Positions 1 through 64,000 of a DNA stretch of 64,000 nucleotides are shown here, one piece after another (the stretch's first letter is position 1; every line of letters begins with the position of its first letter). Position numbers and translations under genes: made by a program. The stretch is from a virus: IMG/VR virus record IMGVR_UViG_3300031951_000035, positions 62,001 through 126,000 of that record, one strand, 5' to 3'. The notes below the pieces were generated by a model. It ran no database searches and was not told the origin of the DNA. It saw only the letters and a list, made by a program, of their open reading frames with translations.

Positions 1-131
1 TTGATAGAAACCGGATGGTGATGGCAATCTTCCCATACCCAGAAAAATAAAGGATGTCTTTTCTGAATAAAATAACCCAAAAGTTTGCCATTATCAAACT
101 CTCTCTTGACTACTCTAGTTTTATCAAACAT
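1..131 (-). CDS. Hypothetical protein, partial (runs off left edge)
   Basis: A frame opens at an ATG at 131 and runs off the left edge; 43 codons are visible (begins MFDKTRVV, later an aromatic stretch FFWVWED). Its ATG overlaps the stop of the next gene upstream by 8 nt, so it is probably translationally coupled. No family recognised. Confidence 0.7.
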   Translation of the reverse strand, partial: MFDKTRVVKREFDNGKLLGYFIQKRHPLFFWVWEDCHHHPVSI

Positions 132-498
132 GATTTTCTCTTTCTATTGGTTGTTTGTGGGTTTTTCTAAATTCTCGCAGTCTTTTTACAAACCACCAAT
201 GGAAGTTTTCTTTTCCTGGCTTGAATCCGGCTTTTTCACAAGACTGAACGAATAAATATCCGTCACCGGGACAACAAACGATAAAATCTCCATTATATTC
301 TTTTCCACCATACTCAGCTTCGTACTCGTCATCCCAGCTAAATGTAGCCATTCCAGTGTTTCTTCTAACAATAAACCAGTCACCAGCGTCTACAAGAATA
401 TGACCAGTTTCGTAACCATTCGTAATTGCTTTAGAAACAAACCAGTCTGGAACAATCTCGCCATAGAGTTCAGCATTCGTGTCGCAAATTTGGCACAT
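124..498 (-). CDS. Hypothetical protein, 124 aa
   Basis: The protein begins MCQICD (CxxC) and has a second cysteine pair near residue 75 and many Trp/Tyr residues; the C-terminus is basic. The upstream SD is weak. It is first in line after the promoter at 531-558 and overlaps the next gene by 8 nt. Family not recognised. Confidence 0.75.
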   Translation of the reverse strand: MCQICDTNAELYGEIVPDWFVSKAITNGYETGHILVDAGDWFIVRRNTGMATFSWDDEYEAEYGGKEYNGDFIVCCPGDGYLFVQSCEKAGFKPGKENFHWWFVKRLREFRKTHKQPIERENHV

Positions 499-530
499 AG
501 TCTCTCGCTTTGTAATAGGTGTGTAGAACG

Positions 531-558
531 ATTATACCTCACGACTCAAACGTGTCAA
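531..558 (-). promoter_or_regulatory. Sigma-70-type promoter (TTGACA-16-TATAAT)
   Basis: Both hexamers match consensus on the minus strand. The site lies in the 3' end of the gene at 555-773 and points at the gene at 124-498. Confidence 0.7.
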
Positions 559-773
559 CCGTTGATCCACCCCCTCAAGTCTACGATTTCATACCAGTCA
601 CGGTCACTGCCATTCACGGTATAAGACTCGTCGCATGCGTTGCCTTGAAAATTATATTTCTCAACTTTTACCTGACTTAATGCTTCCTCATATGTTTCAA
701 AACATCCAATCCAGTCACCAGTACGACGGGACGGATAATAATCTTCCCCTGCGATTAGCAAATAGTATTTCAT
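555..773 (-). CDS. Hypothetical protein, 72 aa
   Basis: An acidic, aromatic-rich small protein starting MKYYLLIAGEDYYPS and ending near DWYEIVDLRGW. The DWYEIVDLR tail resembles small conserved phage proteins of unknown role, from memory only. It overlaps the upstream gene by 4 nt (ATGA). Confidence 0.75.
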   Translation of the reverse strand: MKYYLLIAGEDYYPSRRTGDWIGCFETYEEALSQVKVEKYNFQGNACDESYTVNGSDRDWYEIVDLRGWING

Positions 774-961
774 AGAACTCCGTTCTTTCGTAAAAAGCCG
801 TACAAATTTTTCATATCATTCTCGTCAACACGAAACTCGACCGGATCATTGTTGTAACTAAAAACCCTCACCAGATAAGGATTTCGCTTTAGATTTTCAT
901 TATAGTGAATTTCAATAAGGTCATACTCTAAAACTAGAGTTCGCAACAATGAAGATTTCAC
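770..961 (-). CDS. Hypothetical protein, 63 aa (GTG start)
   Basis: A GTG start is chosen because AAGGTG lies 5 nt upstream. Mixed charged sequence with no motif recognised. Coupled by ATGA to the gene at 555-773. Confidence 0.6.
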   Translation of the reverse strand: MKSSLLRTLVLEYDLIEIHYNENLKRNPYLVRVFSYNNDPVEFRVDENDMKNLYGFLRKNGVL

Positions 962-991
962 AGCTACACCTTGCGTCTAGAGTCCCAATGA

Positions 992-1231
992 CTAGTCATG
1001 GTCATTCCTTACTGAGTATTCAATAACGAGATCAACTGGCTGAACTTGTTCATCATACAAAAAATTGTATAATATACCGAATTTTAAACTTACTGCATTA
1101 AAATCAACATCATTCACTCTCATAAAAATTTCACTCATGCCTATACCTTTAACAAAAAAAGTATCAGTTACATTCATGTGTTTAAATATGATTTCTTCGG
1201 GCTTGCTAGACTTTTCTTTAAACGTAATCAT
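992..1231 (-). CDS. Hypothetical protein, 79 aa
   Basis: ATG is preceded by a good SD (GGAGG). The predicted pattern is mostly beta-strand (alternating hydrophobic residues). Not recognised. Confidence 0.7.
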   Translation of the reverse strand: MITFKEKSSKPEEIIFKHMNVTDTFFVKGIGMSEIFMRVNDVDFNAVSLKFGILYNFLYDEQVQPVDLVIEYSVRNDHD

Positions 1232-1252
1232 TTTTCCTCCAGTTAGTTGTTA

Positions 1253-1987
1253 CTAAGAATTACTTTTCCATTTGCCATCATACACTAAAATTTCAGATAA
1301 GTACTTATTAGCAGTTTGATCGTCACATTCAATATACAAGCCTTCTGCGGTCCAGTTTTCAAGATTTACTTTGGAGTAATTAATCCCGTCGTAAGGTTTA
1401 GATGCGGGAAATTCTTCCACTAACCAAGAGCAAACACGGTTTTCAGGAACAAAAACGGTATGTAATAGGTCTGAACGCAAGAAAAAAGAATAGCCCGAAT
1501 CATAGGATTCATACCTAGTAAGTGAGAGATTTTGCTTTCCAAGACTAATAAACTTGCCACAACCTCCAGAGATATGACTATCCCATCTATATTTGTTGTA
1601 CTCTTCTCCTCGTTGATCGTCTAGAGCATATACCTTATTATCAAGTTGACCTTTCAAAACCGTAATTTTGAGGTCTACATGATGAGAATGAATAGCAATA
1701 GCCGAATCTTTGTAAAGTTCATGATTCTTATCCGCATAAAAAACTCTTTTATAGCGTCCATCTTCATATTCAAGCGGGAAAGAATGAACTCCTACACAGT
1801 GACAGTTGAGAAGATTTTTCATATTACCAACGCTCTCCACAATTAGTTTTACGTTATGATTCTTACACAAAGTTTCGTATTCTTCTGACGAGTATGCTGA
1901 ATCTGGAGTTATCATTATGCGTCTAGCTTCGCCCTTTTCTAGACTCTCATAAGAAACAAACTTTCCGCAAACGTCGCACTTAATCAT
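1253..1987 (-). CDS. Hypothetical protein with N-terminal CxxC, 244 aa
   Basis: It starts MIKCDVCGKFVSYE, so a single CxxC knuckle leads the protein; further Cys/His residues occur near 90-96 (NCHCVGVHS). SD AGGAG lies upstream. It is the longest gene of the first 14 kb on this strand. The Cys pairs suggest metal binding, but a complete zinc ribbon is not clear. Function unknown. Confidence 0.75.
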   Translation of the reverse strand: MIKCDVCGKFVSYESLEKGEARRIMITPDSAYSSEEYETLCKNHNVKLIVESVGNMKNLLNCHCVGVHSFPLEYEDGRYKRVFYADKNHELYKDSAIAIHSHHVDLKITVLKGQLDNKVYALDDQRGEEYNKYRWDSHISGGCGKFISLGKQNLSLTRYESYDSGYSFFLRSDLLHTVFVPENRVCSWLVEEFPASKPYDGINYSKVNLENWTAEGLYIECDDQTANKYLSEILVYDGKWKSNS

Positions 1988-2015
1988 CGAAATCTCCTCG
2001 CTGATTGTCAGCCTT

Positions 2016-2210
2016 CTATGTCAAATCCTTAATTAGACGAGCAAATGTTTCGGCCAACTCCGGTAAAGAGTCAAATTTAACGTTAATTGAACGGCTATCA
2101 TGAAACCAGATAACAATTCTTGAGCCATTAGCGGAGTCAATGTGTTTATTGATATGATAGATATCCGATTTGTGAATGATATGTGAGCCAATATGAATAA
2201 AGTCTGCCAT
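2016..2210 (-). CDS. Hypothetical protein, 64 aa
   Basis: The start MADFIHIG is chosen over an upstream in-frame codon because AGGAGA precedes it and the upstream extension runs back towards the promoter at 2243-2271. Short alpha/beta-like protein, unknown. Confidence 0.7.
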   Translation of the reverse strand: MADFIHIGSHIIHKSDIYHINKHIDSANGSRIVIWFHDSRSINVKFDSLPELAETFARLIKDLT

Positions 2211-2242
2211 CTGTTTCTCCTGTGTTTGTCTGTCCGAAGGAC

Positions 2243-2271
2243 AGTATACCACAGCCCTCACGGGCTGTCAA
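2243..2271 (-). promoter_or_regulatory. Sigma-70-type promoter (TTGACA-17-TATACT) with dyad spacer
   Basis: The 17-nt spacer contains a perfect dyad overlapping the -35 (CAGCCC-N4-GGGCTG). A second small hairpin (GTCC-TTC-GGAC) follows the -10. The dyad could be an operator for the gene at 2016-2210. Confidence 0.65.
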
Positions 2272-2272
2272 G

Positions 2273-2500
2273 TCACGGAAGCTCCGTAATCTTTATTTGC
2301 TTACGCAAAGTTTCCTTTCTCAGATATTCTTTTTCACTTTCAATATACTTGCGACACTCTTCTTCTGTTTTAAAACGTCTTTGTTCCCTGCCGCTACGAT
2401 AATTTTCCTGAATCCAAGAGTAAAAAATCCATTCTTTCAGTCTTACCTGATACCAAATCTCGCCAAGACCATTCTCAAATTTGAATACTTTGTATTTCAT
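2273..2500 (-). CDS. Small phage paralogue (WYKIR/DSW family), copy 1, 75 aa
   Basis: N-terminus MKYKVFKFENGLGEIWYQVR, then W..YSW, a basic linker and an EEEC..YI helix, ending ITELP. It matches the genes at 2508-2732 and 4589-4864 along the whole length, so three paralogues lie within 2.6 kb. SD AGGT just upstream. Role unknown. Confidence 0.75.
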   Translation of the reverse strand: MKYKVFKFENGLGEIWYQVRLKEWIFYSWIQENYRSGREQRRFKTEEECRKYIESEKEYLRKETLRKQIKITELP

Positions 2501-2507
2501 ATTTACC

Positions 2508-2732
2508 TCACGGAAGCTCCGTAACCTTGTCTTTTTTTTGTGAAATTAGAAAATCATGCAAGTATTGCCTAGCTTCACTCTCTGAATTAAAAACTAAAGT
2601 CTTATTATAGGCAAGACCATATGCTGTAAAGTCTATTTGAGTAAGCCAAGAATCAGAAATCCAACCCTTTTTTCTAATCTTATACCAGATTTTACCACTA
2701 CCTGTCTCTACTTTACAAACAACATACTTCAT
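2508..2732 (-). CDS. Small phage paralogue (WYKIR/DSW family), copy 2, 74 aa
   Basis: The start at MKYVVCKVETGSGKIWYKIR is chosen because it aligns with copy 1 and gives an ATGA overlap with the upstream gene. It ends VTELP, and the 3' end repeats the 17-nt palindromic end of copy 1. Function unknown. Confidence 0.75.
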   Translation of the reverse strand: MKYVVCKVETGSGKIWYKIRKKGWISDSWLTQIDFTAYGLAYNKTLVFNSESEARQYLHDFLISQKKDKVTELP

Positions 2733-2941
2733 TGACAACAACCTCTTATAAAGAAATACATCTCTTGAATAATATCGTCTAATTCTAAAAGTTCTATTTC
2801 GCGTAAAACATCCGTAAGGCCAATCTCCAATGCTTCGATTTCGCAAATATGAGTAGGTGAGGATATATCGTTTGTATTTTCCCAGGCATCAATACGATTT
2901 CTAATAAATTCTATAATGCGTTTTTGTTTTTCGTTAATCAT
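2729..2941 (-). CDS. Hypothetical protein, 70 aa
   Basis: ATG at 2941 (MINEKQKRIIEFI) is preferred over an upstream TTG. The protein looks mostly helical with leucine-rich heptads (EIELLELDDII). It overlaps the upstream gene by 8 nt. Confidence 0.65.
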   Translation of the reverse strand: MINEKQKRIIEFIRNRIDAWENTNDISSPTHICEIEALEIGLTDVLREIELLELDDIIQEMYFFIRGCCQ

Positions 2942-3173
2942 ATAGTCGTTTAATTCCTCTTTTATCGTATGCGTCAACTTCTTCTAATTCTAGTTCAATT
3001 TTGCACCGTTTAATATCATAGTAGTAATCATAACTATAATAAGTATCACACGCAATTAGTATATTCACATTTTCTATAGTCTTATCTAAAGAGTAATATG
3101 GACCAGAGATAATTTCGTCCTCATATCTTCCATCTTTTCTGACATATACAATGTAATAAGTGTCAACTTTCAT
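2934..3173 (-). CDS. Hypothetical protein, 79 aa
   Basis: Tyrosine-rich centre (YYSYDYYYDI) followed by an acidic run ELELEEVD. A GTG at 3179 overlapping the upstream stop is an alternative start. Not recognised. Confidence 0.65.
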   Translation of the reverse strand: MKVDTYYIVYVRKDGRYEDEIISGPYYSLDKTIENVNILIACDTYYSYDYYYDIKRCKIELELEEVDAYDKRGIKRLYD

Positions 3174-3175
3174 AG

Positions 3176-3370
3176 TCACTCTTTAATCTCCACAATTACT
3201 TTAATGCCCTCAAAGCTATAACTATTATAGGCACTACCGGGTTTAACAATACACTCCATCTTATAAGCATCTCCCTTTGAACTCAAATCATTGTCAAGAA
3301 TATGTTGCTCAATCAATGTTTTAATATCAGAAATAGAATAGGTGATTTCTTTCTTATTTTTAACTTCCAC
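3176..3370 (-). CDS. Hypothetical protein, 64 aa
   Basis: Charged N-terminal helix, then beta-rich C-terminus (GIKVIVEIKE). Its ATG abuts the stop of the upstream gene. Unknown. Confidence 0.65.
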   Translation of the reverse strand: MEVKNKKEITYSISDIKTLIEQHILDNDLSSKGDAYKMECIVKPGSAYNSYSFEGIKVIVEIKE

Positions 3371-3669
3371 TATATCGCTCCAGTGTTATTATTCTCTAAA
3401 CGCTCACGAAAATTAAGTAGCTTGTCTAATCTCAATTGTTCTCGTTCTACTTCTTCTTTTTGAAATTTTATTTTGAGGTCAATATCATCTATAGTTGCTG
3501 GTCTAAGTTCTTCACAATCCCTTAGTCCATAATACCAAGCTTTCTTTGAACTAAAAAGAGTTGAACAAAATTGTGGGGTATGCTCTGCTTCAAATATGGA
3601 CAAAGCACCACCATTATGACCTAATAGAACAACTACATCGCCCTTTTTCCAACTTGGTTTATTGTTCAT
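3370..3669 (-). CDS. Hypothetical protein, 99 aa
   Basis: The N-terminal half looks like a small beta-barrel start (KKGDVVVLLGHNGG). The C-terminal 40 residues form a charged coiled-coil-like helix. One-base overlap with the downstream gene. Function unknown. Confidence 0.7.
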   Translation of the reverse strand: MNNKPSWKKGDVVVLLGHNGGALSIFEAEHTPQFCSTLFSSKKAWYYGLRDCEELRPATIDDIDLKIKFQKEEVEREQLRLDKLLNFRERLENNNTGAI

Positions 3670-3672
3670 ACA

Positions 3673-3894
3673 TTATCCTCTGATCAGTAAGCCTATCTGA
3701 TGGGTTTTATAATCCATAAAGATCATTCCATCGTCAGATTGTGACCATTCCTCCATTAGCAAAATATCTCTAGGACATAAAGACTCATGCATAGGAATGA
3801 AACACTCCGATGATGTGTCATAATATGCTAGTTGTTTTTGATAATCTCTTTCAATATAATGATTAGCCTTAACGAGTTCAATTGTCCATTTCAT
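3673..3894 (-). CDS. Hypothetical protein, 73 aa
   Basis: Begins MKWTIELVKANHYIERDY; moderately acidic with two cysteines. Part of the closely spaced minus-strand chain. Not recognised. Confidence 0.65.
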   Translation of the reverse strand: MKWTIELVKANHYIERDYQKQLAYYDTSSECFIPMHESLCPRDILLMEEWSQSDDGMIFMDYKTHQIGLLIRG

Positions 3895-3902
3895 TGTATC
3901 AC

Positions 3903-4346
3903 CTAGCCCACAAGCGACATAAAATACATCTTAACCGGATAATCTGGAAATTTTTTGCTAATCAGATCAAACCTTTCTTGGATAAATTCTAGAGTTAGTT
4001 CACCTTCCAAAAGGTTAACCCTTCCATAATCTTCATCTGCATCTATCATATAACCAAAGTATAAGTAATCATCTAGATGATATGTTTCTACTGGATCATC
4101 ATATTCTATTTCACCGAGATCATAAGGTTCTTCATATACTTTACCATCCCATTCATAATGGTATTCTTCTCTTTTGACTAAAACCCGCTCTGTTCCTTTT
4201 ACTTTACCAGTTTTGGAATCATATCGGTTTTGTTCTTCGTAGACCGCTGGTGAGGTTACTACTTTTAGATCTTCTACTGGAATTTTTATTCCTATAATAC
4301 AATAACGCAAAGCGTCAACCCAAATTTTTGCTACTTCTGGTTTCAT
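3903..4346 (-). CDS. Hypothetical acidic protein, 147 aa
   Basis: The start at MKPEVAKIW is chosen because GGAGG lies 8 nt upstream and the start overlaps the upstream stop (TAATG). Central region rich in Asp/Glu/Tyr. Unknown function. Confidence 0.7.
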   Translation of the reverse strand: MKPEVAKIWVDALRYCIIGIKIPVEDLKVVTSPAVYEEQNRYDSKTGKVKGTERVLVKREEYHYEWDGKVYEEPYDLGEIEYDDPVETYHLDDYLYFGYMIDADEDYGRVNLLEGELTLEFIQERFDLISKKFPDYPVKMYFMSLVG

Positions 4347-4585
4347 TATATATCCTCCATTTTTGTAAGACCACAATATTCACAAATATACCAAGGATTA
4401 CCTACGGGACCAAATGACTTAAACCCAAATTTGTGTCCTAAAGTCCCACAATCATCCCGTAGTTGTTTGAGTGTAGGATGGTGTTGGTGTATACATCGGT
4501 CATACTCATCCATACATTTTGCTATTTCGCGTCGTATATCACGATCTATTTTTAGTTTTTCACGCCATATATCATCGTGATTCAT
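4346..4585 (-). CDS. Hypothetical small zinc-finger-like protein, 79 aa
   Basis: The C-terminal half has Cys and His (CGTLGHKF) followed by WYICEYCGLTK, a pattern typical of a treble-clef or ribbon metal site. The N-terminal half is a charged helix. Metal binding is inferred; role unknown. Confidence 0.7.
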   Translation of the reverse strand: MNHDDIWREKLKIDRDIRREIAKCMDEYDRCIHQHHPTLKQLRDDCGTLGHKFGFKSFGPVGNPWYICEYCGLTKMEDI

Positions 4586-4588
4586 TAG

Positions 4589-4864
4589 TTATTCTCCACC
4601 AAGGTCTGTGACTGTGACACGATTTCTTTTTAGCCTAACCAAATACCTTTCTTTTTCAAGATTCAAGTGTTCTATTGCCTCTTCTTTACTATCAAATTGT
4701 GGGATATAAGGCGTCCAGCCATACTCAGTTTCATAATATATTCTATACCATGAATCCCACAACCAACCAAGATGTCTGATTTTATACCAAACTTTACCCA
4801 AACCATCCTGAAATTGGATAATTGTATATTTATTACTGGGACGATAATTTGTTTTTGTAGCCAT
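4589..4864 (-). CDS. Small phage paralogue (WYKIR/DSW family), copy 3, 91 aa
   Basis: Contains GLGKVWYKIR, GWLWDSW, F.SKEEAIEHL and VTVTDL, matching copies at 2273 and 2508 but with a 12-residue N-terminal extension. The stop-start junctions on both sides use the recurrent GGAGAAT spacer. Confidence 0.75.
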   Translation of the reverse strand: MATKTNYRPSNKYTIIQFQDGLGKVWYKIRHLGWLWDSWYRIYYETEYGWTPYIPQFDSKEEAIEHLNLEKERYLVRLKRNRVTVTDLGGE

Positions 4865-5199
4865 TAGTCATTCTCCAGTACAGATATAGCGTATTTTGTC
4901 ATTCTATTTTTTGCATCGTCGAAATCTTTTTGTTTGCTAGCATAATGCTCTCTGAAATTTGGGTGATCAGCGGTTAATTTTAAGGATGCGTTTAAGCAAT
5001 AGTCGTATTGAAATGAGTTTTCTGTTGGCGAGAGCTTTTTTCTTTCGGAAATCTCAATAGACTGCAAATCTTCCGAATATACTTTACCATAAACTATTAA
5101 CCCATTTTGGTTCAGGATTTTATAATAATATGGAATAGTAATATCGATAGTTTCAGTTGTGCGAACATATTCGATTTTCTCTCTTGTAATTTCCATCAC
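4864..5199 (-). CDS. Hypothetical protein, 111 aa
   Basis: Beta-rich N-terminal half (IDITIPYYYKIL), helical C-terminus. The ATG overlaps the neighbouring stop. Not recognised. Confidence 0.65.
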   Translation of the reverse strand: MMEITREKIEYVRTTETIDITIPYYYKILNQNGLIVYGKVYSEDLQSIEISERKKLSPTENSFQYDYCLNASLKLTADHPNFREHYASKQKDFDDAKNRMTKYAISVLEND

Positions 5200-5468
5200 T
5201 CATTCTCCGTAAAATTACTCAACACAACCTTACCTTTGAACTTTGACCACTTTTTGATATCCTTATCGAAAATAATATAAGGTTTAAAGACCAAGTTATC
5301 AGGGATTCCCAAATAATAGCCATGATACGCAAAGTCTCCATCACTATTTTGACGGAACTCAGTTAGAACAACAACAATTTTTGGATCATAATTATGAACC
5401 ACCATAACAGGCAAATCAAACTCATAACTAACATCACGCTTTTCGGGCTGAATAATTTCAGAAATCAT
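5196..5468 (-). CDS. Hypothetical protein, 90 aa
   Basis: Alternating hydrophobic strands (DLPVMVVHNY, KIVVVLTEF) suggest a small beta protein. ATGA overlap downstream and TAATG with the small membrane gene upstream. Unknown. Confidence 0.65.
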   Translation of the reverse strand: MISEIIQPEKRDVSYEFDLPVMVVHNYDPKIVVVLTEFRQNSDGDFAYHGYYLGIPDNLVFKPYIIFDKDIKKWSKFKGKVVLSNFTENE

Positions 5469-5638
5469 TATTTTACCTCATCCTTTAATTGTTCAATAAT
5501 GGTAAGTAATCCGATCATAATAACCCATCCCATATTAAATGGAAAACTATACTGTGGATTATTTAGTGCTAAATCTACAACTGCTAATACAACTTGAAAA
5601 ACAAAACTTGCATAAATAAAAAAAGTGCTTGTTTTCAT
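5468..5638 (-). CDS. Small membrane protein, 56 aa
   Basis: Short gene starting MKTSTFFIYASFVFQVVLAV. It has two hydrophobic segments (about residues 5-22 and 35-47) and a charged tail. It is locked between neighbours by TAATG overlaps on both sides, which supports the call despite its size. Confidence 0.7.
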   Translation of the reverse strand: MKTSTFFIYASFVFQVVLAVVDLALNNPQYSFPFNMGWVIMIGLLTIIEQLKDEVK

Positions 5639-5913
5639 TATATTCCTCGTTGGTTAAACCATTCATCAACGGTCATAATTTTTGGACAAATATAGTCGTC
5701 ATTCTTATCGAAAGTATTGTTTTCAAAAAAATTGTATGCGTCGAAAGTATGGCCCGCGAAAACAAAATCCCATTTATCAGAACAGTATGCGTTCTTTGCT
5801 ACGTTTTCAAAGTCAACAATCAATGTTTCTGCTGATTCATATTCGATAGGTACGGTCCTCTCGAACCAATAGGTACAATTGTCTCCAACATCATAGATTA
5901 GAACAAGTTTCAT
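5638..5913 (-). CDS. Conserved-type phage protein, 91 aa
   Basis: Begins MKLVLIYDVGDNCTYWFE, with VPIEYESAETLIVDFE; this pattern is familiar from other tailed phages as a small protein of unknown function. TAATG overlap with the next gene. Confidence 0.75.
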   Translation of the reverse strand: MKLVLIYDVGDNCTYWFERTVPIEYESAETLIVDFENVAKNAYCSDKWDFVFAGHTFDAYNFFENNTFDKNDDYICPKIMTVDEWFNQRGI

Positions 5914-5916
5914 AAT

Positions 5917-6393
5917 TTATACGTTACCTTCTTTGAAAAAGTCGCGGTCAATTTTGCAATAGCCATATCCACAGTGGGGACAAGCTTGATTGTCCTTATA
6001 ATCCTCGCCTATTAGATAGATAGCGATTTGTTCTCCCCATCCACATTCTTGGCATTGTATCCAGGCGTAAAGATCCCTCTCCTTTACGTCATTCAGCATG
6101 TAATTAAGCAGCATTCTACCCATCTCGTCACCACTACTCCCATAAGGAGCAATATAAACATCCGTATACTCATCCATCCTGAACTCTCCACCTTTATATC
6201 CGGTAAATACGTTATTAAGAGCATACTTTGCATCTACCAGCATTTCCCTAACGGTAATGTCTTTCGCCGGTTCAAACGCAAGACATTCATAATATCCCCG
6301 ATAACTATGAGGGTTGCGGAATCCATTCCTTACTACTTTATCAGGATTTTCCCGCTCAAGAATACTAATCAACGATCCAAGACTAAGTGACAT
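5917..6393 (-). CDS. Hypothetical protein with C-terminal zinc ribbon, 158 aa
   Basis: The start at MSLSLGSL is chosen because of the purine-rich SD (GGAGGGAAAGG) in the preceding small gene. The last third carries CQECGWG and CPHCGYGYC, a clear two-knuckle zinc ribbon. The N-terminal domain is not recognised. Nucleic-acid or protein binding is likely but unproven. Confidence 0.75.
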   Translation of the reverse strand: MSLSLGSLISILERENPDKVVRNGFRNPHSYRGYYECLAFEPAKDITVREMLVDAKYALNNVFTGYKGGEFRMDEYTDVYIAPYGSSGDEMGRMLLNYMLNDVKERDLYAWIQCQECGWGEQIAIYLIGEDYKDNQACPHCGYGYCKIDRDFFKEGNV

Positions 6394-6394
6394 A

Positions 6395-6508
6395 TTATTT
6401 TCCTTTCCCTCCACGCTTTTTGTTTCCACCGTAAAGATGAATGGCAACAATATAAATAGGAAGAAGTATAGTTGGCAGAATACCGCAAAAAAGTAGTAGA
6501 TAATTCAT
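6395..6508 (-). CDS. Small membrane peptide, 37 aa (module copy A)
   Basis: MNYLLLFCGILPTILLPIYI gives one transmembrane segment followed by a basic glycine-rich tail ending KKRGGKGK. The gene at 8422-8532 has the same design and an almost identical tail, and the gene that follows each is also duplicated. Confidence 0.65.
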   Translation of the reverse strand: MNYLLLFCGILPTILLPIYIVAIHLYGGNKKRGGKGK

Positions 6509-6621
6509 TAGTTCACGCTTGGGATGACTGCCATTAGTTTACCAGACGCTCTGGCAATTACAAGGGCATCGTAAATAAATTTATAAAAAGCATTGATATT
6601 TTTAGCCATTTGTTCATCCAT
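6508..6621 (-). CDS. Short paralogue of the gene at 8532-8729, 37 aa
   Basis: Residues 10-37 (YKFIYDALVIARASGKLMAV and PSVN) are nearly identical to the last 30 residues of the 65-aa protein at 8532. It lacks that protein's N-terminal half but keeps an own ATG and SD, so it is either a truncated copy or a minimal version. Confidence 0.65.
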   Translation of the reverse strand: MDEQMAKNINAFYKFIYDALVIARASGKLMAVIPSVN

Positions 6622-6624
6622 TAG

Positions 6625-6759
6625 TTATTCCTCACAATCGATTCCATTCCAAACATATTCCCCCGCCGTATATAGAAGTATTAGCGGAGTTAATAAAAGA
6701 CCAAACGCACAGAGCATTAGTATTAGTGTGCCGGTGATTAAGTTTCGCAATATCGTCAT
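6625..6759 (-). CDS. Small membrane protein, 44 aa
   Basis: MTILRNLITGTLILMLCAFG contains one long hydrophobic segment (about residues 6-34). ATGA overlap with the upstream gene. Function unknown. Confidence 0.65.
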   Translation of the reverse strand: MTILRNLITGTLILMLCAFGLLLTPLILLYTAGEYVWNGIDCEE

Positions 6760-6944
6760 CGTCCGTTCTCCAATCTATTAGCAATAGACCTAAGTCTATG
6801 AACAAAATCATAAAGAGTATTCTCACCATAAACATTAACAAGCCTATCAGCAAGCCAACTCAAAAATTCTGCGTCTAGCAGTTCTTGTGTTCGTTTCGCT
6901 GCTATCTTTCTTGTCTTTTTGTTTCCGATTTTACGATCTTTCAT
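6756..6944 (-). CDS. Hypothetical basic protein, 62 aa
   Basis: Strongly basic N-terminus (MKDRKIGNKKTRKIAAKR) followed by amphipathic helices. Coupled on both sides by ATGA. It could bind nucleic acid, which is a guess from charge alone. Confidence 0.7.
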   Translation of the reverse strand: MKDRKIGNKKTRKIAAKRTQELLDAEFLSWLADRLVNVYGENTLYDFVHRLRSIANRLENGR

Positions 6945-7147
6945 GTTTTATCTCTCCACAGAGGATATTCTTTATCGTTTTTAGCCAAGTTATCTGCTAA
7001 TTGAGCCACTTCTCTTTCGCTCCAGCCCGCAAAATAGCCTCTCATAAAAACCTGAGTAAGTTCATTACGGTCTTTTTCTCTCTCATAATATTTCTGGACT
7101 GCTTCTATCCAATTTTTAGTTGCTAGTTGTAGTGGGTTTTCGTTCAT
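6941..7147 (-). CDS. Hypothetical protein, 68 aa
   Basis: Helical sequence with a central MRGYFAGWSEREV. SD GGAGAATAAACA precedes the ATG. Not recognised. Confidence 0.65.
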   Translation of the reverse strand: MNENPLQLATKNWIEAVQKYYEREKDRNELTQVFMRGYFAGWSEREVAQLADNLAKNDKEYPLWRDKT

Positions 7148-7245
7148 TGTTTATTCTCCAAATACTTATTTAATTCAACCAACTCCTTCTTCATTATTGT
7201 GTTCATAACAAGTTGTTCTTCCAGAATATTCCATCATCTCTCCTT
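7148..7245 (-). other. Gap with two possible 20-aa peptides
   Basis: Two overlapping 20-codon minus-strand frames are present. One starts after AAAGGAGAG (MMEYSGRTT). The other starts MNTIMKKELVELNKYLEN and its stop overlaps the next ATG. Either could be a leader peptide or the rest of a decayed gene. Confidence 0.3.
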
Positions 7246-7521
7246 TTATCTTTGCTTAAACATCTTGCCTTTATTGTCTAGATAAACGCAATGATACCTG
7301 CTTTCAGGCAGCCCATCACAATCATCAAACTCTTGTTCTCCAACCAACATAACATCAAACTTGTTGGTTAGATTTAAAACGAAGCTTGAAAAATCAACAA
7401 CTTCTACCCATTGAAGATTGTGTTTGGCTTTTGGGTTTTTTGGTGTACCTTGACTAAAAACTCCAGGGACTTCTTCGTTAGTTAAATCCCTAGCCATCCA
7501 GTGATAAAGATAAATACGCAT
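7246..7521 (-). CDS. Hypothetical protein, 91 aa
   Basis: The start at MRIYLYHWMARDL is taken over an upstream ATG whose extension covers the neighbouring gene remnant. Contains a PGVFSQGTPKNPKAK loop and a later strand VVDFSSFVL. Unknown. Confidence 0.65.
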   Translation of the reverse strand: MRIYLYHWMARDLTNEEVPGVFSQGTPKNPKAKHNLQWVEVVDFSSFVLNLTNKFDVMLVGEQEFDDCDGLPESRYHCVYLDNKGKMFKQR

Positions 7522-7523
7522 TA

Positions 7524-7607
7524 TTATTCCCAGGTGATTTTGAATTTTTCGTAGCCAGTTACAAACCCATCCCATACAATGTCATAATTCTTGTTTGAAG
7601 GTTTGGC
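7524..7607 (-). pseudogene. Possible gene remnant without a start codon
   Basis: A 27-codon frame (YDIVWDGFVTGYEKFKITWE at its end) looks protein-like and its stop overlaps the next gene's leader, but it is preceded by an in-frame TAA with no start between. It may be the C-terminal end of a lost gene. Confidence 0.35.
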
Positions 7608-7641
7608 TTACACCACCACAGCGTACCACCAAACCGTATTG

Positions 7642-7764
7642 TTAGTTAAAAGATAAGGGGATGTTTAGTCCCCCTATAGTGGGAGTGTTATCGCCAACTG
7701 ATATAGAGTGTTCATTAAGGGTTACTATAATATCCCGTTTGTCCAAATCAGTTAGGTTCTTCAT
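7642..7764 (-). CDS. Hypothetical protein, 40 aa
   Basis: MKNLTDLDKRDIIVTLNEHS, with GGAGAC 5-6 nt before the ATG and a strong promoter at 7784-7811. Short but with good initiation signals. Unknown. Confidence 0.6.
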   Translation of the reverse strand: MKNLTDLDKRDIIVTLNEHSISVGDNTPTIGGLNIPLSFN

Positions 7765-7783
7765 AGTGTCTCCTTGTTCTACC

Positions 7784-7811
7784 ATTATACCACACTACGC
7801 TAACGAGTCAA
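7784..7811 (-). promoter_or_regulatory. Sigma-70-type promoter (TTGACT-16-TATAAT)
   Basis: Minus-strand hexamers with 16-nt spacer; the spacer ends TAGTGTGG, an element shared with several other promoters of the window. Serves the gene at 7642-7764. Confidence 0.65.
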
Positions 7812-7846
7812 GTGTCCCAAATACGACCGTATAAAGTTTCATTTAC

Positions 7847-8002
7847 TCAACCCCCATATTCAAGAATTTCCCCAACTATTACATTTTCATTAAGAATACC
7901 TGATTTTACTATCTTATCTACTCGTTCTTGCATAGCATCATAACCACTAACAACCTCCCACAACTTTTCGCCATTAGTATCTTCCCAAGCAATTAACCAC
8001 AT
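7847..8002 (-). CDS. Hypothetical protein, 51 aa
   Basis: MWLIAWEDTNGEKLWEVVSG, then a helix YDAMQERVDKIV. SD GGAGAAT and a TAATG overlap with the upstream gene support it. Unknown function. Confidence 0.65.
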   Translation of the reverse strand: MWLIAWEDTNGEKLWEVVSGYDAMQERVDKIVKSGILNENVIVGEILEYGG

Positions 8003-8163
8003 TAGTTATTCTCCAAATATTTTTGATACGCTTCTAGTAAATAGTTTTCAATTAATTCTTTTGGATTCTCTATTCCATGAGTATTCTTTAAGACATCTAA
8101 TTGCTCTTGTGTTATTTTTGCACAATATTTATCTTTCCATACGTCATATGATAATTTAGTCAT
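8002..8163 (-). CDS. Hypothetical protein, 53 aa
   Basis: MTKLSYDVWKDKYCAKITQE, mainly helical. The leader GGAGAATAAATA before ATG is the same as at 8406. Unknown. Confidence 0.65.
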   Translation of the reverse strand: MTKLSYDVWKDKYCAKITQEQLDVLKNTHGIENPKELIENYLLEAYQKYLENN

Positions 8164-8166
8164 TAT

Positions 8167-8406
8167 TTATTCTCCATCAAATTCTAAATTATTTGTCATA
8201 ATTTTATTCTCTTTTCTAAATGAGGGAGAAACCAAAACCCCCCAACTCATGCCAATAGGATGAGTGTCAAATCCCATTTCTCTTAAAGTATTGGCAACCC
8301 AAGCCATTTTTTCGCCCCTTGGTTTCTTGCAAAAAATAGAGTTTTCTGATGCTGCAAGTACCATTGAAAACATGAGATCAATTAATTTTTGTTCTTTATT
8401 TTCCAT
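8167..8406 (-). CDS. Hypothetical protein, 79 aa
   Basis: Helical N-terminus (KLIDLMFSMVLAAS) followed by KKPRGEKMAWVANTLREMGF. SD AGGAG upstream. Not recognised. Confidence 0.65.
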   Translation of the reverse strand: MENKEQKLIDLMFSMVLAASENSIFCKKPRGEKMAWVANTLREMGFDTHPIGMSWGVLVSPSFRKENKIMTNNLEFDGE

Positions 8407-8421
8407 TATTTATTCTCCTTT

Positions 8422-8532
8422 TTATTTTCCCCCGCCCCTCTTCTTTTGCCCGCTATAAGCGTACACAAACAAAAAATAGATGGGGAACGAGATCGACAAG
8501 ACTACGACTCCAAAAAAAATCAAGTAAGTCAT
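8422..8532 (-). CDS. Small membrane peptide, 36 aa (module copy B)
   Basis: MTYLIFFGVVVLSISFPIYF gives one transmembrane segment, then QKKRGGGK. Same layout as 6395-6508 and likewise followed by a paralogue of the KLMAV-PSVN protein. Confidence 0.65.
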   Translation of the reverse strand: MTYLIFFGVVVLSISFPIYFLFVYAYSGQKKRGGGK

Positions 8533-8729
8533 TAGTTCACGCTCGGGTTAACAGCCATAAGTTTACCAGACGCTCTGGCAATTACAAGGGCATCGTAAAT
8601 AAAATTATAGAACGCACTAATATGAGCCGCCATTTGCTCCTCACCACGCTCGTTGATAATGTCATCAGCCAGAGCGTATGCAAAATTTGTAATCTGTATA
8701 CGGACTGCATCTTCATCGTTTGTAAGCAT
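8532..8729 (-). CDS. Hypothetical protein, 65 aa
   Basis: ATG at 8729 (MLTNDEDAVRIQITNFAYAL) is preferred to an upstream TTG. Helical; the C-terminal 30 residues are repeated in the 37-aa gene at 6508-6621. First gene after tRNA-Arg. Confidence 0.65.
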   Translation of the reverse strand: MLTNDEDAVRIQITNFAYALADDIINERGEEQMAAHISAFYNFIYDALVIARASGKLMAVNPSVN

Positions 8730-8767
8730 TGTCAGATCTTTTCTATAGAGGTGAAACAATTAGTAGA

Positions 8768-8839
8768 TAGCCCCAGCAGGAATCGAACCTGCACCTAGAG
8801 ATTAGAAGTCACTTATTATATCCATTTAACTATGGGGCC
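8768..8839 (-). tRNA. tRNA-Arg(TCT)
   Basis: 72 nt. The acceptor stem pairs GGCCCCA with TGGGGCT (one G-U), T-arm GCAGG-TTCGATT-CCTGC, anticodon loop CTTCTAA giving anticodon TCT. One mismatch in the anticodon stem. CCA is not encoded. Confidence 0.85.
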
Positions 8840-8844
8840 GCGAA

Positions 8845-9171
8845 TCAAGTAGACCGGTCAATCAATTTGTACTCAAAGATATCCCCATTCTCTCTAATCT
8901 TCTTATCTTCATATGGGGATGCAACACGCCGGTAAAACTCTTGCTTGATATTTTCAAGAACTCCGGTGATCATTGCCACGTTACGGTATGATACACCATC
9001 CTCAGTCAATGTCAAGTGGGCAGCAACCCTTGAGAAACAGTAATTAATCCGGCCCAAAAGCTTGGGGAGTTCCCACTTCTCTTCCGGCTTAACGTCAAAA
9101 AGAATTGCGTCAATCATCGCATCAACTGACCGGTCCAATCCCGGCCGCTCATCTTCTGAAATATATGGCAT
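8845..9171 (-). CDS. Conserved-type phage protein, 108 aa (DUF6899-like, tentative)
   Basis: Begins MPYISEDERPGLDRSVDAMI and carries LPKLLGRINYCFSRV. A start of the form MPYI..ERP.LD..VD followed by a helical domain is common in phages and resembles the DUF6899 family from memory. Role unknown. It lies directly upstream of tRNA-Arg. Confidence 0.7.
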   Translation of the reverse strand: MPYISEDERPGLDRSVDAMIDAILFDVKPEEKWELPKLLGRINYCFSRVAAHLTLTEDGVSYRNVAMITGVLENIKQEFYRRVASPYEDKKIRENGDIFEYKLIDRST

Positions 9172-9181
9172 GATTTATCCT

Positions 9182-9409
9182 TTATCGTCCAAATCCAATC
9201 TTGGTACGTTCAACATTATCCGAATTTAGAAACTGAGTTTCATGAAACCATCCGGTTTCGTTTGATCGTCCACTCCACCAACTACATTCATACGTTACAT
9301 AATTATTCTGCTTGATGCATACGCTGGTAATTACAGCATCAATAGCTTCTTCAAGACTATGACCTAGAGATACTTTAGTTCCAATTGGCATAACGACGAT
9401 ATTCTTCAT
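9182..9409 (-). CDS. Hypothetical protein, 75 aa
   Basis: The start at MKNIVVMPIGTKVSLGHSLE has SD GAGGAA. Short beta-barrel-like pattern ending in WSGRSNETGWFHETQF, which recalls small phage proteins of unknown role. Confidence 0.65.
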   Translation of the reverse strand: MKNIVVMPIGTKVSLGHSLEEAIDAVITSVCIKQNNYVTYECSWWSGRSNETGWFHETQFLNSDNVERTKIGFGR

Positions 9410-9624
9410 TTGGTTTCCTCTTCTTCTATTAAAGTCTTCCATTCAAACTGTGCGGTATTTGGATTATATTGAGCGACATTATTTTTTATAGCTTGTGTTT
9501 GTACATCTATAGTTCCAATTTCCACTCCTATAAACAATCCTAGCATTAGAAATATATCGCATGACGCGGCCCAGACTATACAAAAAATACTTGCAGTTGA
9601 TCCATCTTCTGAATTTTTATTCAT
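9406..9624 (-). CDS. Small membrane protein, 72 aa
   Basis: One hydrophobic segment (about residues 10-34, FCIVWAASCDIFLMLGLFIG) and a polar acidic tail ending EEEETK. ATGA overlap with 9182-9409. Confidence 0.65.
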   Translation of the reverse strand: MNKNSEDGSTASIFCIVWAASCDIFLMLGLFIGVEIGTIDVQTQAIKNNVAQYNPNTAQFEWKTLIEEEETK

Positions 9625-9653
9625 TTTACCACCAGTGGTTAGTTTGAAATCAG

Positions 9654-9727
9654 TAGCGACGGTGGGATTCGAACCCACACTGTGGACATTTTAAGTGTCC
9701 TGACTCCTGCCGTTGGTCTACGTCGCC
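9654..9727 (-). tRNA. tRNA with anticodon TAA (Leu), short variable loop
   Basis: 74 nt. Acceptor GGCGACG pairs with CGTCGCT (first pair G-U), anticodon stem GGACA/TGTCC with loop CTTAAAA, T-arm GTGGG-TTCGAAT-CCCAC. The variable loop is about 5 nt (class I), which is not normal for tRNA-Leu, so charging identity is uncertain. Confidence 0.8.
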
Positions 9728-9737
9728 TCATACCATT

Positions 9738-9765
9738 ATTCTACCACACTTTCAGTGTGTGTCAA
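9738..9765 (-). promoter_or_regulatory. Promoter for tRNA-Leu (TTGACA-16-TAGAAT)
   Basis: Lies between tRNA-Ser and tRNA-Leu; its spacer holds the dyad CACACT-TTC-AGTGTG. The -35 starts one base from the tRNA-Ser 3' end. Confidence 0.65.
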
Positions 9766-9858
9766 GGAGGGGCCGGAGGAATCGAACCTCCGAAGGATGA
9801 TCAACCCTACACCATGCCTTCCCACGGATTCGAACCGTGCCTCAACCACTGACCCCTC
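9766..9858 (-). tRNA. Probable tRNA-Ser(CGA), class II with reduced D-arm
   Basis: 93 nt. Acceptor GAGGGGTC pairs with GGCCCCTC, anticodon stem CACGG/CCGTG with loop TTCGAAT, long variable arm (GAAGG/CCTTC), T-arm GGAGG-TTCGATT-CCTCC. The D-arm region is about 5-7 nt shorter than usual and the discriminator is not G, so it may be atypical or non-functional. Confidence 0.55.
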
Positions 9859-9866
9859 TCTATCTG

Positions 9867-9894
9867 ATTCTACCACAACCTTATCGACCGTCAA
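9867..9894 (-). promoter_or_regulatory. Promoter for tRNA-Ser (TTGACG-16-TAGAAT)
   Basis: Minus-strand hexamers; the spacer has the recurrent CGATA element. It overlaps the last codons of the gene at 9891. Confidence 0.65.
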
Positions 9895-10349
9895 CTCTCG
9901 TTGTCTTGAAAGAACTTGTCAAAATCTGGTTGTGTTCCCGGCCGCAACCGCCAATGAGTTACTCCCCAATTTCCAAAATCATCTTTACCTATATGATATG
10001 GACCACCTTCGTATTCGGTCATTATGGGCGTTGGATCATGGGATAGATGGTATTTTTCACACCATTCCTTGTTCTCTCTATGGATATGACCGTATCCATC
10101 ATACCCGCTGACGCACAAAAAGTCAACATCCGCACCTTCCGGTGGAAGTTGTTCTGTAACTGGAATCCACCGCAAGGCGGATTCTAGTTCTTTTACTTTT
10201 TGTTCTGATTTAGCTAAAGCGTCACACCATTGTGAAATTTTGCTACGGTAATTTACGCAGCGTTCCATTACTAATTTTACGTCCGCGTCTGAATAGTTAC
10301 CTTCTTTGATGTTTTTAATTGCTAGATCTAGACCAAATGATTCACTCAT
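9891..10349 (-). CDS. DUF551-like protein, 152 aa
   Basis: The N-terminal third is a helix. From residue about 60, WIPVTEQLPPEGADVDFLCV and later VTHWRLRP match the DUF551 pattern (W.PV.E.LP..G..V...  .THW...P), a small phage/bacterial domain of unknown function. Overlaps the upstream gene by 8 nt. Confidence 0.75.
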   Translation of the reverse strand: MSESFGLDLAIKNIKEGNYSDADVKLVMERCVNYRSKISQWCDALAKSEQKVKELESALRWIPVTEQLPPEGADVDFLCVSGYDGYGHIHRENKEWCEKYHLSHDPTPIMTEYEGGPYHIGKDDFGNWGVTHWRLRPGTQPDFDKFFQDNES

Positions 10350-10602
10350 TTTCAGCCTCTTTTGCTTTACGTTCTTCTTCCAGCCTCTGCCTAACTTGTT
10401 CCTTCAACGCCTCAAATTCTTCCGGTGTCATAGGACAATTTGGGCATTTATCTATTGGCTCTGACGGACCATTGGACTCCCATTCTGATCCACAACCGCT
10501 GCAAATTGTAATAGTGCGGCGTGGCACTTCTGGCTTTATAGTGCGTTGTTCACACCCAGACAATACCAATAGAAAGATAGCTATCAATTTTTTAATATTC
10601 AT
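10342..10602 (-). CDS. Predicted lipoprotein with zinc ribbon and coiled coil, 86 aa
   Basis: MNIKKLIAIFLLVLSGC is a signal peptide with lipobox LSGC, so Cys17 could be lipidated in a diderm or monoderm host. CSGCGSEW and CPNC make a zinc-ribbon-like pair at residues 34-56. The last 25 residues are a charged helix. A membrane-anchored phage lipoprotein with a metal knuckle is unusual; role unknown. Confidence 0.7.
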   Translation of the reverse strand: MNIKKLIAIFLLVLSGCEQRTIKPEVPRRTITICSGCGSEWESNGPSEPIDKCPNCPMTPEEFEALKEQVRQRLEEERKAKEAENE

Positions 10603-10603
10603 C

Positions 10604-10849
10604 CTAACCCCTGTCTTTCAAAAGTTGGTTTAATCTTACGATTTCATCAGACTGATCACTATACATCTTCCCTATTTTCTCAAGCAAATGTTGTATATCT
10701 TCATTAGACATCGCCCAGCAATTACATTCATCTCCTGCTGCATCATTGGCACATCCATCCTCTGATAATGGACAAGAATACCATGGATCTTCACAGGTAT
10801 AATGACCTCTATATGCGAGCTTTTTAAGTTGATTTAGTAGTTCAATCAC
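10604..10849 (-). CDS. Hypothetical cysteine-rich protein, 81 aa (GTG start)
   Basis: GTG at 10849 is chosen because GGGAGAA lies upstream and the frame then overlaps the upstream gene by 8 nt. Six cysteines between residues 18 and 43 (CEDPWYSC, ANDAAGDECNC). Possible metal site. Confidence 0.6.
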   Translation of the reverse strand: MIELLNQLKKLAYRGHYTCEDPWYSCPLSEDGCANDAAGDECNCWAMSNEDIQHLLEKIGKMYSDQSDEIVRLNQLLKDRG

Positions 10850-11051
10850 CTGTGTTCTCCCACAACTTGTATAGACTCTCTGAAAACTGTGCGAGCCATT
10901 CCCAGTTTTCTTCTGAAATTGAACTATCATCGTATCTATCCATTTCCTCACGGATCTTTTCCCCTTCATCTGATTCGTCCTTACCATCTTTGATAAGTTG
11001 ATGAAGTTGAACAGTTAGTTCGACCATACGCTTAAGATTGTTAGTATTCAT
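10842..11051 (-). CDS. Hypothetical helical protein, 69 aa
   Basis: MNTNNLKRMVELTVQLHQLI then an acidic stretch and IREEMDRYDD, NWEWLAQFSESLY. Small helical proteins of this look are frequent in phages. ATGA overlap with the next gene upstream. Confidence 0.7.
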   Translation of the reverse strand: MNTNNLKRMVELTVQLHQLIKDGKDESDEGEKIREEMDRYDDSSISEENWEWLAQFSESLYKLWENTGD

Positions 11052-11254
11052 TTGCGATATTCCTGTGCTAATTTTTGTATATCCACACATTTCCTGTGAT
11101 TTTCTCTTTCCCATTCAAGCTGGTTGTTTAGCCATCCAATAGCAGCAAGTAACTCGTCCCGATTCAACTCCTCAGAGGGAACGCCGAATAATTCAAATTC
11201 TGTCTTATGGGACTTCACCCAGTCTAAAGAAATTTCCCTCACTTGTTCATTCAT
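11048..11254 (-). CDS. Hypothetical protein, 68 aa; paralogue of 12122-12613 N-terminus
   Basis: ISLDWVKSHKTEFELFGVPS then RDELLAAIGWLNNQL matches the first 50 residues of the 163-aa protein at 12122 almost position by position. It lacks that protein's C-terminal two thirds. Role unknown. Confidence 0.7.
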   Translation of the reverse strand: MNEQVREISLDWVKSHKTEFELFGVPSEELNRDELLAAIGWLNNQLEWERENHRKCVDIQKLAQEYRK

Positions 11255-11705
11255 CAAAAAAAGCCCTCACTATCGTTACAGCATCATTCAAATTATTTAC
11301 TTTGTATCCACACATAGCGAACATCATAGAGTGAGAATGAACATTATTTACTCCATCCTCTATAATAAGCACTACTGGAATATGTTCGTGATAAGCCCAC
11401 GCAACTTCGAACATAGTGCCAATACTAACCTTTGTAGCTCCTAAAAGGTTAACAATTATAATATCTGAATTAATAACATCAGAATGATCTCTCGTCAAGA
11501 TCGCGGGACCGCCACTCAATATACCCTCAACGTTTGTCGCAGATATATCTTTACAGTCTTGCAAGTAATGCTTACCTCGCATTGGACTCAAGCACTTAAC
11601 ATTATTCGTTATTGACTTGACTTTTGCTATAAAATCATTTCGCCAATCCGTTGCTCCACCATAAGAACACGAAGTAATCGGTCCTGCTAAATAAACCCTA
11701 TTCAT
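11247..11705 (-). CDS. Nucleoside 2-deoxyribosyltransferase-like protein, 152 aa
   Basis: VYLAGPI at residues 4-10, a DIIIVNL strand near 81 and GTMFEVAWAYHEHIPV (Glu100 at the usual catalytic Glu position) match the nucleoside 2-deoxyribosyltransferase fold. Such enzymes cleave or swap the base of (deoxy)nucleosides. Length fits the family. A second member is at 20815-21348. Substrate not predictable. Confidence 0.8.
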   Translation of the reverse strand: MNRVYLAGPITSCSYGGATDWRNDFIAKVKSITNNVKCLSPMRGKHYLQDCKDISATNVEGILSGGPAILTRDHSDVINSDIIIVNLLGATKVSIGTMFEVAWAYHEHIPVVLIIEDGVNNVHSHSMMFAMCGYKVNNLNDAVTIVRAFFDE

Positions 11706-11758
11706 AGTAGTCTCCTTTTATTTATAAGCTCTGCTAATCGTAATAATATCCCACCTAT

Positions 11759-11947
11759 TCATCTTTTTAGTTTATCTTCCATATTGTTAAGTCTCACATG
11801 GATCGTAGTTATTTCTTGTCTAAAGCTTTTTAAACTATCTCCGTGATCAATGATAGTTATCATCCTCCACGCCGCTCCAATTAATGAAAGGACGATAGAA
11901 ACCACTATAGCAATTATACCAATCTGTTCTAAAACTGAATGAGTCAT
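11759..11947 (-). CDS. Small membrane/coiled-coil protein, 62 aa (tandem copy 1)
   Basis: One transmembrane segment (residues 8-28) followed by a helix ending HVRLNNMEDKLKR. Same layout as the next gene upstream (ending ISNIEGKLK), with ATGA overlap between them. Confidence 0.7.
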   Translation of the reverse strand: MTHSVLEQIGIIAIVVSIVLSLIGAAWRMITIIDHGDSLKSFRQEITTIHVRLNNMEDKLKR

Positions 11948-12129
11948 TTGAGTTTCCCCTCTATGTTGCTAATTCTTTCTGATAGCTCGTTAGTGCCTTT
12001 TATCAGGAGGTCACAATCATATCGAAGATCAGATATGAATTCATGTCGATATATCTCTGCCACGATTAAAGCCGCTAATCCAAGCACTATTGTTAGCATT
12101 CCGATAATTTGTAAAATTGATTCAATCAT
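11944..12129 (-). CDS. Small membrane/coiled-coil protein, 61 aa (tandem copy 2)
   Basis: MIESILQIIGMLTIVLGLAA membrane segment, then a charged helix with SERISNIEGKLK. Probable tandem duplicate of 11759-11947. Such anchors with short coiled coils often oligomerise; role unknown. Confidence 0.7.
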   Translation of the reverse strand: MIESILQIIGMLTIVLGLAALIVAEIYRHEFISDLRYDCDLLIKGTNELSERISNIEGKLK

Positions 12130-12613
12130 TCGACGCCCCCTTCGCTTTAGGCGTCGAACGGGCGAGAATGCCGTCTACGAAATCGGCTTCCCTGGAAGTG
12201 TCTGTGGCCGTGGCTTCGTCACCGTTGCGGTATTGCTGATTCGCCAATTCACGGAGCTTACGGGCGGCAAAAGCCATCGCCTCACGCTCCTCCTCCGTCA
12301 GCCACGGTGCGTCGTAGAGGGGGAGTGCATCTTTGTCTTTCCACTTGGCAAGCCGCTCGTCTGTCGTCACTTCATACTTGTCATGCCATCGACTGCCGTC
12401 AAACCAAGGTTCGCCTTTGTATAACCACGCCACCGACTCCGCGTTGCTTGCAGACTTATTATGATTTTCTCTTTCCCATTGAAGCTGATTATTCAGCCAA
12501 CCAATAGTGGCGAGTAATTCATCCCTACTCAATTCCTCTGATGGAACACCAAATAGTTCAAATTGGGTCTTGTGTGAGTTTACCCACTCCAAGGAGATTT
12601 CACTATCAGTCAT
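12122..12613 (-). CDS. Hypothetical protein, 163 aa
   Basis: The N-terminal 50 residues are shared with 11048-11254. The middle has WLYKGEPWFDGSRWHDKYEV and the C-terminal part is charged and GC-rich (codons unlike the N-terminal part), suggesting a fusion of two sources. Unknown function. Confidence 0.7.
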   Translation of the reverse strand: MTDSEISLEWVNSHKTQFELFGVPSEELSRDELLATIGWLNNQLQWERENHNKSASNAESVAWLYKGEPWFDGSRWHDKYEVTTDERLAKWKDKDALPLYDAPWLTEEEREAMAFAARKLRELANQQYRNGDEATATDTSREADFVDGILARSTPKAKGASND

Positions 12614-12756
12614 TTGTTTCTCCGTTTTTCAATTTGCATTCCGATTAATACTCCAACGCCAATTAGCGTTAATGCTGTTGGCAATAAATAGGATAATGGA
12701 AAATACATAAATAAAGCCAGAAAGAATAGTAGTATATTTTCAAAAAACTCATTCAT
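12610..12756 (-). CDS. Small membrane protein, 48 aa
   Basis: MNEFFENILLFFLALFMYFP and LLPTALTLIGVGVLIGM give two hydrophobic segments, ending in a basic EKRRNK. SD AGGAG; ATGA overlap with 12122-12613. Confidence 0.7.
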   Translation of the reverse strand: MNEFFENILLFFLALFMYFPLSYLLPTALTLIGVGVLIGMQIEKRRNK

Positions 12757-12766
12757 TTGATTTCTC

Positions 12767-12991
12767 CTATGAGGTAATCTTTCTATACAAAAGCGGGGCC
12801 GGATGTTGACACCACTTGGTTTTAAACACTTCTTCACCAGCATCATTAATCACATGCTCAATCGGCGTGATTATATGCACAGCTTCTCCTGTTTCAGTAT
12901 CACACCACACGCAGAATTCTAGTCTGATTCCATTAGTGTCAAATACGTCATAACTACAATGTTCTGGAACCTTGAGAATCATGTCATTCAT
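12767..12991 (-). CDS. Hypothetical protein, 74 aa
   Basis: The start at MNDMILKVPEHCSYDVF is chosen by SD AAGGGG and the 8-nt overlap with the upstream stop. Contains RLEFCVWCDTETGEA (CxxC) and VFKTKWCQHPAPLL. Possible metal-binding strand protein. Confidence 0.65.
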   Translation of the reverse strand: MNDMILKVPEHCSYDVFDTNGIRLEFCVWCDTETGEAVHIITPIEHVINDAGEEVFKTKWCQHPAPLLYRKITS

Positions 12992-13280
12992 CCCCTTGGT
13001 ATATCTTATCATCACCCTCCAATACCTCGCTTCCGCACCATTCACATTTATGCTTTTCCCAAGGGTATAGTGGACGAACAGGTTTAGCATAATGTTTAAC
13101 CAACCAGTCAATTTGGCCGGTCTGAATACGAATACTGGAATCTATATTCTGTATACTTTTATTAAGGCTAATCAGATTAGCTGATAAATACTTAATCTGT
13201 ACACCTATACCAAGTAACAATATGGTTGCCAAAATCCACAGAAATTTTGTTATTAAGGAATCAAATTCTGCGTTTGTCAT
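12984..13280 (-). CDS. Membrane protein with C-terminal CxxC, 98 aa
   Basis: One transmembrane segment (about 10-32), a helix, then WEKHKCEWCGSEVLEGD. SD AGGAAT precedes the ATG. Membrane-anchored metal knuckle; unknown role. Confidence 0.65.
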   Translation of the reverse strand: MTNAEFDSLITKFLWILATILLLGIGVQIKYLSANLISLNKSIQNIDSSIRIQTGQIDWLVKHYAKPVRPLYPWEKHKCEWCGSEVLEGDDKIYQGDE

Positions 13281-13281
13281 A

Positions 13282-13941
13282 TTATTTATTCCTAGCGATA
13301 AAAGAGCGAAGTGAATTCGCAGACTCATAAAATTGAGCATAGTCAAGTCTATCGGCAATACGAGATAATTGGTCTATATCTTCTTTTGTTATAGTATATT
13401 TAGGGCCAGAATAAAGAGGAAAATGTTCCCATCCCTCATGTTCTGGAAATATTCCTTTGGCAAGTTCTTCTGTAGAACAACATGACCATACTAGATCGAC
13501 TTTATATTGAGTATCTTTTGTATTTCGTACACCCCAAGTAATTGGAGTGGAAGAGTTTTTAATCTCTTCCAACTCTTTCTTTACCTGTTCATACTTTCTC
13601 CTCAAGTCATAAACAGTACCACTAGCAATTCGTGCGGACTCACAAGCTGCTTTCCAGTCTTCCGCTTTTTCTCTCTTTAGTTCTTCGATAACTTTATTTT
13701 GTGCGGCAATTTCAATATTCGCTTGGTGAACATCGCGGCGTGCCCGGTCGAGATCGTCGTCGTATTTTTGGTTAGCCGCGTCATTCACAGAATGGAAAAG
13801 ACGCTCAAACGAATCTCGCTCGGCAGTGAGACTAGCGATTTGAGCATCGCGTGCCTGTAAAGTATCCCGCAAGATGCAAAACTGGGAGTCCCATTGTCTG
13901 TCCTCTAGTTTCCCATCAGTATTATATCGTGGTTCAATCAT
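13282..13941 (-). CDS. Coiled-coil protein, 219 aa
   Basis: Residues about 25-130 form long charged heptads (DAQIASLTAERDSFERLF, NKVIEELKREKAEDW, RKYEQVKKELEEIK). The C-terminal part has TITKEDIDQLSRIADRLDYA. Probably a dimerising scaffold-like protein; family unknown. Confidence 0.7.
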   Translation of the reverse strand: MIEPRYNTDGKLEDRQWDSQFCILRDTLQARDAQIASLTAERDSFERLFHSVNDAANQKYDDDLDRARRDVHQANIEIAAQNKVIEELKREKAEDWKAACESARIASGTVYDLRRKYEQVKKELEEIKNSSTPITWGVRNTKDTQYKVDLVWSCCSTEELAKGIFPEHEGWEHFPLYSGPKYTITKEDIDQLSRIADRLDYAQFYESANSLRSFIARNK

Positions 13942-14173
13942 TTTTAATTCTCTCCTCTAGATCGACAATCTTACGCCTATCCTTAGACCACTCCATTACA
14001 GCCTCTTCCATAACATATTTTATATCTCCAATTTCTGGATAACCATTCATCGTTGGAGCCTTGAGTCTCATAAGCATATTACGTAAAGCTACATATGCTG
14101 ATGTTGGTTCGATATTATCTTCTTGTCGATGCTCGGCATCGTACTGCATCTTTTGAAAATTTCTCTTAGTCAT
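13934..14173 (-). CDS. Hypothetical protein, 79 aa
   Basis: Helical sequence with ALRNMLMRLKAP and VMEWSKDRRKIVDLEERI. Overlaps both neighbours by 1-8 nt. Not recognised. Confidence 0.65.
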   Translation of the reverse strand: MTKRNFQKMQYDAEHRQEDNIEPTSAYVALRNMLMRLKAPTMNGYPEIGDIKYVMEEAVMEWSKDRRKIVDLEERIKND

Positions 14174-14445
14174 CAGTTAACTCCCGCCGCCTGGAAATAA
14201 GACCTCATATGATCCCGGTAAGCTTCTGAATAGCGAAGCGGACAGGCCATGCCATCATCAACCCGATTCTTTGGTACGATAAAATATCCGTCATCATCCT
14301 TGACTATAACAGACCCCTCTGGAACTGAGACAGACAAAATATCTTTATCGTTGACCACCATATCACTAGTAATTCCATATGGAGTCTTTGTGGTAATAAT
14401 TCTACCCGACTCATGCTTCCTGGCCTTAAATCTATTCTTCGACAT
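14173..14445 (-). CDS. Hypothetical basic protein, 90 aa
   Basis: Basic N-terminus (MSKNRFKARKHESGRIITTK), then beta-like DILSVSVPEGSVIVKDDDGY. Unknown. Confidence 0.65.
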   Translation of the reverse strand: MSKNRFKARKHESGRIITTKTPYGITSDMVVNDKDILSVSVPEGSVIVKDDDGYFIVPKNRVDDGMACPLRYSEAYRDHMRSYFQAAGVN

Positions 14446-14454
14446 ATTGTTTCC

Positions 14455-14883
14455 TCAAACTGTAAAAATTTTGTTAAATGAAGACCCAAAAGTATTCCGG
14501 TCAATACTCCAATAAACCCGGTGCAAACCAACAGCGTCTAGAATCTTCTGACAATTATCACATGGTTTGCTCAATAAAATCTTTCCCTGACGATTAATCC
14601 TGAGAACAACAATGGAAAGATCGTCGTCAATCTCATTATATCTGTCCAGAAGTTTAGAAACAAGATGACTTTCCGCGTGAATGTAAGGAAACTCTTTGTA
14701 GGTCTGGATATTAAACCGCTTTCCCATTTTATATGCCTTGGAGTTAATCTTGATAGGATTATTCTCGCAGACAAGAATGGGCTTTTTACCGCTAAAAGCA
14801 ATAGCATAGTGATAACGTCGCTGAAACTCATTCGGCGTGAAAGTATCGTAACTCAACTTAATAGCTTTGTCAATAATTTTCAT
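14455..14883 (-). CDS. Cytidine/dCMP deaminase-fold protein, 142 aa
   Basis: Zinc-site signature of the cytidine deaminase superfamily: HAES at residues 69-72 (His ligand and catalytic Glu71) and PCDNC at 107-111 (two Cys ligands). Length and spacing fit a minimal deaminase domain. A dCMP or nucleoside deaminase would feed dTTP synthesis, but a base-editing role cannot be excluded. ATGA overlap with the gene that follows upstream. Confidence 0.75.
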   Translation of the reverse strand: MKIIDKAIKLSYDTFTPNEFQRRYHYAIAFSGKKPILVCENNPIKINSKAYKMGKRFNIQTYKEFPYIHAESHLVSKLLDRYNEIDDDLSIVVLRINRQGKILLSKPCDNCQKILDAVGLHRVYWSIDRNTFGSSFNKIFTV

Positions 14884-15026
14884 TTGGTTGCCAGAAGGTA
14901 AAGACCAACGTTGCTAAAGGCATACCCAGCGTATGCCATGCTCATCCCGATATTGCCCTTATATCCCTGCTCAAAAGATACATACAGATAGATCGCCCCG
15001 GTTAAAAGTATTAGATTACCGCTCAT
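14880..15026 (-). CDS. Small membrane protein, 48 aa
   Basis: MSGNLILLTGAIYLYVSFEQ then AYAGYAFSNVGLYLLATK: two hydrophobic segments. SD AGGAGG gives a strong start. Similar short proteins occur in many phages, role unknown. Confidence 0.75.
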   Translation of the reverse strand: MSGNLILLTGAIYLYVSFEQGYKGNIGMSMAYAGYAFSNVGLYLLATK

Positions 15027-15204
15027 ACTGCCTCCTGTACAGTGAGAAGTGGATAAAGTTCCTGATATTTTTTGATAGCTAAATCTTTTTGTTTGATCTC
15101 AAAATCTAGACCGTAAGTATCGATTGGCTGAGTGGCATAGTCTGGAAACTATAATCCTGATCTTTTAATTCCAGAGAGATACAGCAGAGGCCGGGCTTAT
15201 TCAT
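15023..15204 (-). pseudogene. Possible frameshifted or fused remnant (UvdE-like N-terminus)
   Basis: From ATG 15204, NKPGLCCISLELKDQDYSFQ resembles the N-terminus of phage UV-damage endonuclease (UvdE) proteins, but the frame stops after 32 codons. A second frame, shifted by -1, continues as a protein-like stretch (YATQPIDTYGLDFEIKQKDL) and its TGA overlaps the next ATG. A deletion or frameshift fits best. Confidence 0.45.
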
Positions 15205-15481
15205 CACCAAATTCCTTTTTGAGATCTTCGTAACACTTGCGTCGATATGTCTTATTCTGTTCTTCAAGTTTGATACGAGTATTGTATTCTTCGTCTGTTT
15301 CAAGTCGTTCCTTGGAAACGTGAAATTCTCTATCGTCCGGTCCATAATAGTCACAAGTAATGTCTGTCCATCCCTCTTCTTTATATTTTTGAAGCATAGA
15401 AATTACACTATCGATACTTTTTTCAAAGTCTATACGGTGATAATTTCTTTCTGTTCTCATTTTCTTCATGTTATTATCCAT
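15197..15481 (-). CDS. Hypothetical protein, 94 aa; paralogue of 17028-17357
   Basis: Contains KSIDSVISMLQKYKEEGWTD, ERLETDEEYNTRIKLEEQNK and a final LKKEFGD. The RLETDEEY..R block and end are shared with the protein at 17028. Charged C-terminal helix. Unknown function. Confidence 0.7.
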   Translation of the reverse strand: MDNNMKKMRTERNYHRIDFEKSIDSVISMLQKYKEEGWTDITCDYYGPDDREFHVSKERLETDEEYNTRIKLEEQNKTYRRKCYEDLKKEFGDE

Positions 15482-15698
15482 TCTGGTTTACGTTTTTCAT
15501 ATCTACAAGATATCTAACATACCAACGACTACCATCTTTGCATATTACAAAGCTGGCATTCAAATTGAGTTCGACCTGTTCTTCAAAAGCAAGGAGTTGT
15601 AGCACCAGTCTTCTATTACTAGCCAAAAATATACGATCTGTTCCCTCAATGGGATCACCATTTTTATTGGTTTTCCATCCGGCGTATTGTCTCGTCAT
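15474..15698 (-). CDS. Hypothetical protein, 74 aa
   Basis: MTRQYAGWKTNKNGDPIEGT; ends in a strand RWYVRYLVDMK. An ATG at 15716 is an alternative start; neither has a clear SD. Unknown. Confidence 0.6.
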   Translation of the reverse strand: MTRQYAGWKTNKNGDPIEGTDRIFLASNRRLVLQLLAFEEQVELNLNASFVICKDGSRWYVRYLVDMKNVNQNG

Positions 15699-15700
15699 AA

Positions 15701-16057
15701 TTACAGAACAGTCCATTCTGGTTTGGGTTTGCCTTTTAATTTGACGCTTTTCTTCGCTTTAGAGCATAGCTTGGCTACTGCCTCTACGCAAACTTTTGCT
15801 TCCTTGAGTGTATCACAGCATCCCTCGTTTGTCAACTCCTTTGCGGAATGGAGATACTCAGGAGAGTAATCTAATTCAATATGGTCTTTTAAACAGCCGT
15901 CAGCTTTGTATGTTTGCTCACTCGTTCGCGGCACATTAAAACAACCAAAACAAACCCGGTCATAATTTCTGCCGTCAACGAATGGAGAGGTTTTGTGAGC
16001 TTTGGTATATATAAGAGTTTTTTGACCACAGATATCACACTCTATTGTTTTTGACAC
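15701..16057 (-). CDS. Hypothetical zinc-knuckle protein, 118 aa
   Basis: CDICGQKT at residues 7-14 and RVCFGCFN at 34-41 form two CxxC knuckles about 25 residues apart, a likely zinc ribbon. Lysine-rich C-terminus. Role unknown. Confidence 0.7.
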   Translation of the reverse strand: MSKTIECDICGQKTLIYTKAHKTSPFVDGRNYDRVCFGCFNVPRTSEQTYKADGCLKDHIELDYSPEYLHSAKELTNEGCCDTLKEAKVCVEAVAKLCSKAKKSVKLKGKPKPEWTVL

Positions 16058-16365
16058 TAAAGAGGTTCTCCTATTTCAAAAAAATAATGACTATCCTCTG
16101 GATCAACAATGACCACACTAAAATGTATATGGTGAAATTTGTGCTTCTTCTTAATTGACTTGCATAATTCTATGAATCTATTACTGTTGAAATAATTAAA
16201 AGCTCCCATATACACATGAGCCTCAAATGCCCATCCTCCGCAATGATCGTCTACTTTTAGTAGAGGGGAATGATCTCCTAGTCTTAACCAAGTATTTAGT
16301 CTATCTATAATGAACCTATGATCCAGAATATCGAGGGTCACTATGACGTTTGTTATGCGGCTCAT
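16057..16365 (-). CDS. Hypothetical protein, 102 aa
   Basis: Alternating strands and helices (NVIVTLDILDHRFIIDRLNT, HIHFSVVIVDPED) suggest a small alpha/beta sandwich. Overlaps 16362-16820 by 4 nt. Confidence 0.65.
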   Translation of the reverse strand: MSRITNVIVTLDILDHRFIIDRLNTWLRLGDHSPLLKVDDHCGGWAFEAHVYMGAFNYFNSNRFIELCKSIKKKHKFHHIHFSVVIVDPEDSHYFFEIGEPL

Positions 16366-16820
16366 GATTCTACTCTCCCGTCTGGATAAAACACTTTAAC
16401 TGGGACGTTTCGTTTAATCGCATAATCATAATAAGTATACCAAGTTCCACCTTTTGACTTACGCTCATTATCCATAGGCACTACTATTAGTAGATCACTA
16501 CTGTCAACAATATCCCGATTACGAGCGAAGTGAGTTTTTGCTGTTAGAATTCTATCTGATTTATGGAATGCTCTCAATGATTCATCGACTGGTGGGTGAC
16601 TAACAGTAAATTGATTGAGATCTTCTGCAATACTTGCAATCTCTACATCAACTCCTATGCAGTCTCCATGATGTAGTATAAAATTCACCGGTCCTAGCTC
16701 ATGTAGAAATTTCTTAACATTATATGTCTGAGTCTCATTCATCCCATTGCGAGTTCCTGTGACCCCTATGTATGGGACTATTGTTTCTGCACGAAAATCT
16801 TCTAGATTTGACTCTCTCAT
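16362..16820 (-). CDS. SLOG-type (Rossmann-like) nucleotide-binding protein, 152 aa
   Basis: IGVTGTRNGM at residues 18-27, HHGDCIGVD (GD after a strand) near 49-57, RNRDIVDSSDLLIVVP and GGTWYT near 125 are the signatures of the SLOG/YspA superfamily, which binds nucleotides or their derivatives. Members act in nucleotide signalling or processing; some serve in defence. Here it may process a nucleotide ligand. Confidence 0.7.
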   Translation of the reverse strand: MRESNLEDFRAETIVPYIGVTGTRNGMNETQTYNVKKFLHELGPVNFILHHGDCIGVDVEIASIAEDLNQFTVSHPPVDESLRAFHKSDRILTAKTHFARNRDIVDSSDLLIVVPMDNERKSKGGTWYTYYDYAIKRNVPVKVFYPDGRVES

Positions 16821-17038
16821 TTTGGTTTCTCAATTAGTGAGAGAGTTACACCCTCGTGCAAAATAACAAAAGGGATATCTATACCAGCCTGTTTTTTAAA
16901 GTCCGCAAATCTTTGACTCAGAGCCTTTATTTCTAATTTAGTCATATAATTAGGGACGGTTATTACAAAAAGCAGAGGATTATCTGATTCATATAAAGAG
17001 GTCTTGATATTTTCCCAACCATAGTTGTCATTTTCCAT
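16817..17038 (-). CDS. Hypothetical protein, 73 aa
   Basis: Strand-helix-strand pattern (LLFVITVPNYMTKLEIKALS, IPFVILHEGVTLSLI). ATGA overlap with the SLOG gene. Unknown. Confidence 0.65.
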   Translation of the reverse strand: MENDNYGWENIKTSLYESDNPLLFVITVPNYMTKLEIKALSQRFADFKKQAGIDIPFVILHEGVTLSLIEKPK

Positions 17039-17357
17039 CGAATTTCTCCTTTAGCTTAAGGTATCTATTGTATTCAGCCTTTTCTTGTTCCTCTTTTTCC
17101 TTTTTCTTACTCGCTCTGACCTTTTTATTTAACTGCATTCTCTTTTCATATTCCTCGTCTGTTTCCAGTCGGGAGGTATAGACAACAAAGTATTGTGTAT
17201 CACTATCCCCATAGACTAATTCAAGTTTAACCTTGTTTGTACCATCTGAAAGATTCACCCAGATATTTTTGAGATATTCTATCGCTGATTCTATTGATCC
17301 CTCTAGAGAACCCAGACTGATCTCGTCGTACTTTTCTGTTATAAATATTTTCTTCAT
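17028..17357 (-). CDS. Hypothetical protein, 109 aa; paralogue of 15197-15481
   Basis: The start at MKKIFITEKYDEIS has SD AAAGGA. Shares SRLETDEEYEKRMQLN and a final YLKLKEKF with the gene at 15197. The longer upstream reading is an artefact over the acidic end of rIIB. Confidence 0.7.
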   Translation of the reverse strand: MKKIFITEKYDEISLGSLEGSIESAIEYLKNIWVNLSDGTNKVKLELVYGDSDTQYFVVYTSRLETDEEYEKRMQLNKKVRASKKKEKEEQEKAEYNRYLKLKEKFDGK

Positions 17358-17371
17358 TTGTGCATCCTTTA

Positions 17372-17405
17372 AAAACTCCTGGGGTGGCATTGCTGCCACC
17401 CCAGG
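17372..17405 (-). terminator. Intrinsic terminator after rIIB
   Basis: Perfect 12-bp stem CCTGGGGTGGCA / TGCCACCCCAGG with a 4-nt loop, followed on the minus strand by AGTTTTTA. It lies 10 nt after the rIIB stop. Confidence 0.75.
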
Positions 17406-17415
17406 GTTATTGATC

Positions 17416-18312
17416 TCACACCCAAACCCTGTAGTTTTCGTTATCATCCTCCCAATCGGGGTCTTCCTCGTCCTGCTCGTCCTCGTCCTCATAGTCTGGG
17501 TCTTCCTCATCCTCGTCCTCGTCATACGAGAACTTCTCGCTATACAGGGGGCGATTCAAAGCACCCTGATACTCGGCAGCAACCTCGTAGTTGGTTACAC
17601 GAACCTTTTGACAGTTCTCGTCAAGGGGGACGCTCACAACATCCTGCGGATTAACCTTAACGATAACAATCTTATCACAACTGTTAGCGTGTCCCTCAAC
17701 GTACTTTAGAGAACCAACATGAAGACCCCCGGAGCATCCAACGCTTCGATTATCGTCAACCCTAGAGCGACTCATGCTAGGACAATCCCCGACATTATTA
17801 CGGTATGATCTGAGGGTGTACTTATCCACGAAATCTCCATCATTTACCGTCTTGCCGTTCTTATCCACAAAGCTTTCTCCGTGATAAACGCTGACTGCCT
17901 TGTAAGCAAGAAAGTAACCGTCTTCCGTAATCGGGAGATTCTCATGCTCCAAAAAGTCATACAGTTCACGCTGACTCTGCATACTTGGATTCTGCATAAG
18001 ATTCTTAAGGAAATTAACAAGAGGCTGGAACGGAAGACCGTTCTTCATGAAATCAAGAAGACGTTTGGTGATTGTACTATGGACCTCCTCTCCATCATAG
18101 AAAACCACACCATTCTTGACCTCAACAGAGCCGTCACTAAAGCTGGCAACGGCACTCTGAACATCGATCAGATTAAGCATGGTGTCTTCGTCTGCCGTAT
18201 GGAGAGCCTCAACAATCGACTTGTAGTTGAAATGATCCTTAAGAACTTGGTAGCTCTTGTTCTTAAGAACAACCGTCAAATTACCATCAACAATCATGAA
18301 CGGAACACTCAT
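17416..18312 (-). CDS. rIIB: RIIB-like protein, 298 aa
   Basis: Begins MSVPFMIVDGNLTVVL and has GVVFYDGEEVHSTITKRLLD, LVNFLKNLMQNPS, FLEHENLPITEDGYFLAYKA and the HVGSLKYVEGH block typical of T4 RIIB and relatives. The last 35 residues are almost all Asp/Glu. With rIIA upstream it forms the classic pair; in T4 the pair affects lysis timing and exclusion by the lambda Rex system. Own promoter at 18351-18378. Confidence 0.9.
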   Translation of the reverse strand: MSVPFMIVDGNLTVVLKNKSYQVLKDHFNYKSIVEALHTADEDTMLNLIDVQSAVASFSDGSVEVKNGVVFYDGEEVHSTITKRLLDFMKNGLPFQPLVNFLKNLMQNPSMQSQRELYDFLEHENLPITEDGYFLAYKAVSVYHGESFVDKNGKTVNDGDFVDKYTLRSYRNNVGDCPSMSRSRVDDNRSVGCSGGLHVGSLKYVEGHANSCDKIVIVKVNPQDVVSVPLDENCQKVRVTNYEVAAEYQGALNRPLYSEKFSYDEDEDEEDPDYEDEDEQDEEDPDWEDDNENYRVWV

Positions 18313-18350
18313 CGTAGTCTCCTTTTTAGTAGTAAAGCTGTCTGTGTGTG

Positions 18351-18378
18351 ATTATACCGGAAGAACGTTGTCTGTCAA
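18351..18378 (-). promoter_or_regulatory. Promoter for rIIB (TTGACA-16-TATAAT)
   Basis: Consensus hexamers inside the last codons of rIIA, so rIIB can be transcribed apart from rIIA. Confidence 0.7.
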
Positions 18379-20466
18379 CACCTGATTTTCCACAAAATCA
18401 ATATAGTCTGAAATTTTCTGCTTATTAGATCCATCAATCCAATTAAGTGAGACAAGACTAAGCATAGGATACTTGTCCATTTCATTCCGTAGCGGAATTT
18501 CAAACTCTGCCTTCTTATCAAATCCCTCACGATCTTCCATAAGGTTAGAAAGTCCGAGACAATCACAAGCATTCATGATCTTCTTACAAATATCCATATT
18601 CTTCTTAAGACTCTCGGCCTTCTCCTGATAATCGGCAACGATCTGCTTTGCCCTGTTATCAGTAGAGGTATTCAAAATAGCACTGTGAAGGTGAGTAAAA
18701 CCGATAGACGGGGCATGACGCATATCATAGATATCATCCTTGTAAGTGGTGAAAATATCCTTCACCATATCAATGAAATACTCCGGGCCTTCCCAATTAT
18801 CTCGACTTTCAAGCTTTCGGCTTGCCACCGTAGACTCTGGCACGAAAATAAACTTCTTGTCAAAGAAACGATGCCGATAGCAAATGATAAGCATCTGCTT
18901 GATCACCGAAATACTAATCGTCCTATTGTTAATAATTACGTCCTGAGCGTAACTACCCCTCGTCTTCCTAATGGGAATATAAACAGCATCTTCTTCCTTA
19001 ACGCTCAATCCGCAGGTCTTAAAGCTTTCGGAATACTGGTCAAAATACTCCACCAGACCATAGGTTCGATCAGCAACCGTGTAGGACTGCTTCTCTGGCT
19101 TTGGCATGGAGGAAACAAGAATCACATCCTTGCGAGTTGCTCCACCAAGAATATCATAGAATGCACAATCGTCAACAGTCTCATTCTCTGCGAGAGTATA
19201 GACGTAGACATGCCCGCGATTATTATCCTTGAGATACTGACGAACCCGGCCAACTCCTCCTCGCTTCAAGTCATCAATTGCGAACACTACATTCTCGCCA
19301 AAATGAACAGTCAGAAGATCGCGGTCAATATTGATCTTGCTACGAAAGTTAGACTTAGAAGCAGACATTACAATCTTCGTTCCGGTGGAAACGCTATTCA
19401 TGCCCATAGAATCAAAAAGCTTCATTCCATTCCACATCATAGAATCTTTAAGTTGAGAAGTAACTTGCCTAACAGAACTACAACGGTCTTGAATCTCCAC
19501 GTACTTTTTACGAGCAAGGAAAAGAGATGGCTGGCTAGAGATAGACGTTTCAATGCTATTCTTAATATCCTTCATGATATGAATAAGCATTTCATGAAGC
19601 TTCGCCTTAGTCTGTGGATTGAAAGACAGACTCTCTCGGCTAGGAGTAAAGTCAACATCTCCAATATTCACATACATAATCAACCCACGAAGATTGTAGC
19701 AGAAAATACTAACAGAATCATCCTCAAACATGCGGCTGAGTTCACAGTTATCAACGTTATAAGGAACCTGTCCCATCACAACATAGTTATCGGCCATGTC
19801 ATGAAATGCCCACTTACCATCATTATCAGAAATGATAGGCTCAGGCATGTTCATATTAATGTTAGCATTGACAATAGGCTTAACCTTCCAATACTTATAG
19901 AATTCACCAGCGATGGTATGAAACTTGCTAATGTCTCCAGACCGGACTGGCACAGAAACCTTAATACCATTCGGCTCATCGGTAGAAGAGGTTTCCATCT
20001 TCACGAACTGATAATCTCCCGTTGTATCCTTGAACCCGGAGTAAATCCGCTTTTCTCCGTTCAGATAGGCTTCCACGGTGAAACTGTTCGAATAGGCAAG
20101 AGGACTCTTGCTTCCAAGACCAAGACAGCCGAGAAGATCATTGCTCTCAGTCTTTGTGCTTTTAAAGAAGGTGGTGTAGAGAATCATGCACATATCGTCA
20201 GTCATGCTGATTCCAAAATCACGCACATAGAAATACGGCTCAATTGCAGTAGGAAGGTGGACTTCAAACGGCTTGTCCGCACATCCCGCGTCAACATGGG
20301 CATCATACGCATTGGTAGAAAGTTCACGAATAACGGCAAATTCCTTGTGGGAATACATGTCATTAGACAGAACCATAAAAGCTTTTGCCGATCCTTCAAT
20401 GGAATAGCTTTTCGAAACAAGACCAGCAGACTTCTCAACGCTCGACCCGGCAGAATACATCTTCAT
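18352..20466 (-). CDS. rIIA: RIIA-like GHKL ATPase, 704 aa
   Basis: Bergerat-fold signatures are visible: N-box ELSTNAYDAHVDAG (about 46-59), G1 box VRDFGISMT (about 78-86) and G2 box LLGCLGLGSKSPLAYS (about 105-120). The rest matches RIIA proteins in length (T4 RIIA is about 725 aa). In T4 it is membrane-associated and acts with RIIB. SD AGGAG, promoter at 20514-20541. Confidence 0.9.
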   Translation of the reverse strand: MKMYSAGSSVEKSAGLVSKSYSIEGSAKAFMVLSNDMYSHKEFAVIRELSTNAYDAHVDAGCADKPFEVHLPTAIEPYFYVRDFGISMTDDMCMILYTTFFKSTKTESNDLLGCLGLGSKSPLAYSNSFTVEAYLNGEKRIYSGFKDTTGDYQFVKMETSSTDEPNGIKVSVPVRSGDISKFHTIAGEFYKYWKVKPIVNANINMNMPEPIISDNDGKWAFHDMADNYVVMGQVPYNVDNCELSRMFEDDSVSIFCYNLRGLIMYVNIGDVDFTPSRESLSFNPQTKAKLHEMLIHIMKDIKNSIETSISSQPSLFLARKKYVEIQDRCSSVRQVTSQLKDSMMWNGMKLFDSMGMNSVSTGTKIVMSASKSNFRSKINIDRDLLTVHFGENVVFAIDDLKRGGVGRVRQYLKDNNRGHVYVYTLAENETVDDCAFYDILGGATRKDVILVSSMPKPEKQSYTVADRTYGLVEYFDQYSESFKTCGLSVKEEDAVYIPIRKTRGSYAQDVIINNRTISISVIKQMLIICYRHRFFDKKFIFVPESTVASRKLESRDNWEGPEYFIDMVKDIFTTYKDDIYDMRHAPSIGFTHLHSAILNTSTDNRAKQIVADYQEKAESLKKNMDICKKIMNACDCLGLSNLMEDREGFDKKAEFEIPLRNEMDKYPMLSLVSLNWIDGSNKQKISDYIDFVENQVLTDNVLPV

Positions 20467-20513
20467 TTCCTAATCTCCTGACAAGTGTTTGTGTGTGCCT
20501 TAACGACTCGCCT

Positions 20514-20541
20514 ATCCTACCATCCTATCGTCTGCTGTCAA
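20514..20541 (-). promoter_or_regulatory. Promoter for rIIA (TTGACA-16-TAGGAT)
   Basis: Minus-strand site overlapping the end of the gene at 20525; CGATA in the spacer. Confidence 0.65.
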
Positions 20542-20818
20542 GTTGGTCTTGAATTTTTTCCCAACCCCTATGCCTAGACTTGGAAGCCATAGGCCAGCCC
20601 CCACCACATTTGTCCAACATCCTCAATTGTTGATGGATTTTCCGATGAACTTCTCCATCTCTAACAATTTCACTCCAGAGAATATCCCTGGTTTCTACAG
20701 CAACGGTCGCAACCATAACCCCTCCACCACTTTGTGGACGAGTAACGATTGTATAGCCCGCACAAGCACGGTCAATCTCTTTTTTCGTTATCGTAATTTT
20801 CTTTGACATAGCTTTCAT
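20525..20818 (-). CDS. Hypothetical protein, 97 aa
   Basis: Begins MKAMSKKITITKKEIDRACA; contains VMVATVAVETRDILW and a Cys-Gly-Gly-Gly loop, ending basic. ATGA overlap with the upstream gene. Unknown. Confidence 0.65.
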   Translation of the reverse strand: MKAMSKKITITKKEIDRACAGYTIVTRPQSGGGVMVATVAVETRDILWSEIVRDGEVHRKIHQQLRMLDKCGGGWPMASKSRHRGWEKIQDQLDSRR

Positions 20819-21348
20819 ACATCCTTAAAGAAATACCAACGGTTATAGGTGACGATCTCTTCCGCACCGTCAATATACATCAGGTATTCTTGCAAGTCAA
20901 GCCACGAATCAAAAATCATTTGATGGGGAATTGTCCCGAATAACCAATCTGGAGCATTTTGCTTTCCTTGAGCAACATTGATCAGTATCGGTTTCTTTTC
21001 ACGGTTTGCAAGAAAGATTTCCTCATATGTTCCACAGGGATGAATATCTAAATCTAGATTGACAATCAAGAAATCGCTGATATCAACAAGTCTTAGGTCT
21101 ACGTTTCTGATTGTCTTCATGACTTTAGATAGTTCGTCATACCGTTTCTCTTGCTTGAGTCTTTTCTTGAGCATGACGGTATTTTCATCTTCTCTACCAA
21201 TCTCTGACGGTTTAATTAATGGATTGAAAACAGTAAGTCCCATTTTTAAAAGAACGGGGGTAATATTTTCTCGCCATGTTTTTCCGCCATCCGGTACTCT
21301 ATCCATAGCACCAGCAAGATATACCCGCTGATTATTTAGTCGATTCAT
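20815..21348 (-). CDS. Second nucleoside 2-deoxyribosyltransferase-like protein, about 177 aa
   Basis: RVYLAGAMD at the N-terminus, ISDFLIVNLDL centrally and GTYEEIFLANREKKPILIN (Glu in the family's catalytic position) place it in the same superfamily as 11247-11705, though the two are not close. It overlaps the end of the acidic gene at 21332; the exact ATG among three candidates is uncertain. Confidence 0.75.
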   Translation of the reverse strand: MNRLNNQRVYLAGAMDRVPDGGKTWRENITPVLLKMGLTVFNPLIKPSEIGREDENTVMLKKRLKQEKRYDELSKVMKTIRNVDLRLVDISDFLIVNLDLDIHPCGTYEEIFLANREKKPILINVAQGKQNAPDWLFGTIPHQMIFDSWLDLQEYLMYIDGAEEIVTYNRWYFFKDV

Positions 21349-21469
21349 CATCCTCATCCTCTTCTACCAAGTCCCACTCAAATTCTTCCACTTCTTTGTC
21401 ATAAACCGGCAGTTCGGTTTCTTCCCACCAAGCAACTGATGTTTCAGGATAGTCACCATAATCTTGCAT
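21332..21469 (-). CDS. Small acidic protein, 45 aa
   Basis: MQDYGDYPETSVAWWEETEL then an acid-rich tail VEEDEDDEST. Strong SD (CGGAGG). Function unknown. Confidence 0.7.
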   Translation of the reverse strand: MQDYGDYPETSVAWWEETELPVYDKEVEEFEWDLVEEDEDDESTK

Positions 21470-21480
21470 AATTACCTCCG

Positions 21481-22572
21481 TTATTTCTTAAGTAAATTGT
21501 ATTTATGAATAGCAGAAGCTATGACCTGATGCATGTCATAGTATCTATATTCGGCTAGTCTACCGCCAAAAATAAACTTATTTGTATCTATCAGCGACTG
21601 ATATCTACCAAATAATTCGTTGTTTAGTGTAGTATTGACAGGATAGAATCTCTCCAAACCGTCTTCATAGTCTTGTGGAAACTCTTTAGTTATTACGGTA
21701 TGACGAGAATCTAATTTGTCGAAATGTTTATACTCCACAATTCTAGTATGTTTAACATCTACGTCTGTGTAGTTTACTATAGAAGTCCCTTGAAAGTCGC
21801 AATTTTCGATGTATAATTGCTCAAATCGTAAACTTCTCCAGTCTAATTTCCCTAGACTTGAGTTAAAAAACTCATCAATTGGGCCTGTATATACAACCTT
21901 CTTTGCTATCTTATCCCACTCATCCCTGCTTGTCAAGTAGTCTTCATCTAGTATTACCTTAATGCCGTCCAGCATATTCTCTACTAGTTTGGTATATCCA
22001 ACTGTTGGTAGTCCTTCATAATTATCTGAGAAATATCTGTCGTCAAATGTTTTTCGGATTGGGATACGTTTTATTATTGATGCTGGCAAATCGCGGGGAT
22101 GTTTATCCCATTGTTTAGTTGTATATCCCTCGACAAATATCTCATATAATTCTCTGCCGCATTTATCTAGAATCCATTCTTCTAGATTCTTGGGATTGGT
22201 ATTAACTACCCTAACTGATTCAAGATATCTAATTGCTTCTTCTGGAGTTTTTACATTTGCTACTTGATAAAGGGTGAATAAATTAATCGGGAATGAATAT
22301 AATCTATCCTTGTAATTAACTTTTACTCTGTGCGAATACCCATTAAAAGAGGAGAATCTATTTATAAATTGCCAGATACGCTCATCATTTGTATGAAATA
22401 TATGCGGACCATATTTGTGTACATTGATCCCAGCAATATTTTCTGTGTAACAGTTTCCGGCTATATGTTGTCGTTTATCTATTACAAGACAAGAATAGCC
22501 ATCATCCTGAGCAATCCTGGCGAATGTCGATCCAAATAGACCGGCACCAACAATCAGAAAATCATATTGCAT
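21481..22572 (-). CDS. glf: UDP-galactopyranose mutase, 363 aa
   Basis: FAD-binding GAGLFGS at residues 8-14, IDKRQHIAGNCYTE, HKYGPHIFHTND, and the conserved YTKQWDKHPRDLPASIIKRI and C-terminal GRLAEYRYYDMHQV are the hallmarks of Glf. It interconverts UDP-galactopyranose and UDP-galactofuranose in the cytoplasm. Next to a glycosyltransferase-like gene, so galactofuranose may be used to modify a glycan or phage component. Confidence 0.95.
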   Translation of the reverse strand: MQYDFLIVGAGLFGSTFARIAQDDGYSCLVIDKRQHIAGNCYTENIAGINVHKYGPHIFHTNDERIWQFINRFSSFNGYSHRVKVNYKDRLYSFPINLFTLYQVANVKTPEEAIRYLESVRVVNTNPKNLEEWILDKCGRELYEIFVEGYTTKQWDKHPRDLPASIIKRIPIRKTFDDRYFSDNYEGLPTVGYTKLVENMLDGIKVILDEDYLTSRDEWDKIAKKVVYTGPIDEFFNSSLGKLDWRSLRFEQLYIENCDFQGTSIVNYTDVDVKHTRIVEYKHFDKLDSRHTVITKEFPQDYEDGLERFYPVNTTLNNELFGRYQSLIDTNKFIFGGRLAEYRYYDMHQVIASAIHKYNLLKK

Positions 22573-24225
22573 TTAATACCAATCAAGTTTTCTTATATCT
22601 TGTGGCAACATGATAAAGTTTTTATTTGCCAGCCATAATACAGTTACAAATTCTGTTAAATATCCATTTTTCCTTATTTCAAAGACCGGCTTATCTGATG
22701 AGATCTTATTACTATCTACGAAAAAACCTATCTTTTCTAAGATATTATTATTTTGATAGAAATCAAAAAGTTCTTCTACTATTTCTCTTTTTGCGATAAT
22801 ATTGTTCGAAAGTGCCGCAGTTTTTGATACTGGTTTTAGTTGTATCAAATCAAAAAATTGATTAATTTGTTCTTTATTTATACGTAATATATTGTATAAA
22901 ATATCTATAAATACAAGAGATGGCTCAACATTGGCACAAAGTATTTTATTGTCGCTTAAATAATTAAGTGCGGCCCAATTATGCATTTCGTCTATTGGAT
23001 TTAATCCTACATATTTATGATTCCAAGACGCTGTGACTATTCCTACATATTTTTTATCTGGTGGGAATAGTTCATCAAATGAAATATCATATATTCTTGA
23101 TTCCGAGTATTCATTCCCAAATGAAGTCTTCAACTCATTTAGATTTATCTTTGATAGATAGTCCCTGTCTTTAATAGAATCAAACTGTTCTGCTTTATGC
23201 CCTAGGCATAATACTTTTACTTCATCCATATTAAACTTTGGCTTTTTTTTATAACCTATGATATTATTATCATAAAGCCAAGTATATTGCACGTTATCTT
23301 TTATGTCGCCTCGTTTGTATCTATAGATATATTTCTGGTTGATTTTCTTACTAGTATTGTCATTTAATGAAATACCAAAATTATATTCAGGCGACAAATT
23401 AAATATAGGATATCCATCCCTATGTATACAGACCTCCATCCATTTATTATCATCATCTTCTTCTTTAGAAAATGGAAAGCTTATTGGACAGAATATATTT
23501 GAATGTTTTTTATTACAGACGACAACCCCAAAATCATACCAAGTTTTCATTTGGTCTGATTCATATTCTAGAGGTTCTAATACTGTCTGTGTCAATGCTG
23601 GATATCTAGTGAAAGCTTCTGCTTTTAATATCCTCATTCTTGTCTTTTTATATCGAAAGAACATCCCGTTATTTTCAATCTCTTCTAGATTATCATATAA
23701 TCCCACATGATCTTCTGGAACAATATCAAAAAGATTAGGACAGTTGTCCATTATTAACACACTGTAATCAAAATAGATTGTTCTGTCATAAGCCTCGATA
23801 AATCGTTTAACTCTAAACTTTTCTAATAATAAAGACCCCTGAGTTCTTCCCTGTAAAAGAACAAAGTCGGAATTAACCTTTTTAGAATACTTACTAATAC
23901 TGTTAACACACTCGTTGAAAATCTCACAATCCGGCGGGAGATATGTTATTACCAGTCTTTTAGATTTAGGCTTTGGCACAATATCATTAGTCTCTGCCCA
24001 AACCGGATAATTAGATTCAACAATATATGGGGTAATATCTTCCTTTACTAGACTTCTAATACTAGACAGTAAATTGTCTGCGTTAGAGTAATCCAATTTC
24101 GGGGAAATACTATTGTCGATAGCCTCTATGGCTTTTCTAATCCGGTCTGGTTGCCACTGTGCAAAGCTGTAGTTATAGTTCTCAGCTACGGCTTTGATTA
24201 TTTCAGGCAGTTTGGTTTGGGACAT
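22573..24225 (-). CDS. Glycosyltransferase-like protein, 550 aa
   Basis: Residues about 85-185 look like a GT-A/GT8 core: KRLVITYLPPDCEIFNECV, then KFRVKRFIEAYDRTIYFDYS and NLFDIVPEDHVGLYDN, as in GT8 enzymes where a Asp-x-Asp follows the strand; here the site reads FDYSVL, so the metal site is not canonical. The C-terminal 250 residues are not recognised. It ends one base before glf. Likely transfers a sugar, possibly galactofuranose; substrate unknown. Confidence 0.55.
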   Translation of the reverse strand: MSQTKLPEIIKAVAENYNYSFAQWQPDRIRKAIEAIDNSISPKLDYSNADNLLSSIRSLVKEDITPYIVESNYPVWAETNDIVPKPKSKRLVITYLPPDCEIFNECVNSISKYSKKVNSDFVLLQGRTQGSLLLEKFRVKRFIEAYDRTIYFDYSVLIMDNCPNLFDIVPEDHVGLYDNLEEIENNGMFFRYKKTRMRILKAEAFTRYPALTQTVLEPLEYESDQMKTWYDFGVVVCNKKHSNIFCPISFPFSKEEDDDNKWMEVCIHRDGYPIFNLSPEYNFGISLNDNTSKKINQKYIYRYKRGDIKDNVQYTWLYDNNIIGYKKKPKFNMDEVKVLCLGHKAEQFDSIKDRDYLSKINLNELKTSFGNEYSESRIYDISFDELFPPDKKYVGIVTASWNHKYVGLNPIDEMHNWAALNYLSDNKILCANVEPSLVFIDILYNILRINKEQINQFFDLIQLKPVSKTAALSNNIIAKREIVEELFDFYQNNNILEKIGFFVDSNKISSDKPVFEIRKNGYLTEFVTVLWLANKNFIMLPQDIRKLDWY

Positions 24226-24451
24226 TTCTCAATTCCGGGAAGTGTTTAACGAGAGTTTCTAGACGATCTTCCGCGTCTGTCAGTTGTTGTAAAGCCTCGT
24301 TCAAATTCCTGTGCAAATCACCCGTGGAGTGGTCCCCAATACCCGCAGGATGGTGTAGGAGTAGATTGAGACTAGCTAGAGCCTCTGCCCTGTCTGCCTG
24401 GGCCTTGAGAGCAAGAGCATATAGAGCGGACGTTTTGAAGTTAATTTCCAT
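24203..24451 (-). CDS. Hypothetical helical protein, 82 aa
   Basis: Alanine/leucine-rich helices (YALALKAQADRAEALASLNL, NEALQQLTDAEDRLETLV). Overlaps the glycosyltransferase start by 23 nt. Confidence 0.65.
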   Translation of the reverse strand: MEINFKTSALYALALKAQADRAEALASLNLLLHHPAGIGDHSTGDLHRNLNEALQQLTDAEDRLETLVKHFPELRNVPNQTA

Positions 24452-24881
24452 AATTCACCTTAAGGTTTTTCTATTTTTTTCTAAGATTTTTCTATTTTTT
24501 TAACCAATTAATTATATCGCCTTGAATAGTAAATATTCAGGAGAAAAAATATAAGAATACAAACTAGGGGAAAACTGAGAGAGGGTTTGAGAGAGGGAGA
24601 GAGTAGGAGAAATATCAAAAACCCCTATACCATAAATAAAAGAGAGTAAATAATAATAGAGGATGATGAACAGACCAGTAATGCTTGACAGTTGGAATTG
24701 GAAGTTTGAACCAGCCACCCGCGTAATAAGTGGGAAATATGCCATTTTAGCCCTATTTCTGCACTATTTCTGTGGGTTTCAAGCCCATTTCCTCTCTACT
24801 GTTTTTCCTATATGGGGGTTTTTGTATTGTTCTCTCTCTCTTTTTGGATGGTTTGTGTTTCTCTCTGGGGTATTTTCTCAC
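24452..24881. other. Largest low-complexity gap in the minus-strand region
   Basis: About 430 bp. Two copies of TTTTTCTATTTTTTT, then a homopurine tract rich in GAGAGAGGG, then pyrimidine-rich CTCTCTCTC. A weak plus-strand ORF starts at 24663 with AGAGG upstream and is hydrophobic, but I do not call it. An origin or regulatory region is possible. Confidence 0.4.
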
Positions 24882-25112
24882 TTACAGGGACAAATCTGCG
24901 TCATTTTCTATCGCTTCTAGTGTTTCAGAGAGGATTTCTGCAAAATCTTTTAGTTCCTGGGGGGTGATTTCGTGTCCTAGCTCTGCCATTATCTGTCTGG
25001 TGAGTAGTAATTCTCTCTCTCCAGAAGTAACACATGTTGCCGCCTGCTTGAGTCTATTATAGTTCTCTCTTACATATTTATACCATTCGCGTAGTACATC
25101 ATCCTTGTCCAT
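24882..25112 (-). CDS. Hypothetical helical protein, 76 aa
   Basis: MDKDDVLREWYKYVRENYNR, mostly helical and acidic. Its start overlaps the end of the zinc-ribbon gene by 14 nt. Confidence 0.7.
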   Translation of the reverse strand: MDKDDVLREWYKYVRENYNRLKQAATCVTSGERELLLTRQIMAELGHEITPQELKDFAEILSETLEAIENDADLSL

Positions 25113-25575
25113 TGTCAGCTTTCTTCAAGAGGATAACTTTGTGTGGTGCCCGAGTAATACTATCCATGACCGGACTTTTTACTTCCGGCCCCATATACAG
25201 AAACTCCCTTGAGCCGTATGGGCTGGATACCATAATTCCATCCGGGAGGATTTCACTAACGGTATACTTTCCTTTATTGCCAAGGTAGTTGATATTACCA
25301 TCTTGATCAGTATGGAAAGGACCGCTCCCCTGGACGACTTTAATTAAATCGCCTTTAAAAAGGGTGGTATGATCAGATACCGGAATCTTGCGGGTTTTAT
25401 TAATTTTAAATCGCTTAACCTTCTTAGAGGTAATGACAGCGACTTCTTCCGTTGGGGCTTTCTTCCCGGACTTCATTACAAACGGGTGATTACAATTCTT
25501 ACAGTTAAAAGAACGAACACCATTAATAGTGCTACAGTTCTTACACATCTTTTGCCCGCGTTTCAGCTTTTCCAT
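25099..25575 (-). CDS. Zinc-ribbon protein, 158 aa
   Basis: The start at MEKLKRGQKMCKNCSTINGV is chosen by the SD-like AAAGGTG; the longer frame reads through repeats. CKNC and CKNCNHPF at residues 11-30 make a compact zinc ribbon. The C-terminal part has a KOW/SH3-like pattern (FKGDLIKVVQGSGPF, YTVSEI). Possibly nucleic-acid binding. Confidence 0.7.
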   Translation of the reverse strand: MEKLKRGQKMCKNCSTINGVRSFNCKNCNHPFVMKSGKKAPTEEVAVITSKKVKRFKINKTRKIPVSDHTTLFKGDLIKVVQGSGPFHTDQDGNINYLGNKGKYTVSEILPDGIMVSSPYGSREFLYMGPEVKSPVMDSITRAPHKVILLKKADNGQG

Positions 25576-25594
25576 ACTTTCACCTTTATAGTCT

Positions 25595-25713
25595 AAAGAA
25601 CTTGAGTCCAAACACTTAACCCTGGCCCTTGCGGGATTCGGCTTGTTTAGCCAACACACTCCCAAAGAACTTGCGTCCAAACTACAAATACCTTGGCCCT
25701 TGCGGGGAGCCGG
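25595..25713 (-). repeat. Tandem structured repeat in the leader of the zinc-ribbon gene
   Basis: Two copies of about 48 nt (25595-25642 and 25664-25713). Each can form a small hairpin around CCCGCAAGGG and a second around GGAC-N4-GTTC. In the second, the loop differs (GCAA versus TCAA) while the stem is kept. Confidence 0.6.
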
Positions 25714-25716
25714 GCA

Positions 25717-25744
25717 GTGGGGGTGGCACAAGTGCCACCCCCAC
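25717..25744 (-). terminator. Strong GC hairpin after 25749-25967
   Basis: Perfect 13-bp inverted repeat (GTGGGGGTGGCAC and its complement) 4 nt after the stop. No U-tract follows, so it may stabilise or process mRNA instead of terminating. Confidence 0.5.
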
Positions 25745-25748
25745 CTCG

Positions 25749-25967
25749 TCATTCCTTGCCATTCTCGTATCGCCCAAGTTCCAGGGTAAATGGCGGATTA
25801 ATTTCATTACCTTCGTCATCCCATGTTCCATATCCATGGAATGTCACTCCGACTGCGAAACATTCCATTCCACGATGACTTTCTTCGATTTCCATAGTGA
25901 CATCAAATTCAAGCATGAGATCAAAAAGTCTACGCTTGAAAGCTTCTCTACGATCCCAGCTACTCAT
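25749..25967 (-). CDS. Hypothetical protein, 72 aa
   Basis: MSSWDRREAFKRRLFDLMLE then beta-rich VGVTFHGYGTWDDEGNEI. ATGA overlap with 25964-26149. Unknown. Confidence 0.7.
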   Translation of the reverse strand: MSSWDRREAFKRRLFDLMLEFDVTMEIEESHRGMECFAVGVTFHGYGTWDDEGNEINPPFTLELGRYENGKE

Positions 25968-26149
25968 GACCAGTCCTCCTCGTCCCGCCGCCGTCGCTTG
26001 GAGCGGGAATTAATTGCGTCCAGTTCTACCTCCAGACTCTCCACATCATCCTCCAGATCCTGAATATACTGGTAGATAACTGCGAAAGTTTCGGGGGAAC
26101 AATTGTCCTGAACTTCCAAAAGAGCCTCGTTGATCTCACCGCTTGTCAT
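25964..26149 (-). CDS. Hypothetical acidic/basic helical protein, 61 aa
   Basis: Acidic helix (YIQDLEDDVESLEVELDAI) followed by a basic run SRSKRRRRDEEDWS. Possible small dimer. Unknown. Confidence 0.7.
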   Translation of the reverse strand: MTSGEINEALLEVQDNCSPETFAVIYQYIQDLEDDVESLEVELDAINSRSKRRRRDEEDWS

Positions 26150-26216
26150 AGTTGACCACTCCCTGAATCAGACCGATAGTGCCGACAAAGAAAAGGAATA
26201 GGATCAGTTTGAGCAT
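26136..26216 (-). CDS. Tiny membrane peptide, 26 aa
   Basis: MLKLILFLFFVGTIGLIQGV is a single hydrophobic segment with SD TTGGAGAAT. The stop overlaps the next gene's first codons by 14 nt. Short, so moderate confidence. Confidence 0.5.
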   Translation of the reverse strand: MLKLILFLFFVGTIGLIQGVVNYDKR

Positions 26217-26245
26217 AGATTCTCCAAAGTTAGTGTAAGGGGGCA

Positions 26246-26274
26246 GGGAGGGGCGGCCCGATGCCGCCCCTCCC
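26246..26274 (-). terminator. GC hairpin after the DUF932 gene
   Basis: 12-bp perfect stem GGGAGGGGCGGC / GCCGCCCCTCCC with 5-nt loop, 6 nt past the stop. No U-tract; termination is inferred. Confidence 0.5.
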
Positions 26275-26280
26275 ATTATA

Positions 26281-27183
26281 TCAGGCAGTCAACGCCATGA
26301 CAAGGTTCTCTGCCTTGAGAACGCTGGCATCACTACCCGCCTTCAAGATGCGAGCAAAGTCGCTCTTGAATCCGGCCTTGGTCCGTGCATCGTGCTGCAC
26401 GTAACCCTGGACGGCATTGAAAGCCTCCCACGCACTAACCTTGAAATCACTCCCCATGTCGGGGCGACCAGTCAGAACCCGCTCGCGGTAGAGACGCTGG
26501 AAAATCGCCTCAGTCCGATTCTTGTGGATCGTCACCGCAGTCTGGGACGCATCCGGGGCGGGCTGACCGTACACCTGATCCAGAAAACTCACCATCGACA
26601 CTTCCCGATTCTGGAGGGTCAGAATCAGATCCCCCAGCGTACCCCACGACTGCTTGAGAAGCTGGAACGTCTGAATCAGATCGTCCATCTTGCTCCGCAG
26701 ACCGGAAGTGTGCCGGATGGAAACCGTCGTGCCGCTCACCTTTCGCATGATGTAGAGATTGGAGCAAAGGTCACGCCAGTACCCCATGCTGGCATGGAAA
26801 GCCTGACCATCGTATCCCGCCCGCACCATAATGCGGGGGAAGACGTTATCCGCAGTCCCGTAGACACTCAGACGCTGCTCCTTGGTGGGGGCAATCGCCA
26901 CATAGTGACCGTTGCGGAAGTAGGTCTTGCAATCCACCTCCCCGTCGAAAGCCTCTGCGGCAGCATCGACCAGGGCACACACATCATCCGTCTGGTGGGG
27001 AACGTAACGACTGGTCACGCTGCCCGTCCCGACAACCTCAGAAGTGTCAGATCGGAACAGACCGTACCAGGGGGTGGTCATGCCATCCGGCCCGGCGAGG
27101 GGGAACTTGTCCACGCTGAAATCGAAAGCCGCACGAACGCTAGAGGAAACGTCGCTGGCCTGCTGCTTAGTCATCTTATTCAT
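26281..27183 (-). CDS. DUF932 family protein, 300 aa
   Basis: The WYGLFRSDTSEVVGTGSVTS motif, VPHQTDDVCALVDAAAEAF, RIMVRAGYDGQAFHASMGYW and TVSIRHTSGLRSKMDDLI match the phage/plasmid DUF932 family (TIGR03299-like), whose function is unknown. GC-rich codons. Two tandem promoters at 27222 and 27300 drive it. Confidence 0.85.
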   Translation of the reverse strand: MNKMTKQQASDVSSSVRAAFDFSVDKFPLAGPDGMTTPWYGLFRSDTSEVVGTGSVTSRYVPHQTDDVCALVDAAAEAFDGEVDCKTYFRNGHYVAIAPTKEQRLSVYGTADNVFPRIMVRAGYDGQAFHASMGYWRDLCSNLYIMRKVSGTTVSIRHTSGLRSKMDDLIQTFQLLKQSWGTLGDLILTLQNREVSMVSFLDQVYGQPAPDASQTAVTIHKNRTEAIFQRLYRERVLTGRPDMGSDFKVSAWEAFNAVQGYVQHDARTKAGFKSDFARILKAGSDASVLKAENLVMALTA

Positions 27184-27221
27184 CCTTTGTTGGAGTTACT
27201 GTCACCGTCACTTGTCCCCGG

Positions 27222-27249
27222 ATTCTACCAGGGTTATCGTCGTTTGCAA
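27222..27249 (-). promoter_or_regulatory. Proximal promoter of the DUF932 gene (TTGCAA-16-TAGAAT)
   Basis: Part of a tandem pair 78 bp apart; CGATA in the spacer. Confidence 0.65.
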
Positions 27250-27299
27250 GAGGCGGGATTAACTTTTTTTCTCGTCCCGCGTTCCGCTCGACTCCCCCG

Positions 27300-27327
27300 A
27301 TTCTACCAGATGGTATCGACATTGCAA
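27300..27327 (-). promoter_or_regulatory. Distal promoter of the DUF932 gene (TTGCAA-16-TAGAAT)
   Basis: Second of the tandem pair, CGATA in the spacer; the same arrangement recurs at 33027/33106 and 34862/34940. Confidence 0.65.
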
Positions 27328-27359
27328 CTAGGGGAGAAGAGTTTTTTTTCGTGATTCTT

Positions 27360-27446
27360 TGGTATGCCGTTTGCTATATGCAAATCCCGTGCCGGAAATT
27401 AATTCTCGTTTGGCACGATTTTTGCGAGCGGCCCAAAGCGGCCGCT
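27360..27446 (+). repeat. Repeat block: sigma-54-like sites and CCAAAG hairpin (copy 1)
   Basis: Plus-strand sites at 27360-27375 and 27411-27426 (TGGCACG-N4-TTGC), an opposite-strand site at 27379-27394, then hairpin AGCGGCC-CAAAGC-GGCCGCT at 27427-27446. The GG and GC pairs are exactly 10 nt apart in each site. Confidence 0.6.
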
Positions 27447-27531
27447 CCGCTGCGGCCACTTAATGGGGTTGTATTAGAGTGCTACCCATTTTGCAACTGT
27501 CGGCGGGCTGGGTAGCCCCACCATAATTATG

Positions 27532-27798
27532 TCAGTATGTAGGGAGTTCAGCAATAATCTGCTTGGCAAAAAGATGGTTTGGCTGTCCCAAAACGTCTGC
27601 TTCTTCAAGATCATCACCCTTGTAACATCCAATATTCATACTGTACGGAAGAATAACATCAAGCGATCCATTGTAGTCTAAGGCAGCATTGCTAGGACGC
27701 AACTGAATCACCAGTTGTTTACCGCCAGGAAAATTGATGATGAAATCGCAATCATGATCTGGTGCTTCTTGATGAATCTCAGTGAACTTATAGTTCAT
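27532..27798 (-). CDS. Hypothetical protein, 88 aa
   Basis: MNYKFTEIHQEAPDHDCDFI, then FPGGKQLVIQLRPSNAALDY and DVILPYSMNIGCYKG. SD AAGGAAA. Small beta protein of unknown role. Confidence 0.7.
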   Translation of the reverse strand: MNYKFTEIHQEAPDHDCDFIINFPGGKQLVIQLRPSNAALDYNGSLDVILPYSMNIGCYKGDDLEEADVLGQPNHLFAKQIIAELPTY

Positions 27799-27832
27799 TT
27801 CTATTTCCTTAGATTAGAGGTAAAGCTGCCAA

Positions 27833-27905
27833 TGCCCCCACTAGGACTTGAACCTAGAACCTATCGGTTAAAAGCCGAATGCTCTGCCAATTGAGCTATA
27901 AGGGC
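27833..27905 (-). tRNA. tRNA-Lys(TTT)
   Basis: 73 nt. Acceptor GCCCTTA/TGGGGGC (two G-U), D-arm GCTC-AATTGGCA-GAGC, anticodon loop CTTTTAA, T-arm CTAGG-TTCAAGT-CCTAG. All arms regular. CCA not encoded. Confidence 0.9.
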
Positions 27906-27913
27906 AACTATTG

Positions 27914-28297
27914 TTAGTTTCTTTCCTCAAGAATGTAGACTTGCCGGTCTTGAGTTACCAGGGTGGCATATTCATATCCGTCCCAGATGAACTCCCCGTC
28001 ATCACTATCCCGCCTCCAGTGAGGATCGACAATAGGATTATAGAACAAACGCTCCAGATTGTCAACCGGAATATTTTCAGTCACGATCAATTCCGCACAC
28101 TCAATCCATCCCGCCACATCCTTAACGCCTTCGGCGTGGACCTTCTTAGCCTTGTTCACCTTGTTAACCAGCTTGCACTCAAGCATTTCTAGGGAATACT
28201 GCTTGGGGTCAAGATACCTAACAGCACTATCCGGCCCACGAACTTGCCACTTCTTGAAGTTCTCACCGCTTTGAAGATGGAAGCGAACCTTATACAT
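27914..28297 (-). CDS. Hypothetical protein, 127 aa
   Basis: The start at MYKVRFHLQSGENFKKWQVR follows SD AAAGGAG. Contains KVHAEGVKDVAGWIECAELI and WDGYEYATLV. This type occurs in phages as a protein of unknown function. Confidence 0.7.
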   Translation of the reverse strand: MYKVRFHLQSGENFKKWQVRGPDSAVRYLDPKQYSLEMLECKLVNKVNKAKKVHAEGVKDVAGWIECAELIVTENIPVDNLERLFYNPIVDPHWRRDSDDGEFIWDGYEYATLVTQDRQVYILEERN

Positions 28298-28316
28298 TTC
28301 TATCTCCTTTTCCACC

Positions 28317-28344
28317 ATTCTACCATACTTTTAGTGTATGTCAA
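28317..28344 (-). promoter_or_regulatory. Promoter upstream of 27914-28297 (TTGACA-16-TAGAAT)
   Basis: Sits one base from the 3' end of tRNA-Glu, as the promoter at 9738 sits against tRNA-Ser. Spacer is a near dyad (ATAC...GTAT). Confidence 0.65.
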
Positions 28345-28345
28345 G

Positions 28346-28417
28346 TGACCCCACGGGGAATCGAACCCCGGTTAACGGATTGAAAGTCCGCTTTCCTAGC
28401 CGCTAGAAGATGGGGCC
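28346..28417 (-). tRNA. tRNA-Glu(TTC)
   Basis: 72 nt. Acceptor GGCCCCA/TGGGGTC, anticodon loop CTTTCAA with stem GCGGA/TCCGT, T-arm CGGGG-TTCGATT-CCCCG. CCA not encoded. Confidence 0.9.
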
Positions 28418-28422
28418 AACTA

Positions 28423-28623
28423 TCACTGTGGCTCCGCAAGAATTGGTGCTTCGCTGTCGTAATCCATATAGTAAATAATCGCGTCTTCGATGAGAGGAAT
28501 CAGACGCTCTCGCATCTTTTTCAATTCATCATTAGAAAGACTAGGGTAGTCCAGAGCCTCTACCCATGACTGAAAGAACGCATAGTCAATCAGGATCGAA
28601 GAAGTTTGTGCAAAATTACTCAT
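28423..28623 (-). CDS. Hypothetical helical protein, 66 aa
   Basis: MSNFAQTSSILIDYAFFQSW, then DELKKMRERLIPLIEDAIIY. SD AAAGG lies a little far (9 nt). Unknown. Confidence 0.65.
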   Translation of the reverse strand: MSNFAQTSSILIDYAFFQSWVEALDYPSLSNDELKKMRERLIPLIEDAIIYYMDYDSEAPILAEPQ

Positions 28624-28640
28624 CGTTGATTGCCTTTCGA

Positions 28641-28985
28641 TTAGCGGAACCACGGGTTCGTTGACGCTTGGGACGGCTGTCGTGCAATCCACTCCCCGAC
28701 CTGTGGGGGCTGTGACCCTTGCCCAATTCCCACACCGGGCGGATATTGAGTTGGATTGGTTCGTATTTGCGGGACTTGCTCATGCCATTTTCCATCGGGG
28801 TGAAGGTGATACAGTTTACCACTGTTTGGATTAAATGCAACTTGCCAAGTCATAATCGGCTGTGGCTGTGCATACGATTCCTGAACGATTACCTGGGGAG
28901 GAAGCATCGGCATCTGCTGATACTGCCTCCAACCATTATACGCCATTCCTACGATTGTCAAGCCAATTCCAATCCATTGGATCAT
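28641..28985 (-). CDS. Membrane-anchored proline/glutamine-rich protein, 114 aa
   Basis: ATG at 28985 with SD AGGAG. MIQWIGIGLTIVGMAYNGW is an N-terminal transmembrane segment; the rest is low-complexity and rich in P, Q and G with a FNPNSGKLYHLHPDGKWHE strand pair. Unknown. Confidence 0.7.
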   Translation of the reverse strand: MIQWIGIGLTIVGMAYNGWRQYQQMPMLPPQVIVQESYAQPQPIMTWQVAFNPNSGKLYHLHPDGKWHEQVPQIRTNPTQYPPGVGIGQGSQPPQVGEWIARQPSQASTNPWFR

Positions 28986-28987
28986 AG

Positions 28988-29185
28988 TCAACTCCTATTA
29001 AAACTAGCCCTCGCTCCAAGAACCATGCACAACCACATCGTCGCAAAGAAAGTCTTGATAGTGACCGGGATGCTAAGACCAAACAGGAGATTCAGACTCC
29101 AGATGGTCAAAATCGGACCAAGGACAAGCATCACGATAAAGAAAAGAACCATCAGAAGAATAAGAAAGCCAGTTCCGTCAGTCAT
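28988..29185 (-). CDS. Small membrane protein, 65 aa
   Basis: Two hydrophobic segments (FLILLMVLFFIVMLVLG; IKTFFATMWLCMVLG). SD TGAGGAA. Unknown role. Confidence 0.7.
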   Translation of the reverse strand: MTDGTGFLILLMVLFFIVMLVLGPILTIWSLNLLFGLSIPVTIKTFFATMWLCMVLGARASFNRS

Positions 29186-29412
29186 TTGTTCCTCAAAGTC
29201 GGGAGATAGTAAAGATCGTACACTTCTTGCCAAGTCGGCATCTTGTGCCAGGGATCACCCTCATTCACACAGATACCATCATTGTCATACACATCATAAA
29301 AGTCAACTGTTCTTGAATCAAATCCGTCAGAGTCATCATAGCAGGCGACCACATGAAAGATTCCAAGCGGCCAATTGCGGTCGTACAAATACGTCGCCAC
29401 TTTCTCATTCAT
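29182..29412 (-). CDS. Hypothetical protein, 76 aa
   Basis: MNEKVATYLYDRNWPLGIFH then an acidic, Asp/Tyr-rich core (DDSDGFDS, VDFYDVYDNDG). ATGA overlap downstream, 8-nt overlap upstream. Unknown. Confidence 0.7.
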   Translation of the reverse strand: MNEKVATYLYDRNWPLGIFHVVACYDDSDGFDSRTVDFYDVYDNDGICVNEGDPWHKMPTWQEVYDLYYLPTLRNK

Positions 29413-29554
29413 CTTCTACTTCCTCGTAGTCCACATCGTGACAGTCACATTCCGTACAGATGTTATTGTCAAACGTGGTGTAGGTAGTCCCGTCAAGGTG
29501 TGCCCAGGCGTCGAAAACAACTTCGCCGCCACATTCCTTACATCTAGCCCACAT
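29405..29554 (-). CDS. Small zinc-ribbon protein, 49 aa
   Basis: MWARCKECGGEVVFDAWAHL and ICTECDCHD: two CxxC knuckles about 30 residues apart make a minimal zinc ribbon. SD AAAGGAG. Conserved-looking phage type. Confidence 0.7.
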   Translation of the reverse strand: MWARCKECGGEVVFDAWAHLDGTTYTTFDNNICTECDCHDVDYEEVEDE

Positions 29555-29575
29555 GGTGTTTCTCCTTTACCCGCA

Positions 29576-29610
29576 TGGTGGGGGCATGGCATTGTGCCAC
29601 ACCCCCACCA
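29576..29610 (-). other. GC hairpin in the leader of 29405-29554
   Basis: Stem of 9 plus 5 bp with a 2-nt internal mismatch and a 3-nt loop. It lies 22 nt upstream of an ATG, just after the stop of the previous gene, so it could be a terminator or a leader structure. Confidence 0.45.
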
Positions 29611-29624
29611 CACAGTCAAGTCCC

Positions 29625-29837
29625 TCACGAACAGGACGGATCGACCATCCGGTCACACCGCAGGGTACGGACCTTGTTGTCCGCACTACGGATGCGGGCA
29701 TAGGGACCGTTGGGGCCGAACCCGACGATCTCCACCACGCCGGCGTGGAACTTGAGGACGTTCCGACGACCGTGCTTGGGGTACTTGCACACAAGACGCT
29801 GACCGGCCGAAATCGACAGGCCCGTGAAAACGTTCAT
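29625..29837 (-). CDS. Small beta protein, 70 aa; paralogue of 33640-33840
   Basis: YPKHGRRNVLKFHAGVVEIV then GPNGPYARIRSADNKVRTL aligns with YPVHGTKNVLRRVVGVKVRS and GPNGRGITVQQKNGEIRSL at 33640. Small SH3-like barrel is likely. Start at the second Met by SD distance. Confidence 0.7.
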   Translation of the reverse strand: MNVFTGLSISAGQRLVCKYPKHGRRNVLKFHAGVVEIVGFGPNGPYARIRSADNKVRTLRCDRMVDPSCS

Positions 29838-29876
29838 TTTCATTTTCCTTTGTGAAGTGGTACTAACTCTATCGAC

Positions 29877-29904
29877 ATTCTACACAGAAAACTTTAGAAG
29901 TCAA
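29877..29904 (-). promoter_or_regulatory. Promoter for 29625-29837 (TTGACT-16-TAGAAT)
   Basis: Minus-strand hexamers at the end of the preceding gene; CGATAG follows right after the -10. Confidence 0.6.
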
Positions 29905-30185
29905 GCCTCAACGGGCTGGCTTGCTTCCTCGACAGTCTCGACAGCCTCGACCTTGACCTTCTTCTTCTTCGGAGGCTTGGGATTGGCAAGGCTCACGCCC
30001 ATACGCCGCTTCGCCCAAACCTTAAGACCCTGCGTACCAAGATCAGTGATATCGTCAATGTTCACGGCGTCGTAGGTGCGGCCATGCACACCACGGACAG
30101 CCTTAGAAAGACGCTGACGAACATCAATCACATCGACCTCATGACCATCCGACACAATCTCGACCGTAAACGTAAACTTCTGCAT
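29901..30185 (-). CDS. Hypothetical protein, 94 aa
   Basis: N-terminal alpha/beta part (FTFTVEIVSDGHEVDVIDV), then a lysine-rich stretch PPKKKKVKVEA and an acidic end. Possibly nucleic-acid binding by charge only. Confidence 0.65.
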   Translation of the reverse strand: MQKFTFTVEIVSDGHEVDVIDVRQRLSKAVRGVHGRTYDAVNIDDITDLGTQGLKVWAKRRMGVSLANPKPPKKKKVKVEAVETVEEASQPVEA

Positions 30186-30203
30186 TATTAAAACCTTTCA
30201 AGT

Positions 30204-30695
30204 TTAGAACCAATAGGGCCGACACCGACCCTTTTCCCATTTAGCGAACCTAACCTTGTCCCGCCTGTAGTAAGTCCTATAGGCTTCCACCGCATCAGGA
30301 TTCCGGTATTCATCCGGCATGGCCTGTGCGAAATCCGTCATTGGGACGTTGGGGATATTATCCCACAAGGTTCCCATTCTGTCAATACCTTTCTCGCAAA
30401 AATGTTCCTTGCAAAACCTCAAGGAATATTCCTTGCAAAGTTCCTTCCCGTGGATATACGCCCAGGCAAAGTTAAGCTTGGAATCGCCAACCCAACGGGT
30501 ACAGGGGTGATTGTGATATCCGCCCGCGAGAGGCTTTCCAGCCTTTGTCAAGGGCATATCCTGATCCTGAACTCCATGACGACGGAGAGCAGACCCCATT
30601 TGCTGGTAGAGTTCAACCACCATCTTGGGGACATGCTTATCACAGTAGAACTGTGCCGCAATCTTGGGATCGTTATCTAGGACGAAGATATTCAT
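30204..30695 (-). CDS. Conserved-type phage protein (MNIFVLDxDP family), 163 aa
   Basis: MNIFVLDNDPKIAAQFYCDK then HVPKMVVELYQQM is a distinct N-terminal signature seen in many phage proteins of unknown function, with conserved CDKH and HPCTRWVGDS blocks and a final CRPYWF. Length is typical. Promoter at 30716-30743. Confidence 0.75.
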   Translation of the reverse strand: MNIFVLDNDPKIAAQFYCDKHVPKMVVELYQQMGSALRRHGVQDQDMPLTKAGKPLAGGYHNHPCTRWVGDSKLNFAWAYIHGKELCKEYSLRFCKEHFCEKGIDRMGTLWDNIPNVPMTDFAQAMPDEYRNPDAVEAYRTYYRRDKVRFAKWEKGRCRPYWF

Positions 30696-30715
30696 CATTT
30701 GCTCCTGTGTGACTT

Positions 30716-30743
30716 ATTCTACACTACTTATCGGCCGAGTCAA
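30716..30743 (-). promoter_or_regulatory. Promoter for 30204-30695 (TTGACT-16-TAGAAT)
   Basis: CGATA in the spacer; 20 bp upstream of the ATG. Confidence 0.65.
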
Positions 30744-30775
30744 GCATCTGGGATAAAAAAAAGAAGAATTTTCTT

Positions 30776-30811
30776 TGGCACGGTAATTGCGAGCGGCCCA
30801 AAGCGGCCGCT
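30776..30811 (+). repeat. Repeat block: sigma-54-like site plus CCAAAG hairpin (copy 2)
   Basis: Site TGGCACGGTAATTGCG at 30776-30791 followed directly by AGCGGCC-CAAAGC-GGCCGCT at 30792-30811. Confidence 0.6.
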
Positions 30812-30857
30812 CCGCTGCGTCCCTTACTATAAGGAAAGCAACGGTTTGGCCCTTTGG

Positions 30858-31085
30858 TCACTTGTAAGTGGTTACAGCCAGGGTGCAATCCACGATATGA
30901 TCAATGGTTTCTTCACTCTTCCAATATCCAAACCTATTTTGGCTAAAACACCAAACATTATTAGGTACAATTTCGGACATAAGTTTGATGTAGACCAGAT
31001 CATTCCATGTGAAAGTTTCACCAATATTAACAGCCCCAAAAGTAGTCTTAGAAGGACTTCTGACGTTATGCTTAACCGTGATCAT
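30858..31085 (-). CDS. Hypothetical beta protein, 75 aa
   Basis: The start at MITVKHNVRSPSKTTFGAVN is set by SD GGAGAAG. The pattern T.FGAV.IGETF...D.VYIKL recurs in small phage proteins. Ends in DHIVDCTLAVTTYK. Unknown. Confidence 0.7.
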   Translation of the reverse strand: MITVKHNVRSPSKTTFGAVNIGETFTWNDLVYIKLMSEIVPNNVWCFSQNRFGYWKSEETIDHIVDCTLAVTTYK

Positions 31086-31305
31086 TCTTATCTTCTCCAA
31101 AAGTGCAACAATCGTAATCCAACAATTCGCTATTTACTTCAAGGATTTCCTTCGTCAATTCACTATCTGGCATTTGAGAAATAGCCTCAGTCAGATAGTA
31201 GTGAAGCATATCCTCCATTTTTCGCATATCAAGACCATCAATGATATTTTCTACATACCTATTGATGATACATGCACGGTTGGAACTATTGATTTCAATC
31301 GCCAT
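31072..31305 (-). CDS. Hypothetical helical protein, 77 aa
   Basis: MAIEINSSNRACIINRYVEN then EDMLHYYLTEAISQMPDS and LTKEILEVNSELLD. Starts in an SD-bearing overlap with the previous gene. Unknown. Confidence 0.65.
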   Translation of the reverse strand: MAIEINSSNRACIINRYVENIIDGLDMRKMEDMLHYYLTEAISQMPDSELTKEILEVNSELLDYDCCTFGEDKNDHG

Positions 31306-31546
31306 TATCTTCTCCGAAGATGTTATCCCAATGTTCCGGGTCAATCCCGCTCATGCACAGTTCACGATCATCGGCAGATAAATAGGGAAAGCAATCCTGG
31401 GTAAGACCGCCATTCAACCACCTATTCATATCCGCCAAGTTGACGGTAACAGTAAACGGCTTTCCGTTAATACTCTCACCTTCCATCATCAGAATCTTCC
31501 CGTTCACGCTGACGGTTTTCTTACAATTCTCAAGGGCGTATCGCAT
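31295..31546 (-). CDS. Hypothetical protein, 83 aa
   Basis: MRYALENCKKTVSVNGKILM, a beta hairpin, then LADMNRWLNGGLTQDCFPYL and an acidic end. Unknown. Confidence 0.7.
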   Translation of the reverse strand: MRYALENCKKTVSVNGKILMMEGESINGKPFTVTVNLADMNRWLNGGLTQDCFPYLSADDRELCMSGIDPEHWDNIFGEDNGD

Positions 31547-31549
31547 AGT

Positions 31550-31780
31550 TCACTCCTTATTCCAGCCGGATTGTTCCATGATATCGTCAACTGAAAAGAC
31601 TGCGGTCAGTTCATCGGCGGTTTTCTTAGTGCGGAATCCCCTCTCGTCAACAGTCATGAACCTGTCCAGTTCGTCATTATCATTCGTCTCCCAGATAGCG
31701 GCACAAGCCGCCTCCATAGGAGTTTTGTTAGTAGAGTAGATTAGTTCCAGCGTCCCGCAGTTAATGTAATACTTAGGCAT
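31550..31780 (-). CDS. Hypothetical protein, 76 aa
   Basis: The start at MPKYYINCGTLELIYSTNKT overlaps the upstream gene by 8 nt. Contains PMEAACAAIWETND. Familiar phage type of unknown function. Confidence 0.7.
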   Translation of the reverse strand: MPKYYINCGTLELIYSTNKTPMEAACAAIWETNDNDELDRFMTVDERGFRTKKTADELTAVFSVDDIMEQSGWNKE

Positions 31781-31979
31781 TGTTAAACTCCGTGTGGTAG
31801 TATTCCATGTCTGTGTCGCAAACCACTTCCGCCTCCCCGTCAGCAAATCTTGCACCACAAACTGGTGTTCCATGCTTCTCATAATAGCAAGGACTGACGT
31901 ATTCCTCCGTTCCACAGGATGGGCAACACCATAGGTGTCGGATTTGCCGGTCATTAATTATAACCCAATTCTCATTCAT
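31773..31979 (-). CDS. Hypothetical zinc-ribbon protein, 68 aa
   Basis: WCCPSCGTEEYVSPCYYEKH then VCGARFADGEAEVVC gives four to six Cys in a ribbon-like pattern. ATGA overlap with the upstream membrane gene. Confidence 0.7.
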   Translation of the reverse strand: MNENWVIINDRQIRHLWCCPSCGTEEYVSPCYYEKHGTPVCGARFADGEAEVVCDTDMEYYHTEFNNA

Positions 31980-32110
31980 GGCACGATCCTCAGATGATTA
32001 ATGAGATAAATGATAATTTCAAGCAATTTCCATACACCTAGAGGAAAAACAACAAATACACTAAAAAAAGCCAGCAAAATCTGTAGATGAAAACTTGTTT
32101 CTGACATCAT
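31976..32110 (-). CDS. Small membrane protein, 44 aa
   Basis: MMSETSFHLQILLAFFSVFV then WKLLEIIIYLINHLR: one or two hydrophobic segments. SD AAAGG; ATGA overlaps on both sides. Confidence 0.65.
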   Translation of the reverse strand: MMSETSFHLQILLAFFSVFVVFPLGVWKLLEIIIYLINHLRIVP

Positions 32111-32283
32111 TTTGCCTTTACAGTAATGGTCTGTTCTTCAGTGTCAATCTCTAGGGTCACAATTTCATCATACCTAAAAAACTTATCAGTCACTTGTTTA
32201 GCCTGCATTTCAATATCAGGCGGCAAATCCTGAAAAGCGTAGTATAAAGCGTCAGGGGTTTTCATCATCACTTCAATTTTCAT
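32107..32283 (-). CDS. Hypothetical protein, 58 aa
   Basis: MKIEVMMKTPDALYYAFQDL then FRYDEIVTLEIDTEEQTITV. Small alpha/beta protein of a kind common in phages. ATGA overlap with the membrane gene. Confidence 0.7.
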   Translation of the reverse strand: MKIEVMMKTPDALYYAFQDLPPDIEMQAKQVTDKFFRYDEIVTLEIDTEEQTITVKAK

Positions 32284-32298
32284 AATATTTTATGCCTT

Positions 32299-33003
32299 TC
32301 AATGGGAGGGGAATAAGACGTTGGCCAAACCCTTGACGCACATCCGGCAGGCGATATCGTTTTTCGCCCCCGTGCAAGTAACTTCCGACCGTCCCCGGCG
32401 AATCTCCGGGCAAGTGACAAACTTTTCCCCATTCAGGATAACCAGTTTGGGGAGAGACTTCCGCCATGCATCAGCCTTTGCCTTGCCACGAGGCCGCTTG
32501 GGGGCAATCTTCTGGTCCGAATCGCACCATGCGAATCGCTTGAACCCTGCCGCCATAGCCAAACCCATATCTTCATGGTTATGGATACTGGCATAGACCG
32601 CCATATACTTATCCAGACCGGCGAGAACGTCGTCGTAGATATGAGTATAGAACCACATGTCGGGGAGGTCAAGCCCATCGGCCAGAATACTTTCGCAAGC
32701 CTCAATGACGTTGGCAATGTAGTTGTGGTCGAGTTGACCGTTCAGGAACCAGTCACCCCGTTCATGCCACCGGATCGACTTGCCCCGCTTGCGGGCGTCC
32801 AGAATCATCGCCCGGATACGATTCTTCTCCGTAATGATATTCTGGAATCCGGCGGGACGGACGGCGGGATACTGCTTTTCCGATTGTTCAGCATAACAGC
32901 CGTTGTTGAGATATGCACACGACGAGGGGCAAGTATCCCCCACGGGGCGAGACACCACAACGCAACCCTTGCCAAGTTTATCGTTCCCGTCAGCGATTTT
33001 CAT
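32299..33003 (-). CDS. Gp88-like (DUF/GP88 family) protein, 234 aa
   Basis: The start at MKIADGNDKLGKG is preferred because GGAGG lies 7 nt upstream. The N-terminal CPSSCAYLNNGCYAEQ, the RWHERGDWFLNG and WFYTHIYDD blocks, and the final CTGAKNDIACRMC match the mycobacteriophage Gp88-type family from memory. The Cys set suggests a metal site; function unknown. Two tandem promoters lie upstream. Confidence 0.75.
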   Translation of the reverse strand: MKIADGNDKLGKGCVVVSRPVGDTCPSSCAYLNNGCYAEQSEKQYPAVRPAGFQNIITEKNRIRAMILDARKRGKSIRWHERGDWFLNGQLDHNYIANVIEACESILADGLDLPDMWFYTHIYDDVLAGLDKYMAVYASIHNHEDMGLAMAAGFKRFAWCDSDQKIAPKRPRGKAKADAWRKSLPKLVILNGEKFVTCPEIRRGRSEVTCTGAKNDIACRMCVKGLANVLFPSH

Positions 33004-33026
33004 CGTATCCTCCGTTTGATACTTGG

Positions 33027-33054
33027 ATTCTACACTACTTATCGACAATTGCAA
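33027..33054 (-). promoter_or_regulatory. Proximal promoter of the Gp88-like gene (TTGCAA-16-TAGAAT)
   Basis: CGATA in the spacer; 24 bp upstream of the ATG. Confidence 0.65.
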
Positions 33055-33105
33055 GAGCGAATCTTAAACTTTTTTCTTTTACCCGTCGTTCGCTTGTGTG
33101 CCCCG

Positions 33106-33133
33106 ATTCTAGCATAGATATCGACACTTGCAA
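33106..33133 (-). promoter_or_regulatory. Distal promoter of the Gp88-like gene (TTGCAA-16-TAGAAT)
   Basis: 79 bp from the proximal one; CGATA in the spacer. Same design as 27222/27300. Confidence 0.65.
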
Positions 33134-33165
33134 GCAGAATCTTTCCGGGGAATCTTATTTTCTTT

Positions 33166-33229
33166 TGGCACGATAATTGCGAGCGGCCCAAAGAGGCCGC
33201 TCCGTCGCGGCCCCTGCCATTTTGGCAGG
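33166..33229 (+). repeat. Repeat block: sigma-54-like site, CCAAAG hairpin, TGCCA dyad (copy 3)
   Basis: Site at 33166-33181, hairpin AGCGGCC-CAAAGA-GGCCGCT at 33182-33201, then CCTGCCA-TTT-TGGCAGG at 33213-33229. Confidence 0.6.
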
Positions 33230-33232
33230 CAA

Positions 33233-33400
33233 TCACTCCTCGTTCAGTACAATAGTGTCGATCCAGCAAGAGAAAGAATAGCCTTTCCGAGACATTTTCT
33301 CTTTCTCCATGCGGGCAATGGCTGTTTTGAGATTTTCATACGCCGCAATATTGAAGTAATAGCCTTCACCATGCTTAATGATGGCATAGATATTCTTCAT
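33233..33400 (-). CDS. Hypothetical protein, 55 aa
   Basis: MKNIYAIIKHGEGYYFNIAA then LKTAIARMEKEKMSRKGYS and SCWIDTIVLNEE. ATGA overlap with the next gene upstream. Unknown. Confidence 0.7.
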   Translation of the reverse strand: MKNIYAIIKHGEGYYFNIAAYENLKTAIARMEKEKMSRKGYSFSCWIDTIVLNEE

Positions 33401-33558
33401 TTCACAACACCTTTCTTATGAGGCAAGCTAATCATGGCATAGATATCAACAATGATCGTTCCGGAGGGGAAGTAATTGTCGATATCATGGGTCAAGATGC
33501 ACGTTGCCATTGGGATACTATCATTGGTTTCTTTATAAACCACATAGTAACAGTTCAT
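33397..33558 (-). CDS. Hypothetical protein, 53 aa
   Basis: MNCYYVVYKETNDSIPMATC, then FPSGTIIVDIYAMISLP. SD AGGTG. Unknown. Confidence 0.7.
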   Translation of the reverse strand: MNCYYVVYKETNDSIPMATCILTHDIDNYFPSGTIIVDIYAMISLPHKKGVVK

Positions 33559-33574
33559 GATTTCACCTAGAAGA

Positions 33575-33630
33575 AAAAGGGTGAGCGGCCCCGCCCATTT
33601 GTCAAAGAACGGGTCTTATGGGCCGCTCAC
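33575..33630 (-). terminator. Terminator after 33640-33840
   Basis: 11-bp stem GTGAGCGGCCC / GGGCCGCTCAC with a long loop, followed on the minus strand by CCCTTTTTC. Lies 9 nt past the stop. Confidence 0.65.
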
Positions 33631-33639
33631 GCGGGGGGA

Positions 33640-33840
33640 TCAAAGGGACGCGATGCACTTCCGCAGGGAGAGGGAGCGAATCTCCCCGTTCTTCTGCTGG
33701 ACCGTGATGCCCCGACCGTTGGGGCCGGTGAAGCTCCGGACCTTCACACCAACAACCCGACGAAGCACGTTCTTCGTGCCGTGGACGGGGTAAAGAACAG
33801 AAACCGTCCGACCATTGTTCCGCTTGTACAGGTTAGCCAT
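33640..33840 (-). CDS. Small beta protein, 66 aa; paralogue of 29625-29837
   Basis: MANLYKRNNGRTVSVLYPVH, then GVKVRSFTGPNGRGITVQQK. Pairs with the gene at 29625 (see there). Starts 1 nt inside the upstream stop region. Confidence 0.7.
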   Translation of the reverse strand: MANLYKRNNGRTVSVLYPVHGTKNVLRRVVGVKVRSFTGPNGRGITVQQKNGEIRSLSLRKCIASL

Positions 33841-33985
33841 TGTCAATCATCCTTTCGATCTGGGTAAAAGAGAAATACTGGATACCACTCTCTCCGACCA
33901 CTCCAACACGATCCTTGCGAATCGAAACCACCGTACCACTTGGGAGAACAGTCCCAAGTCCAACAATCGGCTTTTGCTCACTCAT
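33833..33985 (-). CDS. Hypothetical protein, 50 aa
   Basis: MSEQKPIVGLGTVLPSGTVV then RKDRVGVVGESGIQYFSF. Likely small barrel. TGATG overlap with the upstream gene. Confidence 0.65.
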   Translation of the reverse strand: MSEQKPIVGLGTVLPSGTVVSIRKDRVGVVGESGIQYFSFTQIERMIDNG

Positions 33986-34305
33986 CAGCTAACCCTTTCG
34001 GTAAAAACTTCCCTCACGGTCCCATCGGCGTAGAAAATCCTAATGTCTGGGCTAGTCCAGCCAAAGCCATTGGCAAGGTATTGGGCGTGTTCCTCAACGG
34101 AGTTGAAAACAATATTGCCATATTCCATCGGGTAGGACTCACCATCATTCCATGGATTATACCAGCGGTCGCCACCAAGGCTTTCGGCCTTTTGGACTGC
34201 CTCTTCCACGCTATCCGCCTCAATGAACATCAGATGGAAAACATTGTCGTCAGTGATGAAACTACCACCAACGTTAATCTGGTCGAACTGGAAAAACTTG
34301 CTCAT
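33985..34305 (-). CDS. Conserved-type phage protein, 106 aa
   Basis: MSKFFQFDQINVGGSFITDD then HLMFIEADSVEEAVQKAESL and DRWYNPWNDGESY form a pattern familiar from many phages (function unknown). Promoter at 34326. Confidence 0.75.
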   Translation of the reverse strand: MSKFFQFDQINVGGSFITDDNVFHLMFIEADSVEEAVQKAESLGGDRWYNPWNDGESYPMEYGNIVFNSVEEHAQYLANGFGWTSPDIRIFYADGTVREVFTERVS

Positions 34306-34325
34306 TGTTTGCTCCTTATTCCATC

Positions 34326-34353
34326 ATCCTACCACACTACGCGTGAATGTCAA
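34326..34353 (-). promoter_or_regulatory. Promoter for 33985-34305 (TTGACA-16-TAGGAT)
   Basis: Spacer ends GTAGTGTGG as at 7784; 20 bp upstream of the ATG. Confidence 0.65.
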
Positions 34354-34365
34354 GAGAAAAAAATA

Positions 34366-34440
34366 AGTTAGTGCCGTGCTACGCTAAGTCACTTCTGCAA
34401 GCAGAAGGCTTCTCTTGCTTTACGATCACGGTCACTAACT
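34366..34440 (-). ncRNA. Structured inverted-repeat element, candidate terminator or ncRNA
   Basis: Outer stem AGTTAGTG/CACTAACT plus CCGTG/CACGG encloses the hairpin CTTCTGC-AA-GCAGAAG. T-runs lie just outside both ends (T7 on the minus strand, T6 on plus), so it could terminate transcription from either side. Confidence 0.5.
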
Positions 34441-34451
34441 ATTTTTTAGCG

Positions 34452-34622
34452 TCAGTAGTTATCCTCGTCGTCGTCCCACGGATCATCCGGGGCAAAATCC
34501 TCGTCGTCGTCGCCGGTCATGATATCATCATCATCCAAGAAATCCTCGTCAAAGCCGTCATACGTCGCGGCCTCAATCATATCATCATCGTCTTCGTCGT
34601 ACAGGGGGTCCGGGTGACTCAT
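34452..34622 (-). CDS. Extremely acidic protein, 56 aa
   Basis: MSHPDPLYDEDDDDMIEA then runs of D (FDEDFLDDDD, GDDDEDF, WDDDEDNY): 28 of 56 residues are D or E and none are K or R. SD AAAAGGAG. Such composition is seen in DNA-mimic proteins, but no function can be assigned. Confidence 0.7.
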   Translation of the reverse strand: MSHPDPLYDEDDDDMIEAATYDGFDEDFLDDDDIMTGDDDEDFAPDDPWDDDEDNY

Positions 34623-34638
34623 GACATTTCTCCTTTTA

Positions 34639-34842
34639 CTAGATTTGCCAATATCCGTCAACAAACAGGGCGAACCTCGGGGAAATCCACACCATACCAG
34701 CGTCCCCTACGTGCCCAAGATTGTATTTGACACTGGTAACGTCGGGGAAATACTTTCGGGCCATGTTCATCGCGTCGAGTCGGTCTTTACCGCAAACAGC
34801 ACCGGCAAGAAACCCATCCACGAAGACTTCAAGTTTCATCAT
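34639..34842 (-). CDS. Hypothetical protein, 67 aa
   Basis: MMKLEVFVDGFLAGAVCGKD, RLDAMNMARKYFPDVTSV, then a beta end FALFVDGYWQI. SD GGAG. Unknown. Confidence 0.7.
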   Translation of the reverse strand: MMKLEVFVDGFLAGAVCGKDRLDAMNMARKYFPDVTSVKYNLGHVGDAGMVWISPRFALFVDGYWQI

Positions 34843-34861
34843 TTCCGTCTCCCATTTCCTT

Positions 34862-34889
34862 ATTCTACCTTATCGGCAATCGAAGTCAA
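34862..34889 (-). promoter_or_regulatory. Proximal promoter of 34639-34842 (TTGACT-16-TAGAAT)
   Basis: CGATA in the spacer. First of a tandem pair 78 bp apart. Confidence 0.6.
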
Positions 34890-34939
34890 GGGGATTCAAT
34901 CTTTTTTTTCTTTTCCCTACCCCGTTGGGTTGTGCGTTC

Positions 34940-34966
34940 ATTCTACCATAGATATCGGCTTGTCAA
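34940..34966 (-). promoter_or_regulatory. Distal promoter of 34639-34842 (TTGACA-15-TAGAAT)
   Basis: CGATA in the spacer. Spacer 15 nt, so probably weaker. Confidence 0.55.
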
Positions 34967-34997
34967 CTAGGAAAATCCACGAAAAAAAGATTTTCTT

Positions 34998-35109
34998 TGG
35001 CACGGGGTTTGCTAATGCAAGTCTTGTGCCGAACTTTCTTTTTCGTTTGGCATGGCTTTTGCGAGCCGCCCAAAGCGGCGGCTCCGTCGCGGCTCTGCCA
35101 TTTTGGCAG
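34998..35109 (+). repeat. Repeat block: sigma-54-like sites, CCAAAG hairpin, TGCCA dyad (copy 4)
   Basis: Plus sites 34998-35013 and 35048-35063, minus site 35016-35031, hairpin AGCCGCC-CAAAGC-GGCGGCT at 35064-35083 (compensatory change versus copies 1-3), dyad CTGCCATTTTGGCAG at 35095-35109. Confidence 0.6.
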
Positions 35110-35167
35110 GTACTATGGTAATAACACGGCGGGGGAGTGTTACTGTCCTCCCCTGCCATGCTACTAT

Positions 35168-35317
35168 TTACTTTTTCCCATCTCTTTCTTTTAGGAAGCA
35201 GTGTGAATGAGTAGTAAAAAGGCGGGTATAATCACTAGGTTTGCCTCCATACTTTTTAGCCCTCTCCTGTGCAGAAGGAGTTAGTACAATCTCTTGCTGG
35301 CAGATTCTACATTTCAT
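35168..35317 (-). CDS. Small zinc-knuckle protein, 49 aa
   Basis: MKCRICQQEIVLTPSAQERA then KKYGGKPSDYTRLF and SHC: a CxxC plus His/Cys at the end fits a short metal knuckle. SD AAGGA. Familiar phage type. Confidence 0.7.
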   Translation of the reverse strand: MKCRICQQEIVLTPSAQERAKKYGGKPSDYTRLFTTHSHCFLKERDGKK

Positions 35318-35367
35318 ATTGTTATTCCTTGTTCTTGGTTTATTTGTCGTTCACCTTACATCACCTC

Positions 35368-35395
35368 AGCGTACCACAATCGTTCACGCTGTCAA
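35368..35395 (-). promoter_or_regulatory. Probable promoter for 35168-35317 (TTGACA-16-TACGCT)
   Basis: Good -35, weak -10; position and spacing match the others. Confidence 0.45.
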
Positions 35396-35722
35396 GCAAT
35401 CGCGGTGGATCGCCACCCAATCCTTTGTCACCACCGCTCCGTCCACGAACGGAACGTGATTTTCGAAAAACCATTCGAAGTTCTTCTGGTAAATGCGGAA
35501 AGGACTGTACTTGTTGATCCTGTCCTTTGTGGTATGGGTTCTCCATCCACCGCTCCTGATGGTAGCGGAATCGTCTGGATGGATCGTCACCACGGGGGTA
35601 GCATGGAGGATAATCGCCACACTTCCACAGGGGAGGATTTCCGCACGGGTATTGTTGCCGATTTTGCGGCGACTGGCGGAAGTCTTACCCTTGACCATCT
35701 TCACTGCGTCAATGTAATTCAT
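35384..35722 (-). CDS. Conserved-type phage protein, 112 aa
   Basis: Basic N-terminus (VKGKTSASRRKIGNNTRAE), VTIHPDDSATIRSGGWRTHT TKDRINKYSP core and FFENHVPFVDGAVV end. The RSGGWRT-TTKDRIN block recurs in phages (function unknown). ATGA overlap. Confidence 0.7.
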   Translation of the reverse strand: MNYIDAVKMVKGKTSASRRKIGNNTRAEILPCGSVAIILHATPVVTIHPDDSATIRSGGWRTHTTKDRINKYSPFRIYQKNFEWFFENHVPFVDGAVVTKDWVAIHRDCLTA

Positions 35723-35916
35723 TCTGCCCTCACGAAAAAAGGATGATCGTCACAACTCATCTTCACCAGCCAATTCCGGCCCGATCCATCTTCCACGGAA
35801 ATGCTATTGACCATTCCGGTCGCCTGCCTTCCCGAACAGAGTAGGATAGTAACTACCTTTCGGGTTTGCATGGCTTCACAAAGCCAAGTAAAAGAGTAAA
35901 CGGGGGGTGCGGTCAT
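35719..35916 (-). CDS. Hypothetical protein, 65 aa
   Basis: MTAPPVYSFTWLCEAMQTRK then VVTILLCSGRQATGMVNSIS and DGSGRNWLVKMSC. Small barrel is likely. SD AAAGGTG; the promoter at 35964 and a GC hairpin lie upstream. Confidence 0.7.
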   Translation of the reverse strand: MTAPPVYSFTWLCEAMQTRKVVTILLCSGRQATGMVNSISVEDGSGRNWLVKMSCDDHPFFVRAE

Positions 35917-35936
35917 ATTTCACCTTTTGTGGGATA

Positions 35937-35963
35937 GTGGGGGCGGGTTTTACCCCGCCCCAC
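35937..35963 (-). other. GC hairpin at the start of the 35719-35916 transcript
   Basis: GTGGGGGCGGG pairs with CCCGCCCCAC (one bulge). It lies just downstream of the -10, so the mRNA would begin with this hairpin, as in some stabilised leaders. Confidence 0.5.
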
Positions 35964-35990
35964 AGTGTACCAGTTATTCCCGATTGTCAA
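35964..35990 (-). promoter_or_regulatory. Promoter for 35719-35916 (TTGACA-15-TACACT)
   Basis: Spacer 15 nt; placed between 35996-36145 and the hairpin. Confidence 0.5.
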
Positions 35991-35995
35991 GCTCC

Positions 35996-36145
35996 TCACC
36001 AAAGGTTTTTCATTGAGCAAAATGCCTTTGCGTTTTGACAGGCGAACTCTCCGTAGAAAACTGCCACGATTCGGTTTCCTACGGCTGCGTGCAAGTCGAT
36101 TACCGAGTACCCTTCCTCGCCGTGCCGAACGGTTTCGTATCGCAT
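35996..36145 (-). CDS. Hypothetical protein, 49 aa
   Basis: The start at MRYETVRHGEEGYSVIDLHA follows SD AAAGGAG; longer readings run through a hairpin. Ends VFYGEFACQNAKAFCSMKN. Unknown. Confidence 0.65.
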   Translation of the reverse strand: MRYETVRHGEEGYSVIDLHAAVGNRIVAVFYGEFACQNAKAFCSMKNLW

Positions 36146-36167
36146 TTCCGCTCCTTTCGTTTTGTGG

Positions 36168-36195
36168 ATTCTATCACACTTTCCAGCCCCGTCAA
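36168..36195 (-). promoter_or_regulatory. Promoter for 35996-36145 (TTGACG-16-TAGAAT)
   Basis: Directly follows the hairpin at 36196-36225; spacer ends AAGTGTGA. Confidence 0.6.
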
Positions 36196-36506
36196 GGGGA
36201 GGGGGAAAACTTTCCCCCTGCCCCGGACGGTTGGAGGTTACGGGCAACTTCGATCCATTTGGCCACTTCTTCCGGGGTCTGCCGGGCCATTACGTCGTCA
36301 TGCTCTTGGATACGGTAGAACTCACCATTGGGGAGAAGAATAGCTACTTCCGCCGTTGTGGATTCCCATTGAAGTTTTCCTCGCTGCGAACCATACTCTA
36401 CGTTGTGATAATGGTCACAGTAGTTACCCGGCCCCCACTGGACGGAAATTGTGCAACCATTCTGGAACTTGATTTGGAAACCCTTGCCATCGGTGATCGA
36501 AAACAT
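36192..36506 (-). CDS. Hypothetical protein, 104 aa
   Basis: MFSITDGKGFQIKFQNGCTI, YCDHYHNVEYGSQRGKLQWE, then VAILLPNGEFYRIQEHDD; the last residues are encoded by the hairpin region. Promoter at 36591. Unknown. Confidence 0.7.
   Translation of the reverse strand: MFSITDGKGFQIKFQNGCTISVQWGPGNYCDHYHNVEYGSQRGKLQWESTTAEVAILLPNGEFYRIQEHDDVMARQTPEEVAKWIEVARNLQPSGAGGKFSPSP
36196..36225 (-). terminator. GC hairpin at the end of 36192-36506
   Basis: Stem GGGGAGGGGGAAA with CCCC/TTTCCCCC (one mismatch). No U-tract; it separates one gene from the next promoter. Confidence 0.45.
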
Positions 36507-36590
36507 GCCAGCTTTCCTTTACTTGGGGTGAATTGTGAACGGGGTTTTGTTTCATTGTCCCCGTCCTAAACGCCATAGGCGTCTCTTGCG

Positions 36591-36619
36591 ATTATACTAG
36601 GCGTTGTCCAGTTCGTCAA
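36591..36619 (-). promoter_or_regulatory. Promoter for 36192-36506 (TTGACG-17-TATAAT)
   Basis: Good -10, 17-nt spacer; lies in the last codons of the upstream gene. Confidence 0.6.
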
Positions 36620-36857
36620 GCCTCTCCTGATCGGCAATCCAACGGTCTGCCCTAGATTCCGGGAAAATACCCGAAAAGCTGGTCTGCTGCACCCACCCCC
36701 GATTGTGACTGAATCTCTCCACCGCCACCGCATCGGGATTCAGCCAAACCTTACGATATCGCTTCCCGCGAGTCCCGCCGTCAAGCCACGCCTCATATTC
36801 GGCCCGGTCCTCATACGTCTGCAATTCCGCAAACTGTCCGAAAGTGAAGTTGTCCAT
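36597..36857 (-). CDS. Hypothetical acidic protein, 86 aa
   Basis: MDNFTFGQFAELQTYEDRAE then GTRGKRYRKVWLNPDAVAV and ADRWIADQERLDELDNA. SD AAAGGG. Unknown. Confidence 0.7.
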   Translation of the reverse strand: MDNFTFGQFAELQTYEDRAEYEAWLDGGTRGKRYRKVWLNPDAVAVERFSHNRGWVQQTSFSGIFPESRADRWIADQERLDELDNA

Positions 36858-36886
36858 TGTTTTTTCCCTTTACTGGTGATTCTGGG

Positions 36887-36914
36887 ATTCTACCACACTT
36901 TTCGGTTTCGTCAA
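36887..36914 (-). promoter_or_regulatory. Promoter for 36597-36857 (TTGACG-16-TAGAAT)
   Basis: Spacer ends AAGTGTGG; overlaps the end of the upstream gene by 4 nt. Confidence 0.6.
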
Positions 36915-37120
36915 GCTATTTCTTTGTGTGCTTCCCACGCATCGGCAATATTCTTCGACCGGATGAAGTCCCTATATCCCAATTCAATTCGAACAACATT
37001 ATCGACGCTTGCGGGGTTTTCCACGAAAGCCGCCAATTCTTTCATGAGGCTTTTCGCTTCCGCCACCGCCTTGTTCATATAGATACGGTGGCAACGATCC
37101 AACTTCTCGTTGATATCCAT
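36911..37120 (-). CDS. Hypothetical helical protein, 69 aa
   Basis: The start at MDINEKLDRCHRIYMNKAVA follows SD GGAGG. Helical; FIRSKNIADAWEAHKEIA at the end. Unknown. Confidence 0.7.
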   Translation of the reverse strand: MDINEKLDRCHRIYMNKAVAEAKSLMKELAAFVENPASVDNVVRIELGYRDFIRSKNIADAWEAHKEIA

Positions 37121-37143
37121 GTTCAACCTCCGGGGGTGTTTCT

Positions 37144-37171
37144 ATCTTACACTATCGGAAATCGTTGTCAA
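37144..37171 (-). promoter_or_regulatory. Promoter for 36911-37120 (TTGACA-16-TAAGAT)
   Basis: CGATA in the spacer; 24 bp upstream of the ATG. Confidence 0.6.
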
Positions 37172-37285
37172 GCGGTTTTCTTCGTCGTGCCGTTGAATCC
37201 TTCCCATGTGTTGTATCGGCATTTTACTCCCCCGACATGACTTTGCAAGCTTACAAAACTGTAAGGTTCCTAACGACATTGTAAG

Positions 37286-37412
37286 CTGTCATTTTGGCAG
37301 TTGGCATGGGATTTGCTAGCCGCCATATTGGCAGGGCGATTGGCACACGGTTTGCTGTGGCCTGCCATTTTGGCATTGGCACGGCATTTGCGAGCGGCCC
37401 AAAGCGGCCGCT
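37286..37412 (+). repeat. Repeat block: three sigma-54-like sites, TGCCA dyads, CCAAAG hairpin (copy 5)
   Basis: Sites at 37302-37317, 37341-37356 and 37377-37392 (plus strand); dyads at 37286-37300 and 37362-37375; hairpin AGCGGCC-CAAAGC-GGCCGCT at 37393-37412. Confidence 0.6.
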
Positions 37413-37454
37413 CCGCAGCGGCCATTAGCCTTTATTCTCCCGTGCCCTTTTTGG

Positions 37455-37500
37455 AGTTCCGCCGCGTCCATCCGGGGTTAGGGGGGCGGTTTCCCGCTCC
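37455..37500 (-). repeat. Direct repeat with GC hairpin (copy 1 of 2)
   Basis: About 45 nt containing CGTCCATCCGGG and GGGGGGCGG-TTTC-CCGC. The same block is at 38719-38766. Each lies just past the 3' end of a small gene (37518-37718; 38781-38951). Confidence 0.6.
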
Positions 37501-37517
37501 CCCTGTCCCCTGGAAGT

Positions 37518-37718
37518 TTATCCTACGCGAGTCATGAAAACCCTTGCGATTCCGCAAGTCGAGATGCTCCATCCCTGCTCGTCCCAAATCCACGGAGGAA
37601 GCCCCTTCGCGTCGGGCGGGAAATACCCGTCAACGTGGATCATCCGATCATCCCCTTCCATCCGCTGGACGGCACAGCCATCCTCTTCAAGCCGCTTGAT
37701 CATTTGTTCGACGGTCAT
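37518..37718 (-). CDS. Hypothetical protein, 66 aa
   Basis: The start at MTVEQMIKRLEEDGCAVQRM has SD AAGGGTTCAATC, the same leader as 38781-38951; upstream in-frame codons run through a hairpin. Ends GLPPWIWDEQGWSISTCGI. Unknown. Confidence 0.65.
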   Translation of the reverse strand: MTVEQMIKRLEEDGCAVQRMEGDDRMIHVDGYFPPDAKGLPPWIWDEQGWSISTCGIARVFMTRVG

Positions 37719-37738
37719 GATTGAACCCTTCGGGTGAG

Positions 37739-37766
37739 AGTGTACCAGATTTTCCAGCCCCGGCAA
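37739..37766 (-). promoter_or_regulatory. Probable promoter for 37518-37718 (TTGCCG-16-TACACT)
   Basis: Weaker hexamers but placed between a hairpin and an SD, like its neighbours. Confidence 0.45.
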
Positions 37767-37794
37767 GGGGAGGGGCGGTTTCCCGCCCCTCCCC
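37767..37794 (-). terminator. GC hairpin after 37802-38317
   Basis: 12-bp perfect stem GGGGAGGGGCGG-TTTC-CCGCCCCTCCCC, 7 nt past the stop. No U-tract. Confidence 0.5.
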
Positions 37795-37801
37795 GTTTGG
37801 G

Positions 37802-38317
37802 TCAGCCGATGATGTACTCCGAACCTTTCATCCGAATCGACCGGATGTTCTCCACCGCGAAATCCCGGAGCATGATAGCCTTTTCCGTTCCCTGCCGACC
37901 ACTGTGGCGGGCGGGCGGAAGCCACTTCGCCACTTCCTCCGGGTCCACGGGGGAAAGGTCGGGCATGATGTAGGCGATAACGTCGCTCCGCTCCACCTTC
38001 GCTTCGATGTACCACTTATCCTTATGGTAGACGAGAGGCGTGCCCGCGATCCGCTCCCCCCACTTCCGGGGTTCCGCGATGAAATCGGCCACCATCCCCT
38101 CACGCTCCCGCTGCCGGTTGACGGCAGACTCATAATTGAAATTGAGAACCCCGTTGACCTTGCGGACAAGCCGCAGACCGGGGTACGGGTTGCCAGCCCG
38201 CAAACGCGGTTCCGTGGATGCCACGAAGGAAACCATCGTCGCACCTTTCACGGAGTGAAGCATGGCGATAAGATCGGACGCAGAGATACCGATACGATTC
38301 GCAATCGTCGCAGACAT
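37802..38317 (-). CDS. Hypothetical protein, 171 aa
   Basis: MSATIANRIGISASDLIAML, then a basic stretch NRQREREGMVADFIAEPRKW and SPVDPEEVAKWLPPARHSG. Shares its MSA-I start and leader with 39034-39312 and 39414-39761. GC-rich codons. Unknown. Confidence 0.65.
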   Translation of the reverse strand: MSATIANRIGISASDLIAMLHSVKGATMVSFVASTEPRLRAGNPYPGLRLVRKVNGVLNFNYESAVNRQREREGMVADFIAEPRKWGERIAGTPLVYHKDKWYIEAKVERSDVIAYIMPDLSPVDPEEVAKWLPPARHSGRQGTEKAIMLRDFAVENIRSIRMKGSEYIIG

Positions 38318-38365
38318 TGTGAAATCCTCTTGAGTGTCGCGGGTTTTCCTCCCCGCGATGGTGTC

Positions 38366-38393
38366 ATTCTACCATCTATCATCGGCGTGTCAA
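38366..38393 (-). promoter_or_regulatory. Promoter for 37802-38317 (TTGACA-16-TAGAAT)
   Basis: Near-CGATA (CGATG) spacer. A hairpin (CGCGGG...CCCGCG) lies between it and the SD. Confidence 0.6.
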
Positions 38394-38434
38394 CACCCCG
38401 ACTTGAAGCTTACGGGATTGTAAGGTTCTCCCTT

Positions 38435-38643
38435 TGGCACAGCATTTGCTAGCAGCGGTATTACTATTCCTTTACTATCGTGTTACTATTCTTTTACTAT
38501 CTGTTACTGTCATTTTGGCAGGATAGTAAACGTGTGCAAGTCCCGTGCCATTTGCCCTGCCATTTTGACACTGCCATTTTGACAGCACTGCAACTCCCGT
38601 GCCAAACCGACTGCCATTTTGACAGCCGCCCAAAGCGGCGGCT
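38435..38643 (+). repeat. Repeat block: sigma-54-like sites, TGCCA dyads, CCAAAG hairpin (copy 6)
   Basis: Plus site 38435-38450; minus sites 38535-38550 and 38589-38604; dyad-like CTGTCATTTTGGCAG at 38507-38521 and further TGCCATTTTGACA variants; hairpin AGCCGCC-CAAAGC-GGCGGCT at 38624-38643; also two copies of GTTACTATTC-YTTTACTATC near 38460-38502. Confidence 0.6.
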
Positions 38644-38718
38644 GCGTTGCGGCCATAAGCGTGGTTTTCGCGGGTTGTGATCGCTCTAAAAGCCATAATC
38701 TCCCCTATTCCCTACTAG

Positions 38719-38766
38719 AAGTCCCGTCGCGTCCATCCGGGTCAGGGGGGCGGTTTCCCGCCCCCC
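38719..38766 (-). repeat. Direct repeat with GC hairpin (copy 2 of 2)
   Basis: Matches 37455-37500 (see there); hairpin GGGGGGCGG-TTTC-CCGCCCCCC, 15 nt past the stop of 38781-38951. Confidence 0.6.
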
Positions 38767-38780
38767 ATGCCCCGTGCGGA

Positions 38781-38951
38781 CTACTTCTTCCCGTCCTCCA
38801 GGGTGCGGAGAACCTTGTCCCTCTTGATCTGGTATTTCAGATCCTTGAGGACATACAAAACCATTCCCGCCTCATGGGAGGTCAGTTGGCGGCGAGAGTT
38901 CGCCACCTCCGTCAGCAGACGGATCGCATCATCCACGGTCAGGGAGTCCAT
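38781..38951 (-). CDS. Hypothetical helical protein, 56 aa
   Basis: The start at MDSLTVDDAIRLLTEVANSR has SD AAAGGTTCAATC. Helical with RQLTSHEAGMVLYVLKDLK. Unrelated in sequence to 37518-37718 although both share leader and 3' repeat. Confidence 0.65.
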   Translation of the reverse strand: MDSLTVDDAIRLLTEVANSRRQLTSHEAGMVLYVLKDLKYQIKRDKVLRTLEDGKK

Positions 38952-38994
38952 GATTGAACCTTTCGCGTGAAACGTGAAACCCTTTTCCCCGTCC

Positions 38995-39023
38995 GGGGAG
39001 GGGGGAAACGCTCCCCCCTCCCC
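38995..39023 (-). terminator. GC hairpin between 39034 and 38951
   Basis: 11-bp perfect stem GGGGAGGGGGG / CCCCCCTCCCC. A second small stem GTGCGGG/CCCGCAC lies next to it. Confidence 0.45.
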
Positions 39024-39033
39024 ATTGTGCGGG

Positions 39034-39312
39034 TCAAGCCCGCACGAACCTACCATTACTCGCCCGCATCATCTTCCGAACTACGGGGTAGACTTGCTTG
39101 CCACCCTCGCAAACCTTGACGATATTACGGAGGGTGAATGTACGATACGGCCCACGAATGTCGTCAGCCGGAATGCCGTCAATCTTGAACAACTGATAGG
39201 GTCCGTTCTTGCCCTGATGCACCGGGCCAATCCAGTGGCCCGAATAGGTGGTGACGATGCCATTCTTTACGTACCACACCTGCGTTTTGACATTTTCCAC
39301 GATTGCGGACAC
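39034..39312 (-). CDS. Hypothetical protein, 92 aa (GTG start)
   Basis: GTG at 39312 (read MSAIVENVKTQVWYVKNGIV) has SD AAAGGG. The core IGPVHQGKNGPYQLF is reminiscent of the small barrel paralogues at 29625/33640 but much diverged. Ends basic. Confidence 0.65.
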   Translation of the reverse strand: MSAIVENVKTQVWYVKNGIVTTYSGHWIGPVHQGKNGPYQLFKIDGIPADDIRGPYRTFTLRNIVKVCEGGKQVYPVVRKMMRASNGRFVRA

Positions 39313-39381
39313 TGTAAAACCCTTTCGTATTGGGAAAACTCCCCACCTTCCCACCCCCTAACGCTAGGGGAGGGGAGGGTA

Positions 39382-39405
39382 GGGAGGGGGCTTTCGCCCC
39401 CTCCC
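39382..39405 (-). terminator. GC hairpin after 39414-39761
   Basis: 10-bp perfect stem GGGAGGGGGC-TTTC-GCCCCCTCCC 8 nt past the stop. No U-tract. Confidence 0.45.
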
Positions 39406-39413
39406 GATCCCCG

Positions 39414-39761
39414 TCACCCGTAGAACGGGCTTTCCCGATCCTCTTCGGCCTTTTCCATCTGGGCCGAATAGGCCACGACCAGTGCTTCCAGCCGTTCCTC
39501 CGATCCGGGCTTCCCAACGGGAACGATCATGCCATCGTCCCAACCCTTGAACCGCTTGCTGACCTTGACCTTGACCTTCCGGGCCTTGGGAACCCGGCGG
39601 GTCACTTCCGTCCGAAGGTAGGGACCGTCGTCCGTCCAGACCATGCCCAGCGTAGTCTCCACGAACGGAATCCCTGCCGCCGCCGCTGCCGCAAACAATT
39701 CTTCGGGCTTGTGAACCTTGACCAATTCCGTGCCGGTGACGATGGAAAAGATGGCAGACAT
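39414..39761 (-). CDS. Hypothetical protein, 115 aa
   Basis: MSAIFSIVTGTELVKVHKPE, an alanine-rich segment, a basic block RRVPKARKVKVKVSKRFKGW and acidic C-terminus. SD AAGGGG. Unknown. Confidence 0.65.
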   Translation of the reverse strand: MSAIFSIVTGTELVKVHKPEELFAAAAAAGIPFVETTLGMVWTDDGPYLRTEVTRRVPKARKVKVKVSKRFKGWDDGMIVPVGKPGSEERLEALVVAYSAQMEKAEEDRESPFYG

Positions 39762-40089
39762 TGTAGAACCCCTTGAAGTAGGAAACCGATCCGAGGGACG
39801 CCCCCCGTGCCGAATAGCATATGCACTCCCCGTGCCGAAACAAAAAAAATCCTAAGTCTAATCGTGGTAAGGGTTTACGATTTATGCCATTATGGCAGAT
39901 TTCACAAAAACAGTGAGACGTTCACAAAAATTGTGAATCGCCTCCCAAAAATTGTGAATCGCTCACCGATACGGGGAACGTGCATGGCGGGGGGTTTTCC
40001 GTTCAATCGGCAGGAGTCTGGCGAGATCGTCGCGGGCCGGGGGGGTTTTTCCGCAATATCCCTCTAGCTTAGTTAATGTATTGCCTCTA
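39762..40089. other. Non-coding boundary region with repeats
   Basis: About 330 bp without a convincing gene. Holds a minus-strand sigma-54-like site (39822-39837), a TGCCATTATGGCA dyad near 39886, and the operator-like repeats at 39899-39965. It lies just before the switch from minus to plus transcription. Confidence 0.5.
39899..39965. repeat. Three operator-like dyads (TTCACAAAAATTGTGAA type)
   Basis: Three copies of TTCACAAAAA-NNGTGA with 19-23 nt spacing; the middle copy is a perfect palindrome (TTCACA-A5-TTGTGAA form), the others are half-degenerate. Confidence 0.65.
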
Positions 40090-40551
40090 CTACGCTACTA
40101 TATCGTTTCTTCCAGCCTCCGCAGGATGCTCCCCGCCAGGGGCGAGAATTGCCGCCCAAGGTTCTATTCCCTTCCTTATCCTCGCACGAAGGGCGTCATA
40201 TGATACTACGCATCTTGCGTCTCTGCTCCACTCCGCAATTGTCTTTTTCTCTCCGAAGCAGTCAATAAATACGTTATCGGTGCGGTTATTAGCATTCTCT
40301 AAGTAATTAATTATGCGGAGGTTTCCCCGCGTGTTATTTAGACGGTTGCGATCCTTATGGTCAACAATCATATCCGGGTCATGAACATCCATTATGTAGC
40401 GGTGCATTCTAATTTCATGCCCGTCAATCTTAGCCAAAGCATATCCTTCACGGTAATACCAACTAAAACGAGCAAGACGGGGATAATCCTCCGGGCTAAC
40501 GAGGGCATATTTTCCGGCCCCGTTTATACCATTAAGCTTAATTTGTAACAT
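40090..40551 (-). CDS. HNH homing endonuclease-like protein, 153 aa
   Basis: The start at MLQIKLNGINGAGKYALVSP follows SD GGAGAT. EIRMHRYIMDVHDPDMIVDH and KDRNRLNNTRGNLRII carry the HNH core (H..D...VDH...N.L.N...NLR) typical of phage intron/intergenic endonucleases, with a DNA-binding-like tail. Last minus-strand gene before the divergence. Confidence 0.85.
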   Translation of the reverse strand: MLQIKLNGINGAGKYALVSPEDYPRLARFSWYYREGYALAKIDGHEIRMHRYIMDVHDPDMIVDHKDRNRLNNTRGNLRIINYLENANNRTDNVFIDCFGEKKTIAEWSRDARCVVSYDALRARIRKGIEPWAAILAPGGEHPAEAGRNDIVA

Positions 40552-40580
40552 TTTATCTCCATTAAATCCGATTTTCGGGG

Positions 40581-40586
40581 TATAAT
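40581..40586 (+). promoter_or_regulatory. Candidate -10 for the plus-strand operon (TATAAT)
   Basis: TATAAT on plus 45 nt before the first plus ORF. No good -35, so activation or a different sigma may be needed. Confidence 0.4.
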
Positions 40587-40630
40587 ACTTTTGTAGATTA
40601 CTATTTTCCTCTTTTATAGGAATGTATTTC

Positions 40631-40792
40631 ATGAATTCAAGTCATTACGTCGCTATTCCAACTAGCGGACTCTCCATCGCGGTAGCGAGGGAGTTATTAA
40701 TACCAGATCCTCCAAGTATCGCCAAAGGCGTAGAAATTATAGAACATGGAACCAACGAAGGAACAACAGGAAACGATCCTGAAAGTAATTGA
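40631..40792 (+). CDS. Hypothetical protein, 53 aa, overlaps the sigma gene
   Basis: MNSSHYVAIPTSGLSIAVAR then LLIPDPPSIAKGVEIIEHG. SD AGGAA. It overlaps the sigma-like gene by 47 nt in another frame, so translation could be coupled. Confidence 0.6.
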   Translation: MNSSHYVAIPTSGLSIAVARELLIPDPPSIAKGVEIIEHGTNEGTTGNDPESN

Positions 40793-41240
40793 ACGTATTG
40801 CTCCACGCTATGTGTTTGGTTACTACGAATTAGACGATATCCGGCAAGAATCATATATTATATGCCTTGAGGCTATTAGTAAATATGATAAATCCCGTCC
40901 TTTCGAAAATTTTATCTCAAAACACTTATCGAATCGACTCAAGACTCTCATTAGAGATAAATACTCCCGAAGTAAGATAGAGTCCGAAAAACATGAGAAA
41001 CTTAATCAAACTAAAAAGAATTTAGTGGATTTGAAGAGTGTCGAGGGACAACACAAACTTTACGGGGATGATATGCTTGACCGGATTTCTACGCAAGAGG
41101 CTATGGAGATTCTAATGCAGAAGCTGCCGCCGTCAATGAGGAATAATTTCTTCCGGCTTGCTAATGGGGTTTCAATCCAATCTGCGAAGAAGACCGCACT
41201 GTTTGCCAAGATAAAGGAGATTCTAGGTGAAGACTGGTAG
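40746..41240 (+). CDS. Sigma-70-like RNA polymerase sigma factor, 164 aa
   Basis: Residues 20-75 match sigma region 2: YVFGYYELDDIRQESYIICL then AISKYDKSRPFENFISKHLS and NRLKTLIRDKY. The C-terminal half ends in a helix-turn-helix-like STQEAMEILMQKLPPSM. Region 1.1 and a full region 4 are absent, as in phage late sigma factors such as T4 gp55. It leads the plus operon and could direct late promoters. Confidence 0.8.
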   Translation: MEPTKEQQETILKVIERIAPRYVFGYYELDDIRQESYIICLEAISKYDKSRPFENFISKHLSNRLKTLIRDKYSRSKIESEKHEKLNQTKKNLVDLKSVEGQHKLYGDDMLDRISTQEAMEILMQKLPPSMRNNFFRLANGVSIQSAKKTALFAKIKEILGEDW

Positions 41241-42027
41241 ACTCTCAAGAGAAGAATGGGATTATATCTCAACCCATGCTGAAAGCTTAAACCCGGAAAA
41301 GATAGCGGAAAATCTTGGCCGGTCATTAGATTCAATCGAAAAGCATCTTAAGAAAATCGGGAAGACATTCGACAAGCTTGGATCTTTTGCTGTTCAGGCG
41401 GAATATGACATTAAATCTCGCCCCTATTGGAAAGAATTAAAAGCACAATTCTCTGAGGATGAACTAGAACTATTTCTTTACCATTGGAAGCAGATTATCG
41501 CACAGTTTCGTAAAGATGTTTTAGCAACAGAAGAGTTACAGATTGTAGATACAATAAAGTTAGAAGTACTCATGAATCGTGCTTTACGTGAACAACAGCA
41601 ATCTATGGACCGCGTTCGTCTCCTTGAGGCGGAAATAGATATAGAGAAAAGACGGGATTCTGACCAACAAGATAAAGAAATGATATTTAACCTAGAGAGG
41701 CAGATAGCAAGCCTTCGTGCTGCTAAAGAGTCTCTCTCAAGAGAGTTCAAAGATTTACAAACAAAAAAAGCCGCGATGTATAAAGACCTCAAGGCTACCC
41801 GTGAACAAAGAATAGAAAAACTGGAGAGCAATAAACAGACGCTTGCGTCTTTAGTAAATCAGATACTACGCGATCCAGAGTTTTTTGAACAAGAGGGCAA
41901 GGCTATGGAAAAGATGAGGCTTGCCATGGAACAAGAAAAAATAAGACTTGCGGATTATCATACCTATGGAGATGGCTGTATTGATAGGCCATTTTTGAAT
42001 AGTGAAACTGTAATGTATGAAAAATAA
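41227..42027 (+). CDS. Probable terminase small subunit, 266 aa (GTG start)
   Basis: GTG at 41227 has SD AGGAG. The N-terminal 45 residues look like a helix-turn-helix (WDYISTHAESLNPEKIAENL then GRSLDSIEKHLKKIG). Residues about 100-220 are a long coiled coil. Position just ahead of the packaging genes fits TerS; identity is by layout, not by clear motif. Confidence 0.55.
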   Translation: MKTGRLSREEWDYISTHAESLNPEKIAENLGRSLDSIEKHLKKIGKTFDKLGSFAVQAEYDIKSRPYWKELKAQFSEDELELFLYHWKQIIAQFRKDVLATEELQIVDTIKLEVLMNRALREQQQSMDRVRLLEAEIDIEKRRDSDQQDKEMIFNLERQIASLRAAKESLSREFKDLQTKKAAMYKDLKATREQRIEKLESNKQTLASLVNQILRDPEFFEQEGKAMEKMRLAMEQEKIRLADYHTYGDGCIDRPFLNSETVMYEK

Positions 42028-42685
42028 TACTTATCTTAATAAGATATGTACCGGATGTAGATGTACATTCTTTAATGTTAAAAATATAAAGCCTAGTCAA
42101 TTTATGCGTATTAAATACTGTAATAAAGACTGTAGAATAGCTAATTCAAATTTTGCCAGAAATGTTAAAAATTATAGTGGAACTATTATAAACAATATCA
42201 AAATTTTAAATCAAAATGGCAAAACCGCTGCCGGGACAATAAAATATGACTGCCAATGCTACTGTGGAAAAATTTTTAATACGAGAGTCGCTAGATTAAT
42301 TAATAAAACAACAACATCATGTGGATGTTACCAAAAAAAATTAATTTCTAAAATGTCATCATCAAGATGTAAAGATAAACATTGGAATTGGAATCCGAAT
42401 CTTACAGACGAAGATAGAATAAAAAAAAGAGATATACAGCAAATAAATGAATTAAGAAAAAAAGTATTTCTTAGAGATAAATATAAATGTCAATTATGTA
42501 ATAATGATAGAAAACTAAATCATCATCATCTGGATGGATGGAATTGGTGTAAAGAAAAAAGATTAGATATTAATAATTGTATTACATTATGTGAAAAATG
42601 CCATAATAAATTTCATAAAAAATATGGAAGAGGAAATAATACAAGAGAACAATTCGAAAATTTTAAATATGAGGAAAAATTATGA
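42017..42685 (+). CDS. HNH endonuclease with zinc fingers, 222 aa
   Basis: An N-terminal CTGCRC-type knuckle, paired C..C around residues 75-100 (CQCYCGK, CGCYQKK), then RDKYKCQLCNNDRKLNHHHL and CITLCEKCHNKFH, a complete HNH core. Very AT-rich compared with neighbours, overlapping the gene before and after, as expected for a recently inserted homing endonuclease. Confidence 0.85.
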   Translation: MKNNTYLNKICTGCRCTFFNVKNIKPSQFMRIKYCNKDCRIANSNFARNVKNYSGTIINNIKILNQNGKTAAGTIKYDCQCYCGKIFNTRVARLINKTTTSCGCYQKKLISKMSSSRCKDKHWNWNPNLTDEDRIKKRDIQQINELRKKVFLRDKYKCQLCNNDRKLNHHHLDGWNWCKEKRLDINNCITLCEKCHNKFHKKYGRGNNTREQFENFKYEEKL

Positions 42686-43746
42686 GTTGCGGACAGAATT
42701 GTAATTGCAATTGCAAGAAAGCTATTATTACTGGAATAACCGGACAGGACGGATCACATCTCGCTGACTTTCTTTTATCAAGAGGATATAAGGTTGTTGG
42801 CATAACCCGACGTTCTTCTACTGATAATACCGGTAGGATTAAACACCTTCTTGACCATCCTAATTTTAAATTAGTGGATGGAGATATTACTGATTATTCT
42901 AGTATTGTAAATGTATTACTAAAATATGCCCCAAGACAAAAAGTATGTGAATTCTATAATCTTGCGGCACAATCACACGTTGCCGTTTCTTTTAAACAGC
43001 CCGGATTAACATGGGATGTTACCGCCAAAGGATGTTTAAATATTCTACAGGCTATTGTTGATTTGCAGTTAACCAACAATGTCAAATTCTATCAAGCCAG
43101 TAGTAGTGAAATGTTTGGTAAAAATTACGATGTTGTTGATGGTAAGAAAGTTCAAAGTGAAACTACAAGATTTTTGCCACAAAGCCCATACGCAATAGCA
43201 AAATGTGCCGCTCATGAGGCTGTAAGACTCTATCGTGAAGCGTATGGAATACATGCTAGTGCCGGAATATTATTTAACCACGAAGGGCCAAGGCGTGGAG
43301 AAACTTTCGTTACACGCAAGATTACAAAGTGGATTGGGGATTTTTGTAAACATATAGTGTCCAACGGAGTCGAAGTACCATTTCCGAAGCTACGTCTAGG
43401 GAATCTTGAAGCATTTAGAGATTGGGGGTACGCAGGAGATTACGTGGAAGCCATGTGGATGATGTTACAACAGGATATTCCTGATGATTATGTCATTTGT
43501 ACTGGTGAAACTCATTCTATTCGGGAGTTCTTAGACGTAGCCTTTAATAGAATTGGCATTAGGGACTGGTCAGAATATGTAGTACAAGACCCAGAATTTT
43601 ATAGACCGGCAGAAGTAGACTATCTACTAGGTGATAACACAAAGGCCACAAATAAATTAGGATGGAGGCCAAAGACTTCCTTTGAGGAACTTGTATCAAT
43701 GATGCTACAACATGATTTAAATAATGAATTACAAAGTAGTTGTTAA
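42682..43746 (+). CDS. gmd: GDP-mannose 4,6-dehydratase, 354 aa
   Basis: NAD(P)-binding TGITGQDGSHLADFLLSRGY (about 17-36), SPYAIAKCAAHEAVRLYR with the catalytic YxxxK, and NHEGPRRGETFVTRKIT match Gmd. It makes GDP-4-keto-6-deoxymannose, the precursor of fucose/rhamnose/perosamine sugars. An N-terminal CNCNCKK run is unusual. Lies in the late operon, away from glf. Confidence 0.9.
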   Translation: MSCGQNCNCNCKKAIITGITGQDGSHLADFLLSRGYKVVGITRRSSTDNTGRIKHLLDHPNFKLVDGDITDYSSIVNVLLKYAPRQKVCEFYNLAAQSHVAVSFKQPGLTWDVTAKGCLNILQAIVDLQLTNNVKFYQASSSEMFGKNYDVVDGKKVQSETTRFLPQSPYAIAKCAAHEAVRLYREAYGIHASAGILFNHEGPRRGETFVTRKITKWIGDFCKHIVSNGVEVPFPKLRLGNLEAFRDWGYAGDYVEAMWMMLQQDIPDDYVICTGETHSIREFLDVAFNRIGIRDWSEYVVQDPEFYRPAEVDYLLGDNTKATNKLGWRPKTSFEELVSMMLQHDLNNELQSSC

Positions 43747-43747
43747 T

Positions 43748-43975
43748 ATGCTGAGAATACTGCCCAAGATAAAAAAGCTTGGGTTTAAGCTTGGAGTTTT
43801 CAATAAAGATTCTCTAACGCTAGATATACAGGCAGACAATCCCGACGATGCTTGTTATTTTGCATATAAACTATTTTGTGATTGTATAACGGAACAATCT
43901 TCTTCTCATGAAACTAAGAATCTATTAAAAGAGTTAAAAGATGATTTTCATGTTGTGAGTTTAACAAGACAATGA
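43748..43975 (+). CDS. Hypothetical protein, 75 aa
   Basis: MLRILPKIKKLGFKLGVFNK, then LDIQADNPDDACYFAYKLFC. ATG follows the gmd stop (TAATATG). Unknown. Confidence 0.6.
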   Translation: MLRILPKIKKLGFKLGVFNKDSLTLDIQADNPDDACYFAYKLFCDCITEQSSSHETKNLLKELKDDFHVVSLTRQ

Positions 43976-44247
43976 GAAATTATGAAGATCCAATATATGC
44001 AGAGGTTCGAAAGCGTTCATTAAAGCGGGATAAATATAAATGCCAGATGCCCGGATGTAAGTGCAAGAAAAGGTTAGAATCTCATCATATTATTCCTTGG
44101 AGTAAAGCGGCATATTTGAGATATGATGTAAATAATTTGATTACTTTATGTTATGCCTGTCATAAATCAATAAAAGATCAAGAACACTTATATCAATCTT
44201 TATTCATGGAAATAGTTAAGAACAATGAAAATAATAAGAGACACTAG
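43972..44247 (+). CDS. HNH endonuclease, 91 aa
   Basis: KRDKYKCQMPGCKCKKRLES, then HHIIPWSKAAYLRYDVNNLI and TLCYACHKSI: a compact HNH domain with two CxxC zinc knuckles. ATGA overlap. May be a free-standing nuclease or mobile gene. Confidence 0.85.
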   Translation: MRNYEDPIYAEVRKRSLKRDKYKCQMPGCKCKKRLESHHIIPWSKAAYLRYDVNNLITLCYACHKSIKDQEHLYQSLFMEIVKNNENNKRH

Positions 44248-44689
44248 AGAACGTAATGGATGGGATTTTCCTTTTACTGATGTGGAGATTTCCCAAAGGA
44301 AATTAGACTCTGGTGATTATACAACAGAGATACTTGAAGACTTTGTTGTAATAGAGAGAAAAGCCACCGCAACTGAATTAGCTAATAATTTAGGAAAGCG
44401 TACAGCTAAAGCTAGATTCTACCGCGAATTTGACCGGATGGTTAATTTACGGAAAGCTTATATTGTTTGTGAGTTTCCAGAATCTAATATTTACGAATTT
44501 CCAAAGAACTCGGGAATGTCATTAGCACAAATGGCTAAAGTCAAACTTAATGGCAAATATCTAGCGAAGCTAGTATCGCAGATAAGCTTAGATTATCCTA
44601 ACATAGAAGTGGTATTCTGTCAAGACCGGGATAGTGCGGAAAACTTTACATACGATACTCTCAAGTCATGGGAAGAAGAAATCAGATGA
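44225..44689 (+). CDS. ERCC4-type nuclease, 154 aa
   Basis: IIRDTRE at 3-9, LDSGDY at 27-32 and VVIERKAT at 41-48 give the metal-binding acids of the ERCC4/Mus81 nuclease fold (GD...ERK). No helicase or HhH is attached. Overlaps the HNH gene by 23 nt and the protease by 4 nt. Could cut branched DNA before packaging. Confidence 0.8.
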   Translation: MKIIRDTRERNGWDFPFTDVEISQRKLDSGDYTTEILEDFVVIERKATATELANNLGKRTAKARFYREFDRMVNLRKAYIVCEFPESNIYEFPKNSGMSLAQMAKVKLNGKYLAKLVSQISLDYPNIEVVFCQDRDSAENFTYDTLKSWEEEIR

Positions 44690-45318
44690 AAAATGATAAA
44701 GACTTACTACACGATTTACACAATTATAGTGCCAATATCAATACAAGAGAGATATTCCTACATAATTCTTTAATGTCGGACGATAACCAAAATCCCGGCG
44801 TGGAATATAAAATGGCTACCGCATTTATTAAAAATATAAGGGTACTGGAAGGCCGGTCATCTGATCCAATTAAAATTCATATGCAAAGTATTGGCGGGGA
44901 ATGGGCTGATGGGATGGCAATATATGACGCTATCACGATGTGTAAATCTCATGTTACTATTATCGCCTATGGTCAAGCGGAGTCAATGAGTAGTATTATC
45001 TTACAAGCGGCAGATGAGCGGCTAATTACCCCGAATACATACTTTATGTGTCACTTTGGTAGTTCTTATGGGGGTGGTGATTTCCAAAACGTTCATAATT
45101 GGATGGAACAAGACCGGAAGTTTTTACATGTAATGATGGATATATACACCCGAAAATGTGTGGATGGGGAGTTCTTCAAAGACAAGTTTAATAAAAAGCC
45201 GACAGAAAATCAAGTAAAACAATATCTAATGAGAAAGCTTAAGTCTGGAGACTGGTATCTAAGTGCAAAAGAAGCGGTCTATTATGGCTTTGCAGATAGG
45301 GTAGTGACCTCATGGTAA
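44686..45318 (+). CDS. ClpP-like serine protease, 210 aa
   Basis: GQAESMSSIILQAADERLIT (Ser100 where ClpP has GxASM) and YFMCHFGSSYGGGDF (His123) align with ClpP. Phages use ClpP-fold (S14) proteases as prohead proteases, but another protease-like scaffold lies at 50612, so its role here is not settled. ATGA start. Confidence 0.75.
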   Translation: MKNDKDLLHDLHNYSANINTREIFLHNSLMSDDNQNPGVEYKMATAFIKNIRVLEGRSSDPIKIHMQSIGGEWADGMAIYDAITMCKSHVTIIAYGQAESMSSIILQAADERLITPNTYFMCHFGSSYGGGDFQNVHNWMEQDRKFLHVMMDIYTRKCVDGEFFKDKFNKKPTENQVKQYLMRKLKSGDWYLSAKEAVYYGFADRVVTSW

Positions 45319-48300
45319 ATGTAGAGATTAAAGACAGAACTGTTATAACAGAACTTAATAATGCATGGTTAAATCTAAATGTAGATGACCGGTTTATAAT
45401 TAATCCTCTAGATAGACTAAAGACAGATGACCCGGAGGAATTTTATAAGCGACTAACTTGCTTATTTATGAACCCGGAATACTTTTCATTTATATGCAAG
45501 CATTTACTAAATATCGACCTATTACCAATGCAGGCGTTGATATTACAAGAGATGTGGAATAGAAAATTTCCAATGCTTGTGGGGACAAGAGGGCTGGGGA
45601 AAGCGATTAGGCCAGATGAAAAAATTAGGGTTAAAAATGGATGGAAGTCGATGCGTGATATCGAAGTTGGTGATCATGTATATAGCTCTGATGGAACCTT
45701 ATGCAATGTTATTTACAAGACAGAGTTGCAAAAAAATCTAGTAATGTATCGCATCTCATTAAGAGATGGCAGGACCATAGACTGCTGTGAAGATCATATG
45801 TGGAAAGTATGGGATAAGAATAAAAACCAAGATCCAAAAAATCCCACTATATGGTCAGAGTTAAAAACAAAGGACTTAGCAGATAATTATTTCTACGTGA
45901 GAAAAGATAGTAAATCTAAGACTCCAAAAGTCTGCAAAGAATACAGATATGCTTTACCAGTTAATAAGGCATTAATGAATGAGGAAGAGTCTATTTTGCC
46001 ATTGCATCCGTATGTTGTTGGCGTTTTATTAGGAGATGGAACATTAACGCAAAATGCAATTGTCATATCATCTAGGGATTCGGAATTACTAGATAGATTT
46101 CAATCGCTATTGCCTTATGGTTATGTATTGAAGGCACGAAACGATATAGACTATGCAATTATAAGATCTGATAAGAAGGTTTTACCATTTCATCATTTAT
46201 GTAGAGAAGTTAAAATCTGGGGACATAATTCACATACAAAATTCATTCCAGACCTATATAAGTTTGCATCTTATAATCAGAAGCTTGAGTTAATAAAAGG
46301 ACTAATGGATACAGACGGATGGTCCGATTGTAGAACAATAGAGTATTATACAGTTTCAGAAAAGCTTTGTAATGACTTCATGGATGTAATTAGGTCATTA
46401 GGTATTTCTTGCAGCAAAAAAATCAAACCGTCATATATAGGAAAAAGAAGATACGCAGACTGTTATAAAATAAGGATCTATACTGATCAAGGAATATTTT
46501 CTTTAACAAGAAAGCTATCGTATCTGAATCATAAAAAATCAAAAGCTGGTGAGTCTAAATATGAAAAGATTTTTATCACAAATATTGAGCGAATTGAAAA
46601 CGCAGAGGGATACTGCATAAAAGTGGATAGTCTAGATAGTACATATATCACCAAAGATTATATAGTAACTCACAATACGTTTCTTCTATCGCTATATTGT
46701 ATACTACGTGCATCACTGATACCAAACAGAAAAATTGTAGTAGTAGGTTCAGCATTCAGACAGTCAAAGTATCTTCATGATTATATGGAGAACATATGGA
46801 AGAATGCACCAATATTAAGAGACATGTGTGACAGTAATAGTGGCCCAAGAAGAGACGTTGATATGTGCAAAATGACGATTAATGGAAGCACCATATCGGC
46901 GTTACCTATCGGGGACGGTCAAAAAATTCGCGGACAGCGAGCCAATGATATTGTCGCGGATGAGTTTGCGAGCATGTCCCGAGAAGTTTTTGAAAATGTT
47001 ATCGCCGGCTTCGCGGCCGTTTCTGCCTCTCCAGTAGAAAACGTTAAAAGAATGGCTATGGAAGCAAAAGCCCTAGAAATGGGTATTGATCCATCTTCAC
47101 TTTATGGAGAGAAAAAAATACTTGAAGCTGCTAAAAGCAATCAAATTATCATATCTGGAACAGCATATTACGAATTTAATCATTTTGCCGAATACTGGAA
47201 AAGATGGAAGACTATCATAGAAACTCGCGGCGATAGAAAAGCGATAATGAACAATGTATTTAATGGCGAGGAAATACCTCCTTCTTTTAAATGGGATGAT
47301 TATTCTATTATCAGAATACCGGTCGATTTAGTACCAAGAGGATTCATGGATGAAGGACAAATCGCACGTTCTAAAGCAACTATTCATAATGGCCTCTATC
47401 TTATGGAGTTTGGTGCTGTATTTACAAAAGATAGTAAAGGATTTTTCAAGAGAAGTTTAATTGAGTCTTGTGTTGGAACAGATTCAAAGCCCGTAAAGAT
47501 TGCAAGCGGGGATATATACTTTGATCCTCTTTTACGTGGAAATAAAAATGAAAAGTATGTCATGGCTATTGACCCGGCGTCAGAAGTAGATAATTTTAGT
47601 ATTATTATTCTAGAACTCCATCAAGACCATAGGCGGGTTGTACATTGTTGGACCACTACAAGAAAAGATCATACAGAGCGTGTAAAGAAAGGTCTGACTA
47701 AAGAGAATAACTTCTATAGCTATTGTGCAAGAAAAATTAGAGATTTAATGAACTTATTCCAAATTGTGCATATTGCTATGGACGCACAGGGCGGCGGTTA
47801 TTCAGTTGCGGAAGCATTACATGATAATAGTCAATTACAGCCCGGAGAGATTGCTATTTGGCCGATCATTGATGAAGAAAAACCACAGCCGTCAGATGAT
47901 CAGCCAGGATTACATATTTTAGAGATGTGTCAATTTGCCAAGTATGATTGGTATTCTGACGCTAACCATGGACTACGTAAAGACTTAGAAGATAAAACAT
48001 TACTATTCCCAAGATTTGATCCAGTTACTATAGGTTTATCAATTGAAGAAGATAAAGCAAATAATAGACTTTATGATACATTAGAAGATTGTGTCATGGA
48101 AATTGAAGAACTTAAGAATGAACTATCATTAATTGAAGTTAGTGAGAGTATAAATGGACGTATGCGATGGGACACCCCAGAAGTTAAAGTAGGGGTTGGC
48201 AAAAAACAAAGAATGCGTAAGGATAGATATTCCGCATTAATTATGGCAAATATGGCGGGAAGAAATATTGACCTTGGCGAAAAGCAGGCGACATATTCTG

Positions 48301-48401
48301 CCTACGGTGGATTTGCCGTAAAGAGCAACGCACAGAGATTTGAAGGTGCTACATTTTCTGGTCCCAACTGGTTTACTTCACAAATGAATAACATTTACTA
48401 A
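45312..48401 (+). CDS. Terminase large subunit with intein, 1029 aa precursor
   Basis: Extein sections: the N-part up to GTRGLGK (Walker A, residues 91-97) and from T456 onward (TFLLSLY). ATPase/nuclease signs: DIVADEFASM (Walker B) and YVMAIDPASEVDNFSI plus HIAMDAQGGGYSVAEAL (nuclease acids). Without the 358-residue intein the protein is 671 aa. It translocates and cuts DNA during packaging. Confidence 0.85.
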   Translation: MVNVEIKDRTVITELNNAWLNLNVDDRFIINPLDRLKTDDPEEFYKRLTCLFMNPEYFSFICKHLLNIDLLPMQALILQEMWNRKFPMLVGTRGLGKAIRPDEKIRVKNGWKSMRDIEVGDHVYSSDGTLCNVIYKTELQKNLVMYRISLRDGRTIDCCEDHMWKVWDKNKNQDPKNPTIWSELKTKDLADNYFYVRKDSKSKTPKVCKEYRYALPVNKALMNEEESILPLHPYVVGVLLGDGTLTQNAIVISSRDSELLDRFQSLLPYGYVLKARNDIDYAIIRSDKKVLPFHHLCREVKIWGHNSHTKFIPDLYKFASYNQKLELIKGLMDTDGWSDCRTIEYYTVSEKLCNDFMDVIRSLGISCSKKIKPSYIGKRRYADCYKIRIYTDQGIFSLTRKLSYLNHKKSKAGESKYEKIFITNIERIENAEGYCIKVDSLDSTYITKDYIVTHNTFLLSLYCILRASLIPNRKIVVVGSAFRQSKYLHDYMENIWKNAPILRDMCDSNSGPRRDVDMCKMTINGSTISALPIGDGQKIRGQRANDIVADEFASMSREVFENVIAGFAAVSASPVENVKRMAMEAKALEMGIDPSSLYGEKKILEAAKSNQIIISGTAYYEFNHFAEYWKRWKTIIETRGDRKAIMNNVFNGEEIPPSFKWDDYSIIRIPVDLVPRGFMDEGQIARSKATIHNGLYLMEFGAVFTKDSKGFFKRSLIESCVGTDSKPVKIASGDIYFDPLLRGNKNEKYVMAIDPASEVDNFSIIILELHQDHRRVVHCWTTTRKDHTERVKKGLTKENNFYSYCARKIRDLMNLFQIVHIAMDAQGGGYSVAEALHDNSQLQPGEIAIWPIIDEEKPQPSDDQPGLHILEMCQFAKYDWYSDANHGLRKDLEDKTLLFPRFDPVTIGLSIEEDKANNRLYDTLEDCVMEIEELKNELSLIEVSESINGRMRWDTPEVKVGVGKKQRMRKDRYSALIMANMAGRNIDLGEKQATYSAYGGFAVKSNAQRFEGATFSGPNWFTSQMNNIY
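45603..46676 (+). other. Intein with LAGLIDADG endonuclease in the terminase P-loop
   Basis: Residues 98-455 of the precursor. It starts with Ala (AIRPDEKIRVKNGWKSM) and ends VTHN before Thr+1, so splicing would restore GTRGLGK-T. Block A, B-like KNLVMYRISLRDGRT, DOD motifs VVGVLLGDGTL and LIKGLMDTDGW, and a final VTHN (block G) are visible. A start Ala is non-standard for class 1 inteins but known. Confidence 0.85.
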
Positions 48402-48472
48402 TTTATATGGAGTATAATAAACAGTTAGATCGCATTTCGAATCCATACAGATTGATATAGAAGAGGATGAAA

Positions 48473-50566
48473 ATGGCAGAAGATAATAAAACACCAGACA
48501 AAACACCATATATATTTTGGACTTCGGCAGAAGATCAACAGACCGCTTTTGATAAGACTGTTGGCAATGTCGATAGTTATGACGGAATTATGACATCTAA
48601 TGCCGCTAGTCGTCGCTCACATATTGATATTGAGCCAAATATATCAGTCAGAACTGACTTTCTTAAGGACGATTATTATCGCTTTCGTCCATTTGAAGAA
48701 CCGGCTAGTAACTTTAAACAAGCCATGTCCATGTGCATGAAAGCATATGAGAGGGTTGGAATAGTTAAGAACGTGATTGATCTCATGGGAGATTTTGGAT
48801 CACAGGGAATTACATTAAATCATCCTAATAAAAAGATAGAAAGATTTTATCGTAGATGGTTTAAGAAGGTAAAAGGAGAAGAACGCTCTGAGAGATTTTT
48901 AAATATGTTATATCGTTGCGGAAACGTAGTGATACAAAAACGTTATGGAAAAATCTCCAAGAAACAGGAGCGTAATTTATCTAAAGCTGGAGACTCAATA
49001 GAATTAAAAGATCTTGGAGTTTTAAAACGTGAAATACCTCTTAAATATGATTTTCTCAACCCTTTAATGATTGATGTTGAGGGTGGATATGCCGGTGCTT
49101 TTAGCGGCGATAAAAAGTTTAAGATGAAGATTAGTAATTCTGTACGTAAATCATTTGAAAAGAATGGTAAATATATAGAGAATCTCCCTTCTCAAATAAA
49201 AAAGGCATTAGAAAAACAAGAGAGTTACATTAAACTAGATAGTGATACTATTGAAGTATTTTACTATAAGAAGGATGATTGGGAGTTGTGGGCAAACCCA
49301 ATGATCAACGCTATTATTGATGATATTATAATGCTAGAAAAAATGAAGCTAGCTGATATGTCCGCTCTAGATGGTGCTATTTCAAATATCAGACTTTGGA
49401 GATTAGGTAATCTAGAACATAAGATTTTACCAAACAAAGGTGCTATTGATAAACTACGTAATATTTTAGCGAGCAACGTTGGCGGCGGAACAATGGATTT
49501 AGTTTGGGGTCCAGAAATTGACTTTAAAGAAAGTAATACTCAGATATATAAATTTCTTGGTTCTGAAAAATACCAGCCAGTTCTTAATAGTATTTATGCC
49601 GGTCTTGGTATTCCTCCAACTCTAACTGGATTGGCCGGTCAGTCGGGTGGATTTACTAACAATTTTATTTCTTTAAAAACGCTCATTGAAAGGCTAGAAT
49701 ATGGCCGCGATCTACTTTATGAATTCTGGGAAAAAGAAATAGAATATGTACAAAAGGCTATGGGTTTTAGTACCCCTGCCACATTACACTTTGAGCATAT
49801 GATTTTATCAGATGAAACGGCCGAAAAGAATCTATTAATGCAGTTAGTTGATAGAGATATTATCTCCGTTGAAACTCTTAGAGAAAGACTTGGCGAACTT
49901 AACGACGTTGAAAACTCTAGAATTAAAACAGAAGCAAGAAAGAGATATCAAAGACAAATGCCTCCAAAAGCAGATCCATTCCATAATGGCAATGCGGATT
50001 CTGAATACAGAAAGATTGCCTTACAAAGAGGCGAAATTGGAATTGATGATGTAACAACTCTAAAGCCAAAAGAACAAAGTCCAATAAGTACTCCTCCCGG
50101 ATTACAAAATAATAAAAAGTCTCCAAATAATAATGGCAGACCAAAGTTTGCTCAAGATACAAAACCAAGAAAACAAAAGAGAGTATTACCAAAGAGTAAA
50201 CCAGCACTTGCATCTCTTTTAGTTTGGAGTGCAGAAGCACAAAAGGTAATTTCTAATATAATTAATCCGGCAATGTTAAATCATTATAATAAGAAAAATC
50301 TTAGAGAATTAACAAAGGCCGAATTAACAGATTTGGAAGAAATAAAATTTAGAGTATTATGTAGCTTAACTCCATACGATTTAATAAATGAAGAAAAAAT
50401 AGCTTTAATTCTAGAAAATAATCCGAAGGTAAGTCCATCTCAAAACGAGATGAAGACTCAATTAAAAGCGGAATTTATAGAAAATCAAGGCAGAACGCCA
50501 TCTATAGATGAATTACGACAGATATATAATTTAACTTATTCATTCGATTTTTTTACAGAAAAATAA
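48473..50566 (+). CDS. Portal protein, about 697 aa
   Basis: The start at the second ATG is chosen by SD spacing (GAGG). The RVGIVKNVIDLMGDFGSQGI, NILASNVGGGTMDLV and IPPTLTGLAGQSGGF segments and the C-terminal basic/helical tail suggest a portal (dodecameric ring for DNA entry). Position between terminase and capsid genes supports it. Confidence 0.75.
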   Translation: MAEDNKTPDKTPYIFWTSAEDQQTAFDKTVGNVDSYDGIMTSNAASRRSHIDIEPNISVRTDFLKDDYYRFRPFEEPASNFKQAMSMCMKAYERVGIVKNVIDLMGDFGSQGITLNHPNKKIERFYRRWFKKVKGEERSERFLNMLYRCGNVVIQKRYGKISKKQERNLSKAGDSIELKDLGVLKREIPLKYDFLNPLMIDVEGGYAGAFSGDKKFKMKISNSVRKSFEKNGKYIENLPSQIKKALEKQESYIKLDSDTIEVFYYKKDDWELWANPMINAIIDDIIMLEKMKLADMSALDGAISNIRLWRLGNLEHKILPNKGAIDKLRNILASNVGGGTMDLVWGPEIDFKESNTQIYKFLGSEKYQPVLNSIYAGLGIPPTLTGLAGQSGGFTNNFISLKTLIERLEYGRDLLYEFWEKEIEYVQKAMGFSTPATLHFEHMILSDETAEKNLLMQLVDRDIISVETLRERLGELNDVENSRIKTEARKRYQRQMPPKADPFHNGNADSEYRKIALQRGEIGIDDVTTLKPKEQSPISTPPGLQNNKKSPNNNGRPKFAQDTKPRKQKRVLPKSKPALASLLVWSAEAQKVISNIINPAMLNHYNKKNLRELTKAELTDLEEIKFRVLCSLTPYDLINEEKIALILENNPKVSPSQNEMKTQLKAEFIENQGRTPSIDELRQIYNLTYSFDFFTEK

Positions 50567-50611
50567 CTTAAATTATGTTTTTTGGAGTATTACAAATAGA
50601 AAGGCAACAAT

Positions 50612-52117
50612 ATGAAAATATATGAACACGAAAAATCAGACGGCATTGCAGAAGCTATAGAACAAAATAATTCTATTGCTTTTGAATGTGATATTCTCAG
50701 CAAGGAGATAGTATCTCCTGGCAATATCTTTTCGTCTTTCGCAAGTTTGTATAAGGATGCCGAAAAACAAAACGATTTATACTATTTGAATTCCATACTT
50801 GTTTCAGCCGGTTGGAACAAAAATGACGATGTATTTGGCGTTAATGAGTTATGGGTTGCTCGCAATACTCCCGTAAACAAACAATTTAACTATATGCATG
50901 ATGATACTGATATCATCGGACATATAACCGGATCTATGGTTGTAGATCACGACGGTAATGAAGTTAAACATAATACAGACCCCTCTTCTTTACCAGAAAA
51001 ACTTGATATTATAACAAGTGCTGTTATTTATAAAACATGGTCTGATCCAGTAATGAGACAAAGGATTGAAGAATTAACACAAGAAATAGACAATGGCTTA
51101 TGGTCCGTTTCTATGGAATGTGTATTCAACAACTTTGATTATGCTATCATCGCACCAAATAATGAACAAAAAGTTTTGTCCAGAACGGAAGCTTCTTCCT
51201 TTCTAACAAAGCATCTAAGGGCTTATGGTGGAACTGGACAATATAACGGATACAAGATAGGAAGACTTTTAAGAGGTTTTTATTTCTCTGGAAAAGGTTT
51301 AGTCGAAAAGCCAGCTAATCCAAGAAGTATCATTCTTAACAAGGAAGTCAATCCTTTTAATAGTAAGGCTGATGTAACCTTTTACAATTTTTTAACTGCG
51401 ATGGAGAATCATAATATGAGTGATATTACCATGCCGGTTGAAGACTTAAAGGATCAACTCTCTAGCAAAGCTAGTGTTGAACCCGAATCTACAACCGAAC
51501 ATACAATTGAGCCATCAGTAGATGTTACATCTGCCGATGAATCAGTTTTAGCCGAGAAAGACCAGCTTATTACATCTCTTCAAGCCAAGGTAAAAGAATT
51601 AGAAGATTCTGTTGCCGGTATGAATGGCGATAAAGACAAGATGATGAAAGAAGCCGAGGCTGTAAAGAAAGAAATGATGAAGAAAGAAGAAGAACTCAAA
51701 GGGATGAAAGATAAATATACTGCCATGCTCAAAGAAATGAAGGGCATGAAGCGTATGGCATCCCTTATTGAAGCCGGTGCCAATGAAGAAAAAGCCGCAA
51801 AGATTGTTGAAGATTTTTCTGATGCGTCAGATGAAATGTTCACATCAGTCGTTGCTCTTTTAGCTGATAAGAAACCGGTTGTACAATCAGAACCGGAAAA
51901 AAAGTCAGAGCCTGCTCCTGTTGATTTTGGATCAGAGGATGCGGCAAGTGATGAAGACGAAGAAGCTGATGCTTCCGAGTTGGATAGTGTCGAGGGCGTT
52001 ACTGAGGCTTCCTTAGCAAACCCTGAATCAGATCAAGAAAATCAGAACACTGCTATTGCTTCTGCCGCTTCTTGGTTGCGTAAATCGGTTTTACAATCCA
52101 CTAAAAATCTTAAGTGA
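50612..52117 (+). CDS. Prohead protease-scaffold fusion, 501 aa
   Basis: The N-terminal ~270 residues resemble a phage prohead protease (FNYMHDDTDIIGHITGS, then GLWSVSMECVFNNF and GKGLVEKPANPRSIIL). Residues 270-440 are a long Lys/Glu/Met-rich coiled coil typical of scaffold; the tail is acidic (SDEDEEADASELDS). The pair forms and then frees the capsid interior. Confidence 0.7.
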   Translation: MKIYEHEKSDGIAEAIEQNNSIAFECDILSKEIVSPGNIFSSFASLYKDAEKQNDLYYLNSILVSAGWNKNDDVFGVNELWVARNTPVNKQFNYMHDDTDIIGHITGSMVVDHDGNEVKHNTDPSSLPEKLDIITSAVIYKTWSDPVMRQRIEELTQEIDNGLWSVSMECVFNNFDYAIIAPNNEQKVLSRTEASSFLTKHLRAYGGTGQYNGYKIGRLLRGFYFSGKGLVEKPANPRSIILNKEVNPFNSKADVTFYNFLTAMENHNMSDITMPVEDLKDQLSSKASVEPESTTEHTIEPSVDVTSADESVLAEKDQLITSLQAKVKELEDSVAGMNGDKDKMMKEAEAVKKEMMKKEEELKGMKDKYTAMLKEMKGMKRMASLIEAGANEEKAAKIVEDFSDASDEMFTSVVALLADKKPVVQSEPEKKSEPAPVDFGSEDAASDEDEEADASELDSVEGVTEASLANPESDQENQNTAIASAASWLRKSVLQSTKNLK

Positions 52118-52130
52118 TAGGGAGATTAAT

Positions 52131-52583
52131 ATGGCTCTTAAAGGTGATCGTTACGAATTAGATACAGACATTTCATTTTTTATGAACGAAACCGCCGCCC
52201 GTGGCGTCGTTGTTTCAGTTAGTACACAGGGTTCTGGTTCTGCTATGGATAGTGCTGCTGCATTAGTTACAGTTGCTGCTAATCCATCAGGTGCCAATCC
52301 ACTTGGTATTCTCCTAAACGATGTAGTTAATATCGACCTAACCCGTCAGCACCTAAACCAGCATAAGGATGAAGTACAACAGGGAGGTAAGGTTACTATT
52401 CTTACCAAGGGTAATGTTGTTACTGATAGAATCAGTGGTACACCAACCGCTGGAGGCGTAGCTTATCTTGCTGCAAGTGGTTTAATTTCTACCTCTCAGG
52501 CAACCGGGGCACCAGCTATCGGACGTTTCCTTTCAACAAAGGACGCCGATGGTTATGCTAAAGTTGCTGTCAACCTTCCATGA
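52131..52583 (+). CDS. Probable capsid decoration-like protein, 150 aa
   Basis: The start at MALKGDRYELDTDISFFMNE follows SD AGGGAG. Threonine/serine-rich beta protein (GGKVTILTKGNVVTDRISG). Position just before the capsid suggests a decoration or head-stabilising protein (DUF2190-like). Confidence 0.6.
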   Translation: MALKGDRYELDTDISFFMNETAARGVVVSVSTQGSGSAMDSAAALVTVAANPSGANPLGILLNDVVNIDLTRQHLNQHKDEVQQGGKVTILTKGNVVTDRISGTPTAGGVAYLAASGLISTSQATGAPAIGRFLSTKDADGYAKVAVNLP

Positions 52584-52611
52584 ACTTAATAAGAAATAGG
52601 AGAATATAAAT

Positions 52612-53622
52612 ATGTCATTTCTAACTAAACCCGATGCTGAATTTATTCAGTTACTAAAGCGTACCGCCAGTGCAGATCGCAACGAAGCAGGAATAGCTAT
52701 GGCTGAACTTGCTAAGGCTATCGAACTGCCATTACGTGACGGTATCATGGTTGGCGATATTGCCAGCAACATCTATGAAAGAATTCCAATGGCTCCGGGA
52801 AGTTCAACAGAATTCCCCCTTGATCTTCTTTCCCCTGGTGAAGAAGCTGATTTCGCCGCTTATGTTGCCCCAGCACACGGTCGTATTCCTGAAAGAACAG
52901 TTGAAGGCGATTACGTCATGGTGCCCACATACACCGTAACAAACGCTATTGACTGGCTACTTCGTTATGCCCGTGAAGCCCGTTGGGACATTGTTGCCCG
53001 TGCAACACAGGTTCTTGAAGCTGGCTTCGTCAAGAAGATGAATGACGATGCTTGGCATACACTTCTTGCCGCTGGCGTTGATCGTAACATCCTAGTTTAT
53101 GATGCCGATGCTGCTGCCGGTCAGTTTACAAAGCGTCTTGTCAGTCTTCTAAAGGTTGTCATGCGTCGTAATGCCGGTGGTAATAGTGCATCAATTAAGC
53201 GTGGTAGACTAACCGATCTCTATCTTTCACCAGAAGGTGTTGAAGATATGAGAAATTGGGGAATCGACCAGCTTGACGACACTAGTCGTAGAGAAGTTTA
53301 TGTTGCTAATGATGATGCCGGTTCAGTTTCTCGCGTCTTTAATGTTAATCTCCACGCGATTGACGAACTTGGCGAAGGTCAAGAATATCAGGTTTACTAC
53401 TCAAGTAACCTAAGTGGTACTCTTGGTCCAAGCAGTGACGTTGAACTAGTTGTTGGTCTAGATCTTGCTGCTAACGATAGCTTCGTTATGCCAGTCAAGC
53501 AAGAAGTAACAATCTTCGAAGACCCAACTCTCCATCGTCAGCAACGTGCTGGCCTTTATGGCTTTGCCGAAATTGGCTTTGGCGTTCTAGATAATCGTAG
53601 AGTAATCCTCGGAAGTTTCTGA
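52612..53622 (+). CDS. Major capsid protein, 336 aa
   Basis: Order and length fit an HK97-fold capsid: MSFLTKPDAEFIQLLKRTA (helical N-arm), MVPTYTVTNAIDWLLRYARE, RGRLTDLYLSPEGVEDMRNW, QEVTIFEDPTLHRQQRAGLY. Unusually high use of GCY/CGT codons, as in highly expressed genes, and a strong terminator follows. Confidence 0.8.
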   Translation: MSFLTKPDAEFIQLLKRTASADRNEAGIAMAELAKAIELPLRDGIMVGDIASNIYERIPMAPGSSTEFPLDLLSPGEEADFAAYVAPAHGRIPERTVEGDYVMVPTYTVTNAIDWLLRYAREARWDIVARATQVLEAGFVKKMNDDAWHTLLAAGVDRNILVYDADAAAGQFTKRLVSLLKVVMRRNAGGNSASIKRGRLTDLYLSPEGVEDMRNWGIDQLDDTSRREVYVANDDAGSVSRVFNVNLHAIDELGEGQEYQVYYSSNLSGTLGPSSDVELVVGLDLAANDSFVMPVKQEVTIFEDPTLHRQQRAGLYGFAEIGFGVLDNRRVILGSF

Positions 53623-53644
53623 GGATTGTTCTTGATGGTCACTC

Positions 53645-53683
53645 TGGGGGAGTGGGGAGATATCCTCCCCCTCCCCTTTTTTA
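53645..53683 (+). terminator. Strong rho-independent terminator after the capsid gene
   Basis: Stem GGGGGAGTGGGGAG with CCTCCCCCTCCCC and loop ATAT, then TTTTTTATT. It would limit capsid mRNA read-through into the fibre genes. Confidence 0.85.
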
Positions 53684-53700
53684 TTATTTAAGGATTAATT

Positions 53701-55830
53701 ATGCCGCTACATCTAGCCAACAGAATTAAAGAAACTAGTATATCTTCTGGAAGTGGCATCATAGTACTTGGTGGTGCCCCCGCTACATATCAGCCATTCT
53801 CTTCCGTTTTATCTGATGGCGATATAACATACTATACAGTTGTTGATAATAGTAATTGGGAAGTAGGAATTGGAACATATTCATCAAATACTCTTACAAG
53901 AGATATCATTCTCTCTAGTTCTAATTCTAACAATAAGATTAACCTAGATGGATCTAGTAATGTTTTTATAGCTTATCCTTCTGAAAAAAGCGTCTATAAG
54001 GATGAAGCCGATAGGGTAGTTGCTGGATCTTCTGGTATATTAATTAATGGCGGGATTCCGGGTAATGTATCCGGGGTTCTATATAATGCCAACAGTATAC
54101 TGTACTTTAATGGATATCCCCTGAGTGTTAGCGGGCATCTTCATTCTGCAAGTGACATAACAAATTTCGCTAGCGGAGTTAGTGGGCTGTTGCCAGTAGT
54201 TTCTATCACTGGAGGATATGGAGTTGGTGTTACCAACACTAGCGGTAATCATACTATTTATTCAACTTTAACTACTGTTAGTGAATCTTACTCATTAGTC
54301 ACAACAGTTTTTAATAGGAACGGATCTGTCCTACCAAAGTTCTCTGTCGTTTACATTAGCGGTGGACAGGGAGATCTACCAACAGTCACCCTTGCTTTAG
54401 CGAACGGGGAGCCAAAATCTAGTAAGACATTTGGAATTACAAAAGAAGAAATTCCCGCAATGAGCAGCGGTCATGTTGTTGTGTATGGAAATATCTATGG
54501 AATAGATACGGACCAATTCAACATAAATGCTCCTCATGGGGATGTTAATGGGCGTATTCTATATCTAAGCCCAACAGTGTCTGGCGGATTAACTATTGAT
54601 AAGCCATATGTTCCGAATCATCTTGTATCTGTTGGCACCGTTATTAGAACTCACCAAAATGAAGGTGTATTTAATGTTCGCATACAAAATGGTTTTGAGT
54701 TAGAAGAACTACATAATGTTGCTACCACTGGTGCGGTTAGTGGACAGTTTTTAAAATATAACGGTGGGCTATGGAGAAATACAGGAATACTAAGTTCTGA
54801 TATTAGCGACTTCTCATCTGCTGTTAGCGGTATTTCTCCGAATATTACAATTACGGGAGTTAGCGGCGTAGGAGTCAATAAGAGCGGAAATTCTTATACT
54901 ATCTATACGACTGGAACGTTTGGATTAAGTCAAAGTCAAGTATTAAATTTACTTAATAGTGGCATTAATATTTATGTTATTGACGGAACCGGTAATTTTT
55001 CTTCCTTGTCTGTAAATGGAACTGGAGTGAGCCTTAGTGGACATACCCATACTAGTTCTCAGATTACTGACTTTAATACATCGGTCAATAGCCTAATTTC
55101 TGTTAAAAATGTAAGCGGTAGTGGTTATGTAAATGTAACTGCTACAACTGGGAATTATATAGTTTCTGTTAGCGGTTTACAACCTAGCGGAAACTATAGT
55201 TTGGTAGGTCATAATCATACCGCAAGCAATATAACAGATTTTAATACAGCGACGAGCGGACTTTTAACGCCATATGCTCTATTAAATAGTGGAAACTTTA
55301 ATAGTCTATTTGTCACAGGAGTTCCGGTTAGTCTCAGCGGTCATACACACTCTAGTTCACAAATAACTGATTTTAATTCAGCAGTTAGTGGACTTCTTCC
55401 ATTTACTGGAGTTGTTGGAAGCGGAAATGTCATTATAAGTTCTTCAAATAGAGTCCTGAATATTAGCACAAGCGGTCTTCAACCCAGTGGCAACTATAGC
55501 GTAAGCGGACATTCTCATACCGTTTCTGATATCTCTAATTTTGATAGCGGAGTAAGCGGATTATTACCAGTAAAGGATATCCTGCCCGGTACGAACGTAA
55601 CCATAACTAGCAATAACGGAATTTATACGATTAATTCTTCCGGCGGCGGTAGTGGAGGAGGCAGCGTTTCTGTATCTGATCCAGGCTCTGGGAGATTACT
55701 AACGTCTGATGGAACAAGCTCTGGTATAATTGGTCAAAGTGATTTAACTTTTATCGATAATAGATTAACCGTGAATGGTGTTATAATAAATAACGGAAAC
55801 AACTTATATATGTGGTCAAACTTTAGATAA
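53701..55830 (+). CDS. Fibre-like structural protein with repeats, 709 aa
   Basis: Six or so repeats of the type SGHTHTSSQITDFNSAVSGL (at about 148, 360, 447, 500, 551 and 604) in a Gly/Ser/Thr-rich chain. Such repeats are typical of phage tail fibre or neck appendage proteins that form trimers. Ends without an enzyme domain. Confidence 0.8.
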   Translation: MPLHLANRIKETSISSGSGIIVLGGAPATYQPFSSVLSDGDITYYTVVDNSNWEVGIGTYSSNTLTRDIILSSSNSNNKINLDGSSNVFIAYPSEKSVYKDEADRVVAGSSGILINGGIPGNVSGVLYNANSILYFNGYPLSVSGHLHSASDITNFASGVSGLLPVVSITGGYGVGVTNTSGNHTIYSTLTTVSESYSLVTTVFNRNGSVLPKFSVVYISGGQGDLPTVTLALANGEPKSSKTFGITKEEIPAMSSGHVVVYGNIYGIDTDQFNINAPHGDVNGRILYLSPTVSGGLTIDKPYVPNHLVSVGTVIRTHQNEGVFNVRIQNGFELEELHNVATTGAVSGQFLKYNGGLWRNTGILSSDISDFSSAVSGISPNITITGVSGVGVNKSGNSYTIYTTGTFGLSQSQVLNLLNSGINIYVIDGTGNFSSLSVNGTGVSLSGHTHTSSQITDFNTSVNSLISVKNVSGSGYVNVTATTGNYIVSVSGLQPSGNYSLVGHNHTASNITDFNTATSGLLTPYALLNSGNFNSLFVTGVPVSLSGHTHSSSQITDFNSAVSGLLPFTGVVGSGNVIISSSNRVLNISTSGLQPSGNYSVSGHSHTVSDISNFDSGVSGLLPVKDILPGTNVTITSNNGIYTINSSGGGSGGGSVSVSDPGSGRLLTSDGTSSGIIGQSDLTFIDNRLTVNGVIINNGNNLYMWSNFR

Positions 55831-55841
55831 AGGAAAATAAT

Positions 55842-56240
55842 ATGGCAGATAATCCAGCATTCGCTGTTTTTCCAGAAATTGGAAATGGTTTAGTAACGAT
55901 TCTGAATAACAATAGGGACGGAATTTCAGGTTCTGGATATGTTCCGTTTGTTAGTGGTTCTATAGCTGGCACAAGAGTTGCAGAGATTGTTGTTCATGCA
56001 ACAGGAACGACTGTTGCGGGATTGGCTAGAATCTATATTTCTGGGGTTGGAATAGTTGGTAATCCATTATTTGACGAAATAACTATTGCGGCAGCAACTC
56101 CTTCCGCGAGCGTTAAGGCCACAAGAATTAGTACTACTTATAATAATCTTGTGTTAATGAGTGGGCAAGTTTTAAGTGCCGCTAACAGTATAGGACCAAC
56201 TCAGGGTTTTAACATCATAGCGTTCGGAGCGGACCTGTGA
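55842..56240 (+). CDS. Hypothetical structural protein, 132 aa
   Basis: Beta-rich, Gly/Ser/Ala-rich (GLVTILNNNRDGISGSGYV, RVAEIVVHATGTTVAGLARI). Possible fibre partner or small head fibre. GTGA overlap with the next gene. Confidence 0.7.
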   Translation: MADNPAFAVFPEIGNGLVTILNNNRDGISGSGYVPFVSGSIAGTRVAEIVVHATGTTVAGLARIYISGVGIVGNPLFDEITIAAATPSASVKATRISTTYNNLVLMSGQVLSAANSIGPTQGFNIIAFGADL

Positions 56241-57934
56241 ACAACGGAATAGTTTCTCAAAACTTAAGCTTGAATGATCCCTTTGGTAATCTTCCCAAAG
56301 GATTATTGGGCGTTCCAACCGTTATAAATACTCCCTATCATTTTCCCCCAAATACGGACTGGAGCGTTAATACAAATAATTTAGTCTTGGTTTTTGATAC
56401 TAGATTAACGTTTTCTCGTTCTTTATATGGCACAATACAAGTTCCGTCAACAACTATTTATCTACAGATACGTACTCTCGCAACACAAAGAGCTATCATA
56501 GATTGGGGAGATGGATCAACCACAATTTTACAAGAGGCGGGTTTTTCTACCCAATCACACACTTATGCGTGTCACGGAGTTTATACTGTTCAAATTTCTA
56601 GTGTAACATCATTTGATTTTGGAACAAGTGCGAATCTTTTAGATACTAGAGCATTAATTAAGTGTAATTCATTTGGCAAGATTCCATTTGGGGCGATTTC
56701 CTTGACATTCACCTTTGCAGAAAATGTAAATTTGATAGATTGTCCAGAAACTATTCCAACTGGAATAACGAGTATGAACAATTTTTTTCGCAGATGCTCT
56801 AACTTTAATAATTCAAAAGTTAGTTACTGGAATACTAGTAATATAGTCGATATAAATAACGCATTTCTTGCGGCAACTAATTTTAATCAGCCATTATATT
56901 GGAATACTAGCAAAGTTACTAGTATGCAGAATACATTTAACTCTTGTGTTGTTTTTCAAGGACAAGGATTAGAAAACTGGGATGTGAGTGGTGTTACTAA
57001 TATGGGTGATATGTTCATTAATTGTTCAAATTTTAATGCAAATTTAAGTTCATGGGATGTAAGAAGCCTAAGAACGTGTCCGACAATATTTTCTTCTTGT
57101 CCTTCTTTCATCGGGAGTGGACTGAGCAATTGGCAATTGAGGCCGGTAGGTACTATACAGAATATGTTCTCTAGTTGCACAAGATTAGGTAGCGGATTAC
57201 CACTAACTCTGAGTAACTGGAATGTTACTGGAGTTACCAGCATGAATAGTTTGTTTAGTTTTTGTACGAATCTAACAAATTTAACCATAAGCGGATGGCG
57301 GGGGGCGAATGGATGTATTCATGATAATATGTTTGCCAATGCAAATATAAGTGGAAGTTATCTCCCTAATTGGGTATTTTCTAGTGGAAATAGTTGCAAC
57401 AATTTATTTGGTGGTTGTAATATGGCAAATGTATCCGGTTTAAGTAGCTGGAATACTAGCGGTATAACTAATCCTAGATCTATGTTTGCGGGAGCGACGA
57501 ACTTAAATTCTATAGACAGTATTTCAAATTGGGATACTAGAAATTTTACTGATACGAGAAGTATGTTTCAGACTAATTTTAATCAGAATCTTAGTGGGTG
57601 GAATGTTTCTAAGGTTACTACTATGGAGGCGATGTTTGCGTCTAATCCCGTGTTTGCCGGCAGCGGGCTAGAAAATTGGAATTTAGCAGGACTTAATGTT
57701 TCATCAGCTTTGAACTTATTCCTAGTCAATGGAGGAATACCATCTGGGCAATATGATTTAATACTCAATAGCTGGGCATCTAAAACAGGATTGTCTCAAA
57801 ACGGAGTAGCAAATTGGTTTTCGCCAATGACTCCGAATTTTGGGAATAGTAAATTCACCGCGGCCGGCAGCGGGGCGAGAGAGGCTTTACGAGCATACGG
57901 TTGGGTTTTTTCAGACGGAGGCTTACAAACATGA
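56237..57934 (+). CDS. DUF285 (BspA-like) repeat adhesin-like protein, 565 aa (GTG start)
   Basis: About twelve repeats of the type MFINCSNFNANLSSWDVRSL and NTSKVTSMQNTFNSCVVF, the DUF285 surface-protein repeat. N-terminal ~180 residues include a PKD-like segment (DWGDGSTTI). Repeats of this kind act in adhesion on bacterial or eukaryotic surfaces, so it may help bind host or other surfaces. Confidence 0.85.
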   Translation: MNNGIVSQNLSLNDPFGNLPKGLLGVPTVINTPYHFPPNTDWSVNTNNLVLVFDTRLTFSRSLYGTIQVPSTTIYLQIRTLATQRAIIDWGDGSTTILQEAGFSTQSHTYACHGVYTVQISSVTSFDFGTSANLLDTRALIKCNSFGKIPFGAISLTFTFAENVNLIDCPETIPTGITSMNNFFRRCSNFNNSKVSYWNTSNIVDINNAFLAATNFNQPLYWNTSKVTSMQNTFNSCVVFQGQGLENWDVSGVTNMGDMFINCSNFNANLSSWDVRSLRTCPTIFSSCPSFIGSGLSNWQLRPVGTIQNMFSSCTRLGSGLPLTLSNWNVTGVTSMNSLFSFCTNLTNLTISGWRGANGCIHDNMFANANISGSYLPNWVFSSGNSCNNLFGGCNMANVSGLSSWNTSGITNPRSMFAGATNLNSIDSISNWDTRNFTDTRSMFQTNFNQNLSGWNVSKVTTMEAMFASNPVFAGSGLENWNLAGLNVSSALNLFLVNGGIPSGQYDLILNSWASKTGLSQNGVANWFSPMTPNFGNSKFTAAGSGAREALRAYGWVFSDGGLQT

Positions 57935-58533
57935 GCAGTGAAATTAGAGCCGGCAATCAGAGAATATACTGGATAATTAGTAACGGTAATGGATATATCG
58001 ATGGAGTTACCGATCCAAACTTAGTGACCACTGTTGGTTATGGAATGCATATTTATTGGCTTGGTATTGACTTTCAAGAATATCAGAATGCCTGTGTGAT
58101 GGCGGGAATAGTCCCTAGTACTAGTCCAGATATTCCTACAACTAGCGATAACCCGATAATCCTTCAACCATTAATGTTAATAAATAATCTATCTCAAAAA
58201 TTAGACGAATCCGCTGAACAAAAAGAAAAAATGGAAATTGTAATAACAGATATCGAAACTAAATTAGATAGAGTAAATAGCGTTATTCCCGGTCAGAGAA
58301 TTAGTGCCAGACAGGCAAGATTATGGTTAATCCAAAATGGAGTATCTCTCGATGATATATATTCCGTGATAGATTCTATAGAAGATCAACTGATAAGAGA
58401 GTCTATAAAAGCGGAATGGGAATATGCTCCGTATATTGAGAGAAATCACGCATGGATAAGTCAATTAACTGTTGTTCTTGGTTTATCAGAAGAAGATCTT
58501 GATAGAGCATTCCAAGAAGCCTCGCTGTTATAA
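57931..58533 (+). CDS. Hypothetical structural protein, 200 aa
   Basis: The start at MSSEIRAGNQRIYWIISNGN is set by ATGA overlap. C-terminal ISARQARLWLIQNGVSLDDI and IKAEWEYAPYIERNHAW match a domain common at the end of phage fibre-associated proteins (possibly a chaperone or assembly domain). Ends at 58533. Confidence 0.7.
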   Translation: MSSEIRAGNQRIYWIISNGNGYIDGVTDPNLVTTVGYGMHIYWLGIDFQEYQNACVMAGIVPSTSPDIPTTSDNPIILQPLMLINNLSQKLDESAEQKEKMEIVITDIETKLDRVNSVIPGQRISARQARLWLIQNGVSLDDIYSVIDSIEDQLIRESIKAEWEYAPYIERNHAWISQLTVVLGLSEEDLDRAFQEASLL

Positions 58534-58573
58534 AAATGGATATATATGGAGTATACTAATATGGAAGAGACTT

Positions 58574-58762
58574 ATGTTTTGTGAAGCACCAATTTGTGAT
58601 TTGCCATTTTCTTCTTTTGTTTTTATAACTACCGTTACGGTTGAAGTTTTTAATTTCGACCTAGATATACAGCAATTAAGTAGTTTTGTTTTTGATATAA
58701 GTCAATATAATAATTTTACACTAGATATTAACAATTCAAATAATTTTATCGTATTTAAATAG
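58574..58762 (+). CDS. Hypothetical small protein, 62 aa
   Basis: MFCEAPICDLPFSSFVFITT then repeated hydrophobic-polar strands FNFDLDIQQLSSFVFDIS. SD GGAAGAG. The repeated FxxDI pattern suggests a small beta protein. Confidence 0.6.
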   Translation: MFCEAPICDLPFSSFVFITTVTVEVFNFDLDIQQLSSFVFDISQYNNFTLDINNSNNFIVFK

Positions 58763-58770
58763 GCTAAAAT

Positions 58771-59076
58771 ATGGCTAGCGAAATACATGTTGGTGATATT
58801 GGAACTCAGTTGATCATGACCGTTAAAGATAATGGTGAAATTGTAGACATTTCCAATGCATCATTATTACAGGTTATTATTAGAAAACCAGATGGACAAT
58901 CATATACTAAAACAGGAACTTTATATACTAACGGTGTAGATGGTAAAATGTATTATTCATCTATTTCGGGCGATTTTAATGTGGCGGGAAATTATAAACT
59001 TCAAGGGAAGGTGACTTTGCCGGGTGGGATTTATTATACTAGTATTTCTGACTTTAAAGTGTATTGCAACCTATAA
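58771..59076 (+). CDS. BppU-like structural protein, 101 aa
   Basis: DIGTQLIMTVKDNGEIVDIS then VIIRKPDGQSYTKTGTLYTN and GNYKLQGKVTLPGG resemble the N-terminal domain of phage baseplate/fibre adaptor (BppU) proteins. Inference from pattern. Confidence 0.65.
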   Translation: MASEIHVGDIGTQLIMTVKDNGEIVDISNASLLQVIIRKPDGQSYTKTGTLYTNGVDGKMYYSSISGDFNVAGNYKLQGKVTLPGGIYYTSISDFKVYCNL

Positions 59077-59085
59077 GGGGGTATT

Positions 59086-59616
59086 ATGTCTTGGCAAGGC
59101 GAAATGACAACTATAGTGCGAACACTTATAAGTGACGTAGATCCGACAAACTATACATATTCTAATTCCCGACTAGAAACTTCAATTCTAGTTGCAGCAC
59201 AGATTGTTCTAACAGAAGTTGATTTTGAGAATATCTATACTGTGGATGTTGAACAGTGTTATTTGCGTCCAGATCCAACTGATCCAACAACGGGATTATC
59301 AACGGTGAATAAGGACGATGCTTTCATTAATTTAGTTTCACTTAAAACAGCAGTAATAATTATGGGAAGCGAGATGAAAACATCCGCTCTTAGTGCATTA
59401 AAAGTTGTAGATGGTCCAAGTTCGATAGATTACACGGCTGTTGCAACAAATATAAAATACCTATATGAATACGCCCACAAGACTTACGAACAATTTAAAT
59501 TTAATTATATTGCAGGAAATAACGCTGTTGGTAAAGCAATTCTTAGTCCATATTCTCCAGGCAGCAATGTCGTGGCTAGATATGGTAGTAGTACATTTAG
59601 ACAATATCTCAGATAA
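59086..59616 (+). CDS. Probable head-tail adaptor, 176 aa
   Basis: MSWQGEMTTIVRTLISDVDP then helices around ETSILVAAQIVLTEVDFEN and KTAVIIMGSEMKTSALS. Position after the fibres and before neck genes suggests a connector; no decisive motif. Confidence 0.55.
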   Translation: MSWQGEMTTIVRTLISDVDPTNYTYSNSRLETSILVAAQIVLTEVDFENIYTVDVEQCYLRPDPTDPTTGLSTVNKDDAFINLVSLKTAVIIMGSEMKTSALSALKVVDGPSSIDYTAVATNIKYLYEYAHKTYEQFKFNYIAGNNAVGKAILSPYSPGSNVVARYGSSTFRQYLR

Positions 59617-59627
59617 GGATAATAAAC

Positions 59628-59831
59628 ATGCCTGACGTTATACAAAAAGTGATAAGTGCCAATGATTATAAAAATGGTTCAGTAGTAGTTTCTGTAGATA
59701 AACTTGGAGTAGTAACAAATCATACTATAAATCCAAAAATTAATCAGACTTCACAGATTCCAACACAAAGTGGCATTTTAGATAATAGATTTGATGACGT
59801 TAGATATTACAGTGGAGATACATCAGCATAA
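59628..59831 (+). CDS. Hypothetical protein, 67 aa
   Basis: MPDVIQKVISANDYKNGSVV, then VSVDKLGVVTNHTINPKIN. Ends one base before the next gene. Unknown, likely structural. Confidence 0.65.
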   Translation: MPDVIQKVISANDYKNGSVVVSVDKLGVVTNHTINPKINQTSQIPTQSGILDNRFDDVRYYSGDTSA

Positions 59832-60310
59832 TGCTTAAAATTCCAGACATTATAGGTATAAAATATGCAGAAGTAATGGATTCTTTTTTAGAATCCGATT
59901 TATACACTGTTCCTTGTCAGCTTGTTTATAATGAACAAATAGAAGTTATAGACAATCAGATGCCTCCAGTGAGGCAAAATAAAACGATGAATTTACAAGA
60001 TATGCATCCAAGCAATGGTTTTAAAAGAGGTGATAAGTCTTTTAGAACAATCGAAACAACAGAAAATATTTCACTTCGAATGTATTGGGACAAAAAAGAT
60101 TTTCAAAAATTTGGTCATATACAAGTTCAGGACGGAGTTGTAATGACAATCACAAAGTATGAAAATCTTGATAAATTTAATAAGGCAATAGCATTACTTG
60201 TATGTACAGATAAAACATCTCATCAAGAATGGCGTTTTATAAAATCAGCAGAACCAATTGTGCATGGATTAAATAATAATTATCTCATGGCATTTTGGAG
60301 GCGTGCATAG
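59831..60310 (+). CDS. Probable head-tail connector, 159 aa
   Basis: MLKIPDIIGIKYAEVMDSFL, NEQIEVIDNQMPPVRQNKTM and RMYWDKKDFQKFGHIQVQD: beta-rich, of a size and place typical of neck stopper proteins. Overlap TAATG with the previous gene. Confidence 0.6.
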   Translation: MLKIPDIIGIKYAEVMDSFLESDLYTVPCQLVYNEQIEVIDNQMPPVRQNKTMNLQDMHPSNGFKRGDKSFRTIETTENISLRMYWDKKDFQKFGHIQVQDGVVMTITKYENLDKFNKAIALLVCTDKTSHQEWRFIKSAEPIVHGLNNNYLMAFWRRA

Positions 60311-60954
60311 TGTTAATTGGTAATTTAACTATAACCGATACTAGTGTATTTGAAAAGGCCGCATTAGACTTTGCGACTAAGAATATCAAATTTACTGGAA
60401 CTATATCAGACGATGTTAAATTTCAAATTGGTGTACTTATATTAAAAGCGTTAATGGATTCTCCAACCACACAAGAATTATTATCTGGTAAACTAAGGGA
60501 TGACCTGGGTTTATTTGGAAATCTTGTTAATTCAACCATTGAGGCCATTGCTAAACACATTACAGATGGTATGGAAATAGAAGCACCAAAAAAGGGAAAA
60601 AAACTACCAACCATCAAACTTAAGTTTATGGCACAGGATGTCAATAAGATTATTAAAGTTCCGGGAGCGAGCTTTCAAAGCAAAGGTGGATCAGTTGATT
60701 GGCTAGAATGGCTATTAACCCGTGGAACTCAAATAATTATTTCAGATTATTGGATTTTCTCAGAGGCAGAGGGCAAAACTAGATCTGGCGGTAAAAAGGT
60801 AATGCAAAAAATATCTAAAACCCCAAGAGATCCGTTTCGTATTGACCCAAAACATGCTGGGACTGTTAAAGATAATTTTGTTACCAGGGCATTAGACTCA
60901 ATAAAAGACGATATTTCTACACTTGTTATGTCATCAATGATGGGAACTAACTAA
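60310..60954 (+). CDS. Hypothetical virion protein, 214 aa (GTG start)
   Basis: GTG at 60310 has GGAGG 8 nt upstream. Contains helices DFATKNIKFTGTISDDVKFQ, a Lys-rich middle and FVTRALDSIKDDISTLVM. Possibly tail completion or neck protein; not recognised. Confidence 0.6.
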   Translation: MLIGNLTITDTSVFEKAALDFATKNIKFTGTISDDVKFQIGVLILKALMDSPTTQELLSGKLRDDLGLFGNLVNSTIEAIAKHITDGMEIEAPKKGKKLPTIKLKFMAQDVNKIIKVPGASFQSKGGSVDWLEWLLTRGTQIIISDYWIFSEAEGKTRSGGKKVMQKISKTPRDPFRIDPKHAGTVKDNFVTRALDSIKDDISTLVMSSMMGTN

Positions 60955-61907
60955 TGGCAACATTAAAGGGTTTTAATACTTTTGGTGATGCTACTGTCAC
61001 TACTCATTTACGAGAAAATCTGATTTCATTATTTGATTATGGACTAATTGAAAAATCGGCCTTTATTAATGTGGATATACCATCAACCGGATATTATGGC
61101 GGATTAGAACATAAACTTGCTTTAGTTGATGATCATAGATATCAGAGCGGTCAGGTTTGGGAGGGATTTCGATCTAATTGGGTTTGGGAAAGCGGAATGG
61201 GGGCTTTTACTAGCACAAACAATGCTTATCCTGGCGTTTCTGGCGTTTATGTAAACAATGTTTTTTATCCAACCTCTACAACAGGTACATATTCACATCA
61301 TATAAACCATCAGCTTGGAAGAGTCATATTTAATAGCCCGATAGCTACAAACTCCTCTGTTACATGTAGATATAGTTATAAATATGTCAATGTAACAAAA
61401 GCTGATGGACTAGAATGGTTCAAACAAATTCAGCAAAATTCAGAAAGATCTGAAAATCCTAATTTTATTAATAATGAGGGAGAATGGGGGATGTTAGCAG
61501 ATAATAGACTCCAACTTCCAGCTATTGGTATAGAGATAATCAATTATAGAAAAATGACTCCCTATGCCCTTGGTGGTGGACAGCATATTTTTACTGATTT
61601 TCTTTTTCATTGCGTGGCAGAGGATGTATATACAAGAGATCATTTAGTAGATATTATAACGCTGCAAAATCAAAAAGTTATGAAAACTTATGATTTAGAT
61701 AAAATTGCGGCAGATAATGCTTTTCCACTTGATTATAGAGGCGTTCCAATATCTGGTGCCCTGTTGTATCCTGATCTTTTATCAAAATATGAGGGTAATT
61801 ATATCCGCCTTATTGATTCAAGTATTGATGCAATATATCCACTTGGGACAAATGTTCATATAGGATCTGTTAAGGTAACAACAGAAACCGTACTTTTTGG
61901 TGTATAA
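60954..61907 (+). CDS. Hypothetical virion structural protein, 317 aa
   Basis: MATLKGFNTFGDATVTTHLR, GYYGGLEHKLALVDDHRYQS and ENPNFINNEGEWGML. Gly/Tyr/Asn-rich beta protein. One-base TAATG overlap with the previous gene. Unknown fold. Confidence 0.6.
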   Translation: MATLKGFNTFGDATVTTHLRENLISLFDYGLIEKSAFINVDIPSTGYYGGLEHKLALVDDHRYQSGQVWEGFRSNWVWESGMGAFTSTNNAYPGVSGVYVNNVFYPTSTTGTYSHHINHQLGRVIFNSPIATNSSVTCRYSYKYVNVTKADGLEWFKQIQQNSERSENPNFINNEGEWGMLADNRLQLPAIGIEIINYRKMTPYALGGGQHIFTDFLFHCVAEDVYTRDHLVDIITLQNQKVMKTYDLDKIAADNAFPLDYRGVPISGALLYPDLLSKYEGNYIRLIDSSIDAIYPLGTNVHIGSVKVTTETVLFGV

Positions 61908-61943
61908 ACTATAAATCACCCCCTTTTTTTTTGGAGTAAACAA

Positions 61944-63146
61944 ATGCCCAGAGCTACAAATAATAATAAAAGAGTATTTTATGCAACACAGGCTGTTGCT
62001 ATTGGAGATATGGGTGCGACAACAGTTAAAGATAGCTGGCAGGCATCTACTGGAGGCACAGACTTTATTGGCACCGGAAATCTCATGATTGCACACGGAC
62101 TCCAATCAATTGGTGTCACAACTAACTTTAATCTAGAACAAATTTTCGAACTTGGTCAGCTTTCTCTTTATGAGAACTATGAAGAAGTTCCCGATATTGA
62201 AGTTACTTTTGAAAAAGTTCTTGACGGTTATACATTAATGTATCATGCCGGAACTCCAAGTGCCGTAAGTCCAACACTTACTGGTCGTGCCAACGCAAGA
62301 ACAGACGTTAGAATGGCTGTTGGTGTTGATACAAACGAATATATGGCAAGCGGTGTCAACTCTGGTGTTGCTGAACTATACTGCTCAGGTATGTATATTA
62401 GTTCAGTATCATATACTCTTGGAACTGATGGGAACTTTACTGAATCAACAACTTTTGTTGGCAACAATAAAGACTGGATTACAACAACAGGTACTGGCGG
62501 CGTATTAACAAGCGATGCCAACGGTGCGTTAGTTGCGGCATTAAGTACCGGTGTTTTTGGAAGCAATGCCCCAGGAAGTCCAAACAATAGCGTTCTAAGA
62601 CGCAACAATCTTGTTATTGGATCTGGTTTCGTGGCATTAGGTTCTGGAACATTTAGAACAGAAGTTCCAAACCTACTTGACGGTGGAGCGGCGGGCACTC
62701 TTACAAACTCTAAGTATATTGGCTCAACATCTGGTCCATATATTCAATCTATTAGTATAAGTTGCGATCTTGGTCGTGAAAATATTCAACAGCTTGGTAA
62801 GAAGGGGCCATACTATCGTTATGTAAGTTTTCCCGTAGATGTTACATGCGATATTGAAGTAACTGCTACTGGTGGGGACAATGTTGATGCTCTAGAAGAA
62901 GGCGATCCTTCAACCGGCAAGAATCTATCAAATCATTCGATTCAGCTTGTACTATCAGACAGCACTGTTTTCCAGCTTGGAAAGAAAAATAAGCTTACAA
63001 GCGTATCTTATGGTGGTGGTGATGCCGGCGGTGGTAATGCAACAATTACATATAGTTTTACAAATTCTAATGACTTTGTTGTACTACATTCTGGCGACCC
63101 AATGGTTATGGCAACTAGTGCTTATTGGAAAGACTGGTTTGCATGA
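61944..63146 (+). CDS. Probable major tail tube protein, 400 aa
   Basis: NFNLEQIFELGQLSLYENYE, EVPDIEVTFEKVLDGYTLMY and SISISCDLGRENIQQLGKKG with PYYRYVSFPVDVTCDIEV match the pattern of phage tail tube proteins (repeated beta with QLG). SD GGAG. Highly expressed codons. Confidence 0.7.
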   Translation: MPRATNNNKRVFYATQAVAIGDMGATTVKDSWQASTGGTDFIGTGNLMIAHGLQSIGVTTNFNLEQIFELGQLSLYENYEEVPDIEVTFEKVLDGYTLMYHAGTPSAVSPTLTGRANARTDVRMAVGVDTNEYMASGVNSGVAELYCSGMYISSVSYTLGTDGNFTESTTFVGNNKDWITTTGTGGVLTSDANGALVAALSTGVFGSNAPGSPNNSVLRRNNLVIGSGFVALGSGTFRTEVPNLLDGGAAGTLTNSKYIGSTSGPYIQSISISCDLGRENIQQLGKKGPYYRYVSFPVDVTCDIEVTATGGDNVDALEEGDPSTGKNLSNHSIQLVLSDSTVFQLGKKNKLTSVSYGGGDAGGGNATITYSFTNSNDFVVLHSGDPMVMATSAYWKDWFA

Positions 63147-63157
63147 TAGTGTTGGTA

Positions 63158-63183
63158 TGAGGGGGGAAATATTTCCCCCCTCA
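63158..63183. terminator. Symmetric GC hairpin after the tail tube gene
   Basis: A 26-nt perfect palindrome (TGAGGGGGGAAAT and its complement) 12 nt past the stop. No U-tract follows; it may be a terminator or a processing site. Confidence 0.5.
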
Positions 63184-63205
63184 ATTGGACTTTCAGGACG
63201 GAAAA

Positions 63206-64000
63206 TTGGAACATATAAACAGTTTAATATCGGGCATCTCTGTATTTAGACTAAGGAAGGAATATATCTACATTCGTCCATTTTCCGCAGAAGATAAAAC
63301 TTTTGCGGATTTTTTTTCGCAAGAACAGTATGACGATGCATTAATAGATGGAGTATGGACCCAAAAAGATGCAGAAGATCATTTAATATCAATAGGATAT
63401 CTATCTAAAACAAATGGGGAAGATATTAAAGAGATTGAAAAGAATATTGAAAATATGAAAGCGGATTACTTTAATCACTTTTATAATTCAACAACAAGAC
63501 AATATATCAAAACAAATATCGAAAAACAATATCAGAGACATACTGAACTTTACAATAAACAATATATATTTTATGATAAAACTTGTGAGTATCTCAAACG
63601 TTATTCGTTTTTATCATACCTAATACAAAAAAATTCATTCTTTCAAAATGGAGATCTAGCATCTAATATAATACCAACTCAAATACTATATAATAAGTAC
63701 ATAGAGTGTATTAATGTCTTAAGCAGTTTAGCAAGAGATGTTGCCAAAAGTGATGAATGGAAAAACAAATGGTTTTCTTTAAAAGAAGGAGTATTTGAGA
63801 ATAAACTATCTTCATTAACGGATGCCCAATTATCAGTTGTATCATGGTCTAACTATTATGACAGCGTTTATCAATCTATGGATAAACCATCGGATGAAAT
63901 AATAGAAGATAATATAGCACTAGATGGATGGTCAATCGTTCAAAGAAGAAAGAGGGCGGAAGAAGATAAGAAGAGAAATGCCGAAAAGATGTTGCCCGAA
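63206..64000 (+). CDS. Hypothetical protein, partial (right edge)
   Basis: An open frame runs to the edge; start assumed at TTG 63206 (SD AGGA), no ATG is near. Contains VFRLRKEYIYIRPFSAEDKT, FFSQEQYDDALIDGVWTQK, then helices and IVQRRKRAEEDKKRNAEK. Its place after the tail tube fits a tail-assembly chaperone, which is only a guess. Confidence 0.6.
   Translation, partial: MEHINSLISGISVFRLRKEYIYIRPFSAEDKTFADFFSQEQYDDALIDGVWTQKDAEDHLISIGYLSKTNGEDIKEIEKNIENMKADYFNHFYNSTTRQYIKTNIEKQYQRHTELYNKQYIFYDKTCEYLKRYSFLSYLIQKNSFFQNGDLASNIIPTQILYNKYIECINVLSSLARDVAKSDEWKNKWFSLKEGVFENKLSSLTDAQLSVVSWSNYYDSVYQSMDKPSDEIIEDNIALDGWSIVQRRKRAEEDKKRNAEKMLPE

Follow-up and report, generated by a model that had tools for sequence, protein, structure and literature searches.

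We propose that the short motifs arrayed in this phage are bound with high affinity by sigma-54 (RpoN) of the host, most likely within its RNA polymerase holoenzyme, E-sigma-54, and that these sites serve as upstream control elements of early sigma-70-type promoters. We give this reading a probability of about 0.5. It builds on what the sequence offers: the motif, its identity with ChIP-mapped sites, its strict spacing, its recurrence, its geometry relative to predicted sigma-70-type promoters, and the lack of recognizable phage genes for an activator or RpoN. From these we infer that sigma-54 binds, that it does so early in infection, and that the neighboring promoter is affected.

Provided that the host encodes RpoN, E-sigma-54 would bind the predicted sites unaided and stay there as an inactive closed complex. 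It would thus be at hand from the entry of the phage DNA onwards, when no phage protein has yet been made. The outermost site of each block is oriented away from a predicted strong promoter of the sigma-70 type; the -24 end of the site is roughly three to five helical turns from the -35 box, with mostly A/T-rich DNA between them. The docked E-sigma-54 may act in cis on that promoter. We lean towards help rather than repression, but we leave the sign of the effect undecided. Help might come from shared or donated alpha-subunit contacts, or from a high local concentration of polymerase.

Nearly all work on sigma-54 has treated it as a promoter factor that depends on an activator, and many of its binding sites in bacteria have no obvious transcript. 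A more tentative idea, which we would not bet on, is that unrelated virulent phages convergently adopted the idle, activator-less closed complex of E-sigma-54 as a DNA-bound regulator that boosts back-to-back sigma-70 early promoters. If so, sigma-54 polymerase would have a non-transcribing role, and host rpoN would be a determinant on which phage early expression depends. If several lineages of phages keep clusters of inward-paired sites a set distance away from sigma-70 promoters, this would be evolutionary evidence for a cis function of the bound polymerase, and one that can be tested directly with rpoN mutants and laboratory phages of Pseudomonas or Vibrio. The motif may also be a short and precise signature for locating early control regions in uncultured phages.

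A sigma-54-type motif with absolute spacing

The window is the whole stretch of 64,000 nucleotides that we analyzed, from a viral record of 130,685 bp. An earlier note on this DNA had listed 15 sites of one form, and all 15 are present (Table 1). Thirteen of them, within 27379-38604, match YGGCA-N6-TTGC exactly; the two weaker ones deviate from it (27360 reads TGGTA...TTGC and 39822-39837 reads CGGCA...GTGC). The statement that most sites read TGGCACG-N4-TTGC was too strong, as seven of the 15 do. The sites are real. Across 200 dinucleotide shuffles of the array region, YGGCA-N6-TTGC occurred 0.26 times on average and at most twice, versus 13 times in the actual sequence, and every other spacer from N2 to N11 gave zero or one match in the same region. 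In other words, GG and GC are 10 bp apart in TGGCAYR-N4-TTGC and a change of spacer is not tolerated. In the entire record, YGGCAYN5TTGC has 16 matches, 13 of them inside the array region, and the reversed pattern has none. The earlier note placed the sites almost wholly in the gaps between minus-strand genes. With our chosen gene set, all 15 fall outside the minus-strand genes, and the gaps make up at most 42% of the region.

To score the sites, we used a matrix from 29 published ChIP-mapped intergenic sigma-54 sites of Salmonella LT2 (PMC3844500), with the lower quartile of the ChIP-site scores as the cut-off. Exactly 10 sites in the 64-kb window reach the cut-off, all among the 15 listed before, versus 0.05 sites per shuffled array region. 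The shuffle, spacer, and matrix-score controls rule out chance or base composition as the source of the array. The columns that our search pattern left free agree with the ChIP-mapped sites (C59/T38 versus C58/T42; G66/A34 versus G66/A29). This column-by-column match bears out the earlier assignment, and we consider the motif well supported as sigma-54-type.

Table 1. Sigma-54-like sites and neighboring elements (window coordinates)
Feature	Position	Strand	Remarks
Sigma-70-type promoter TTGCAA-N16-TAGAAT	27300..27327	-	directed away from sites; DUF932 gene 26281-27183
Sigma-54-like site, weak, TGGTATGCCGTTTGC	27360..27374	+	score 14.4; outermost of block 1; 32 bp from -35 of minus-strand promoter at 27327
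Sigma-54-like site CGGCACGGGATTTGC	27380..27394	-	faces 27360 (convergent pair)
Sigma-54-like site TGGCACGATTTTTGC	27411..27425	+	score 20.2
G+C-rich inverted repeat GAGCGGCCCAAAGCGGCCGCTC	27426..27447		immediately 3' of TTGC
Sigma-70-type promoter TTGACT-N16-TAGAAT	30716..30743	-	GCCGATA in spacer
Sigma-54-like site TGGCACGGTAATTGC	30776..30790	+	32 bp from -35 at 30743
G+C-rich inverted repeat	30791..30812		
Sigma-70-type promoter TTGCAA-N16-TAGAAT	33106..33133	-	
Sigma-54-like site TGGCACGATAATTGC	33166..33180	+	32 bp from -35 at 33133
G+C-rich inverted repeat	33181..33202		
Palindrome CTGCCATTTTGGCAG	33214..33228		second element; present in some relatives only
Sigma-70-type promoter TTGACA-N15-TAGAAT	34940..34966	-	with GCCGATA
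Sigma-54-like site TGGCACGGGGTTTGC	34998..35012	+	31 bp from -35 at 34966
Sigma-54-like site CGGCACAAGACTTGC	35017..35031	-	faces 34998 at 4 bp
Sigma-54-like site TGGCATGGCTTTTGC	35048..35062	+	
G+C-rich inverted repeat	35063..35084		arms exchanged (GCCGCC/GGCGGC)
Palindrome CTGCCATTTTGGCAG	35095..35109		
Three TGCCATTTTGGCA-type palindromes	37286..37376		at 37286, 37320, and 37362; a sigma-54-like site lies just downstream of each
Sigma-54-like site TGGCATGGGATTTGC	37302..37316	+	53 bp from weak -35 at 37248
Sigma-54-like site TGGCACACGGTTTGC	37341..37355	+	score 15.1
Sigma-54-like site TGGCACGGCATTTGC	37377..37391	+	
G+C-rich inverted repeat	37392..37413		
Sigma-70-type promoter TTGACA-N16-TAGAAT	38366..38393	-	with GCCGATG
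Sigma-54-like site TGGCACAGCATTTGC	38435..38449	+	41 bp from -35 at 38393
Four TGYCATTTTGRCA palindromes	38507..38625		at 38507, 38557, 38571, 38611
Sigma-54-like site TGGCACGGGACTTGC	38536..38550	-	
Sigma-54-like site TGGCACGGGAGTTGC	38590..38604	-	
G+C-rich inverted repeat CAGCCGCCCAAAGCGGCGGCTG	38623..38644		
Poor match CGGCACGGGGAGTGC	39823..39837	-	score 10.9; probably no site

Position relative to sigma-70-type promoters

In all six blocks of the window, predicted sigma-70-type promoters point outward, back-to-back with the sites (the outermost site is 32, 32, 32, 31, 53, or 41 bp from the -35 box). The distances in other phages peak near 32, 42, and 54 bp. In our discovery set, 80 promoters were directed away from the sites and 22 towards them, with a background of 18.5 per class; in the hold-out the counts were 53 and 24. 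(Phage relatives are non-independent samples in these comparisons.) The sites may also keep a fixed helical phase to the -35 box within 46 bp, as expected of a class-I-type upstream element, which we regard as suggestive only. Phasing was first detected at p of about 2e-7; for distances of up to 46 bp it gave p = 4e-6 in the discovery set and, at an unchanged phase, p = 0.008 in the hold-out, where distances of up to 76 bp gave p = 0.11. Control orientations had no phasing. Neither did two hold-outs with strict promoters (n = 2 and n = 16), and the phasing reappeared within 46 bp when more promoters were included.

If the arrays were a sponge, replicating phage DNA would titrate host sigma-54 and so silence its regulons, for example those for phage shock, pili, or nitrogen control. 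A sponge would work at any distance from sigma-70 promoters and in any orientation to them, yet we observe a preference in both. There would also be few sites at the start of infection. Several sites of the high-affinity type per genome (16 here), multiplied by replication, would suit such a role, as would the presence of both sites and DnaA boxes in the first-entered region of T5-like phages, but overall we find it improbable.

DnaA boxes bear on another idea as well, that the blocks control replication or DNA entry and that the sites are one of several landing sites for host proteins. In podovirus contigs and T5-like Vibrio phages, 56 of the 64 DnaA boxes of array loci are within 250 bp of a site, and in the T5-like phages the sites flank A1/A2. 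However, most arrays, including the window's, have no DnaA boxes nearby, and in the window six separate gaps each hold a block with a promoter of its own. We consider this very improbable.

Recurrence, convergent pairs, and the search for a regulator

The motif is also found across many unrelated virulent phages, namely in podovirus contigs, T5-like Vibrio phages, and Pseudomonas phages (Pakpunavirus, Nankokuvirus, Plaisancevirus, and SYP). With a pattern slightly stricter than YGGCAYN5TTGC, there are nine sites in Ab02, nine in SYP, and eight in D260. Among relatives within the phage's family the array is patchy, with at least two sites in 7 of the 23 that have enough upstream sequence. Our literature search, which largely could not reach subscription journals, found no description of such arrays. 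The flanks of 340 de-duplicated phage sites share nothing beyond the motif and its inverted partner, so the array is not a copied or dispersed repeat, and the earlier note's fallback of a repeat family that imitates promoters can be set aside.

Sites frequently occur as inward-facing pairs with 3-5 bp between them. This convergent-pair pattern has at least 120 matches in viral contigs and two in 84,980 bacterial and archaeal genomes; with a spacer one base longer, it has none in the viral contigs. To our knowledge, such pairs have no sigma-54 counterpart, and two holoenzymes cannot both fit one, which counts against our reading. We rejected an RNA hairpin as a general reading of the pairs because the inner bases of the arms mismatch and the C/T and G/A choices differ between the arms. 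Separately, a 22-bp hairpin follows several sites within the window. A terminator reading of this G+C-rich hairpin was rejected, as no U-tract follows it and, judged by geometry, polymerase would already be halted within the hairpin by a bound protein. The sole terminator-like match on a site (34996-35033) is itself a convergent pair.

Inward-facing pairs, unusual for sigma-54, are ordinary for dimeric regulators, and the distances to the -35 box resemble those of activator sites. The sites could then be operators for another regulator, encoded by host or phage, which has the same specificity as sigma-54 and is an ordinary activator or repressor of early promoters. However, the gaps in the pairs vary (3, 4, 5, and some 6 bp), and tandem and divergent sites are loosely spaced. 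Within a site the spacing is absolute, which implies that each 15-bp site is recognized as an asymmetric monomer, the way sigma-54 reads its sites. The match to the sigma-54 columns is also too close for an easy coincidence. Nor did we find a shared phage DNA-binding protein: by BLASTP, no protein family is common to all 13 array phages compared (the widest, PhoH, is in eight), and iterated HMM searches with the 154 proteins of Ab02 reached at most six array phages and gave no shared regulator. Another regulator strikes us as unlikely, if still a serious candidate.

Profile searches of 31 records (this phage and 30 others with arrays) identified no sigma-54 activator (AAA+, PF00158) above the Pfam cut-off, with one sub-threshold match in record G005, and no RpoN DNA-binding domain. 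Together with the BLASTP and HMM results, this led us to reject a phage-encoded RpoN, activator, or common DNA-binding protein.

The earlier note had suggested that the sites, if used, would give rise to antisense or small RNAs. Productive sigma-54 promoters under the control of a host enhancer-binding protein would fit the near-perfect consensus, the scores like those of ChIP sites, the precedent of phage YuA (discussed below), and the resemblance to activator-binding sites of the TGCCATTTTGGCA palindromes, which are limited to some relatives. The flanks contain sigma-70 boxes, A-tracts, DnaA boxes, and lineage-specific words with no obvious common activator site. No activator gene exceeded the cut-off in the phages. 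Many sites face each other at 3-5 bp, too close for both promoters of a pair to fire without a collision. The constant neighbor is a sigma-70-type promoter of the opposite direction, at preferred distances, and at a convergent pair in PAK_P4 the RNA annotated from RNA-seq shares its strand with the neighboring sigma-70 promoter. The antisense-promoter idea is not supported and is not the one we prefer, and we doubt that the sites are productive promoters.

Comparison with known systems

T5-like Vibrio phages have sites beside A1/A2, in the same intergenic stretches as DnaA boxes, in what corresponds to the first-step-transfer region of T5. Escherichia phage T5 itself shares the DnaA boxes, but its first 14 kb contain no strict site. 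Since the host of T5 has RpoN, this counts against the sigma-54 explanation.

The late promoters of Pseudomonas phage YuA are, like the array, of the -24/-12 type; they are annotated as active, and YuA reportedly depends on host sigma-54 (PMC5053324). Unlike the array, they are single, in sense, and within structural genes, and in the 50 kb examined YuA has no match to the strict motif.

The array shares with the -24/-12 promoters of Salmonella and other Proteobacteria the 15-bp bipartite sequence, the column preferences, and the strict GG-GC spacing. Those promoters are known mostly as single sites that drive a gene in the sense direction, and their activator site is 70-150 bp upstream (PMC3844500), whereas the phage sites are clustered, often head-to-head at 3-5 bp, directed against genes, and adjoining outward sigma-70 promoters. 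A further parallel is with the bacterial sigma-54 sites that are beside or overlap sigma-70 promoters, as at glmY/glmZ. Bound E-sigma-54 beside a sigma-70 promoter can alter its output, and may repress or activate it (PMC3844500). In those cases the promoters overlap and read the same gene, while in the phage array they are back-to-back at repeated distances.

The sites in the window and their surroundings

The earlier note had listed 15 sigma-54-type (-24/-12) sites between positions 27360 and 39837, and all 15 are present in the sequence where it placed them. Thirteen fit YGGCA-N6-TTGC; the weaker members are 27360 (TGGTA) and 39822-39837 (GTGC). The form that most sites were said to have, TGGCACG-N4-TTGC, is real, but only seven of the 15 match it exactly. 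In the site-bearing block (26200-40100) there are 13 matches with a spacer of N6, and no more than one with any of the other lengths between N2 and N11. The sites are also enriched over shuffled sequence (13 observed versus a mean of 0.26 in 200 dinucleotide-preserving shuffles of this block). Across the entire 130,685-bp phage record, YGGCAYN5TTGC occurs 16 times, with 13 occurrences inside the block, and the reversed pattern does not occur.

We scanned the 64-kb window with a matrix from 29 intergenic sigma-54 sites that were mapped by ChIP in Salmonella LT2 (PMC3844500). Ten sites, each of them among the 15, score no lower than the ChIP lower quartile; shuffled blocks average 0.05. In the columns that our searches did not fix, phage and ChIP sites agree: position 7, which was free, is G66/A29 in phages and G66/A34 by ChIP; the base 3' of TTGC, also free, is A/T in 84% and 93%, and G in 3% of both. 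Position 6, where both C and T were admitted, is C58/T42 in phages and C59/T38 by ChIP.

The contig is a phage of virulent type, with rIIA-like and terminase genes and four tRNAs. The block's genes are small and on the minus strand, and its gaps contain minus-strand sigma-70-type promoters (TTGAC or TTGCAA, N15 or N16, TAGAAT) whose spacer frequently includes GCCGATA or TCGATA. A second regulator may bind this element; 90 of its 192 copies in array loci lie within 250 bp of a site. In six blocks (gaps with sites and their own sigma-70-type promoter), a 22-bp inverted repeat lies directly 3' of the proximal TTGC, and its arms are swapped yet still complementary (GCGGCC/GGCCGC or GCCGCC/GGCGGC). 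The TGCCATTTTGGCA palindromes that adjoin sites have a centre of strictly N3 (60 copies versus about 2 expected) and are confined to 13 loci.

Features of the window, of other array loci (L-numbers) and of named phages
Feature	Location	Remark
Sigma-70-family factor	40746-41240	
Same factor, then gene of unknown function	40746-42027	567 or more IMG/VR stretches have relatives
Large terminase	45312-48401	LAGLIDADG/Hint domains (intein-interrupted)
GCCGATA (or TCGATA) in many -35/-10 spacers	27300-38393; about 60 array loci	
TGCCATTTTGGCA palindromes	33214-39898; L015, L040, L025, L034, L166, L200	adjoin sites
G-rich hairpins GGGGAGGGGG...CCCCCTCCCC	36189-36230, 37767-37794, 38995-39023, 39364-39423	perfect or near-perfect; other gaps
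Tandem 20-bp units TCACAAAAATTGTGAATCGC	39902-39962	three copies
DnaA boxes TTATCCACA	L182, L158, L191, L238, L239, L241, others	cluster with sites
G+C-rich segment TGTTTGTCTCCGGTGCTCGGCCTCC...GCGTTGCCCGCC	L234 4961-5190; L237 12001-12290; L243 6790-6970; L295	adjoins pair
Antisense RNA	PAK_P4 55650-55850, minus	RNA-seq-based (GenBank record)
Its annotated promoter	PAK_P4 55784-55811	sigma-70 box adjoining pair 55823-55857
Pakpunavirus Ab02, PAK_P1, PAK_P4 and relatives		sites present
Nankokuvirus PAK_P3		sites present
Pseudomonas phage SYP		sites present
Plaisancevirus phiPMW		sites present
Shewanella phage 1/40		one site
T5-like Vibrio phages D260, KIT04, VCPH, PG07		sites adjoin A1/A2

Recurrence in other phages

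The same kind of array, which the earlier note had proposed to seek in relatives, turned up in many IMG/VR contigs when we scanned for a single-site pattern (3-12 or more sites each, in small-gene regions). Two sites often face each other in these contigs. The pair pattern TGGCAYRNNNTTTGC-N4-GCAA-N4-YRTGCCA has at least 120 matches in viral contigs; with the gap between the paired sites set to N3, N5 or N9 there are 56, 68 or 3, and with each site one base longer internally there are none. Among 84,980 bacterial and archaeal genomes the same pattern has 2 matches; the Verrucomicrobiia contig that accounts for one of these has three such pairs. A stricter site pattern is present in 30 of 30 array records (the reversed control has one match in total).

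Within the phage's own family, upstream DNA was long enough in 23 relatives, and seven of these have at least two sites. Such patchiness fits a host-dependent feature but is no proof of one.

Array loci contain 64 DnaA boxes, 56 of which have a site no more than 250 bp away; the podovirus and T5-like phages concerned are unrelated. The G+C-rich segment is conserved and common to three unrelated Pseudomonas phages, and is possibly a small RNA.

Position relative to sigma-70-type promoters

Each of the six blocks has its outermost plus-strand site directed away from the sigma-70-type promoter. The distances between that site and the -35 box are, block by block, 32, 32, 32, 31, 53 and 41 bp, and the intervening DNA is mostly A/T-rich. 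(The promoter of the fifth block, at 53 bp, is weak.) In our first set, 80 strong promoters were directed away from sites and 22 toward them, against a background of some 18.5 for either class, and the distances from -35 to the nearest site appeared helically phased (p ~2e-7). Hold-outs from new contigs with strict promoters showed no phasing (n=2 and n=16). In a relaxed hold-out (promoters with at least 9/12 matches; 311 new sites), 53 promoters were directed away and 24 toward, and distances peaked near 32, 41 and 55 bp. For distances within 46 bp the phasing was significant and matched the phase of the discovery set (n=26, R=0.43, p=0.008); up to 76 bp it was not significant (p=0.11), and promoters directed toward sites had none. 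Therefore, we claim preferred distances with confidence, and consider the phasing suggestive.

Candidate binders and proposed role

The binder is likely to be a host protein and unlikely to be one that the phages encode in common, because none of the 31 array records (this phage included) has an RpoN DNA-binding domain or a sigma-54 activator domain above the cut-off, and protein-by-protein comparison found no family common to all 13 array phages. (One record, G005, has a sub-threshold activator-domain match.) The most widespread family, PhoH, is in eight phages, and when 154 Ab02 proteins served as starting points for iterated HMM searches, none reached more than six. The 15-bp site is a strict asymmetric unit and the arrangement between units is loose, which fits a monomeric reader such as sigma-54.

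The sigma-54 holoenzyme (E-sigma-54) needs no activator to bind its sites, where it remains closed (PMC5053324, PMC3844500). The simplest account would be that host E-sigma-54, bound at the sites, gives early sigma-70 promoters an upstream element; this would cover the position, orientation, strictness, host specificity and absence of phage partners. We infer the early timing from gene position, as the promoters are in the small-gene region and, in T5-like phages, in the first-step-transfer region. Activation seems more useful for a phage than repression. A sigma-54 site that adjoins a sigma-70 promoter may either repress or activate it, and at glmY and glmZ, E-sigma-70 and E-sigma-54 compete (PMC3844500).
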